In this document: positions 1 to 39,673 of the stretch, piece after piece
Layout: every line of letters begins with the position of its first letter
How positions within the stretch are numbered: position 1 is the first letter of the stretch
Assembly (NCBI GenBank): GCA_024693065.1
Contig: JAILLP010000034.1
Span: 1-39,673 of the forward strand
Direction: 5' to 3'
DNA from: Paludibacteraceae bacterium
GTDB lineage: Bacteria; Bacteroidota; Bacteroidia; Bacteroidales; Paludibacteraceae
DNA: 39,673 nucleotides
Translations under genes and position numbers: made by a program
The notes under the pieces: generated by a model
Told to the model about the DNA's origin: nothing
Database searches by the model: none
What the model saw: the letters and a program-made list of their open reading frames with translations, nothing else

Positions 1-200
1 TCCTCCAACTCCGGACCCGTCCATTGGAACTTGCCTGTCAGCATCAAGTGGCTACACCTCTCGGCGCCCGCAACAGCTGGGTTAACCAGATAATAGTTGA
101 AATGATACTGGTCGCACACGATATCATCTTGGGCGTATGCACGGAAAGATGAGGAAAGAAGGGCCAAAAGTCCTACGATACAATACTTTATCTTCATCAT
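1..200 (-). CDS. PorP/SprF family T9SS outer-membrane protein, N-terminal part
   Basis: The gene runs off the left edge of the window, so only about 66 N-terminal residues are seen. Two ATG codons in tandem (198-200 and 195-197) can serve as the start. The protein opens with a signal peptide (MMKIKYCIVGLLALLSSSF, then RAYAQ). The mature start then reads DQYHFNYYLVNPAVAGAERC, followed by HLMLTGKFQWTG. The asparagine-proline-alanine-x-alanine-glycine segment followed by x-x-x-QWTG is the hallmark N-terminus of the PorP/SprF family. These are beta-barrel outer-membrane proteins that work with the type IX secretion system and usually accompany a large T9SS substrate. The family call is recognition from the motif; the barrel itself lies outside the window. 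A well-formed promoter lies 64 bp upstream. Confidence 0.8.
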   Translation of the reverse strand, partial: MMKIKYCIVGLLALLSSSFRAYAQDDIVCDQYHFNYYLVNPAVAGAERCSHLMLTGKFQWTGPELE

Positions 201-263
201 TATCAGTCGTTTTTCATCGCATTAGCAAAATAGCATCAGCAAAAAAGCATATACTTGGTTGGG

Positions 264-294
264 CAAAGATATGTATTATTCTTAAAAAAACAAA
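264..294 (-). promoter_or_regulatory. Bacteroidota-type promoter for the PorP/SprF gene
   Basis: On the minus strand a TTTG (294-291) is followed, after exactly 19 bases, by TATCTTTG (271-264). This matches the Bacteroidota primary sigma-factor pattern (TTTG, 19-21 bases, TAnnTTTG). Transcription would begin near 257, giving a leader of about 57 bases before the ATG at 200. It is the best-formed promoter in the window. Confidence 0.75.
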
Positions 295-516
295 AAACGG
301 GGAAAAATTCCTTAAAATATGAATGCGGAAAGTTAAGAATCAAGCATAGCGGAACGAACGGGAAGCGACCTATGCGAACAGCCAGACAAATTCCCCGAAG
401 AAGCGAGACAGAGAGCGGTGAATTTACATGCGTGAAAGTTTGTTTTTCTCCCAAAAATTCCTTTTTTTTGTGTCCGCAAATTGTGTTTTATTTTATATAA
501 ATAATATTAACGGATT
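295..516. other. intergenic region between divergent genes
   Basis: This is the remainder of the 316-bp gap between the PorP/SprF gene and the NifU-like gene. It is AT-rich, with an A-run near 284-290 and a T-run near 462-470. The small open frames here have no recognisable sequence and lack good start contexts. A promoter for the gene at 517 must lie here, but I see no clear TAnnTTTG box on the plus strand. Confidence 0.5.
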
Positions 517-1218
517 ATGATTTACACAAAAGAAGTGGAACAGATGTGTTCTGTTGCCAAGGGTCCTAACCATGGACCAGCTCCTATCCCTGAGGAAGGG
601 AAATGGATTCAAGCAAAAGAGATCAAGGACATTTCAGGTTTGACCCATGGTATTGGCTGGTGCGCTCCTCAGCAAGGTGCGTGCAAGTTGACCTTGAACG
701 TGAAGAAAGGTGTTATCGAGGAGTGTTTGGTGGAGACCATCGGTTGCTCTGGTATGACCCACTCCGCCGCAATGGCATCAGAAATTCTTCCAGGCAAGAC
801 ATTGTTGGAAGCGTTGAACACTGACTTGGTATGCGACGCCATCAACACAGCTATGCGTGAGTTGTTCCTTCAAATCGTTTACGGTCGTACGCAATCTGCC
901 TTCTCTGAGGGTGGTTTGGCAGTCGGTGCAGGTTTGGAAGACCTCGGCAAGGGCTTGATCGGACAAATGGGTACGCTCTACGGTACGAAGGCTAAGGGTA
1001 CTCGTTACCTCCAGTTGACCGAGGGTTACATCACTAAGATGTTCTTGGACAAGGACAACCAAGTATGCGGATACGAATTCGTTCACATGGGCAAGTTCAT
1101 GGACGCTGTGAAGAAGGGTGTTCCTGCCGACGAGGCTCTCAAGAGCGTAACCGGCACATACGGACGTACTAAGAAGGAAGAGGGTGCGGTAAAATCCATC
1201 GACCCACGCAAAGAATAA
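517..1218 (+). CDS. NifU/IscU-like iron-sulfur scaffold-type protein paired with GGGtGRT protein
   Basis: The protein has 233 residues. Its central part resembles the NifU/IscU N-terminal scaffold fold: a basic-hydrophobic strand (CKLTLNVKKG), then ETIGCSGMTHSAAMASEIL, which matches the scaffold segment around the second conserved cysteine (here Cys77), followed by a 'PGKTLLEAL' helix. Other cysteines are at 11, 49, 56 and 70. In the family this protein sits beside the GGGtGRT protein, as it does here (gene at 1685). The pair is widespread in anaerobic Bacteroidota and Firmicutes, and its biochemical role is not established, so iron-sulfur or metal binding is an inference from the fold. The ATG at 517 gives MIYTKEVEQMCSVAKGPNHG; a second ATG (codon 10) is an alternative start. 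The product looks cytoplasmic, with no signal peptide or membrane segment. Confidence 0.8.
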   Translation: MIYTKEVEQMCSVAKGPNHGPAPIPEEGKWIQAKEIKDISGLTHGIGWCAPQQGACKLTLNVKKGVIEECLVETIGCSGMTHSAAMASEILPGKTLLEALNTDLVCDAINTAMRELFLQIVYGRTQSAFSEGGLAVGAGLEDLGKGLIGQMGTLYGTKAKGTRYLQLTEGYITKMFLDKDNQVCGYEFVHMGKFMDAVKKGVPADEALKSVTGTYGRTKKEEGAVKSIDPRKE

Positions 1219-1267
1219 TATTATTTACTATTGGACAATTTATTATTTACGATTTGATGGATGGACG

Positions 1268-1644
1268 ATGAACAAGGATGAATTGAAGAGCAGACTGAAA
1301 TCGTTCGCTTTGAGGATAGTCGTTCTGGTAGATAATATGCCGACAACAATCTCTTCGCAATCATTCGCTCGTCAAATCATTCGTTCTGGAACCTCCCCTT
1401 TCGCAAATTACCGAGCCGCTTGTTTGGCTAAATCCGAAAAGGATTTTCTTAACAAGCTGAAATGGTGGAAGAGGAACTGGATGAAACCTCTTGTTGGTTG
1501 GAGCTGATCGCAGAATCAGACATCGTTGATGCTGATAGGTTGTCTTCCATACGAACTGAATGTGATGAACTGATGAAAATAATAGTCGCATCGATTCTTA
1601 CTCATCGTAAAAACATGGATCGTAAAAACGTAAAGTCTATATAG
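1268..1644 (+). pseudogene. four-helix-bundle (23S rRNA intervening-sequence type) protein, frameshifted
   Basis: Two overlapping frames together make one protein. The first (from ATG 1268) reads up to AACLAKSEKDFLNKLK. The second (through 1462) continues KMVEEELDETSCWLELIAES and ends at the stop at 1644. Joined, they match the four-helix-bundle family first found in 23S rRNA intervening sequences (TIGR02436-like): FARQIIRSGTSPFANYRAA is the characteristic middle helix, and the ELDETxxWLELI helix follows. The break falls at CTGAAATGG (about 1457-1465). Adding one A there restores the frame, so a single-base deletion (or a sequencing error) explains it. Without repair, the first frame ends at 1507. 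The gene sits between two genes of a conserved pair, flanked by AT-rich 'atttac' and 'taaata' spacers. This placement is common for the family, whose function in such intergenic positions is unknown. Confidence 0.75.
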
Positions 1645-1684
1645 TAAAGAGTAAATTGTAAATAAAAAAATAGTAAATAAGATT

Positions 1685-2704
1685 ATGATTAGAGAAGTTA
1701 AATTTGAATCACAAGATCGCCGTATCAAGCAAATCAACGAATGCTTGAAGGCGCATGGTATTAAGTCCATCGAGGAAGCAAACAAAATTTGCGACGCTGC
1801 AGGTTTGGATCCATACAAGACTTGCGAGGACACTCAGAAAATCTGTTTCGAAAACGCTAAATGGGCTTACGTGGTAGGTACAGCCATTGCGTTGAAGGAA
1901 AAAGCTAAGAACGCTGTCGAGGCCGCCAAATACATCGGCGAGGGTCTCCAATCCTTCTGCATTCCTGGTTCTGTGGCTGACGACCGTAAGGTAGGTTTGG
2001 GCCACGGTAACTTGGCAGCCCGTCTGCTCTCTCCAGACTCTAAGTGCTTCGCTTTCTTGGCAGGCCACGAGTCCTTCGCAGCAGCTGAGGGAGCCATCAA
2101 GATCGCTACGATGGCGAACAAGTCAAGACCGGCTAACAAGCCTCTCCGTTGTATCTTGAACGGTTTGGGTAAGGACGCCGCTATGATCATCTCCCGTATC
2201 AACGGTTTCACTTACGTGCAGACTAAGTTCGACTACTTCACTGGCAAGTTGAAGGTGGTTAAGAAGATCGCTTACTCTGACGGTCCTCGCGCCGCTGTGA
2301 ACTGCTACGGTGCAGACGACGTACGTGAGGGTGTGGCTATCATGTGGAAGGAGAACGTTGACGTTTCCATCACTGGTAACTCTACCAACCCTACTCGTTT
2401 CCAACACCCAGTTGCCGGTACTTACAAGAAGGAGCGCGTGCTCGCTGGCAAGCCTTACTTCTCAGTGGCTTCCGGTGGTGGAACAGGCCGTACTTTGCAC
2501 CCAGATAACATGGCTGCAGGTCCTGCTTCTTACGGTATGACGGATACGTTGGGACGTATGCACTCTGACGCTCAATTCGCCGGCTCTTCTTCAGTGCCTG
2601 CTCACGTTGAGATGATGGGATTCCTCGGAATCGGTAACAACCCAATGGTTGGTTGCACCGTTGCATGCGCCGTTGAGGTAGACTTGTTCTTGAACAAGAA
2701 ATAA
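1685..2704 (+). CDS. GGGtGRT family protein
   Basis: The protein has 339 residues, a normal length for the family, and contains the naming motif SGGGTGRTLHPDNM (GGGTGRT at residues 264-270). Other conserved-looking stretches are FCIPGSVADDRKVGLGHGNL (about 92-110), CFAFLAGHESFAAAEGA (about 121-137) and NPMVGCTVACAVEVDLFLN near the end. The family is defined by co-occurrence with the NifU-like protein found at 517, and no enzymatic activity is established for it. Cysteines at 20, 36, 47, 54, 92, 121, 156 and 207, with more near the C-terminus, would allow metal binding, but that is inference. No signal peptide is seen. The four-helix-bundle pseudogene separates it from its partner by about 470 bp. 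A strong terminator follows 21 bp after the stop. Confidence 0.88.
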   Translation: MIREVKFESQDRRIKQINECLKAHGIKSIEEANKICDAAGLDPYKTCEDTQKICFENAKWAYVVGTAIALKEKAKNAVEAAKYIGEGLQSFCIPGSVADDRKVGLGHGNLAARLLSPDSKCFAFLAGHESFAAAEGAIKIATMANKSRPANKPLRCILNGLGKDAAMIISRINGFTYVQTKFDYFTGKLKVVKKIAYSDGPRAAVNCYGADDVREGVAIMWKENVDVSITGNSTNPTRFQHPVAGTYKKERVLAGKPYFSVASGGGTGRTLHPDNMAAGPASYGMTDTLGRMHSDAQFAGSSSVPAHVEMMGFLGIGNNPMVGCTVACAVEVDLFLNKK

Positions 2705-2725
2705 TCTTCTTGTCATATTTTCCCG

Positions 2726-2759
2726 CTCCCGTGGACCGATGTTCACGGGAGTTTTTTTT
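2726..2759 (+). terminator. rho-independent terminator after the GGGtGRT gene
   Basis: CTCCCGTG (2726-2733) pairs with CACGGGAG (2744-2751) around a 10-base loop, followed at once by eight T (2752-2759). It ends the plus-strand transcript from 517/1685. On the other strand an A-run precedes the hairpin rather than a T-run following it, so it is poorly placed to stop the opposing operon. Confidence 0.9.
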
Positions 2760-2854
2760 GAATAATCCAGGCCATGAAAAAACAACCGTTCATAGCATTC
2801 CTAAATATGAGGAGATAATCACAGGCATCCACTAGTTTTAGTTTAATACCCGAC

Positions 2855-4708
2855 TCACTTCCAGAACTGTCTGATTTGAGATTCCGCACGGTCGAAGAGC
2901 GCACGGTCGAAAGGCACATCGAATTGGTCGTCAAGGTTACGGTCCGTAATGGAGTAGTCTCCATCATAGTAGACATTGGTGATGGTACCCACACTGTCAA
3001 TCACCCCCACCCCGATATAGCTGTCCACCAGCAAGAAATCGCGATGGGCGGTCGAATCGAAGAGAGATTGTCCGATGGAATAGTCTGAACTGTTGTTCGT
3101 CGTGCCAAAGACATCCTGCATCAAGGTAGGCACCAGATCATAGTGGGCCGTCCATCTGTCAGAAACGATAGTATCCTTGCCATTGAAGTAGACCATAGGC
3201 ACCTGCATCTGGGCGGCGGAATAGTTGCCGTTGTGGCCCCAGAAGGCGTGACGGCAGTCGTCGAACTCCTGTGAATGGTCGCCCGTGAAGACGATGACGG
3301 TGCTATCGAGCAAGCCTTTGGCCTCAACCTCCGTCAGGATTTCACCCACCAGAGAGTCCAAATAGTAAACCATGTTCTTGTAGAGGTTCAGGAACTCCGT
3401 CGGGTCCACATCCTTGCCGAGGCGCTCGTAGTGTGCGCAATCCCAGGAAGGCTGGAACGGACCTGTGTAATCCTCCGGCTTGATCATACTGTGCAGGGAA
3501 TCGAAGAAGAGGAATGAGAAGAACGGAGCGCTATCCCCTCCCCTACCATTCAGGAACTGCAGGAAAGCCTGCGCCACGTTCACGTCACGCTGCCAAGCGT
3601 TCAGACCCAGCGCCGAACCACATTGGTCCGGGAACATCGAGAAGACGCACTTGTCCAGCGGAGGATTGAGCATGGAAGCACTCGGGAAGAGGCGCACATC
3701 ATAACCTTTCTCCTTCATCGTGGTGAAAAGGACAGGAGGAATGGACTGGGCGCAGAAGTCCTTCCAATAGACACCCGGCAAACCATAGAACATAGAGAAA
3801 ACGCCCGTGCGCGTTCCATTGCTACCGCTGTAATGGCGGAGGAAGCGGGAGGAGCGTCTCGAAAATTCGTAGATATTAGGCGAGCAGAGCGAATCCATCG
3901 TCGAGGCGCGCCAAGCGTCGAAAGCGATGACGATCACATTCTTGCCCGACTTGGTATGAGACAAAGGAGTCTTCGGGTAACAATAGTTTTTGCCACGATA
4001 ATCCGTAGCGACGGTGGTAGGCTCCACCTCACTGCCCAATGCGGAGAGTAATGAGTTCGCATTGAGCGAGACACAAGCGGGGAAATACCGGTCCAGAAGA
4101 ATCAGTTGACGATCGTTCTTGGCATACGCCACGGCATGCCTACATTGAACGAAGCAAATCAGCAAGCCAAAGAAGACAATCAACGAGTAGATGACTGAGT
4201 TTGGTATCTTATTTGCGATGCGGAAGGCCAGTTTGAAGAGCAGTACCTCAACCGCCAACAGGAAGACAAGCACCCCACCCACCATGAAATATTGGGCGAC
4301 CGTGAACTCGAAAACCTGCGTCGCTCCCGGAGCGAACACCTGTTCCAAGACGTAGGAATTGATATGAAAGCGATAGAGCGAGAAGATGTACGCATCCATC
4401 GCTAGGATAATCAGGAAAACCGTCGCCACAAGCGAAGCACATATCAGGCTCACCCGATTGCTTCTGGCGAGGATCGTGACGGGAAGATAGATGAAAAATA
4501 TCGGGAGGAAAGATATGAAGACGAAATGCGTCAGGATATATGAGAGCAGATAGAGCGTGTGTTCGCCCCATATCACGTCAGGAATCTGCACGAAATACTT
4601 CAGTGATATAAGAAAAACAAAGACGGCATTGAAGAAAGCGAACCAAACTCCAGCCTTCAGCAACCTCCGTCTACTCACCGGTGCGTTATTTCCTCCACTC
4701 AGACCCAT
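2855..4708 (-). CDS. YejM/PbgA-like membrane protein with sulfatase-fold domain (DUF3413-type)
   Basis: The protein has 617 residues. Five hydrophobic segments (about 21-40, 51-78, 87-108, 139-160, 171-190) form an N-terminal membrane domain. A periplasmic alkaline-phosphatase/sulfatase-fold domain starts near residue 257 (NVIVIAFDAWRASTMDS). The segment HYSGSNGTRTGVFSMFYG puts Thr299 where classical sulfatases have their modified cysteine, as in E. coli YejM/PbgA (NQTDAGIFGLFYG there). Metal-site-like residues recur at FTGDHSQEF (Asp477, His478) and FWGHNG (His492). YejM senses periplasmic LPS and controls its synthesis in enterobacteria. Whether this homologue senses, transfers or hydrolyses is unknown. 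It is the last gene of the operon, and its ATG follows the DUF2490 stop after one base (TGATATG), which suggests translational coupling. A phosphoglycerol- or phosphoethanolamine-transferase role is the main alternative. Confidence 0.8.
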   Translation of the reverse strand: MGLSGGNNAPVSRRRLLKAGVWFAFFNAVFVFLISLKYFVQIPDVIWGEHTLYLLSYILTHFVFISFLPIFFIYLPVTILARSNRVSLICASLVATVFLIILAMDAYIFSLYRFHINSYVLEQVFAPGATQVFEFTVAQYFMVGGVLVFLLAVEVLLFKLAFRIANKIPNSVIYSLIVFFGLLICFVQCRHAVAYAKNDRQLILLDRYFPACVSLNANSLLSALGSEVEPTTVATDYRGKNYCYPKTPLSHTKSGKNVIVIAFDAWRASTMDSLCSPNIYEFSRRSSRFLRHYSGSNGTRTGVFSMFYGLPGVYWKDFCAQSIPPVLFTTMKEKGYDVRLFPSASMLNPPLDKCVFSMFPDQCGSALGLNAWQRDVNVAQAFLQFLNGRGGDSAPFFSFLFFDSLHSMIKPEDYTGPFQPSWDCAHYERLGKDVDPTEFLNLYKNMVYYLDSLVGEILTEVEAKGLLDSTVIVFTGDHSQEFDDCRHAFWGHNGNYSAAQMQVPMVYFNGKDTIVSDRWTAHYDLVPTLMQDVFGTTNNSSDYSIGQSLFDSTAHRDFLLVDSYIGVGVIDSVGTITNVYYDGDYSITDRNLDDQFDVPFDRALFDRAESQIRQFWK

Positions 4709-4709
4709 A

Positions 4710-5411
4710 TCACAAAGTTAAGCTATACGAGAGCGCCACGCTGAATACATCCTTCGGTCGGGAGACATTCATGCCGTCGTCGTAACGGAAGAGCGCTTTC
4801 AGAGAATTATGCTTGTTAAAATCATACTTCGCGCCGCCTTCGTACCTCATCTTCGTCAGACATGTGCCCTTGTAACTGTTCGTACGGATAAAGGATTCCA
4901 CACCGACACATGGGTAAAGGTGAGTCTTAGGGATTTTCGTCGACACATACAGTTTATTCCTCCACACATCCTTGTACTGTTTGTGAGGTTTTTTCTCTGG
5001 ACGATAGGTGATTTGGTACTTGGACTTCAGTCCGAAGGAGATTCTACCCACATCCTTCTTCACGCGCAAGTATCCCCCATAGCGGTGGTTCAAATAGATA
5101 TCATCCTTCTTATTCGCCGCACCGATGAGGTAGTAGTCCGCACCGACACGCAAAAGGCCCTTGACCACATTGTAGGAGACGTCCGCCTTCGTATAGAACT
5201 TATCCAGTTCGGTGGAGTTATTGCGCATCGAGACCGACTCGGACAACCCCACGTTCAGGCGTTTGAAGAAACGCTTCGAAACAGAGAAACCCACAGATGT
5301 GGCAAAATCCTGCTCGTCACCCCCCCCCCAAGCGATGCTGGAGCAGCAGAAGGAAGTGACAAGCAAGACTATCAAACGATTTCTAAAATATGCGAATGAT
5401 AAATTATCCAT
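4710..5411 (-). CDS. DUF2490-like outer-membrane beta-barrel protein
   Basis: The protein has 233 residues. A signal peptide (hydrophobic LIVLLVTSFCCSSIAW) is followed by alternating polar and hydrophobic strands: SVGFSVSKRFFKRLNVGLSE, KFYTKADVSYNVVKG, LRVGADYYLIG, YLRVKKDVGRISFGLKSKYQ. The protein ends VFSVALSYSLTL, a typical barrel-closing last strand with alternating hydrophobics. This pattern fits the DUF2490 family of small outer-membrane barrels, whose function is unknown. Its first 8 bases overlap the end of the DUF4956 gene, and its stop is one base from the next ATG, so it is tightly coupled on both sides. The codons right after the signal peptide contain ten consecutive G (5320-5329 on the plus strand as C). 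Loss of one G gives a TGA about 25 codons on, and gain of one G gives TGA at once. Confidence 0.75.
   Translation of the reverse strand: MDNLSFAYFRNRLIVLLVTSFCCSSIAWGGGDEQDFATSVGFSVSKRFFKRLNVGLSESVSMRNNSTELDKFYTKADVSYNVVKGLLRVGADYYLIGAANKKDDIYLNHRYGGYLRVKKDVGRISFGLKSKYQITYRPEKKPHKQYKDVWRNKLYVSTKIPKTHLYPCVGVESFIRTNSYKGTCLTKMRYEGGAKYDFNKHNSLKALFRYDDGMNVSRPKDVFSVALSYSLTL
5320..5329. repeat. homopolymer of ten C (G in the coding strand) inside the DUF2490 gene
   Basis: Ten C in a row on the plus strand encode part of Trp-Gly-Gly-Gly at the start of the mature DUF2490 protein. A tract of this length at the 5' end of a surface-protein gene is a typical slipped-strand phase-variation site. Both single-base slips put a stop codon in frame early. 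Confidence 0.9.
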
Positions 5412-6081
5412 TAAAATCCTTAGGCCTTGTTATTTGGTCAATCGTATTGATTTCCTGTGAATTAGACTCGTAATAAACCTTCACCAAAGCAGTATCCTTC
5501 AAGAAATCGATATAACCAACCTCACATTTTGTAATATTCAGACCTGTACGTTTTTTGATGTCAGCCAACATCTCATCGTACTTATCAGGAGTGATCAAAT
5601 CGATCTTCTCGTACTTAATCAGTTTGCAGGAACTCTTCGAGACGATACGCGTCTTCTCCATCAGCCACGTCATGAAGACGAAGAGGGCGTTGGTGGCGAA
5701 CAATTCCAGATAACTTACACTGACCGCCAACGCATTGATGACAGAGAGACCAATGATGAGGAAGAGGTAAGTCATCTCACGGATAGGCACCGTGTCCGTA
5801 CGATAACGGATGATACCGAAGATGGCGAAAAGACCCAACGCCAAACCAATCTGCAGTTTCTCGCTTCCCAAGAGGAAGATTAGTAAGAAGACCGTCGTAC
5901 TGATCAACGTGAAAGTGAAGACATAATCACGTCTTTTGGACTTGCCGTAATAGAGCCACACGATAATCAACGAAGTGACAAAGACATTAAGTCCGAAACG
6001 AAGAAGCAACTCAAAGAAACCTTCCGGATTCACGATAGGTATACCGAAAACCGCCAAATCAGTGATATTCAATAAATTCAT
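5404..6081 (-). CDS. DUF4956 family membrane protein
   Basis: The protein has 225 residues. The N-terminal half is membrane-embedded, with hydrophobic stretches at about 24-44, 52-70, 75-90, 104-124 and 128-140. Between them lies the conserved segment LGLFAIFGIIRYRTDTVPIR, the core signature of DUF4956. A soluble cytoplasmic tail of about 80 residues follows (LITPDKYDEMLADIKKRTGL and onward). The family has no established activity. It is known for sitting next to VTC-domain (polyphosphate polymerase-like) proteins, as here, where the VTC gene is 51 bp upstream. A role in moving or anchoring the product of the VTC protein at the membrane is a reasonable guess but not shown. The gene overlaps the DUF2490 start by 8 bases. 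Confidence 0.85.
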   Translation of the reverse strand: MNLLNITDLAVFGIPIVNPEGFFELLLRFGLNVFVTSLIIVWLYYGKSKRRDYVFTFTLISTTVFLLIFLLGSEKLQIGLALGLFAIFGIIRYRTDTVPIREMTYLFLIIGLSVINALAVSVSYLELFATNALFVFMTWLMEKTRIVSKSSCKLIKYEKIDLITPDKYDEMLADIKKRTGLNITKCEVGYIDFLKDTALVKVYYESNSQEINTIDQITRPKDFNG

Positions 6082-6132
6082 AATTGTATAATTAAATATT
6101 TTATTTTCTAAAAAAGTATAACCAGACCTAAG

Positions 6133-6981
6133 CTACAGTTTGTTTATGTACCTGATCTTCTCCTTGAACCGATTGTATTTCAGGGAAGGGTCGGTAAGCA
6201 CCATGCCCAAGCAATACTTGCTGATGCTACGTTTCTTGATACGCAGGGAAGCGAGGTAATCCTTGAAGTGGGAATGGGCGTTGCCATCCTGTTTCACCTC
6301 GACGATGCAAAGCTTAGGGATCGTGTTCTTCACCCCTGTGACACAATTCTCGAAATTGATGTTGAAATCAATGGTGAGACGCTCCGACTTCTCCTTGTTC
6401 ACCAACGTGATGCGGAAGAAACTGTTCCGCAGGCGGAAGTCTATCTCGTTCATCTTGAACTTGGACTTCTCGTCGAGGAAAGCGATGGCCTCCTCGTTAT
6501 GCAGCACGTTCTCGTCAGTGATTGTGATACGTTTTTTGGAAGTTCTGCCCTTGTTGTTCTTCTTTTTGACCTCAAGGAACATCAGATTAGACTCCACATA
6601 CTCCCGTACACGGATTTTCTGACGATTTAACTTACCGTCTTGGTGGACGACATACATCGTAGCCTCAGGGGTATCGTAATAGAGTGTACGGTAGAACGCT
6701 TTGCGGAGGTCGCCGATCCGTTGCACGTAGTAGTCCTGCTTCGCCATTTCGAGCAAAGTAGGCAGGTTACGCACATTCACGAGGAACTTGGTATCGATCC
6801 TGTTCATCAGGCGGATTCCGCTCATCTCCTCCAGCGTGATAGGGTCAAGTGCGGCGAGCTTAGCGTCAATGGTCTCGACGATGCTCTCCTTCCCAGACAT
6901 CAAGATACCGTCCGTCCCATCTTGTTCGGCAATAGCCGGCGCAACAACTTTCTCCTCTATGATATCAACGACGTCTCCCAT
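6133..6981 (-). CDS. VTC domain protein (polyphosphate polymerase-like, triphosphate-tunnel fold)
   Basis: The protein has 282 residues. After a variable acidic N-terminus (1-55) it shows the VTC/TTM fold: NRIDTKFLVNVRNLPTLL, then YVQRIGDLRKAFYRTLYYDT, KIRVREYVESNLMFLEVKKK, GRTSKKRITI and IPKLCIVEVKQDG, ending with SISKYCLGMVL. Arginines and lysines alternating with glutamates on successive strands are the features that bind polyphosphate in the tunnel of yeast Vtc4. Bacterial members of this family that have been tested make polyphosphate, but many remain unassigned. It lacks membrane segments and an SPX domain. It lies 6 bp after the small secreted protein gene and 51 bp before the DUF4956 gene, in the same operon. 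An accessory role in envelope glycopolymer synthesis is an alternative to polyphosphate production. Confidence 0.82.
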   Translation of the reverse strand: MGDVVDIIEEKVVAPAIAEQDGTDGILMSGKESIVETIDAKLAALDPITLEEMSGIRLMNRIDTKFLVNVRNLPTLLEMAKQDYYVQRIGDLRKAFYRTLYYDTPEATMYVVHQDGKLNRQKIRVREYVESNLMFLEVKKKNNKGRTSKKRITITDENVLHNEEAIAFLDEKSKFKMNEIDFRLRNSFFRITLVNKEKSERLTIDFNINFENCVTGVKNTIPKLCIVEVKQDGNAHSHFKDYLASLRIKKRSISKYCLGMVLTDPSLKYNRFKEKIRYINKL

Positions 6982-6987
6982 CTTAGC

Positions 6988-7395
6988 CTATTCCGTGATG
7001 TATTCGTACACTTTTTCCGATTTCAGTTTGCCATTAGGGAAGAGAGTGCGGGCGGATTGTTTCTTGCCGAACTCGTTGTATTGATACTGCACGGTCTTCT
7101 CCAACTTATTGAACTCATCAAAGTGTTGTTCCTCTATGCACTTTCTCTTTTCATTGTATTTATAGACTGTGCGGGATTTTTGGTCCCCCACCTTGGTATA
7201 TTCAGTCTCTTCGGTTTTGTTGCCCTGAGCGTCATATTTCGTGACGTGGTCGATCTTCTTCTTACCATTCTCCAAGCGCCATTCCTTAACCTCAGTCAAC
7301 ACCTTCCCGTTCACCTTTTTCTGTGCGCTGAGCGTCACAGTAAGAGCGGAAACGAGCAAAACGATTATCGCCAAAAAACACCTTTTCATATGCAA
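6988..7395 (-). CDS. small secreted protein with YD/MORN-like repeats, unknown function
   Basis: The protein has 135 residues. The signal peptide (MHMKRCFLAIIVLLVSALTV, then TLSAQ) is followed by a charged chain of short repeated strands of the form 'x-Y-x-x-x-G-x-x-x-E': KYDAQGNKTEETEYTKVG, VYKYNEKRKCIEEQHFD, VQYQYNEFGKKQSARTLF, PNGKLKSEKVYEY. This resembles the YD/RHS or toxin-immunity MORN-variant repeats found in small Bacteroidota secreted proteins. I cannot name a family. It is the first gene of the operon and is only 6 bp before the VTC gene, so it is co-transcribed with it. A periplasmic partner of the envelope proteins downstream is possible. Codon 3 is an alternative ATG and would shorten the protein by two residues. 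Confidence 0.65.
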   Translation of the reverse strand: MHMKRCFLAIIVLLVSALTVTLSAQKKVNGKVLTEVKEWRLENGKKKIDHVTKYDAQGNKTEETEYTKVGDQKSRTVYKYNEKRKCIEEQHFDEFNKLEKTVQYQYNEFGKKQSARTLFPNGKLKSEKVYEYITE

Positions 7396-7421
7396 TATTT
7401 TTTATGGTACTAAATCATGTC

Positions 7422-7429
7422 CAAAAATA
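7422..7429 (-). promoter_or_regulatory. candidate -7 box for the VTC/DUF4956 operon
   Basis: The minus strand reads TATTTTTG (7429-7422), which fits TAnnTTTG, 27 bp before the first ATG of the operon. A second match, TAATTTTG, lies at 7471-7464. Neither has a clear TTTG at the proper upstream distance, so I cannot choose firmly between them. Confidence 0.4.
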
Positions 7430-7522
7430 AGCATTTATCGGACAACTAAAAAAAATATTCAGTCAAAATTAGATTTAACTCTTAGAAACTCTATATATCG
7501 CAGACAAAACAAGCAAAAAAAA

Positions 7523-8074
7523 TCACATCTGGTCCTCGAAATAATTATCGTTGATGCTAAGATTATCGAGGTCATCCTCGTTGAAATCCTCGTCATCCCC
7601 AAATTCGCTCAAACCATCCATGTCGAGGTCAGCAGCCTTCACTTCCGGAATATCCATAAAGAGTCCGTCGAGCACCTGTGCCGGAGGGTTCCCCTTCGAG
7701 CGCTTGCAGATCGGCGCTGGCAAAGACTCACGGGTCTTCACCTCCTTCAGTTCCATATAGAAGGAGCGTTCATTCATCACATCGAATATGAAACGGAGCT
7801 TTTGTCCCTCCTCGGAAGCGAACTCCTCCACGCGGACACGGTCCATGACCAAGCTGTCCACCTCGGATGAAGTGTCCATCTCCATCAATGTAATCTCCTG
7901 CTCCGCCTCCCAATAGTCGTTGCAGATGAGGAAAGAGGTCATCTGATCTTTCGTATAACCGACGCTATCGAGGATAGCGTTGTTCAGCTCCAGAAAAGTC
8001 GCATCGGAATCGATGTGGATTTCCCTCAAAAAATCGTCCACTTCGTCGGACAAAAGGATAAACTTAAAAACCAT
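7523..8074 (-). CDS. plasmid pRiA4b ORF-3-like family protein
   Basis: The protein has 183 residues. The first 125 or so match the pRiA4b ORF-3-like (IS1096 TnpR-like passenger) fold: MVFKFILLSDEVDDFLREI, TFLELNNAILDSVGYTKDQM, a helix-strand with EAEQEITLMEMDTSSEVDS, then EEGQKLRFIFDVMNERSFYM and ELKEV. The C-terminal 50 residues are strongly acidic (MDGLSEFGDDEDFNEDDLDN and onward), which is usual in Bacteroidota members. The family's function is not established, and it is often chromosomal, so the name does not imply a mobile element here. It lies 44 bp downstream of dnaA on the same strand with its own candidate promoter. No other mobile gene is nearby. Confidence 0.78.
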   Translation of the reverse strand: MVFKFILLSDEVDDFLREIHIDSDATFLELNNAILDSVGYTKDQMTSFLICNDYWEAEQEITLMEMDTSSEVDSLVMDRVRVEEFASEEGQKLRFIFDVMNERSFYMELKEVKTRESLPAPICKRSKGNPPAQVLDGLFMDIPEVKAADLDMDGLSEFGDDEDFNEDDLDNLSINDNYFEDQM

Positions 8075-8098
8075 TTCCTTGTATTTTATTTAATGCGA

Positions 8099-8106
8099 CA
8101 AATATA
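8099..8106 (-). promoter_or_regulatory. -7 box for the pRiA4b ORF-3-like gene
   Basis: TATATTTG on the minus strand (8106-8099) fits TAnnTTTG and stands 25 bp before the ATG at 8074. The expected upstream TTTG position overlaps the end of dnaA and reads CTTT, so this promoter is only partly consensus. Confidence 0.55.
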
Positions 8107-8118
8107 CGAAAAAAATTA

Positions 8119-9525
8119 TCACTTCAAAGAAGCTTCGATGGCTTCCACGCTACGGTGCACCTCCTTGTCCACCTCCACGAGGTTCTGGATCGCCTTGCAG
8201 GCGTAGAGCACGGTCGCGTGGTCACGGTTACCGATCTGTTCGCCGATGCTCGACAAAGAGACCTTCGTGTACTTACGCGAGAGGAACATGGCGATCTGAC
8301 GCGCCTGCACCACCTCACGCTTGCGGGAGTTGGACTGCAGCATACGAGGCTCCAAACCATAGTAGTTGCATACCGTTTCCTGGATGGAAGAGACTGTGAT
8401 AGTCCGTTCCGGAGCGGAAACCAAGGAGCTAACCACCTTGCTCACCAATTCCATGTTGATCTCGGCATCCGTCAATGTAGACTGTGCGAGGAGAGAATTA
8501 ACCACACCCTCCAACTCACGGACGCTATCGGAGACATGCTCAGCGATGTAATCCAACACATTGTCAGGAATGATGAGTCCATCCGTCTTCACCTTAGATT
8601 TCAGGATTGCCTTCCTCGTCTCCGTGCTAGGTTGTTCCAGCTCGGCGTTCAAGCCCCAGCGGAAACGGGTCAGCATACGGTCATCCAAGCCCTGAAGCAA
8701 CTTCGGAGATTGGTCTGCGACCAAAACGATCTGCTTGCCGTTCAGCTGCAGTTGGTTGAATATCTGGAAGAAGATGTTCTGTGTACCGGTCTTGCCGGCA
8801 AAGAACTGTATATCATCGACGATTAACAAGTCTATCATCTGATAGAAAGCGATGAAGTCATTCACGCAGTTACGCAAATGAGCCTCCGTGTATTGCGCCT
8901 GGAATCGATTGGAATCGACATAGAGGACTTTTTTCTCCGGATGTTTCTCCAACGTAGCCCACCCGATTGCCTGAGCCAAATGCGTTTTACCCATACCCGA
9001 ACCACCATAGATGAAGATCGGGTTGAACGTGTTTTTCCCCGGAGCCTCAGCGATTGCCAAGCCTGCGGAACGGGCGAGTTTGTTGCATGCGCCCTCCACG
9101 AAAGTATCAAACGTGTAATGAGGATTTAATTGCGGTTCAATGCGTTTTCTGTTAGAACGTTCAGGGAAAGGATTATAGGCGTCAACGGGAGCGTTCTCCT
9201 TGACAGGGATCACATGCCCGCTGTTCCGCTCCACCGTGGTCTGCGTCACAGCCTCTTGGATAATGCTGTAGACGAGTTTCGTCCCGTCTCCCATCACCCT
9301 CGCGAAGGTCTGCTTCAACAAATCACTGTAGTGTTCGTCCAAAAACTCTGCATAAAAATTACTTGGAACAGTTATGGTCATTGTCTTATTCTCCCAACTT
9401 TCCGGAACAATTGGCTTAAACCAAGTCTCAAAAGCGGAGGACGGTATGTTATCTTTTATTACCGCAAGACATTCACTCCATAAACGAACATGATCTTTTA
9501 CTTCCATTTCACTATACTCGTTCAT
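8119..9525 (-). CDS. dnaA: chromosomal replication initiator DnaA
   Basis: DnaA is the AAA+ ATPase that binds DnaA boxes and opens the replication origin. All four domains are present. Domain I is at the start (VRLWSECLAVIKDNIPSSAF, ETWFKPI). A variable linker spans about 95-130. The AAA+ core has Walker A GGSGMGKTH and Walker B LLIVDDIQFF. The C-terminal helix-turn-helix DNA-binding domain carries the signature IGNRDHATVLYACKAI. I chose ATG 9525 (468 residues). The frame is open to a GTG at 9540, and an ATG at 9507 (MEVKDHVRLW) matches the usual Bacteroidota N-terminus equally well. The neighbours (pRiA4b-like gene, MCE/amidase genes) are not the dnaN/recF/gyrB set seen in many other bacteria; Bacteroidota often have dnaA alone. 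Confidence 0.97.
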   Translation of the reverse strand: MNEYSEMEVKDHVRLWSECLAVIKDNIPSSAFETWFKPIVPESWENKTMTITVPSNFYAEFLDEHYSDLLKQTFARVMGDGTKLVYSIIQEAVTQTTVERNSGHVIPVKENAPVDAYNPFPERSNRKRIEPQLNPHYTFDTFVEGACNKLARSAGLAIAEAPGKNTFNPIFIYGGSGMGKTHLAQAIGWATLEKHPEKKVLYVDSNRFQAQYTEAHLRNCVNDFIAFYQMIDLLIVDDIQFFAGKTGTQNIFFQIFNQLQLNGKQIVLVADQSPKLLQGLDDRMLTRFRWGLNAELEQPSTETRKAILKSKVKTDGLIIPDNVLDYIAEHVSDSVRELEGVVNSLLAQSTLTDAEINMELVSKVVSSLVSAPERTITVSSIQETVCNYYGLEPRMLQSNSRKREVVQARQIAMFLSRKYTKVSLSSIGEQIGNRDHATVLYACKAIQNLVEVDKEVHRSVEAIEASLK

Positions 9526-9540
9526 ATTAACACAAAACAC

Positions 9541-9776
9541 TCGGGAAAAAATCCTTCAAAATCCCCGAAATGCTTCATTCATTTACATTTCAATTTGCAT
9601 TACAAATTTTGTCTAATTTTTTCTAAAAAAAAAACGATAAATCACTTGCTAATAAAAAAAAAACTTAATTAACTGTGTTTCAAAATCATACACTAACACT
9701 TTGAAAATAAGCAAGTTACAACACGTCTATCATATTAAAATGTTCATAGATAAACGATTAATAAAGGGTTTCACGC
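9541..9776. other. AT-rich intergenic region upstream of dnaA
   Basis: This 236-bp gap lies between the end of the MCE gene and dnaA and is very AT-rich, with A-runs near 9626-9635 and 9654-9663. It should hold the dnaA promoter. I see no canonical TTATCCACA box on either strand, so I do not call an origin. No hairpin with a T-run follows the MCE gene. Confidence 0.5.
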
Positions 9777-10682
9777 TTATTCACTTTTTCTGCCAAAAAC
9801 AGAAACATTGATGTAACGTTTAGGGCGCGCTTTCAAGTCTACCAACAAATCGTTCGCACTACCCACTGTGGTATTCAAATTGTCATATAATTCCCTGTTC
9901 GTGAGCAACAATCCGAGGGTTCCGGAACCGTTGTTCAGTTTGTCCGTCACGCCCTGTACGCCCAAGAGGGTCTTGTTCAGTTGGCTGATCGTACCCTTGA
10001 AGTCCACGGACTTCAGGTTGGCGCTGACCACACTCAGGTTACCCATCACGCCGTTGATGTTGTTGCACAACAGAGGAACATCCTTGTCCACGATCTTATT
10101 GATACCCACAGAGGCGTGGTTCAGGTTCTTCGTGATGGTGTTGATGTTCGCCAAGGAAGACTCGATCGTCTTGTTCTCCGCAATCGCATGGAGAGAGATG
10201 ATCAAAGAGTCGAGCTGAGGGATGATGGTTTGGATACGAGGCATAACCTCCTCCGTGAGCGAGCTGAAAATACCTTCGTCTATATAGGAAGGGATAGTGT
10301 CACCGCGACGATAGATCACATCCGTATTGGATGTCTCCAGGTGCAACTCGATGGAAGGCGCACCGATCATGGCGGAGACCAAAGCGGCCTTGGAGCCCAC
10401 CGGAATCTTCAGGTCGTCATCCACCTGAAGCACCACCAGCACGTCGGAGGCAGGATTATCGTAATCGTATATGATCTTTTTCACCAGTCCGACCTTATAT
10501 CCACGGATGGTCACGTCATTCGTCTCGACCAAGCCATTAATGCGTTCTAATTTAAGATAGTAATAATTAGTAGGGTTAAAGATGTTGATTCCCTTCAAAT
10601 AATTCACACCGAAAAATGTAACCGCTATGGTTATGATCACCAGCAACCCGATTTGAAGTTCTTTACTAATTTTAAAATTCAT
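9777..10682 (-). CDS. MCE/MlaD family lipid-transport substrate-binding protein
   Basis: The protein has 301 residues. A single N-terminal membrane anchor (LQIGLLVIITIAVTFFGVNY, about 9-28) is followed by the MCE domain: YYLKLERINGLVETNDVTIR, GYKVGLVKKI, then VVLQVDDDLKIPVGSKAALV and IGAPSIELHL (about 40-120). The C-terminal half is a long helical region (about 145-265) with many hydrophobic heptads (SLANINTITKNLNHASVGIN and onward), as in proteins that form a lipid-conducting tube across the periplasm. MCE proteins work with an MlaE/MlaF ABC transporter, and neither is in the window. The gene is 29 bp downstream of the amidase gene and is probably co-transcribed with it. This amidase-MCE order is familiar in Bacteroidota. 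Confidence 0.9.
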   Translation of the reverse strand: MNFKISKELQIGLLVIITIAVTFFGVNYLKGINIFNPTNYYYLKLERINGLVETNDVTIRGYKVGLVKKIIYDYDNPASDVLVVLQVDDDLKIPVGSKAALVSAMIGAPSIELHLETSNTDVIYRRGDTIPSYIDEGIFSSLTEEVMPRIQTIIPQLDSLIISLHAIAENKTIESSLANINTITKNLNHASVGINKIVDKDVPLLCNNINGVMGNLSVVSANLKSVDFKGTISQLNKTLLGVQGVTDKLNNGSGTLGLLLTNRELYDNLNTTVGSANDLLVDLKARPKRYINVSVFGRKSE

Positions 10683-10711
10683 GACCTTATTAATTTTTTA
10701 CATCTAAATTA

Positions 10712-12031
10712 TCATTTACTACTCTTAAAGTATTGTCTAGCCTCTTCCATAGGAAGTTTCTTTCCATCCTTGATTACGACGAGGAAGGCATCCTTGAAGA
10801 CAGTCTTCACCTCATCCCTCAGTTTCACGCCCTCCTCGAAAGTGGCGGCCTGTCCGTAGACATACTTATATTTAAATGTGCCCGTCTCGATGAATTCCTG
10901 CGCCGGCACACACTTCTTGAAATCCCTGCAATCCAATGGTTTCGGCGCATTGGAGCTACAGAATTGGACAGCGAAATAGACTTGAGGTTTCTTCGCCTCG
11001 TCCGGAGCGGACGGTTTCTCAGGCGTCTCAGTGGCAGAGGTGTTCTGCTTAGGCTCCTCGACAGGGGCTTGCGTCTTTTCCTCCCCCTTCTTAGCCTCGT
11101 CCGAAGCAACGGTTTTGGCATCCTGCGTCTTCCCGTCCGCACTTGGAGCGACAGATTGTCCCGCATCCTTTGAAGTCTCTTTCTTCACCTCCTGCTTCTC
11201 GGAAAGCACATCCGACTTGACGTTGGCGTCCTTATCCTTGTACCCGTCACTATTTCGCTTATCGCGTTTATCCTTGTATTGCACGAAAGCCTTCGCGATA
11301 GCGCCCGCCAATTTGTCCAGGTTTTTATCCTTCGCCAAGAACGCTTCCTCCTCCTTGTTGGATATATAACCCAATTCAACCAGCACGGCTGGCATGGCAG
11401 CCTGCTTCAGCACCCAGAACCCTGCTTGCTTGACGCCACGGCTAGAGCGACCCAATTTGGTGAAATTGTTCTCGACATGCGAAGCGAATGAGACACTCTG
11501 CTCCATATATTTAGACTGCAGGAAATCGAACATGATGTAGGACTCCGTGCTGTTCGGGTCGAATCCTCGGTACTTCGTCTTATAGTCGGACTCGTACAAC
11601 ATCACGGCATTCTCTCGCTTCGCCACCTCCAAGTTGGCGGAAGAGGAACCGACGGCATACGATTCTGTTCCCCTAGCGGAACGATTTTCGGCCGCATTGA
11701 CATGGATGGAGATGAAAAGGTCCGCCTTCGCCTTGTTCGCGATCTGCGCACGGTCGTCCAAAGGAATGAATACATCCTTTTTCCTTGTATATAACACCTT
11801 CACGTTTTTCTCCTTGGAAAGCAAGTCGCCCAACTTAATGGCAGTCTTCAGGTTGATATCCTTCTCCTTCAACTTCAAGACATAGCCAGACGCACCCGGA
11901 TCTTTACCTCCATGACCGGCATCAATTACGACAACAAATGGTTTTTCACTGGCCCATGTCAGCGCAACACCCAAAAATTGAAGGCACATTATATGGAAAA
12001 TGCGCTTCGTAAATGAAGAAAATTTTTCCAA
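10712..12031 (-). CDS. N-acetylmuramoyl-L-alanine amidase with C-terminal SPOR-like domain
   Basis: The protein has 439 residues. It has a signal peptide (1-27), then an Amidase_3 domain with the zinc ligands His40 (VVIDAGHGGKDPG), Glu56 (KEKDINL) and His110 (FISIHVNA), and the catalytic Glu219 (AVLVELGYISN). A low-complexity linker rich in Lys, Glu, Ala and Pro follows (about 255-350). The tail (VYFAVQFCSSNAPKPL, then YKYVYGQAATFEEGVKLRDE and FKDAFLVVIKDG) looks like a SPOR-type domain, which targets septal peptidoglycan. It would cleave the amide bond between muramic acid and stem peptide in the periplasm. The start is TTG at 12031, which gives a good signal peptide; the first ATG (11989) would cut into it. 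It is divergent from lptD and followed closely by the MCE gene. Confidence 0.92.
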   Translation of the reverse strand: MEKFSSFTKRIFHIMCLQFLGVALTWASEKPFVVVIDAGHGGKDPGASGYVLKLKEKDINLKTAIKLGDLLSKEKNVKVLYTRKKDVFIPLDDRAQIANKAKADLFISIHVNAAENRSARGTESYAVGSSSANLEVAKRENAVMLYESDYKTKYRGFDPNSTESYIMFDFLQSKYMEQSVSFASHVENNFTKLGRSSRGVKQAGFWVLKQAAMPAVLVELGYISNKEEEAFLAKDKNLDKLAGAIAKAFVQYKDKRDKRNSDGYKDKDANVKSDVLSEKQEVKKETSKDAGQSVAPSADGKTQDAKTVASDEAKKGEEKTQAPVEEPKQNTSATETPEKPSAPDEAKKPQVYFAVQFCSSNAPKPLDCRDFKKCVPAQEFIETGTFKYKYVYGQAATFEEGVKLRDEVKTVFKDAFLVVIKDGKKLPMEEARQYFKSSK

Positions 12032-12056
12032 AACCTATCTTTTAATAATTGTATGG

Positions 12057-12064
12057 CAAAAATA
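12057..12064 (-). promoter_or_regulatory. -7 box of the amidase/MCE operon
   Basis: The minus strand reads TATTTTTG (12064-12057), fitting TAnnTTTG, 26 bp before the TTG start at 12031. It lies only 12 bp from the lptD -7 box on the other strand, so the two promoters overlap back to back. Confidence 0.55.
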
Positions 12065-12076
12065 GGAAAATATTCT

Positions 12077-12084
12077 TAGATTTG
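12077..12084 (+). promoter_or_regulatory. -7 box of lptD
   Basis: TAGATTTG (12077-12084) fits TAnnTTTG. Transcription would start near 12091, leaving a leader of under 30 bases before the TTG at 12119. The expected TTTG upstream is not clear. Confidence 0.6.
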
Positions 12085-12118
12085 CATAAAATTTATAGCG
12101 CAATTATTAAATAGTAAA

Positions 12119-14806
12119 TTGTTGGCACAAAGATACATAACATATTTATTACTATTCATCGCAGGGCTATTTCCCCTACATTTAGGCGAAATCCATGCGG
12201 AAAAAACGGAGAACGACACCCTAAAAGTCACCGCAGGGACTCCGGACAGCACTATAAAAAAAGTTAAAATTTCAAAAGATGCGGTGAAATCCAACGTCAA
12301 CTATTCCGCGAAAGACTCGATCATATTCTACGCCGACGGACACGCCTTCTTATATGGTGAGGCTAAAATCACCTACGAGAAGATGGAACTCACCGCCGAC
12401 CACATCGAATTGAACACCGACAGCACCATCGTGCATGCGCGTTGCGGATACGATTCCGCAGGCGTGGAGACGAACCGCCCGGTCTTCAAAGACGGGTCCG
12501 AAAGCTACGAGTCGCATAGCATAGACTTCAACTACGAGACGAAAAAGGGTATCATCCGCAACGTCGTGACCCAACAAGGTGACGGATACGTGACCAGCGA
12601 GACGGCAAAGAAACTGGAGGATAACACGTTCCTGATGAAGGATGGCAAATACACCACCTGCGACAACCACGAACACCCGCACTTCTACCTCAACCTGACC
12701 CAGGCGAAGGTGAAGCCGAAAGAGTACATCGTGACGGGTCCCGCCTATCTGGTCATCGCAGACGTGCCACTGCCTCTAGCGATACCGTTCGGTTTCTTCC
12801 CCTTCTCGGAGAAATACTCGTCAGGCCTTCTAATGCCTACGTTCGGAGAGGAATCCGCCCGCGGTTTCTACCTTAAAAACGGAGGATACTACTTCGCCAT
12901 CAGCAAATATTTCGACTTGGCACTCCGCGCCGACATCTACACAAAAGGATCGTGGGGCGTCAACGGTACGACACGCTACAGAAAGAGGTATAAATTCAAC
13001 GGAAACTTCTACGTGAGCTACCAATCCACCGTCGAGAGCGAAAAGAGCATGCCCGACTACACGCAGATGAACGACATGAAAGTGACGTGGACTCACACCC
13101 AAGACCCGAAGGCAAACCCTTTCCGCACATTCTCGGCTTCCGTGAACTTCACGTCAAGCTCCTACAACAAAAACAACACCAGCGCACATTATAATCCTTC
13201 CGTATATGGAGAGAACAACAAATCATCCAGTATCAACTACACTTACAGATTCCCGGAATCACCTTTCTCCCTCACGACGAACATCACATTGAACCAAAGG
13301 CAAAGCGACTCGACCCTTTCCCTGAAACTGCCGACACTCTACCTCAACATGAAGCGTCTGTACCCGTTCAAGAGGGAAAAGAAGACCGGCAAAGACAAAT
13401 GGTTCGAGAAGATATACCTCAACTACAACATGAACTTCGACAACTACATCTCGACGAAGCAAGACAAACTACTCGAACAGAACATCATCAAGGACTGGAA
13501 CAACGGAATCAAGAACCAAGCCAGCATCGGCGCTTCCTACACCGCCTTGAAATACCTCATCATCACGCCAAGCTTCAACTACGCCGAGAAATGGTACTTC
13601 AAGAAGACCGAACAGGAATGGAACAATGCGGAACAGGAGGTGGACAAATATATCAAGAACGGATTCTACCGCATCAACGACATGAGCGCCGCTCTGAATT
13701 TCAGCACCCAACTATACGGATTCTTCCAACCAGTCATCGGCAAGAAAATCAGCATGATCCGCCACGTCTTCCAGCCTAGCGCGGGAGTAACCTTCACCCC
13801 GAAAATGGATCATCCGTTCCCTGCATTCGGACAGGACTATTACAGCCACTATTACAAGCTGCAGAGGGATGGCTCCATCGACACCACAAAATATTGCTAC
13901 TACACCGGCAACTACTACGGCGGACCAAGCAGCAACGGAAGCGGCATCATCAACTTGAGCGTCTCCAACAACATAGAGATGAAAGTCCGGACGGACAAAG
14001 ACTCCACCGGATACATGAAAATATCCCTCATTGACAACCTATCCTTCTCAACGGGCTACAACATGTTCGCGCAAGAGGACGAAACGCCATGGTCGGACAT
14101 CTCCGCCTCCCTGCGTCTGAAATTCCCTAGGAACATATACCTGAACGTGAGCGGTAATTTCTGTCCTTACACCTACAAACTCAACGAGGACGGCCAATAC
14201 TACAAGTCCACCACCTCTGAAATGGAACGGAACGGAAGACTCGCCAGACTTACCAACGCAAGGACCTCATTCAATTACTCCTTCAACAACAATATGTTCA
14301 AGAAAGGAAAGAAACAGAAGAAGGATGAAGAGATCGACTACAACGCGGAAACCGTGGACGACATGCTGGACGACAACACCGAGGAGAAGAAGGAAAACAC
14401 TGAAATTGTGGATAACAACTACGACGAGAATGGCTACTTCAAATACAAACTGCCTTGGAACGTCAATGTCTCCTACTCCATCGCTTATGGCGACTACCTA
14501 TTCGACAAGGAGACTTTGGAATTCGTGCAAAGGCTGACCCAAACGCTGAACTTCTCCGGAGGATTCAACTTCTCAGAGAATTGGCGCTTCTCGTTCAGCT
14601 CAGGTTACGACTTCATCAACAAAGAGATGTCCTACACCTCTTGCGGCATCAGCAGAGACCTACACTGCTGGTCTGCCACCCTGAGCTTCATCCCGTTCGG
14701 AAGTAACCAAGGATTCAACTTCCATATCGGCGTCAACTCCTCCATGCTGCAAGACCTGAAGTGGGAGAAACGAACCACCTCGACAGACTATCCAACGTGG
14801 TATTAG
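12119..14806 (+). CDS. lptD: LPS-assembly protein LptD-like (OstA)
   Basis: The protein has 895 residues. It would insert lipopolysaccharide into the outer leaflet of the outer membrane. It has a signal peptide (ITYLLLFIAGLFPLHLGEIH, ending near residue 27), an OstA/LptA-like periplasmic beta-jellyroll (about 50-190; YADGHAFLYGEAKITYEKME, LTADHIELNTDSTIVHA), and the LptD junction segment PLPLAIPFGFFPFSEKYSSG (about 218-237). A long beta-barrel follows, ending in a hydrophobic-aromatic strand. The N-terminal domain and the 'IPFGFFP' motif are diagnostic of Bacteroidota LptD. An insertion rich in Lys, Asp and Glu (about 720-765; GKKQKKDEEIDYNAETVDDM) interrupts the barrel, probably as a surface or periplasmic loop. 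The start is TTG (12119, or the TTG next to it). No in-frame ATG precedes the signal peptide. The LptE partner is not in the window. Confidence 0.9.
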   Translation: MLAQRYITYLLLFIAGLFPLHLGEIHAEKTENDTLKVTAGTPDSTIKKVKISKDAVKSNVNYSAKDSIIFYADGHAFLYGEAKITYEKMELTADHIELNTDSTIVHARCGYDSAGVETNRPVFKDGSESYESHSIDFNYETKKGIIRNVVTQQGDGYVTSETAKKLEDNTFLMKDGKYTTCDNHEHPHFYLNLTQAKVKPKEYIVTGPAYLVIADVPLPLAIPFGFFPFSEKYSSGLLMPTFGEESARGFYLKNGGYYFAISKYFDLALRADIYTKGSWGVNGTTRYRKRYKFNGNFYVSYQSTVESEKSMPDYTQMNDMKVTWTHTQDPKANPFRTFSASVNFTSSSYNKNNTSAHYNPSVYGENNKSSSINYTYRFPESPFSLTTNITLNQRQSDSTLSLKLPTLYLNMKRLYPFKREKKTGKDKWFEKIYLNYNMNFDNYISTKQDKLLEQNIIKDWNNGIKNQASIGASYTALKYLIITPSFNYAEKWYFKKTEQEWNNAEQEVDKYIKNGFYRINDMSAALNFSTQLYGFFQPVIGKKISMIRHVFQPSAGVTFTPKMDHPFPAFGQDYYSHYYKLQRDGSIDTTKYCYYTGNYYGGPSSNGSGIINLSVSNNIEMKVRTDKDSTGYMKISLIDNLSFSTGYNMFAQEDETPWSDISASLRLKFPRNIYLNVSGNFCPYTYKLNEDGQYYKSTTSEMERNGRLARLTNARTSFNYSFNNNMFKKGKKQKKDEEIDYNAETVDDMLDDNTEEKKENTEIVDNNYDENGYFKYKLPWNVNVSYSIAYGDYLFDKETLEFVQRLTQTLNFSGGFNFSENWRFSFSSGYDFINKEMSYTSCGISRDLHCWSATLSFIPFGSNQGFNFHIGVNSSMLQDLKWEKRTTSTDYPTWY

Positions 14807-15015
14807 TTCCTCGCTCCGACCTCCCCGGCATGGCAAGAATCAACAGCCTCCATCAAGACACTTCACAAAAGAACAGTCCTCATTCCTAGACATAAAGCAA
14901 TGGCGGTGATGAAAAATCAAGAAGAGGACAAAAGCAGATGATGCACCCCTCCACATTCACACAATTATCAATAGTAATTCTTTCAGTTCGTCCATAGAAA
15001 TTTAAAAAAATTTCC

Positions 15016-15023
15016 TATCTTTG
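15016..15023 (+). promoter_or_regulatory. -7 box of the glycogen synthase/phosphorylase operon
   Basis: TATCTTTG (15016-15023) is an exact TAnnTTTG match 28 bp before the ATG at 15052. The rest of the 245-bp gap after lptD (14807-15015) holds no gene or clear terminator that I can see. Confidence 0.7.
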
Positions 15024-15051
15024 CTAAAAAGTATACAAAAAGAAGCGAAAA

Positions 15052-16722
15052 ATGGTGGCGAAATCGGTGAAAGTCCAAACAGACAACGACAACTACATAT
15101 TCCAAACGAGCTGGGAAGTTTGCAATAAAATCGGTGGGATCTACACCGTATTGTCCACTCAAGCCAAATCATTGCATGACATCCACGGGGACAACCTCAT
15201 ATATGTCGGTCCATACTTCGGAACCGACGGCAACCTTTTCTTCAAGGAGAACAAGAAGACCTTCAAAAACTGGGTGAAAGCCTACAACGAAGAGTGTGGC
15301 ATCACCGTAAAGGTCGGCAGATGGAACATCCCCGGGGCTCCCATCGCCATACTTGTGGACTTCAAACCGTTCCAGGACAGACTGAACGATTATCTCTACG
15401 AAATGTGGGATAAGTTCCAAGTCGATTCGCTCAAAGCATACGGCGACTACAACGAAGCGGTCACGTTCGGACTCGCGTCCGCCAAGACCATAGAGCACTT
15501 CTGCCAATACAACAAACTGACGGATCGTCTGAACATCGCCCAATTCCACGAATGGACAACCGCCTCCGGTCTGCTCTACTGCAAGGGGCACTGCCCTTTC
15601 CTCCGCACGGTGTTCACCACCCACGCTACAACCGTGGGAAGGTCCATCTGCTTCAACGGCAAGCAATTGTACGAGTACTTCGACAAATATAACGGCGACC
15701 AAATGGCCAACGAACTGAACGTGCAGGCCAAACACTCGCTAGAAAAGAAAGCCGCACACAATGCGGACTGCTTCACCACCGTGAGCGAACTGACGGCGAA
15801 GGAGAGCGAACAACTGTTGGAGAAAAGTCCTTCCATCGTCACCCCGAACGGATTCGAAAGCGGATTCATCCCACAAGGGAAGGAATACGAAAAGGCAAGG
15901 AAGGAGGCTCGCGCCACCCTCAAGAACGTGGCGGAGAACCTAATCGGAAGGAAAGTGTCGGACGACGCACTGCTCATCGGAACAAGCGGACGGTACGAGT
16001 TCAGGAACAAAGGAATAGACATCTTCCTGGACTCCCTCAAGAAATTGTCCGAAGACCCGAACTACCAGCGTGAGACGATAGCCTTCATATTAGTGCCGGG
16101 ATGGAACATCGGTCCACGCAAGGACCTGCAACAACGGATGAGCGAACGCAACCCCATCTACACGTTGTTCAGGAGGAACATCACCCACGACATATACAAC
16201 GTCGCGGACGACCAACTATATAACACCATCCAGGCCTACTCGTTCACCAACGAGGAGAGAAAGACCGTGAAGGTGATACTGGTTCCCAGCTACCTGAACG
16301 GAGACGACGGCATCTTCAACAAGAGCTACTACGAACTGCTCATCGGGTTGGACATGACCATCTTCGCCTCCTACTACGAGCCGTGGGGATACACCCCTCT
16401 GGAAAGCGCCGCGTTCGGTATCCCAACCGTCACGACCAACTTGGCGGGCTTCGGACTATGGGTCTCCGACACACAGGTGGACATCACCCATGGCGTGGCT
16501 GTCGTCAACCGAAACGACCACAACTACTACGAAGCGAGCTTGACGATTAAGGAAGAAATAGAGAAATTCGCCGCCATGAGCGCCAAAGAAGTGGAAAAGA
16601 CCCGCTCGAAAGCGAAGAAAATCGCGGACGGATGTGCATGGACGAAATTCGTGAAATACTACGAGGAGGCCTTCAAAATAGCCCTTCAGGAAAAAAAGAA
16701 TACAAAAATTAAAAACAGATAA
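15052..16722 (+). CDS. glycogen synthase, GT3 (eukaryotic-like) family
   Basis: The protein has 556 residues. It transfers glucose from a nucleotide sugar to the end of a glycogen chain. The N-terminal sequence [20 protein letters not shown] matches the GT3 start of yeast/animal glycogen synthase (E-V-x-N-x-x-G-G-I-Y-x-V-L). [14 protein letters not shown] and the active-site loop [20 protein letters not shown] (Glu443 in YYEPWG) are also GT3/GT-B features. It is shorter than the eukaryotic enzymes (about 700) and lacks their phosphorylated tails, as is usual in Bacteroidota. It lies 5 bp before the phosphorylase gene, so synthesis and breakdown of glycogen are coupled in one transcript. GT5 (bacterial GlgA) is ruled out by the N-terminal motif. 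A good TAnnTTTG promoter lies upstream. Confidence 0.92.
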
Positions 16723-16727
16723 AAAAC

Positions 16728-19292
16728 ATGAAAGTAAAAATCAACCAATCAAACTATCCGACTTGGAAGGAAATCAACACGAAAGCAAAAGTTCCGGCAA
16801 AGTTGGAAAAACTCACCAAGTTAGCAGGTAACCTCTGGTGGGTATGGAACAGCGAAGCAAAAGAGCTTTTCAAGGAGTGCGACAAAGAGTTATGGGAAAA
16901 AGTGGGCAACAATCCTGTACTCTTCCTGGAAAGAGTCAAAATCGACACCTTGGAGAAGATCGAGAAGGATGACGAGCTGCTCGGAAAGATCAACTCCGTA
17001 TACGACAAGTTCGAAAAGTACATGAACGAGCCGAAGGATCCGAAAAAGCCTTCCGTGGCATACTTCTCCATGGAATACGGATTGACGGACATCATCAAGA
17101 TATACTCAGGAGGTTTGGGCGTGCTCGCGGGAGACTACCTGAAGGAGGCGAGCGACTGCAACGTCAACATGACCGCCATCGGCTTCCTCTACAGATATGG
17201 CTACTTCACCCAAACTCTTTCCATGAACGGTGAGCAAATCGCCAACTACGAGCCTCAGATATTCAACACGTTGCCTATCAGCCAAGTAAAGGACGAGAAC
17301 GGCAACCCGCTCGTACATGAAGTGCCTTTCTTCGACCGTACCATCTACGCTAACGTTTGGAAGGTCTCTGTCGGAAGAATCAGCCTATACCTGATGGATA
17401 CCGACATCGAGAAGAACTCTGAATACGACCGTTCCATCACCCACCAGCTCTATGGAGGTGACTGGGAGAACAGAATGAAGCAGGAGTATATGCTCGGCAT
17501 CGGTGGTGTGCTGTTGCTCAACAGATTGGGCATCCAACACGACACCTTCCACTGTAACGAGGGTCACGCCGCGCTCATCAACGTGGAGCGTCTGAACTAC
17601 TACATCAACCAAAAGGGATTGAGCTTCCAAGAGGCGTTCGAGGTGGTTCGCTCCTCTTCCCTCTACACGGTGCACACACCAGTGCCTGCGGGTCACGACA
17701 AGTTCGACGAGGGTCTCTTCGGAAAATACATGTACCACTACGCTCAGAAACTGAACATCTCTTGGGACGAACTGATGGATCTCGGCCGCGAGAACCCTGG
17801 CGACAAGGGGGAGAAATTCTCCATGAGCGTCTTCGCTTGCAACACCTGCCAGGAAGTGAACGGTGTGAGCTGGCTGCACGGCGAGGTCTCCAAGAAAATG
17901 TTCTCCAACATCTGGAAAGGATACTTCCCTGAGGAGTCTCACGTCAGCTACGTCACCAACGGTGTGCACATGCCTACTTGGGCTGCGGACGAGTGGAAGA
18001 AACTCTACATCGAGACTTTCGACCCATCCTTCTACAAAGACCAATCCAACATGGCCATCTGGGAGAAGATATACTCCGTGCCGGACGAGAAGATCTGGAG
18101 CATCAAGAAATCCCTGAAGAAGAAACTCATCGACTACATCAGGGTGAAATACCAAGACAACTGGTTGAGGAACCAAGGGGATCCTTCCCGCATCATCAAG
18201 ATATTGGAGAGCATCAATCCAGAGGCTTTGACCATCGGATTCGGCCGTCGTTTCGCCACCTACAAGCGTGCGCACCTGCTCTTCACGGACTTGGAGCGCT
18301 TGGCTAAGATCGTCAACAACCCTAAGTGCCCGGTTCAATTCATCTTCACTGGTAAGGCTCACCCTGCGGATGGCGCGGGACAAGGCCTGATCAAGAGAAT
18401 CGTGGAGATCTCCCGCCAACCTGAGTTCCAAGGCAAGATCATCTTCCTGGAGAACTACGACATGGCTCTGGCGAAACGTCTGATCTCCGGTGTGGACATC
18501 TGGTTGAACACCCCTACCCGTCCGCTCGAGGCATCCGGAACATCCGGCGAGAAAGCCTTGATGAACGGTGTCATCAACTTCTCCGTGAAAGACGGTTGGT
18601 GGTTGGAAGGCTACCGCGAGGGCGCAGGATGGGCATTGACCGAGAAACGTACCTACGAATACCAAGGTCACCAAGACCAGCTGGATGCCGCAACGATCTA
18701 CAGTATCCTGGAGAACGAAATCATCCCTATGTTCTACGCCACGAACAGCAAGGGCTACTCTCCTGAGTGGGTGAAGACCATCAAGAACTCCATCGCCATG
18801 ATCGCTCCGAACTACACCACCAAGCGTATGATCGACGATTACACGAGGAAGTTCTACAACCCACTGCGCGAACGCTTCAACAAGCTGATCGACAACAATT
18901 TCGCTAAGGCGAAGGAGATCGCAGCTTGGAAGGAGAAGGTCGCTGAGCATTGGGATCAGATAGAAATCGTATCCGCTACCGTCTCCGACAAACTGACGGA
19001 GAACCCAGAGGTGGGCGACAAATACGTAGCCGAGGTGATCGTAGACACCAAGGGATTGAACGACAATAAGTTAGGCATCGACTTCGTCTCCACGATGAAA
19101 GACAACAGCAACAACGACAAGATCGACGAGGTGAAGGAGATGAAGCTTGTGAAAGAGGAGGGCACGAGACTCTACTTCAAGTTGGAGGATAGGGTTTCAC
19201 GCTCCGGAACATTCAAATACGCTTTCCGTATGTTCCCGAACAACAAGGACTTGGCTCACCGCCAAGACTTCTGCTACGTACGTTGGTTCTAA
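16728..19292 (+). CDS. glgP: alpha-glucan phosphorylase, GT35 (short type)
   Basis: The protein has 854 residues. It releases glucose-1-phosphate from alpha-1,4-glucans using pyridoxal phosphate. The N-terminus (about 20-115) is the DUF3417 domain ([18 protein letters not shown]). The catalytic part starts with [20 protein letters not shown] and [14 protein letters not shown]. It includes [14 protein letters not shown] and the cofactor segment [20 protein letters not shown], where Lys609 should bind the cofactor. Most relatives have SGMK here, so the Glu before the lysine is a small departure. A C-terminal beta-rich extension of about 110 residues ([20 protein letters not shown] and onward) is usual in this Bacteroidota group. 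It is the second gene after glycogen synthase and is followed by a strong terminator. Confidence 0.95.
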
Positions 19293-19317
19293 TCAAAAGT
19301 ACGACAATATGCAAAAA

Positions 19318-19343
19318 GCGTGGGCATCCCCCACGCTTTTTTT
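19318..19343 (+). terminator. rho-independent terminator after glgP
   Basis: GCGTGGG (19318-19324) pairs with CCCACGC (19330-19336) around a 5-base loop, preceded by A5 and followed by T7 (19337-19343). The flanking A and T runs extend the stem, so it could also work on the other strand. It ends 14 bp before the miaA ATG. Confidence 0.9.
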
Positions 19344-19344
19344 G

Positions 19345-19352
19345 TATCTTCG
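19345..19352 (+). promoter_or_regulatory. possible -7 box of miaA abutting the start codon
   Basis: TATCTTCG (19345-19352) differs from TAnnTTTG at one base and directly follows the terminator's T-run. With the usual spacing, transcription would start at or next to the miaA ATG (19357), giving a leaderless or nearly leaderless message. No TTTG is seen at the expected upstream distance. Confidence 0.4.
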
Positions 19353-19356
19353 CCTC

Positions 19357-20220
19357 ATGGAAAAGAAACTGATCATTCTACTAGGTCCCACCGGCGTGGG
19401 CAAGACGGAACGGAGCCTCCGCATGGCGGAAGAACTGCACACGGAAATCATCTCCTGCGACTCCAGGCAGATGTACCGGGAGATGAAGATCGGCACGGCG
19501 GCGCCCACCGAGGCGGAGCTGAAACGGGTGCCCCACCATTTCGTGGGCAACCTCTCCATCTTCGATTACTACAGCTGCGGCAGATTCGAGATAGAGGCCC
19601 TCGCCAAGTGCGAGGAACTTTTCCAAACGCACGACACCGTGCTGATGGTGGGCGGCTCCATGCTCTACATCGACGCCGTCTGCAAGGGAATAGACGACAT
19701 CCCCAAGATAGACGAGGAACTACGGAAGGAGCTGGACCAGCGGTTGGCCGAGGAGGGCGTGGAGAGTCTCCGCAACGAGCTGAAGATGCTCGACCCGACC
19801 TACTATAGGCAAGTGGACCCGATGAACCACAAGCGCATCAAACATGCCTTGGAGGTGTGCCTGCAGACAGGAAAACCATTCTCCTCGTTCCGCACGGAGA
19901 ACAAGAAGGAACGTCCCTTCAAAATAGAGAAGATAGGATTCGTCCGCCCAAGGGAGGAGCTCTACGAGCGCATCAACAAAAGGGTGGACAAGATGTTCGA
20001 GGAGGGTCTCGTGGAAGAGGCGAGACAACTCTATCCCCACAGAGAGCTCAACGCCCTCAACACCGTGGGGTACAAGGAGTTGTTCGAATACTTCGATGGC
20101 AACTGGACCTTAGACTACGCCAGGCAGATGATCCAGCAGAACAGCCGCCACTACGCGAAGAAGCAGCTCACCTGGTTCAAGCGAGACGAGGAGATCCGAT
20201 GGGAGACGCTAACCGACTGA
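19357..20220 (+). CDS. miaA: tRNA dimethylallyltransferase MiaA
   Basis: The protein has 287 residues. MiaA adds a dimethylallyl group to N6 of adenosine 37 in tRNAs that read codons beginning with U. Visible family features are the P-loop LGPTGVGKT (residues 9-17), [19 protein letters not shown] (substrate-binding Asp), [20 protein letters not shown], and the C-terminal block [16 protein letters not shown] with [19 protein letters not shown] chose ATG 19357; an in-frame ATG at 19309 would run through the terminator hairpin and is not credible. The stop is 10 bp from the stop of the convergent lipoprotein gene. Many Bacteroidota carry two miaA copies, so this may not be the only one. Confidence 0.96.
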
Positions 20221-20230
20221 TTCGCAGGCG

Positions 20231-21124
20231 TCAATCCGCAGAGGCCACCAAACGCAAACCAACATGATAGAACCAACGCCCAGGAGCGCCGCCATCACGG
20301 GATGAGACACGGAAGAACGGTGCGCCCAACGTGCCGCCTCCGCCACGGGAAACGCGCACCTCGCCCGACTTAGGGCCCTTCGGAGAGGACTGTTCGCCTT
20401 CCGCATAGGCGCCATACCAATCCTCACACCACTCGGCGACATTGCCGCTCATATCATAAATGCCCAACTCGTTCGGGCGATAACTTGCCACATTGTAGTA
20501 TAAATCAGAGGCATAGACATCACAACGGGCCACCTCGTCGAGCGTATTGCCACCGCTGTACTTGTAGTCTTTGCTCTCCGCACCCCCACGGGCAGCGAAC
20601 TCCCACTCCGCCTCCGTAGGCAGACGGAATGCCTTGCCCGTCAAGGCATTCAGCTTAGCGATGAACTGTTGGCACGCATCCCAGGAAACGCAAGCCACAG
20701 GGAGGCTATCCCCCTTCATCTGCAGTTGGGAAGGGCAGGAACCCATCACCGCCGTCCAAAGCGCTTGGGTCACCTCCGTCTCGCCGATCCAGTAATCGGG
20801 CAACGAGACCTTGTGCGCTGGTTTCTCCTCCGCTGTCGCCTCACCCGACTGCTCAGGCGTGGCCCCCATCACGAAGGAACCGCCCTTCACCTTCACCATC
20901 GAGAAGACGACATCCTTCACAGTGAAGGATGTGCGTTCGGACAACTTGCCCTCAATTGGCGCAGAACTATTTTCCGCAACCGTATCAACTTTCTCAACCG
21001 TTTTTTCCACATCGGAAGGAGTGGATGTGGACATCTCTCCACTTTCAGATTGTGCCACTTTCTTCGAAGACCCACAAGAGGCCATCGAAAGGGCCAATGC
21101 CATACATATTATTTGTCGACGCAT
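20231..21124 (-). CDS. FGE/SUMF1-fold lipoprotein
   Basis: The protein has 297 residues. The signal ends in a lipobox (LALSMASC, Cys17), so the mature protein is a lipoprotein. A Ser/Thr/Glu-rich linker (18-70) leads to a formylglycine-generating-enzyme-like domain: VKVKGGSFVMGATPEQSGEA, EKPAHKVSLPDYWIGETEVT, PVACVSWDACQQF, FRLPTEAEWEFAARGG, GIYDMSGNVAEWCEDWYGAY and VSRGGGGT. The copper-binding cysteine pair of active FGE is not evident near the C-terminus (FRVSSRDGGAPGRW), so catalysis is doubtful. Many Bacteroidota use the fold as a structural or ligand-binding module; the T9SS ring protein PorK/GldK is one such lipoprotein. It is divergent from the giant T9SS-type gene and convergent with miaA. 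It is not GldK itself, since gldLMN do not follow. Confidence 0.88.
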   Translation of the reverse strand: MRRQIICMALALSMASCGSSKKVAQSESGEMSTSTPSDVEKTVEKVDTVAENSSAPIEGKLSERTSFTVKDVVFSMVKVKGGSFVMGATPEQSGEATAEEKPAHKVSLPDYWIGETEVTQALWTAVMGSCPSQLQMKGDSLPVACVSWDACQQFIAKLNALTGKAFRLPTEAEWEFAARGGAESKDYKYSGGNTLDEVARCDVYASDLYYNVASYRPNELGIYDMSGNVAEWCEDWYGAYAEGEQSSPKGPKSGEVRVSRGGGGTLGAPFFRVSSRDGGAPGRWFYHVGLRLVASAD

Positions 21125-21157
21125 ACTAGAATTGTTAGTAGTGAATAAATCTCACCG

Positions 21158-21165
21158 CGAAAGTA
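21158..21165 (-). promoter_or_regulatory. possible -7 box of the FGE-fold lipoprotein gene
   Basis: TACTTTCG on the minus strand (21165-21158), inside TTTGTACTTTCGC, is a common Bacteroidota variant of TAnnTTTG and lies 33 bp before the ATG at 21124. Confidence 0.5.
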
Positions 21166-21809
21166 CAAATAAACAACGAGATTTCAGGGCATACCAGAGG
21201 AACTAATATGCAGGGAAAACGCAACACCCATAGCGGAGTTCCTCCTCCCGCACGGATGTCACCGCACATTTTTCGCAACAAACTTTAATAAAATTTCCAA
21301 CGAGAAAAGCAAAAACAATCATATAAAAATTCCACGTTAAGCATAAATTTTTTATCAATTTTTCCACCCGATAACGAAATATTTTATAAATTTGCATCCG
21401 TTTTTAAGGAAAATTATGCTTCGCATCCGATAGGAAAAGGAGATAATCATTAGAAAAAAGGACAGGTAATGTGTTAAATATGCTAATTTATCAGGTTTAT
21501 TGAAAAATAAAGGATATTAATTTGACAGGATGTTTCCTCTCTAAACCATGTGGATTCTTTCTTTGCGATTAATCTTTAAAGTCAACGAACAGCATATGCT
21601 CATAAATTTTGTCACATTCTATTGGTAAATGCCTATGTGTTGTTTTTGGTATGTGATGTCAAGGACGAAGCATAAAAAAATTGATTTATGTATATACAGG
21701 GAGTTTTTTATATGCTGAGATTCACAGATGTGTGTGAGGTATGCATGTACGAAAACCATATATTTTTTTATTAAAGTAACTTACAATCTTAAAAAGATTA
21801 TCACATAGT
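21166..21809. other. long AT-rich region upstream of the giant gene, no gene seen
   Basis: About 640 bp without a credible coding frame. The short frames have no family resemblance. It holds a TAAATTTG box (21387-21394), a GCATCCG heptamer occurring twice (21394-21400 and 21423-21429), a perfect 10-bp palindrome AGCATATGCT (21591-21600), and a small hairpin AATCTT/AAGATT (21785-21799) just before the giant gene's ATG. If the TAAATTTG box is the giant gene's promoter, the message has a leader of about 410 bases, long enough for an RNA regulatory element or a small RNA. I recognise no known riboswitch. Confidence 0.55.
21387..21394 (+). promoter_or_regulatory. candidate -7 box far upstream of the giant gene
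   Basis: TAAATTTG (21387-21394) is an exact TAnnTTTG match followed by GCATCCG, a normal start-site context. It stands 416 bp before the ATG at 21810. It is the only exact match I found on this strand between the lipoprotein gene and the giant gene. Confidence 0.5.
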
Positions 21810-24800
21810 ATGAAAAGAATTTTTTCTTTAACTGTAGCATTAATCGCGGCATGTGTTTTTTCATTTGCCGAAGTGCACACCTTTAAAGTAACTTCGTCAG
21901 CAAAAAAGGGTTCAGGAACTCTCAGTGACATTGTATCCCAAATAAACGAGTTACCGGAAACGGACGAGGCGATTGTGACATTCCAGCTGCCATCTTCAGC
22001 CAAGAATACTGTTCACGCAGCGGATACGCAACTCGTGTTTAGCCGCATAGTTTCAATACGGGGTGGAAGTCAAAGAACAACCATTGAAATTAAAGAACTT
22101 GCCGCACCATACGCTATGGTCAGAGAAGTTTCAAACATTGATTTTGTGGGGGATGACTATTCTCAAGCCCTCTATTTTAATGATTCGATTGGAACCGTGT
22201 CAAATTGCTCATTTACTGGTTATGACACAGGTATACGAGCATTAAAAGCCGCAGGAAAAATTCACAAATGTGATTTCAAAGAAATCAAATCCTATGGAAT
22301 CTTCATGTATGGGAACATAAATACTATTGATAGTTGTTCTTTCTCCGACACAAAAATAGCCATTGGCCATTATCCAGCATCATCTGCAACAACAAATTCC
22401 ATAGGAGGGAAAATAACAGCATGCTCATTTACGAATTGCAGCACTCCAATCGAGTTAAGAATGATCGATTTCAAAGAACTCTCCAATTGTACCGCTACGG
22501 ATGGTAATATTGGAATTTATTCCTCAACGACGAAATTCGTCAACAACAAATTCAAGAATGTTAATTTCACTAATGCGACGATAGACAATTTCGGGAAGTC
22601 ACAAATTGAGTCGTTAAGCTTCACAGGCTCTTCCGTGAAAGATCTCGGAAATTTACAAATTGAGAAATTAAGTTTGACCGGCACCTCCGTGGAAAAGATG
22701 TCTAAAGTGACCGTCGAGAACACATTGTCGATGTCAAGTTCTGGCATATCTACCCTCGAACAATCTCGCCTAAAATCCGGAATAACAGGAAATTGTACGG
22801 AATTAAGGTTAGTGAATGACACCATCACAAACGATAACGGATATGGAATACAATTAAGCGGCTCAGTAAACCTTATCGACAACTGCTTAATATACAATTG
22901 CAAGAATGCCATCAACAACACCAGCATAGACTCAATCATATCAACTGAAATAAAAGATTGCACGGGTGATGGCATAAACAATACGGGATATAGTATTAAT
23001 TACATGTCTGATTGTAACATCCACGATTGTCTTTCTGGTATTAATGGAAACAGTTTGGGGAAAATCGAATCCTCCCAAATACATGGGAATAGGGAACATG
23101 GTATAACTTCTGCGAGCACCAACACCATAAAATCCATTGACAATTGTAAAATATATGAGAACGGTGCGACCGGCATAACAAGTCGATATTCGACTGATTT
23201 GATATCGAATTGTGAAATAAAAGACAACCTTATCGGCATCGAAGTAGATTATGGCACAGTTCATCGCATCGACGGTTGTCGTATACTTGACAATAAAAAA
23301 TATGGCATACACGCCCAAACCTCGGTGACAGTGGATTCTATCTCGAATTGCATTTTGTCAGGTTCCGATACAGCAGTCAATATCGGCCGGGCAACTTTAC
23401 TCATAACAGAATGTGTAATAGGAAAAGATGGCGTTGATCCCACATTGAAGGGGAACAAGACAGGCATTTATATGAACAACATGGCAGCCATTACCGTGGA
23501 AAACAGCATCATATCAGGAAACGAGCAATATGGTATTGATATGACAGGGAAACCTAATGTCACACTAAGCAACAATTATATTGGAACGAACGCTTCACTT
23601 GCAGAACTGGGGAATGGTGTCGGAGTATATGTCGACAAAAATGCAAATGAAACGTTGGAAATGCGGAGAAATATCCTTGCCTATAATGAAATTGGATTAT
23701 GGATTCAAGGAACGGAAGCAAATGACCTGAGCAACAACAAATTCATTGGCAACAAGCAATCAGGATATAAACTGGAAATGGCAGTTCAATCATCCTTCGA
23801 AAAAAATTATACATCAAACTTATACCTTAACACACCAGCAGGAGCCAAGGCGATGGATAACTCTTCCTACAGGAATGCAATAGCTACGCCTCCAACCATC
23901 ACAAATGTATCATTGCCAGAGAACGGCTATGTCAACGTTTCTGGTAAACTTGACTATGACAGAAAGGCTCGGATATACGTCTATGCAACAGATGGGAACA
24001 ACCAAAACGCCATCGAGTATATGGGCGCAGATAGCACAGACGCAGATGGCAACTTCGAAGTGAGATTAAGGATTCGAAATGGTGCGCCAAAGGGGTATGC
24101 AGTTTTTGCGAGTGCTGTAAAAGATGAATATATCTCAGAATTCTCCGACTCATACAACTATAATCTGTCAGGAAACTTTTACGTAAAGACAGTAAGCGAG
24201 GGAACGGGAGATGGCTCCAAATGGGAAAATGCGATGGACAGTATACATTTTGCGCAAATCTTGCCGTTGGTAGAAGATGGTACCACCTTCTACGTAGCGG
24301 AAGGTACGTACAAACCAATGTATAATTACAGAATGGAAACGCCATCTTCCAACCCGAAAGAAGCCACATTCTTTGTTCAAAGCAATGTCACAATTAACGG
24401 TGGTTATTCGAAAGATGCAAAAACCGGAGCCGTGGCCGATCCAAGCCAATACAAAACCATTTTCTCGGGTGATATAGAGGGAAACAACAAGATGGTAATT
24501 GACACACTTGTCACAAACACTGACTCTGAAGGGAAATCCAGATATTCCTTTGATTGGTATGGTGGGAATACGGACGATGACGCCGGGGCGATATTCTCAC
24601 TGGCACAGTCAACCGAAGGCATATACTATAACACAAGCTATGGGAGCATCTATCCATCAAGTTCCCCTGTCCAGGACAACGGAAAACAGAAATACTTCAA
24701 TTTAAATGGCGTATACCTGGACGGTGGAGGAATCGGTATAAAATCCATCAATCCGAACATAAACATTACCATAGAGAACACCAAATTCGCCAACTTAGGA

Positions 24801-27800
24801 GGGCAACCAACCTATTTGTTAGAGTCCCCTGCAACAGTAAAGGTGAATAATTGCACGTACAACAAATGCGGTTTCTTTGAAATATTTGGAGCGGACTCCA
24901 TCGTGTTCTCCAACACGAAAATTTCAGAAGGTATGGGATGCATCCTTAGCAAGGCAACTGAAGATAAGGATGTTACCTATATCTTTGAGGATTTTGAGTA
25001 CACAAACAGTTTTAATCGGATAGAGATTAATGGAAGCACCACTACTCAACGCACCTCCTACCTCTCCTTGAAAAACTGCAAAATAGAGAACAATTATGCG
25101 TTATCAGAAATCTTATTTGCGGTTGATTTAGACGTGGTTGCTAAGAATTGCCTATTCAAGGGAAATCAAGTGACACCATTTTATGTGTATGGGAAGCATG
25201 CCCACCTGGAGAATTGCGATTTTGTGGAAAACAAGATGGATGACGATTATTGCATATATTTAGGTGGATCCAGTGGCGGGGAATATCAGAAGCCAATCCT
25301 CTCCAACACGACACTTAAGAATTGTACATTCCAATCGAACGAATGCCAAGTTTTAGGCCAACTGCCATATACTGGAAATTCAAAAGACTCGATCATCAAC
25401 TGTACAATTGAAGACAACAAATTAACGGAGCTTATGTTCTTCGCTAATGACCCAATTGTCTTTGAGAATTCGACAATCAAGAACAACGAGATGGGACACC
25501 GTGGAATCATCAACTTTTCCATGGGATTACACCTAAACAATTCCCTGCTCGAAGGAAACAAAGTAAAGGGAACGGAAGAAGATGTCAACACGTATGCCAT
25601 ATACACACATGAACTGCACGTGAAAAACAGCACCATCAAAGGGAACGAGATGGATTCCATCTTCTTCATGGTGAACCACACGGCGGAATTTACCAACGAC
25701 ACGATAACGGACAACTCCACCAAAATGATGGTATATGGGTTCGACCAAGGATTAGACGTGACAAGATGTTCGTTCAAAGGGAATGAAGGCGGATTGTTCT
25801 ATTGTCAAAACACAGATCAAGAGACGAGAGCACGCATGAGAATCTGGAACTCAGATTTCACAGGCAACAACATCCCGTCTGACGACGACTTGATACATCT
25901 GTACGGAAAAGACAACGACGAAATCATCATCTCAGAGACGAACTTCAACAACAACTCGGCACACACGTTGATGGACATTCATGATGGGAATACAACTATC
26001 TTCAAATGTGATTTCTTCGGCAACAAAATTTCCGGTGAATTCATACACTTGCCAGAGGTAACATCATTGATTGAAGCATCCACTTTCCGTCAGAACGAGT
26101 TGACAGGAGGTAACCTGATATATACGCCTTATGGTGAACTGACACTTTACAACAACACCATTGCCTCCAACAAATTAAAGAACGGGCTCTTCTCGGTTTA
26201 TCCATCCGCGGCGAATGTATATATATATAACAATACGATTATCGCCAACGAAACCACAGCCACCTCATTGGTGGGCGGATCTCTCAGAAACTACGCTTTG
26301 ATCGGAAACATCATAGGAGACGTATTATCACGTGGATTCGACGAGGATAGCATTTGGTACAATGTCTTTGTGAGATCAGAGAGAGCCTCTATCCCAGACG
26401 ATGTATTAGCCAAGAACATATTCACGGATGACATCACCAGTCTCTTCAACGGCACAGTCGACGAATCCACAGGCATCTTCACCCCTGAGTTGAAAATCTA
26501 CGAAGGAAGCACGCCAATTGCGGCATTGAAGAGCGACGCGTTACCGGACGGCACAGTAATCCGCTTCCCGCTCAAGGAGACCGTAGTCTACACCGATCAA
26601 AGGGATATGGATCGTTTGGATTCAACATGTATGGGTGCATTCGAGATTAATTGTACTCCAGACACCACACTCACCAACGACACCATCTATGTGGGAGATA
26701 AATTCCTTGACATAGTATACACCACCGTGGGAAGACACGACATCGTCGAGAAAATCCCAGGAACAGATGGTTGCAGCAGTGTGGCGCTCCATACGCTCTA
26801 CGTCAAACCAGACTCCACCGTAAAGAACTACTACGTCAAGATGGATCGTTGGGGTACAGGCGACGGCTCCACATGGGATAACGCAATGGACAGCGTTGAC
26901 TTCGCCACCTACTTGTCGTTGGCTCCGGACGGGGCTACATTCTATGTGGCGGAGGGTACGTATAAGCCAGTGTATGACTATAATTTAGCAAAAACGAATG
27001 ACCACTCACAACTCACATATTTAATCAATAGTAATATAACCATCAAAGGTGGTTATTCCAACGAAGCCACCGCAAATGATGCCACTAGCGATTACACCAA
27101 GTATCATACCATATTTAGCGGTGATTTGGGAGACGATGACTATTTGAAGGATTCCACATTTATCGATGGTCGAGCTATATTCGTTAATAAAAACACAGAG
27201 GACAACGTCGATACGCTCTTCCGTATGGATTCTAAGAAAATAGCATTTGATGGGATTATGTTCAAATCAGCCAAAGACGTTCTAAATGTCGACAATCAAG
27301 CTGATTCTGTTACATTTTCCAAATGTACATTTGACCAAGATAACATATTGGTGTCGTCGACATCAAGCCAGGATAATATCTCATTGGCATTTTTCGATTC
27401 AAAAATCACTCATTGTCAAAATGAGTATCTAATACCAATCTCATGTAACATCAAGTTTGTCAGAACAGATGTCATAGAGAACACATTTAAATTATTTACA
27501 ATGGAATTAGACCGTGTCGATTTTGAGAATGTAAATATTACTGGGAATGTGGGAGAGCTCATTATTATGACAGTTCATACTAGCCTCAGCTTCAAACATG
27601 TAAAAATAAACGACAACTCATTCTACAAATACGGAGATGTCACTAGACTAAGAGGCGTCATTAATTGTCACGAGGAATCAAAAATTGACAGTTGTCAATT
27701 CTCCCAGAATCACATATTCCATGCAAATGTGTACTGGACAAGCATAAAGGACAGCAAGCATACCGGAATTATCGAATTCTCCGACAAAGGTTATATCAGC

Positions 27801-30800
27801 AATTCAACGTTCGATGGGAATGAGGGAGGTGCAGCAATATGGAATAATGCCAACGACACTATAAGGATAGAAAGGACAACTTTCAAAAACAATAAAAACG
27901 TTGATCTAATCTCTGAATACCAAACTGGCGCATACTACCAAGTTACTTATGATAGAAATCCACACACAAGTGTCAATAAGTGCGTATTCACCAACAATAG
28001 CAATTGTAAAATAGCCGAGCTCTACTACAATAATAGTATTTCACTGACTAATTCAACGATTTACGACAACAAAACGACTGATACTTTGTTTACGCTTACA
28101 AACTCCAATATTCATATCGAAAACAATACGATTATAGGCAATGAAGCGAATAAACTTCTTTCATCCAACCAAAAATCCGTTGTTAAGATGTACAACAACA
28201 CGATAACGGGGAATACTCTAAATGGAGATTATGTGATGAATATAGATTCCTCATCCATACTTCAGGGAAATATCTTATTGGGGAACAAAATGACTAAAGA
28301 CGGTGTCCTTGAGACAATCAAACTCGAAGACACGAAGAATATTGTTGTAGAGAACAACATTATACCTTTATTCTCGACCAACGATGGCAACGGTTGCTTG
28401 AGCATCCCTAGTGAGAAAAATATAGTTTCAGCTTATTACACAGATTATTTGGCAACATTAAGTTGCGAAGAAGATTTTTCTGGCGTTAAAAACAGGAATG
28501 AAGAATTATTCGATTTAATGGCTGGCACCTACGACCCAACCACAGGGATCTTCACTCCAGAGTTGAAAACAGGTGAAGACTTCACCCCTGTCGTAATGCT
28601 TAAATCCGACCGACTCCCTGACGGCACCAGCATTCGCTTCCCGCTCACGGAGACCGTGGTCACCACCGACCAAAGAGGCGAGACCCGTCTGGATCCAACC
28701 TGCATGGGTGCGTACGAAATAAAATGTTCCGCCGTTAAGAGCACGGTGACCGACACAGTGACCATCGGAGATCCTTACTCCTTCAACGGAAACGATCTGT
28801 CGACGCTGACCGCAAAAGTGGGTGTCCACACCTTTACTGACACCATCAAGCTGGAGAGCGGCTGCGACAGCATCGTCACCCTCGCCTTGGCGGTACGCCC
28901 TGAGAAAAAGGACGGCGGTTACTACGTCAAGGTGGACGGTACGGGCGATGGATCCGACTGGCTCAACGCCATGTCTCCGACAGACTTCGCCACATACCTC
29001 CCTCTCGTCTATGACGACGATACCTTCCACGTCGCCGCTGGTACCTACCACTGCGATGTCGAAGACCCACTCTATGGCCTCACCTACATCATCAACAAGA
29101 GCGTGACGATCATCGGAGGTTACCCTGACACTGTCACTACCATCGGTACGCCTTCCGTTCCGGAAGCCTACACGACGAAACTGTCCGCAGACACCTGGGA
29201 TAACGACAACATGTACTTCTACACGAACGAATACCTCCCGACGAACGGACACTTCGGAGATAACGAGCCTACGCTGATCCACATCATGGGTCAACCTCAC
29301 GTCTCTCTGTTCGGCATCACCTTCTCCGGCGTGAACAACACCGAAGATGGAGCGATATCCCTGAAGGAGGGCGCCGCCCTGGCAATGGACCGTTGTGTCG
29401 TCACAAAGAACCTCTCCTCCGCTATCTATGCGAAGGACGCCGACATCAAGGTGACCAACTCGGAGTTCTCGTTGAACTTCTCTTGCGTCGGCTCGGTATT
29501 CAACGTGACCAACACGAAATTGGACGTCAACGCCTCTACAATCCACGAGAACTTCTCGCATGACACAATATGCAAAAACGGTGGCGCCAAAGGTGCCGTC
29601 GCTTACCTGGATCAATCTTCCGCAGTGTTCGTCAACAACACCATCGTGAAGAACAGGGCGTTCGAGGGTGCGGTATTCGTGTCCCAATCTTCTGAACTGG
29701 ACCTCACGAATAATACGATAGCAGGTAACTTCATCGAACCGAAATCCACACATACGGGTTCCGTGTTCACATTCACCGACGAGTCTTCCAAGATGAAACT
29801 CTTCGGAAACATGATTGTGGCGAACGGAAAGTCTTCCATGGAAGGCAACGCCACCATCACTTCAAGCGACTACAACATCTTCTCGTCTGACTTCACGACC
29901 GCAAAAGGTGAACATGACATGGCCATGAAGAACACGGATGTTCCTTACATACTGGACGGTGAGGAATACTACGGCAACGATGACATATACCTCCCTACTA
30001 CACGCGACAACGGAGGTTACACACCGACCGTGGCTCTGTTCCAATCATTGTTCGACGGAGGTGCCGTGCTTTCCATTCCTGCGGAGGCCCGCGCCGTCGA
30101 CTTCGACCAGAGAGGATACCTCAGAAAAGATACAAGCTGCGTGGGTGCGTTCGAGTTCCCTACCTATGTCGACTACTATGTGAAGACCCGCTCCCACGGA
30201 GACGGTTCCGGTAAAGACTGGGATAACGCGATGGGCGACACCACATTCGCACGCTACTTCTCCATCGTGCCTAAAGACGCGACATTCCACATCGCCGCAG
30301 GTACTTACCACCCAATGTTCGACTGGACCGGCAAGATATCCAACTCGTCAGGTGTGGCCTACACGACATCCCGCCCTATCAACGTGATAGGTGCTTATCC
30401 TCCGAACGCTAAGGAAGGAGACGTGCCGGATGCGACGAAATACGCGACAATCTTGTCCGCCGACTTGACGGAGGACGATGTGTATACTCCTTCCTCAGAG
30501 GATTACATCAACTGGGATGTCAAAGGCTTGAACAACAACGCTAGCCGCGTGATGGATCTGCAGATGAAACAATCCGGTTCATGCCATCTGTACGGTTTGA
30601 CGATGAAGGGCAACTACCCTATGTTCAAGGGAAGTAGCGCCGCACTGAGCCTCTATTCAGCCAACAACTCTGTCAAAGCATCATTCTATTTGGACAGCTG
30701 TTCGTTCGTCAAGACCTATGTGGCTATCTACAGCGGCGCAGACACCTTGTGCCTGAAATCCTGCCGCTTCGACACAATACTCTATGCGGACGTCTGCCAG

Positions 30801-33800
30801 ACATCCAATTCAGACAAGAAGGTATACAACGAATTCCTTTTGGATGGATGTTCATTCTCCAATACTTCATATGGATGCTCATTCTACGCTCCATACGGAA
30901 GAGTACGCATTCAGAACTCCACATTCAACAGCGTCAGGAACCCATTGTCGGTATTCCCTCGTTGGGTGAACGATCCGGACATGCATGTGGAACTCTATAA
31001 CAATACGTTCTCTCTCAATAGAGGCTACACGAACGCAATCGAATTGGCGGACTACGCCAAGACGGTCATGAAGGGTAATGTCTTCAACATGAACTTCAGA
31101 TTCGTAAACGATGACGGCAAAGAAGTCATTCCAGTCGTATCCGACTACAACCTATATGTTTATAACCCAGACACCACAGGCAACATCTGCCAGTTGGGCG
31201 AACACGACCTGTTGGTGGAGCCGAAAGACTTGGTGGGCATTTTCGAAGGTTCCCTCAAGGACGATAAGTTCTTCGCCGTGGATAAGTTAGCTTCCAAAGA
31301 GAACATCACCACCATCATCGAGGTCTTGGAAGACAAGTTGCCGAACGGCTCATTCATCCGCTTGCCTTTGGAGGAGACGGTCGTAACCATCGACGAGACT
31401 GGCAGGGATCGTAACGCCCTGACCTGCATGGGTGCCTACGAGATGGATTGCAGACCTGACACGCTCGTGATGATGGACACCATCCAGATCGGAGGATCAT
31501 TCCAGGGCATCACCTACGACACGGTCGGCAACTACAAGATCTACGGTCCTGATTCAGTCAACGTGATCGGATGCCCGATGACGATTGAACATCATCTCTA
31601 TGTAACGCCAAGCTTCGATGGATCTGGATTCTACGTGAAGACCGAACGTACCGGAAGAGGTACCGGTGCGGATTGGGACAACGCCATGAACGGTGCGGAC
31701 TTCCTCTATGGTCTGCCAATCGTCGAGGATGGCGCCACATTCTATGTCGCAGAAGGTTCCTATGCGATGGACAAGCTGTCGGGTGCCACTTCGGTAACCA
31801 CAGAGAACTCAGTGACGATCATCGGTGGATTCAAGAAGAATGCCAAGAAGGATGACGAGAAGAACGCGGCATACGTGACCCGATTCTACGCCGACTCCAT
31901 ATTCAACCTGAACATCGAAGGTTGGTCTGCATCACCGGTTGGTCTATACGACGTGCGCATGTCTAGCATCCAATACAATGTCAAAGGACAAAGGGAAGTT
32001 GTGGTTGACAGCTGTTCGTTCGACACCTTCGACATCGCTATCAACATGGATTCCACGAAGACATTGCTCGTCAATGCGACAAGCTTCGATGCTAAAGGAC
32101 GAAGCGCAGTGGGAATTCTTGCGGATTATCTATCCTCCGTCTCTGTGGAGAACTCCACATTCACGGGCATACTCTCCAACGAGGAGAACGCAGGTTACGC
32201 TATCCACAGCAAGAACACACTCGGTGATGTGGTCATCAAGAACACGACGTTCGCTGACAACAACACCGCGACCCCAATCGCGATCGATCACCTCTCCGGC
32301 AAATCATATTTGTACAATAACACCATCGCAGGCAATAACAAGGAGGAATGCACCCTCAGTCTGGGCGAAGCAGTCATGCGTGGAAATATCTTCACGGGCA
32401 ACGCTTCTTCCAAGCTGTCCGCAAACTCCACGGTGGACCATGCGTACAACGTATACCCATCAACAGCAGACTTCGCATCCGACTTGGATGTTAAACTGCC
32501 GATTGAACAATTGCCATTATATTTGGATGGAACATATGACGCCAACACTGGCCTCTTCACTGCCAACCTGAAGGATAACGGAGGTTTCGTCAAGACAGTC
32601 GCTCTGATGAAAGACTCCTTCCCTGACCATAGCTTGGCACGCTTCCCTATCGAGAACACAACCGTAAAACTTGATGCTAGAGGCGTGGCCCGTCTGGATC
32701 TCTCCTGCTACGGAGCATACGAGTTGTTCGACGGCGTTCGCGACACCGTTTCCATAGCCATCTACGACACCGTTTGTCTCGGGACAAACTACGAGAAGCA
32801 TGGCTGGAACGTGGAGACCTCTCAGTTGGAGGCCGATGCGACCCACTTCGATACGGTATTCGCCAAGGGCGTGATCTCAACCGATACGCTCTACACATTG
32901 GAATTGAAGGTGGTTCCATTCCAAACTCTCCGTTTGGATAGCGTGGCGGTTTCTCCGACGAAATGCCACGGCAGCGGCAGCGGAGAAATCTATTTCGCGA
33001 CAAGCTGCCACATGGTGGGTGCCATGTCTGTCACCCTCACGGGCGAAGGCGAAGTGGGCACCATCTTGAGCCAGTCATACCCATTGACGGAGGAAAAGAT
33101 AATCAGCGACCTCAAGATCGGAACCTACACGATGACGTTCGCTCCGATATCCCAATGCGTCAACTCGAACATACAAGATGTCGTCCTCGAAGTGAAAGAC
33201 CGCGAGTCTCTCCACACCGCCAATGCGGCCGACACGACACTCTACACTTCTTGCGCCAACTCGCCTTCCGCAGAGTTGACCATCCCGATGGACGGATTCC
33301 ACCCATCGATGAAGATATACTTTGACGGCGAGCTCATATCGAGCGAAGCCAACAACGCAAACGCATATGTCGACTATAAGGACGATGCGGCATTCACCGC
33401 GAAAGGTGAGGTTATACTCTCCGCAATCGCAGTCGGAGAACACGACGTCAAGGCGGAGGATGACTGCGGAAACGCCTTCGACATCAAGCATTTCACAGTG
33501 GACGTGCCTGAGAGCGACGCCATAGAGATGCAACTGGTCGACTATACAACCGACTCCCTGAAGTGCGGACTCGACTTCGCGTTCGCAAACATCAAGGTGA
33601 AGTCTGGCGTTGCGACGACCTTTACCCTGAAGTCCGACAAAGGTTACGAGGTGAATACCACATTGACTTCCAGCTGTGATTCCACATTCTCGTTCAACGA
33701 TTTGCCGGCCGGTGATTACCAAGCAACGTTCAAGAAATACGATCCAGCTTGCTCGGATTCCGTATTCGCATCGTTCTCCATCTACTCTCCTGAGCCATTG

Positions 33801-36800
33801 TCGACATCGTTGACCAGCAACGGTGCGGCTTGTGCCGAGGGTGCAGTGACGGTGGACGCTAAGGGCGGCCGAGGCAAATACATCTATCACTGGACCGATC
33901 CTAGAGGCGAGCAGTTCGACAGCACGTCCAACCATCTCAACGACGTCAGCGCAGGAAACTACATCTGCGTGGTCGAGGATTCCACAGGATGTCTCTCCCA
34001 CCCTGACACATTGTCGATTATTCCTAATGTGGATCAACTCTCCGAGCTGAAAGTGGATAGCGTATACACCAAAAACATCACTTGCTTCGACAAGAACAAC
34101 GGAACCATCGGAGTCCTCTTCTCTACGGACAACACTCAACAGTCCGTCGCTTGCGTGGTAACGAACACCAAGACCAAGGAAGAGACTAAGGCCGCTGGAA
34201 CCTACGCCGCATTGAACGGCGAACTCAAGATTGAGACCCTGGCCGCAGGATCTTACTCATACGAGGTGTATTACGGAACAGAGAGCTGCCGCTTGGACAC
34301 GAACAGCTTCAAGGGCGAGTTCACGATCTCAGCCAAGGAGGTTCAATTTGAATTGGCGAAAGTGGAAATCAGTCAGGAACAAACCTGTATTTCCAATCCT
34401 AACGGTTTGATTGTCAGCAAGGCGAAAGGTTGGGAGAACGACTATAACGCGTTCCTGATCACATCACTGGACGGCAAGACCAGGAACGGGCAAGACACAA
34501 TTAGACCTGTTGGAGAAGGCGATGTGACTGAACTCCAAGCTGCACTTCTGAGAGGAGGTCCTCACTACTTCATCAACGTGAAGGATGCCTGCGGAAGCGA
34601 GAAAAACACTGACACAATCACGCTCCCAGTTCTCGAGCCATTGGCTCTGTCCATCGACACTGTAACGGATTCAGTAACCTGCGCTCGTGCAACCGACGCA
34701 CTGATTAGATTCAACGTCGAGGGAGGTGTCAAGAACTACCACAAGGCATTCGTGAACGAGAAAGAGTTCGACGGAACAGGTACGATCACATACGATAACA
34801 TCGGCAAGGGTGAGTACTACGTTTACTATAAATCCGTAGATCCTCAATGTAACGATAGCGTGGGCGAATATGCACGAATCGCAGGTCCTGACACACTGGC
34901 CATCCAATACACGCTGACGGGTAACTGCGAAGGCTCGAAACTGATTCCGGAAGTATCCGGCGAGTCCGCACCTTACACATACACTTGGAGCGACGGCACA
35001 GAGGAGATAAACGGCACCAGCGAATTCCCATTCCAGACAGAGGAGGGCAAGACCTACTCTCTGACCGTATCCGATGCGCACGCTTGCGACCGCTACACCA
35101 AGAGCTTCACTGTGCCTTCAGCACAAGAGTTGCCTTCCATCACCCAAAAGGTATATGGCGAGTCTGAGAAATGCCACAACGCGAAGAACGGTCTCATGGT
35201 AATCAAACCGAAACTCTCTTCCGAGTTGGATTTCGCGATCACGGCAACCATCGCTTATGGCATGATCGATTCACAAGACACCATCTACACGGAAATCGTG
35301 CTTAACCCTGACGGTTCATTCATCACGCCAGAAAACCTTGCTCCAGGCAAGTACTTCGCAATCACACGACTCGGTTCCATGGATTGCGACATGGGCGTCG
35401 ATCCTATCCGCAACGAGGTGACCGTGGATTCTCTGCAAGAGTTGAGGATAGCATCTGAATTCGAGACCAAGCCGATGACCTGTCTCATCCCGAACGGAAA
35501 ATCCAAATTCTTGGTGGACGGTTGGACTTACACTCACACAGCCAACATCTACATCAACGACCCTACCACCAGAACGTACAAGAGCAACGTCAAGCCTGAT
35601 AGCTATTATCCAGGATATGTAGGCGACTTCAACGTAGACTCCTTGCGTGGTGGATCATACACCTTGATTGTTAAAGACAAATGTAACAACTCGGATACCG
35701 CAGACTTCAATGTGGATCAATACATCCCGAGCGTCAAGATAGACCCATCGTCTATTGTCGATGCAACTTGTCTCAAGGAGCCAAACGGAAAACTCACTTT
35801 CGAAGTGTATGGTTGGACAAACCAACACCAGGTGAACTTCAACAATGGCACGGAGAACGTCTATCCTAAACAAAGGGATGGATCCATCGTGGTGGACACC
35901 GTGGACGGTCAGCCTAGGGCAACCATCTCCATGTTCCAATTACCTAGCGGTTTGTGGACTGCGAAAGTCATCAACGAATGCGGCGACAAACTGGACGACA
36001 AACAGGAAGTCAAGAGCATCGATCCATACAAGATGGAGTTGATCGCTGACGAATCCAAGCTTGTGCTCGACTGTCCATACGACGCCGACGGTAAGATAAC
36101 CCTGAAGGTGTCCGGAGGATACTCCGATGCGACATTCTCAGGATTCGCGACGACAAAGGTGACTTACATGGGCCTCACGGGTGATACGAAGGACTCCACG
36201 TTCTTGGTTCCTGACACCTCGTTCTCTTTGGTCGCTGTATTCGATTCACTCGACATGATAATTAACATCGATACGACATTCAAGAAAAAATCCCAGGATA
36301 CAATCAAGGTGGATTCGATCGTCATCCGATATGACACAATCTTGGTGTTCGACACCATCGTTGCGACGGTCGAGCCTTATGACACGACAATCCACGTCGA
36401 CACCACCTTCATGTACAACTCGCAGGATACTTTCAAGGTCGACGCAATCGTCTTCCTCTACGATACTATCTATTCGAGCGATACCATCATTCCACAGAAG
36501 ATGGATGAGGAAGGAAATCTGGTATTTGACACCATCATCCGCATCGATTCGGTGGTTGTGACGGAAAAAGTGCCAATATACGGAAAGATGGATTCTCTGT
36601 CCACCTCACCAATAAGCTTCACCAACTTCTCTCCGGATCCGGCAGGAGCCATAACAGGCCAATATAAATACCTTGATCTGGAAGCAGGCACCTATCGCTT
36701 CACGTACAAGAGCAACCTTGAGGGATGTACCGACGTCACCCATTACGACACGGAGGTGAAGAAGCCAGCTCCTGTACAGTTGCTCAGAGAGGTGATGCCA

Positions 36801-39443
36801 ATCAGTTGCTCCTCCAGCAAGGACGGTGTGATATCATTGGCGCCTCGTAGGGGCGGCAAATCCTACTCGTACCTCTCCGCACACGATTCCACGGATAAAT
36901 ACGACACGAACCGTCTCTATAAACATGAAACCATCGACGGTAAAGACACCATCGTGGAATACAAGGAAGGTGATGTGGCATTAAATCACAAAATCGACCA
37001 ACTGTATGACACGACTGACATCAAGACGATTTCTTGGCTCACTTACCGAGACCACGACAGTAAGACTTGGTCCGCAATGGGCAACATCGAGTTCCCTGAC
37101 AGCACGGACTACATGGAGGAGGTATACTACAAGGGCAAAGACACCATCAAGACCCCTGTCTACTCGAACACCCACTTGGAGAGCTTCTGGCACGACAGAT
37201 TGGGCACTTACTTCGAGTCTAACGTGGTGACGATCGCCAACTTGGCGCCAGGCTTCTACGACGTGCTGGTGACAGATGCCAAGAAATGTCAGTACCGAGA
37301 CACCTTCGAGGTGAAACTCCCAGAGAAACCGCTGAAGATCGACTCTATAATCTTCAACCCGGACGACGCATTGTGCGATCCTTCGAAACGCCAAATCCTC
37401 GCCTACGTCAGCGGTGGTTGGGGTGAGTACAACTTCACGTTCAGCGACACCGCAAAGGTGAAATCATTGGGTGAGATGAGCGACGGATTCCGAGGCGGAG
37501 AGGCTACCCACTACGACAAGAACACACTCTCAGGATGGGGCGTCAGCCAATTCCTGGATCCAGGTCTATACACAGTGGTCGTGCTCGACGAACAAGGTTG
37601 TATGGTCAAGTCTGACGAGAAGTACTCTGTGAATTCGAAGTTCAGACTCCACATCGACTCGACCCTCACGAAGTGTCCTGAGGACCCTACCGCAGACGTG
37701 AAAGTCGTATTCTCCGAGAAACCGTACGCAAACGAGACATATACCATTGTGGAATATATCTCATCCTGCAGGAACGACACATTGGACGACTGCCGCGAGT
37801 ACAAGATGGATACCCTCTCCAAGGAAATCAAACCTGAAAACGGAGAGTTCACCATCGCATTGGGATCTTTGAAGATGAAGTCTAAGACACACGGAATCTT
37901 CGTCTATGAGAACAACAGTAAACATTGCGGAACATACGTGCAAGGAACGGTAATGGACACTATTCCTATCTTCAAGTCATCAAGGAAGAGTGTAGAGCCT
38001 GCTACTTGCAACGGTTTGAACAATGGTAAGATTGAGCTCTACGTCAGCGGTGGAACAGAACCATACACCGTCATCCGAAACTCTGAATGGAGAAAGAACG
38101 ATACGCTGGCTCTCTTCACCAAACTGAAGTTGCAGGATACGACATTCAAATTAAGTTTGTTGGATCCTTCAGACACCACGAAAGCTCCGGTGGACACTTT
38201 CATCACGAACCATTACCTCACGCTGGACAACATGCCTGCCGACACCTTCTTCTTCACGGTTGTCGACGAAAAGGGTTGCAAGAGCGTGATGGGTGACACC
38301 GCATCCTACGACGAGAAGATCATCGTGAAACAACCAGATACACTGAAGGCTTCCTTCGACGCTTCCACCGCCTGCCAGGAACCTAGTGTGACAAAGGGTG
38401 GTAACGTGTTCTTCAAGGATGTGAAGGGTGGAACAGCTCCTTACATATTCAGTTTGTCTCATATCCTAGGAGGAAAGGAAATCGAAGCATTCGACAATTG
38501 CGATGCGATCAAAGCAGTGGATAATGGTGTTTCCAGCTCCTTGTTCAAAATGAAGGTGACGGATGCTCATGGATGCGTCGTGGAGGGCGAGACCAAATTC
38601 AGGGACGACAACCTACAGGTCGACACATTCGACTTCTGGGTGACTTCCTGGTACGACTACGGCGACGTGGTCGCTCTCATCGACGTCTGCAGCCCGGAAC
38701 AAACATTCGACAGCGTGTCGTACGTCATCACAAACACGAGGAACAACCGCCCAGACTCCACTGTCAAAATGCTGGACAAGAGAATGTACATCTACGACCT
38801 GGACGGCAACCCGACACAAAGGGATCGGCTTTACCAAGCCAAGGACACGAAGAAGGAAGTGCCTAACTCCTTCTTCAGGAAGAACTTCAAACTCAGAAGC
38901 GACATATCCGAAGTCCAGGCAAGACACCTCAACTTCTTCAAGGTCGAGGACAACTCGATCGACCTGAGGAATGAGAAGAGCATGAAGGAGTTCCTCTCCC
39001 AGCACTGCATCAACATGAACGCGTTCTTCCTGGGATGCGAGTATCGGCTCGAGAAGAATTACACCTCCGCGATGATCAACCCGAACAACCCGCAGATGGA
39101 CTCCATCGGACAGAAGTTCCAGATCATCAGCCTGGAGGGATCCCCGAACCCGTTCGCGGATAACGTCACCATCACCGTCAGGTTCACCGAGAAGATGGCA
39201 GCCGACCTGTACATCTACCGCGTCGACGGTACGATGATAAACAAGAACCCGATCAAGATCGACCCGAACGACGGCAGCCATTGGTCCGTCATCTCCGGCG
39301 AACATGTCTTCAAACGCGATTTCTTGACCTCCGAACTGTTCAGCGACAACATCGACTTCGACTACATCATCGTGTTCGTGACAACCAGCCGCGACCAGAG
39401 ATCCACGATCTTGATCCATAGTCCGAAGATTCTAACGGAATAA
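21810..39443 (+). CDS. giant secreted T9SS-type surface protein with beta-helix and SprB-like repeats
   Basis: The protein has 5877 residues in one unbroken frame. Order: signal peptide (MKRIFSLTVALIAACVFSFA); an N-terminal right-handed beta-helix (about 25-789) full of short NCxF/GI coils; five 'choice-of-anchor Q' beta-helix modules starting at about residues 790, 1674, 2371, 2789 and 3274, each opening with (F/Y)YVK, a Gly/Asp-rich stretch and WxNAM, and closing with a D-Q-R-G-like turn then C-x-GA(F/Y)E; about 17 SprB-like beta-sandwich repeats (about 3709-5600), typified by TCNGLNNGKIELYVSGGTEP; and a C-terminal domain (5774-5877) beginning SLEGSPNPFADNVTITV, similar to the T9SS type A sorting domain. 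Linkers between several modules have the DTxxxGxxF...GCDS pattern common in T9SS substrates. It is probably exported, cell-anchored and adhesive, like SprB. The next gene is a TANFOR protein, a known neighbour of such giants. Base composition shifts sharply inside the gene. Confidence 0.88.
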   Translation: MKRIFSLTVALIAACVFSFAEVHTFKVTSSAKKGSGTLSDIVSQINELPETDEAIVTFQLPSSAKNTVHAADTQLVFSRIVSIRGGSQRTTIEIKELAAPYAMVREVSNIDFVGDDYSQALYFNDSIGTVSNCSFTGYDTGIRALKAAGKIHKCDFKEIKSYGIFMYGNINTIDSCSFSDTKIAIGHYPASSATTNSIGGKITACSFTNCSTPIELRMIDFKELSNCTATDGNIGIYSSTTKFVNNKFKNVNFTNATIDNFGKSQIESLSFTGSSVKDLGNLQIEKLSLTGTSVEKMSKVTVENTLSMSSSGISTLEQSRLKSGITGNCTELRLVNDTITNDNGYGIQLSGSVNLIDNCLIYNCKNAINNTSIDSIISTEIKDCTGDGINNTGYSINYMSDCNIHDCLSGINGNSLGKIESSQIHGNREHGITSASTNTIKSIDNCKIYENGATGITSRYSTDLISNCEIKDNLIGIEVDYGTVHRIDGCRILDNKKYGIHAQTSVTVDSISNCILSGSDTAVNIGRATLLITECVIGKDGVDPTLKGNKTGIYMNNMAAITVENSIISGNEQYGIDMTGKPNVTLSNNYIGTNASLAELGNGVGVYVDKNANETLEMRRNILAYNEIGLWIQGTEANDLSNNKFIGNKQSGYKLEMAVQSSFEKNYTSNLYLNTPAGAKAMDNSSYRNAIATPPTITNVSLPENGYVNVSGKLDYDRKARIYVYATDGNNQNAIEYMGADSTDADGNFEVRLRIRNGAPKGYAVFASAVKDEYISEFSDSYNYNLSGNFYVKTVSEGTGDGSKWENAMDSIHFAQILPLVEDGTTFYVAEGTYKPMYNYRMETPSSNPKEATFFVQSNVTINGGYSKDAKTGAVADPSQYKTIFSGDIEGNNKMVIDTLVTNTDSEGKSRYSFDWYGGNTDDDAGAIFSLAQSTEGIYYNTSYGSIYPSSSPVQDNGKQKYFNLNGVYLDGGGIGIKSINPNINITIENTKFANLGGQPTYLLESPATVKVNNCTYNKCGFFEIFGADSIVFSNTKISEGMGCILSKATEDKDVTYIFEDFEYTNSFNRIEINGSTTTQRTSYLSLKNCKIENNYALSEILFAVDLDVVAKNCLFKGNQVTPFYVYGKHAHLENCDFVENKMDDDYCIYLGGSSGGEYQKPILSNTTLKNCTFQSNECQVLGQLPYTGNSKDSIINCTIEDNKLTELMFFANDPIVFENSTIKNNEMGHRGIINFSMGLHLNNSLLEGNKVKGTEEDVNTYAIYTHELHVKNSTIKGNEMDSIFFMVNHTAEFTNDTITDNSTKMMVYGFDQGLDVTRCSFKGNEGGLFYCQNTDQETRARMRIWNSDFTGNNIPSDDDLIHLYGKDNDEIIISETNFNNNSAHTLMDIHDGNTTIFKCDFFGNKISGEFIHLPEVTSLIEASTFRQNELTGGNLIYTPYGELTLYNNTIASNKLKNGLFSVYPSAANVYIYNNTIIANETTATSLVGGSLRNYALIGNIIGDVLSRGFDEDSIWYNVFVRSERASIPDDVLAKNIFTDDITSLFNGTVDESTGIFTPELKIYEGSTPIAALKSDALPDGTVIRFPLKETVVYTDQRDMDRLDSTCMGAFEINCTPDTTLTNDTIYVGDKFLDIVYTTVGRHDIVEKIPGTDGCSSVALHTLYVKPDSTVKNYYVKMDRWGTGDGSTWDNAMDSVDFATYLSLAPDGATFYVAEGTYKPVYDYNLAKTNDHSQLTYLINSNITIKGGYSNEATANDATSDYTKYHTIFSGDLGDDDYLKDSTFIDGRAIFVNKNTEDNVDTLFRMDSKKIAFDGIMFKSAKDVLNVDNQADSVTFSKCTFDQDNILVSSTSSQDNISLAFFDSKITHCQNEYLIPISCNIKFVRTDVIENTFKLFTMELDRVDFENVNITGNVGELIIMTVHTSLSFKHVKINDNSFYKYGDVTRLRGVINCHEESKIDSCQFSQNHIFHANVYWTSIKDSKHTGIIEFSDKGYISNSTFDGNEGGAAIWNNANDTIRIERTTFKNNKNVDLISEYQTGAYYQVTYDRNPHTSVNKCVFTNNSNCKIAELYYNNSISLTNSTIYDNKTTDTLFTLTNSNIHIENNTIIGNEANKLLSSNQKSVVKMYNNTITGNTLNGDYVMNIDSSSILQGNILLGNKMTKDGVLETIKLEDTKNIVVENNIIPLFSTNDGNGCLSIPSEKNIVSAYYTDYLATLSCEEDFSGVKNRNEELFDLMAGTYDPTTGIFTPELKTGEDFTPVVMLKSDRLPDGTSIRFPLTETVVTTDQRGETRLDPTCMGAYEIKCSAVKSTVTDTVTIGDPYSFNGNDLSTLTAKVGVHTFTDTIKLESGCDSIVTLALAVRPEKKDGGYYVKVDGTGDGSDWLNAMSPTDFATYLPLVYDDDTFHVAAGTYHCDVEDPLYGLTYIINKSVTIIGGYPDTVTTIGTPSVPEAYTTKLSADTWDNDNMYFYTNEYLPTNGHFGDNEPTLIHIMGQPHVSLFGITFSGVNNTEDGAISLKEGAALAMDRCVVTKNLSSAIYAKDADIKVTNSEFSLNFSCVGSVFNVTNTKLDVNASTIHENFSHDTICKNGGAKGAVAYLDQSSAVFVNNTIVKNRAFEGAVFVSQSSELDLTNNTIAGNFIEPKSTHTGSVFTFTDESSKMKLFGNMIVANGKSSMEGNATITSSDYNIFSSDFTTAKGEHDMAMKNTDVPYILDGEEYYGNDDIYLPTTRDNGGYTPTVALFQSLFDGGAVLSIPAEARAVDFDQRGYLRKDTSCVGAFEFPTYVDYYVKTRSHGDGSGKDWDNAMGDTTFARYFSIVPKDATFHIAAGTYHPMFDWTGKISNSSGVAYTTSRPINVIGAYPPNAKEGDVPDATKYATILSADLTEDDVYTPSSEDYINWDVKGLNNNASRVMDLQMKQSGSCHLYGLTMKGNYPMFKGSSAALSLYSANNSVKASFYLDSCSFVKTYVAIYSGADTLCLKSCRFDTILYADVCQTSNSDKKVYNEFLLDGCSFSNTSYGCSFYAPYGRVRIQNSTFNSVRNPLSVFPRWVNDPDMHVELYNNTFSLNRGYTNAIELADYAKTVMKGNVFNMNFRFVNDDGKEVIPVVSDYNLYVYNPDTTGNICQLGEHDLLVEPKDLVGIFEGSLKDDKFFAVDKLASKENITTIIEVLEDKLPNGSFIRLPLEETVVTIDETGRDRNALTCMGAYEMDCRPDTLVMMDTIQIGGSFQGITYDTVGNYKIYGPDSVNVIGCPMTIEHHLYVTPSFDGSGFYVKTERTGRGTGADWDNAMNGADFLYGLPIVEDGATFYVAEGSYAMDKLSGATSVTTENSVTIIGGFKKNAKKDDEKNAAYVTRFYADSIFNLNIEGWSASPVGLYDVRMSSIQYNVKGQREVVVDSCSFDTFDIAINMDSTKTLLVNATSFDAKGRSAVGILADYLSSVSVENSTFTGILSNEENAGYAIHSKNTLGDVVIKNTTFADNNTATPIAIDHLSGKSYLYNNTIAGNNKEECTLSLGEAVMRGNIFTGNASSKLSANSTVDHAYNVYPSTADFASDLDVKLPIEQLPLYLDGTYDANTGLFTANLKDNGGFVKTVALMKDSFPDHSLARFPIENTTVKLDARGVARLDLSCYGAYELFDGVRDTVSIAIYDTVCLGTNYEKHGWNVETSQLEADATHFDTVFAKGVISTDTLYTLELKVVPFQTLRLDSVAVSPTKCHGSGSGEIYFATSCHMVGAMSVTLTGEGEVGTILSQSYPLTEEKIISDLKIGTYTMTFAPISQCVNSNIQDVVLEVKDRESLHTANAADTTLYTSCANSPSAELTIPMDGFHPSMKIYFDGELISSEANNANAYVDYKDDAAFTAKGEVILSAIAVGEHDVKAEDDCGNAFDIKHFTVDVPESDAIEMQLVDYTTDSLKCGLDFAFANIKVKSGVATTFTLKSDKGYEVNTTLTSSCDSTFSFNDLPAGDYQATFKKYDPACSDSVFASFSIYSPEPLSTSLTSNGAACAEGAVTVDAKGGRGKYIYHWTDPRGEQFDSTSNHLNDVSAGNYICVVEDSTGCLSHPDTLSIIPNVDQLSELKVDSVYTKNITCFDKNNGTIGVLFSTDNTQQSVACVVTNTKTKEETKAAGTYAALNGELKIETLAAGSYSYEVYYGTESCRLDTNSFKGEFTISAKEVQFELAKVEISQEQTCISNPNGLIVSKAKGWENDYNAFLITSLDGKTRNGQDTIRPVGEGDVTELQAALLRGGPHYFINVKDACGSEKNTDTITLPVLEPLALSIDTVTDSVTCARATDALIRFNVEGGVKNYHKAFVNEKEFDGTGTITYDNIGKGEYYVYYKSVDPQCNDSVGEYARIAGPDTLAIQYTLTGNCEGSKLIPEVSGESAPYTYTWSDGTEEINGTSEFPFQTEEGKTYSLTVSDAHACDRYTKSFTVPSAQELPSITQKVYGESEKCHNAKNGLMVIKPKLSSELDFAITATIAYGMIDSQDTIYTEIVLNPDGSFITPENLAPGKYFAITRLGSMDCDMGVDPIRNEVTVDSLQELRIASEFETKPMTCLIPNGKSKFLVDGWTYTHTANIYINDPTTRTYKSNVKPDSYYPGYVGDFNVDSLRGGSYTLIVKDKCNNSDTADFNVDQYIPSVKIDPSSIVDATCLKEPNGKLTFEVYGWTNQHQVNFNNGTENVYPKQRDGSIVVDTVDGQPRATISMFQLPSGLWTAKVINECGDKLDDKQEVKSIDPYKMELIADESKLVLDCPYDADGKITLKVSGGYSDATFSGFATTKVTYMGLTGDTKDSTFLVPDTSFSLVAVFDSLDMIINIDTTFKKKSQDTIKVDSIVIRYDTILVFDTIVATVEPYDTTIHVDTTFMYNSQDTFKVDAIVFLYDTIYSSDTIIPQKMDEEGNLVFDTIIRIDSVVVTEKVPIYGKMDSLSTSPISFTNFSPDPAGAITGQYKYLDLEAGTYRFTYKSNLEGCTDVTHYDTEVKKPAPVQLLREVMPISCSSSKDGVISLAPRRGGKSYSYLSAHDSTDKYDTNRLYKHETIDGKDTIVEYKEGDVALNHKIDQLYDTTDIKTISWLTYRDHDSKTWSAMGNIEFPDSTDYMEEVYYKGKDTIKTPVYSNTHLESFWHDRLGTYFESNVVTIANLAPGFYDVLVTDAKKCQYRDTFEVKLPEKPLKIDSIIFNPDDALCDPSKRQILAYVSGGWGEYNFTFSDTAKVKSLGEMSDGFRGGEATHYDKNTLSGWGVSQFLDPGLYTVVVLDEQGCMVKSDEKYSVNSKFRLHIDSTLTKCPEDPTADVKVVFSEKPYANETYTIVEYISSCRNDTLDDCREYKMDTLSKEIKPENGEFTIALGSLKMKSKTHGIFVYENNSKHCGTYVQGTVMDTIPIFKSSRKSVEPATCNGLNNGKIELYVSGGTEPYTVIRNSEWRKNDTLALFTKLKLQDTTFKLSLLDPSDTTKAPVDTFITNHYLTLDNMPADTFFFTVVDEKGCKSVMGDTASYDEKIIVKQPDTLKASFDASTACQEPSVTKGGNVFFKDVKGGTAPYIFSLSHILGGKEIEAFDNCDAIKAVDNGVSSSLFKMKVTDAHGCVVEGETKFRDDNLQVDTFDFWVTSWYDYGDVVALIDVCSPEQTFDSVSYVITNTRNNRPDSTVKMLDKRMYIYDLDGNPTQRDRLYQAKDTKKEVPNSFFRKNFKLRSDISEVQARHLNFFKVEDNSIDLRNEKSMKEFLSQHCINMNAFFLGCEYRLEKNYTSAMINPNNPQMDSIGQKFQIISLEGSPNPFADNVTITVRFTEKMAADLYIYRVDGTMINKNPIKIDPNDGSHWSVISGEHVFKRDFLTSELFSDNIDFDYIIVFVTTSRDQRSTILIHSPKILTE
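21867..24176 (+). repeat. N-terminal right-handed beta-helix region of the giant protein
   Basis: Residues about 20-789. Dozens of coils of about 20-25 residues repeat the form 'I-x-x-C-x-I-x-x-N-x-x-G-I', for example IDNCKIYENGATGITSRYS and ISNCEIKDNLIGIEVDYG. This is a NosD/pectate-lyase-like parallel helix without visible catalytic residues. It is AT-rich: the line 22561-22620 has 22 G+C of 60 by hand count. Confidence 0.75.
24177..26654 (+). repeat. choice-of-anchor Q beta-helix module 1
   Basis: Residues about 790-1615. Opens FYVKTVSEGTGDGSKWENAM and TTFYVAEGTYKPMYNY, contains NVTINGGYSKDAKTG and FSGDIEG, and closes TVVYTDQRDMDRLDSTCMGA before FEINC. It is the longest module. A DT-x-x-x-G linker to module 2 follows. 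Confidence 0.8.
26218..26229. repeat. (TA)6 dinucleotide tract within the giant gene
   Basis: Six TA units in a row encode part of VYIYNNT. A slip of one unit would shift the frame of the rest of the protein (about 4400 residues). Confidence 0.9.
26829..28727 (+). repeat. choice-of-anchor Q beta-helix module 2
   Basis: Residues about 1674-2306. Opens YYVKMDRWGTGDGSTWDNAM and ATFYVAEGTYKPVYDY, and closes TVVTTDQRGETRLDPTCMGA before YEIKC. Its edges are GC-richer and nearly repeat module 1 at the DNA level. The core (about 26970-28510) is strikingly AT-rich: 15 G+C of 60 in 27481-27540. Confidence 0.8.
28920..30161 (+). repeat. choice-of-anchor Q beta-helix module 3
   Basis: Residues about 2371-2784. 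Opens YYVKVDGTGDGSDWLNAM and DTFHVAAGTYHCDVED, and closes RAVDFDQRGYLRKDTSCVGA before FEFP. It is the shortest of the first four modules, with composition like the neighbouring genes (30 G+C of 60 in 29461-29520). It joins module 4 with almost no linker. Confidence 0.8.
30174..31451 (+). repeat. choice-of-anchor Q beta-helix module 4
   Basis: Residues about 2789-3214. Opens YYVKTRSHGDGSGKDWDNAM and ATFHIAAGTYHPMFDW, and closes TVVTIDETGRDRNALTCMGA before YEMDC. The usual D-Q-R-G turn is changed to D-E-T-G. Confidence 0.8.
31629..32729 (+). repeat. choice-of-anchor Q beta-helix module 5
   Basis: Residues about 3274-3640. Opens FYVKTERTGRGTGADWDNAM and ATFYVAEGSYAMDK, and closes TTVKLDARGVARLDLSCYGA before YELF. 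It is the last beta-helix module before the SprB-like repeats. The linker after it (DTVSIAIYDTVCLGTNYEKH) begins the change of architecture. Confidence 0.8.
32934..38616 (+). repeat. array of about 17 SprB-like beta-sandwich repeats
   Basis: Residues about 3709-5602. Each unit of roughly 70-150 residues has a Cys near its start followed by x-N/D-G-x-I-x-x-x-V-x-G-G, then an aromatic strand and an L-x-x-G-x-Y-x-V-x-V-x-D-x-x-x-C ending. Clear examples are AACAEGAVTVDAKGGRGKYI, ATCLKEPNGKLTFEVYGW and ATCNGLNNGKIELYVSGG. This is the repeat type of the gliding adhesin SprB. The units are diverged, and I counted 17 by eye. Confidence 0.75.
36270..36527 (+). repeat. tandem 43-residue DT-rich duplication inside the SprB-like array
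   Basis: Two copies, 129 bases apart (36270-36398 and 36399-36527; residues 4821-4906). The first 30 residues agree at 20 positions: DTTFKKKSQDTIKVDSIVIR against DTTFMYNSQDTFKVDAIVFL, then YDTI...DTI in both. The block sits in the middle of one SprB-like unit and looks like a recent insertion and duplication. Confidence 0.8.
39129..39440 (+). other. C-terminal T9SS-type sorting domain of the giant protein
   Basis: Residues 5774-5877. Begins SLEGSPNPFADNVTITVRF, matching the (x)PNPxxxxxxI start of T9SS type A C-terminal signals, then DLYIYRVDGTMINKN (the V-x-D-x-x-G-x strand). It ends FDYIIVFVTTSRDQRSTILI before HSPKILTE. The last strand is not the textbook Y-x-x-K-x-x-K, so the domain is a divergent form. 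Confidence 0.65.
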
Positions 39444-39473
39444 TAACTGGCAAAATTTTTAACGAAGGAACAT

Positions 39474-39500
39474 ACCGTCGCCGCCTCCCGCGGCGACGGT
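39474..39500 (+). other. perfect 11-bp hairpin between the giant and TANFOR genes
   Basis: ACCGTCGCCGC (39474-39484) pairs perfectly with GCGGCGACGGT (39490-39500) around CTCCC. No T-run follows (TAAACAAAAAG does), so it is not an ordinary terminator. It could stabilise the end of the 17.6-kb message, be a processing point, or act as a weak or factor-dependent pause between the two genes. Confidence 0.8.
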
Positions 39501-39525
39501 TAAACAAAAAGATTTAGATAGGAAT

Positions 39526-39673
39526 ATGTTGAAACGTTGGTTCACCCTTTTTCTGATCGCACTGTTGCCTACTTTGGCCTCGGCGCAGAGCGGAACCGTT
39601 TACCCGATCGATTTGTCCGTGATGATGACTCCTCCTTACGGCACCTGCCTCAAGGAGTACGTCGGGTCTAACA
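39526..39673 (+). CDS. TANFOR-domain secreted protein, N-terminal part
   Basis: The gene runs off the right edge; 49 residues are seen. A signal peptide (MLKRWFTLFLIALLPTLASA) is followed by QSGTVYPIDLSVMMTPPYGT and CLKEYV. The pattern 'Y-P-I-x-L-x-V-x-x-x-P-P-Y-x-x-x-L-x-x-Y' is the N-terminus of the Bacteroidota TANFOR domain, first named from Tannerella forsythia. Such proteins are typically next to giant T9SS substrates and PorP/SprF genes. The ATG (39526) follows AGGAAT, a passable ribosome-binding site. The 82-bp gap and same strand suggest co-transcription with the giant gene. The role is unknown; a periplasmic or surface partner of the giant protein is inferred. Confidence 0.72.
   Translation, partial: MLKRWFTLFLIALLPTLASAQSGTVYPIDLSVMMTPPYGTCLKEYVGSN

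What the first reader, a model, noticed from the sequence alone, without database searches (positions are those of the whole stretch)
21810..39443. A 5877-residue T9SS surface protein joins five anchor-Q beta-helix modules to an SprB-like repeat array
The frame is open over 17.6 kb. Two architectures usually found in separate proteins are fused: YVK...WxNAM...GA(F/Y)E beta-helix modules and about 17 SprB-type repeats, with a sorting domain at the end. SprB itself is a mobile gliding adhesin. Here a beta-helix head could form a very long rigid fibre or a ligand-binding tip. I do not know of a described protein with this exact layout.
Basis: partly seen in the sequence, partly recalled or inferred. 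Interest (0 to 1): 0.78.

Follow-up and report, generated by a model that had tools for sequence, protein, structure and literature searches.

The report
Giant surface fibre beside toxin genes
A gut bacterium encodes an enormous protein, probably a long surface fibre with a swappable tip, directly in front of a gene that resembles toxins used against other bacteria, so the fibre may help pick the target.

Summary
One intact 5877-codon frame (21810-39443) encodes an N-terminal beta-helix, five YVK...W.NAM...GA(F/Y)E modules, an SprB-like array (11-12 recognisable repeats, not 17) and a sorting domain below database cut-offs. Profile comparison places that domain with type A, not SprB's type B. 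The layout recurs: 10 of 11 related giants from the same bacterial family have head motifs, as do two more MAGs.

The window is a whole contig that stops 49 codons into a gene with a TANFOR-like N-terminus, a published class of Bacteroidetes polymorphic toxins whose genes are known to lie near SprB-repeat T9SS substrates. Such a gene follows the giant directly, or behind one barrel-like gene, in 11 of 11 relatives that could be read.

The giant has an internal step near residue 2265-2300: before it third-position GC is 0.46, after it 0.67, and similarity to the closest orthologue jumps there too.

Best reading: a T9SS-exported fibre with an exchangeable tip on a conserved stalk, working with a polymorphic toxin. 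Display, binding and coupling are inferred. New variant of a known kind.

The parts
21810..39443 (+). giant T9SS surface protein, 5877 aa
21810..21869 (+). signal peptide, residues 1-20 (boundary judged by eye)
   Evidence: sequence; no signal-peptide program was run
21870..24149 (+). N-terminal beta-helix without a YVK head, residues ~21-780
   Evidence: Pfam Beta_helix best stretch 442-591, NosD best stretch 545-653
24177..26645 (+). beta-helix module A, residues 790-1612
   Evidence: head and tail positions
26829..28718 (+). beta-helix module B, residues 1674-2303; end of the variable, low-GC3 part
28602..28604 (+). best single change point of third-position GC (residue 2265): 0.461 before, 0.671 after
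   Evidence: likelihood gain 126.8; in 50-codon blocks 125.8 against at most 23.7 in 200 block permutations
28920..30155 (+). beta-helix module C, residues 2371-2782; start of the conserved part
30174..31442 (+). beta-helix module D, residues 2789-3211 (modelled as residues 2766-3213)
   Evidence: pTM 0.78; Foldseek matches to beta-helix carbohydrate enzymes
31629..32723 (+). beta-helix module E, residues 3274-3638
32955..38456 (+). SprB-like repeat array, residues ~3716-5549
   Evidence: PF13573; own profile
36657..39440 (+). conserved C-terminal base, residues ~4950-5877
   Evidence: alignment A1 of residues 4880-5877, 30-63% identity to five relatives
39117..39440 (+). divergent type A-like T9SS sorting domain, residues ~5770-5877
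39526..39673 (+). first 49 codons of a TANFOR-like polymorphic-toxin gene, cut by the contig end

Best explanation
The protein is a Sec- and T9SS-exported cell-surface fibre whose C-terminus is the cell-proximal base and whose N-terminus is the distal tip. Residues ~3716-5877 (SprB-like Ig repeats plus type A-like CTD) form the conserved stalk and anchor; modules C-E extend it. The N-terminal helix and modules A-B (residues 1 to ~2300) are an exchangeable tip that binds a target surface or glycan. The fibre belongs to a TANFOR-type polymorphic toxin locus: it positions the toxin encoded downstream or holds the neighbouring cell in contact, in the manner of a contact-dependent inhibition adhesin. 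Shown here: frame, domains, recurring gene order, a variable and a conserved part in both the giant and the toxin-like genes. Inferred: surface display, orientation, tip binding, and any functional coupling to the toxin.
For: Domains. CTD: profile of 12 giant CTDs against 10 type A CTDs, probability 91.3, P 9.6e-7, 83 columns; against 11 type B CTDs probability 2.0; type A against type B 32.5. Export: SprA_N 536 bits in the genome. Gene order in 11 of 11 relatives readable past the giant: a TANFOR-like gene directly after it in 4 (L065, L066, L067; L055) and right behind a barrel-like gene in 7 (L056, L057, L058, L059, L070; L052, L054). L064 ends after 8 fitting codons and L053 is cut inside the giant. 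A locus of another family (Salinivirgaceae, L072) has barrel, ~1000-aa, ~700-aa, a 2985-aa SprB giant without heads, then a TANFOR-like gene. TANFOR: 4 of 10 N-termini hit TIGR02542 at E 4.8e-10 to 2.7e-4, all below cut-off; the C6 copy, 99% identical to the window fragment, matches one of those four, G019, at E 4.8e-12. Polymorphic pattern: the C3 toxin-like protein against its G015 counterpart is 63-100% identical in the first 20 windows of 50 columns and 13-58% in the last 9, while giant, barrel, ~1000-aa and ~700-aa neighbours are 94.8, 97.3, 90.4 and 97.1%. Tip: GC3 change point at residue 2265; identity to L049 18-39% per 100 residues over 1701-2200, 44-90% over 2301-3400; residues 1-1386 of L049 are 71% identical to those of L054, while their other matches are 20-29%. 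In print: SprB repeats enriched near TANFOR genes, P 2.14E-87 (PMC7073777).
Against: TIGR02542 found nothing in the own genome at E<=1e-3, 6 of 10 N-termini gave no hit even at E<=10, and three toxin-like relatives had no NCBIfam hit at E<=0.1. That contig C6 continues C17 is inferred from gene content. Barrel-next and toxin-next gene orders differ between relatives. Fourfold-site GC shows the step less sharply than GC3: 0.36-0.58 before, 0.44-0.88 after, neighbours 0.31-0.84. The first 100 residues after module A's tail (1601-1700) are 55% identical to L049. The CTD model is poor (pLDDT 46-75 there) and Foldseek gives only generic Ig/Fn3 matches. No expression, secretion or binding data; adjacency does not prove joint function.
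Confidence: 0.5

Rival explanations
1. It is a plain adhesin for plant fibre, mucus or other cells. It is exported by PorV and fixed to the surface by PorU as an ordinary type A substrate, and only shares a neighbourhood with toxin genes.
For: CTD profile fits type A. Anchor-Q giants are common in the genus, e.g. own-genome frames of 3284, 3302 and 4820 aa in which the SprB model gave no hit at E<=1e-3. The module D model resembles beta-helix polysaccharide lyases and pectin methylesterases. Pectin-lyase-fold cargo is common in the P. intermedia T9SS (PMC11969387, passages read).
Against: A TANFOR-like gene next to or one gene behind the giant in 11 of 11 readable relatives, and the enrichment in print.
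Confidence: 0.3
2. It is a mobile gliding adhesin like SprB, carried along a GldJ track.
For: The genome has a near-full-length GldJ homologue (392 bits, cut-off 458) followed by murF, GldD (216.5 bits, cut-off 120) and GldB (184.6 bits, cut-off 190). In oral bacteria GldJ was found in only 3 genera (PMC11705866, passages read).
Against: CTD is type A-like, not type B; the genome has a true type B protein elsewhere (TIGR04131 97.8 bits). No PorP/SprF adjoins the giant on this contig or lies on C6. None of the 7 complete PorP/SprF proteins read (from 8 loci, of 17 matches) ends in the twin-cysteine tail (motif from PMC12635249).
Confidence: 0.12
3. It is a surface enzyme: the beta-helix modules are polysaccharide lyases or esterases on a stalk.
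For: Best Foldseek matches for module D are PL6 chondroitinase B (E 7.9e-4) and pectin methylesterase (E 1e-3).
Against: Query-normalised TM-scores of the 50 listed matches are 0.16-0.40 and identities 8-14%; no catalytic family over cut-off in Pfam or NCBIfam. Catalytic residues were not checked.
Confidence: 0.06

Closest known systems
SprB-repeat T9SS substrates encoded beside TANFOR polymorphic toxins (Jana, Salomon and Bosis 2020, PMC7073777; outline, passages, section 9 read)
   Same: SprB repeats, a T9SS sorting domain, and a TANFOR-like gene next door
   Different: five anchor-Q modules and a further beta-helix at the N-terminus; CTD and TANFOR domain below the models' cut-offs; barrel-like, ~1000-aa and ~700-aa genes travel with these loci, not listed in that paper's Table 1
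the Salinivirgaceae MAG locus L072
   Same: same five gene families, SprB giant directly before the TANFOR-like gene
   Different: its 2985-aa giant has 19 SprB-like repeats and no YVK head or GA(F/Y)E tail
SprB of Flavobacterium johnsoniae (PMC12635249, passages and part of Discussion read)
   Same: giant, T9SS-exported, SprB repeats
   Different: type A-like instead of type B CTD; no SprF partner next door; N-terminal beta-helix modules
choice-of-anchor Q beta-helix proteins (NF041518) of Bacteroidales
   Same: anchor-Q module with YVK...W.NAM head
   Different: most frames listed were not checked for SprB repeats one by one; here five modules sit on an SprB stalk
CdiA-type contact-dependent inhibition systems (recalled, not tested)
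   Same: long surface fibre, variable binding part, variable toxin C-terminus, candidate immunity gene nearby
   Different: fibre and toxin are separate proteins; T9SS instead of two-partner secretion; no homology claimed

Membership tests
SprB gliding adhesin | SprB repeats (PF13573) over cut-off | tested here: met
   91.9 bits against 28
SprB gliding adhesin | type B sorting domain (TIGR04131) | tested here: not met
   no TIGR04131 hit at E<=1; hhalign to type B probability 2.0
SprB gliding adhesin | adjacent SprF/PorP carrier gene | tested here: not met
   17 PorP/SprF matches in the genome; on this contig only a fragment at 15-137, none on C6; the gene after 39526 is cut by the contig end
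SprB gliding adhesin | moves on the cell surface | not testable with these tools
   needs live cells
T9SS type A cargo | TIGR04183 or PF18962 over cut-off | tested here: not met
   18.5 of 23 bits; 13 of 27; of 6 giant CTDs scanned alone 2 hit TIGR04183 below cut-off and 4 did not
T9SS type A cargo | CTD homologous to type A CTDs over its length | tested here: met
   probability 91.3, P 9.6e-7 over 83 columns; the type A set was picked by regular expression from fetched loci
T9SS type A cargo | T9SS translocon in the genome | tested here: met
   SprA_N 536 bits; PorV and PorU were not searched
choice-of-anchor Q proteins | NF041518 over cut-off | tested here: met
   48.6 bits against 25
TANFOR polymorphic toxin locus | TANFOR domain (TIGR02542) over cut-off in the neighbouring gene | tested here: inconclusive
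   own genome none at E<=1e-3; 4 of 10 relatives' N-termini hit below cut-off, 6 none; homology chain; the 49-codon window fragment itself was not scanned
TANFOR polymorphic toxin locus | conserved N-part and variable C-part in the toxin gene | tested here: met
   shown for the second locus of the same genome against G015; for the window's own locus only a GC3 step 0.72 to 0.36 at residue 312 of the C6 part
TANFOR polymorphic toxin locus | C-terminal domain is toxic and a neighbour gives immunity | not tested
   the 546-aa WG-repeat gene is a candidate by position only

The most novel reading that the evidence does not exclude
A T9SS-based contact-dependent antagonism apparatus of gut Bacteroidales: a modular giant fibre (exchangeable beta-helix tip on an SprB/type A base), a dedicated ~575-aa outer-membrane barrel, two conserved large partners and a TANFOR toxin with an exchangeable C-terminus act as one delivery machine. 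Target recognition and killing power evolve by recombination in two neighbouring genes. In species with GldJ, GldD and GldB the fibre might even move on the cell surface.
Probability: 0.25. Interest if true: 0.87.

Novelty: new variant of a known kind. Interest (0 to 1): 0.62.

Why it matters
How TANFOR toxins leave the cell and choose targets was open when the class was described; its authors could only speculate that T9SS exports them (PMC7073777). This locus family offers a concrete candidate for the recognition fibre, a sharp place to look for its binding tip (residues 1 to ~2300), and a recurring set of partner genes, so the question becomes testable. It also shows an SprB-repeat giant ending in a type A-like instead of a type B signal.

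Tried and rejected
SprB orthologue: rejected because the CTD is not type B and no SprF adjoins. DNA-level tandem array: TRF found 0 rows; pairwise identities among modules A-E are 25-41% (10 of 10 pairs). Solved relatives: no PDB sequence hit at E<=0.1 for residues 1-3900 or 3801-5877. Folding the last 440 residues gave only generic Ig/Fn3 matches, so the CTD claim rests on profiles. TANFOR by direct model search in the own genome: nothing. Barrel-like proteins: no NCBIfam family at E<=0.1 for 3 or at E<=0.01 for C6's, no Pfam at E<=0.1 for 3; 'barrel' rests on sequence character (signal peptide, C-terminal phenylalanine), not on a test. C6's ~1100-aa and ~700-aa proteins gave only weak, uninformative hits. 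FGE-sulfatase gene 20231-21124 as GldK or GldJ: rejected, 89 of 350 and 61 of 458 bits. A weak hit of one giant CTD to the PorU C-terminus (E 0.0018; 1 of 6 CTDs) is not used.

Limits: one search used only residues 3600-5877, only the last ~1000, and the two folds cover residues 2766-3213 and 5438-5877 of 5877. Home-made profiles come from the same family. Head and tail counts use regular expressions. One search stopped with an error in its last line; the earlier output is used and the missing part was redone.

Full report
What is in the window. The frame 21810-39443 is open for 5877 codons and behaves as coding DNA (codon-position differences 1226/961/2279 against an orthologue). Pfam finds beta-helix repeats in residues 1-3900 and SprB repeats in 3801-5877; NCBIfam finds choice-of-anchor Q three times. 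Five head-to-tail modules were located by motif, preceded by a beta-helix region without a head. The sorting domain is below the cut-off of both database models.

What kind of sorting domain. Twelve giant CTDs, ten type A and eleven type B CTDs were collected from the fetched loci by regular expression and compared as profiles. The giants match type A over 83 columns (probability 91.3, P 9.6e-7) and not type B (probability 2.0); type A against type B gives 32.5. Scanned alone, 2 of 6 giant CTDs hit TIGR04183, both below cut-off, and 4 did not. The same genome carries a textbook type B protein (TIGR04131 97.8 bits), so both kinds coexist.

Is the fusion unique? No. With residues 3600-5877 as query, 10 of 61 genomes have matches at E<=1e-10: own, 5 of 15 other same-genus genomes, 4 of 21 same-family genomes of other genera, 0 of 24 from other families of the order. 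Eleven related giants were read from these, one of them the paralogue C3 of the own genome; 10 of 11 have at least one YVK head by motif and 11 of 11 have five or more SprB-like repeats at E<1, though L055 has only one below 1e-2. The one without a head, L059, still matches module E at 30% identity. Two further giants, in RUG12804 (L067) and in a Prevotellaceae MAG (L070), have heads and SprB motifs. The named scan gave 14 loci: five are contigs already seen (UBA1181, SIG116, RGIG9379, RGIG9480, RUG12969), two are L067 and L070, and seven match only part of the query; of those, L071, L073 and L074 show SprB motifs and no heads.

Neighbourhood. Upstream lie ordinary genes (dnaA, amidase, lptD, glycogen synthase, phosphorylase, IPP transferase, an FGE-sulfatase gene). 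The window is a whole contig, C17. It ends 49 codons into a gene beginning at 39526. Its last 148 bases recur at 99% identity on contig C6, and the contigs of L064, L065 and L067 also stop 112-293 bases after the giant, inside the same kind of gene. The simplest reading is that near-identical copies of this gene break assemblies. C6 carries, in order, the C-terminal part of such a gene, a 546-aa WG-repeat gene, a 582-aa barrel-like gene, a 1119-aa and a 709-aa gene and a second copy of the gene's start. That C6 continues C17 is an inference.

The downstream gene. Of the relatives readable past the giant, 4 of 11 have a TANFOR-like gene next (L065, L066, L067; L055) and 7 of 11 have it right behind a barrel-like gene (L056, L057, L058, L059, L070; L052 and L054). 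L064 ends after 8 fitting codons and L053 inside the giant. The family shares a PP(Y/F/H) N-terminal domain, and all 5 frames that reach the central region have HEL.HG; G020's is cut before it. Four of ten N-terminal stretches match the TANFOR model at E 4.8e-10 to 2.7e-4, all below cut-off; six do not. TANFOR proteins are polymorphic toxins often encoded near SprB-repeat T9SS substrates (PMC7073777). In the second locus of this genome (C3) the toxin-like protein keeps 63-100% identity per 50-column window to its G015 counterpart for 20 windows and then falls to 13-58% for 9, while the four neighbours stay at 90-97%. That is the polymorphic-toxin pattern.

A wider module. The barrel-like family occurs in 47 of 296 class genomes, 35 of 166 genera, at E<=1e-20. 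In 20 neighbourhoods chosen from the 47, mostly the best hits, 16 of 20 also hold at least one of the TANFOR-like, ~1000-aa or ~700-aa families (9, 9 and 11 of 20). As a control, 18 long loci not chosen through the barrel (11 of the own genome, 7) gave 1 of 18 with any of them. That one, L072 from a Salinivirgaceae MAG, has the whole set in a row: barrel, ~1000-aa, ~700-aa, a 2985-aa SprB giant with 19 repeats and no heads, then a TANFOR-like gene. So the SprB giant belongs to the module beyond this family, and the beta-helix tip looks like an addition.

A variable tip. Third-position GC in the giant has its best change point at residue 2265 (0.461 before, 0.671 after; likelihood gain 126.8; in blocks 125.8 against at most 23.7 in 200 block permutations). 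The 15 neighbouring genes run from 0.57 to 0.81. Modules C-E are beta-helices too and lie at 0.64-0.74 in the windows from 2401 to 3600, so the fold does not explain it. At fourfold sites the contrast is weaker (0.36-0.58 before, 0.44-0.88 after; neighbours 0.31-0.84). Identity to L049 changes at the same place: 18-39% per 100 residues for 1701-2200, 55% for 2201-2300, 44-90% for 2301-3400; the window 1601-1700, a linker, is also 55%. Three other giants have their change points just before a module tail (L049 at 1894, tail 1973; L051 at 1209, tail 1265; L054 at 1729, tail 1759), with gains of 30, 30 and 74; L056's point has a gain of 17, within the range of W's permutations. L049's first 1386 residues are 71% identical to those of L054, whose base is different. 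In the toxin gene on C6 GC3 is 0.72 up to residue 312 and 0.36 after. For L050, L051 and L055 the identity step is blurred.

Structure. Module D modelled with mean pLDDT 70.8 and pTM 0.78; its best Foldseek matches are beta-helix carbohydrate enzymes at E 8e-4 and weaker. The last 440 residues modelled with pLDDT 71.9 and pTM 0.57. A fibre length of roughly 150 nm is my estimate from 0.48 nm per beta-helix coil and about 4 nm per Ig-like domain; it was not computed.

Gliding. GldJ (392 bits of 458), GldD (over cut-off) and GldB (just under) are in the genome, and GldJ, GldD and GldB matches are in 12 of 12 sampled same-genus genomes, GldJ only in part in one. They are also in most of the 8 other-family genomes sampled (GldD and GldB 7 of 8), so they do not single out this species. 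Mobility is conceivable. Against it, the CTD is not type B and none of the 7 complete PorP/SprF proteins read has the twin-cysteine tail.

Verdict. A real, recurrent giant with a modular fusion, best placed as the T9SS surface fibre of a TANFOR-type toxin locus. Joint function is inferred. The layout did not show up in the paper searches, which cover open-licence PMC papers only.

Noticed in passing
own genome contig C3:63884-65476 (L116:13885-15477): A near-full-length GldJ homologue followed by murF in a gut Bacteroidales genome, with GldD (C19) and GldB (C34) elsewhere.
   Followed up: partly
window 15-137 (-) and the ends of contigs C13, C25, C26, C14, C31: PorP/SprF gene fragments lie at several contig ends, as if near-identical copies broke the assembly.
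   Followed up: no
L089-L108, L072: A barrel-like family (frames of about 540-830 aa) with ~1000-aa and ~700-aa partners recurs beside TANFOR-like genes across Bacteroidia; no NCBIfam or Pfam family hit the barrels tested.
   Followed up: partly
own genome C1 and C4 (L113, L114, L115): Further giant anchor-Q frames of 3284-4820 aa in the same genome, without an SprB hit at E<=1e-3.
   Followed up: no
L016 (own C1:218000-237000): A 2381-aa giant with Ig/PKD-like repeats and an 1850-aa RHS-like protein (both judged by eye) beside a PorP/SprF gene: possibly another T9SS-linked set.
   Followed up: no
window 17385-18950 (-): A 521-codon antisense frame inside the phosphorylase gene; most likely a by-product of codon usage.
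   Followed up: no
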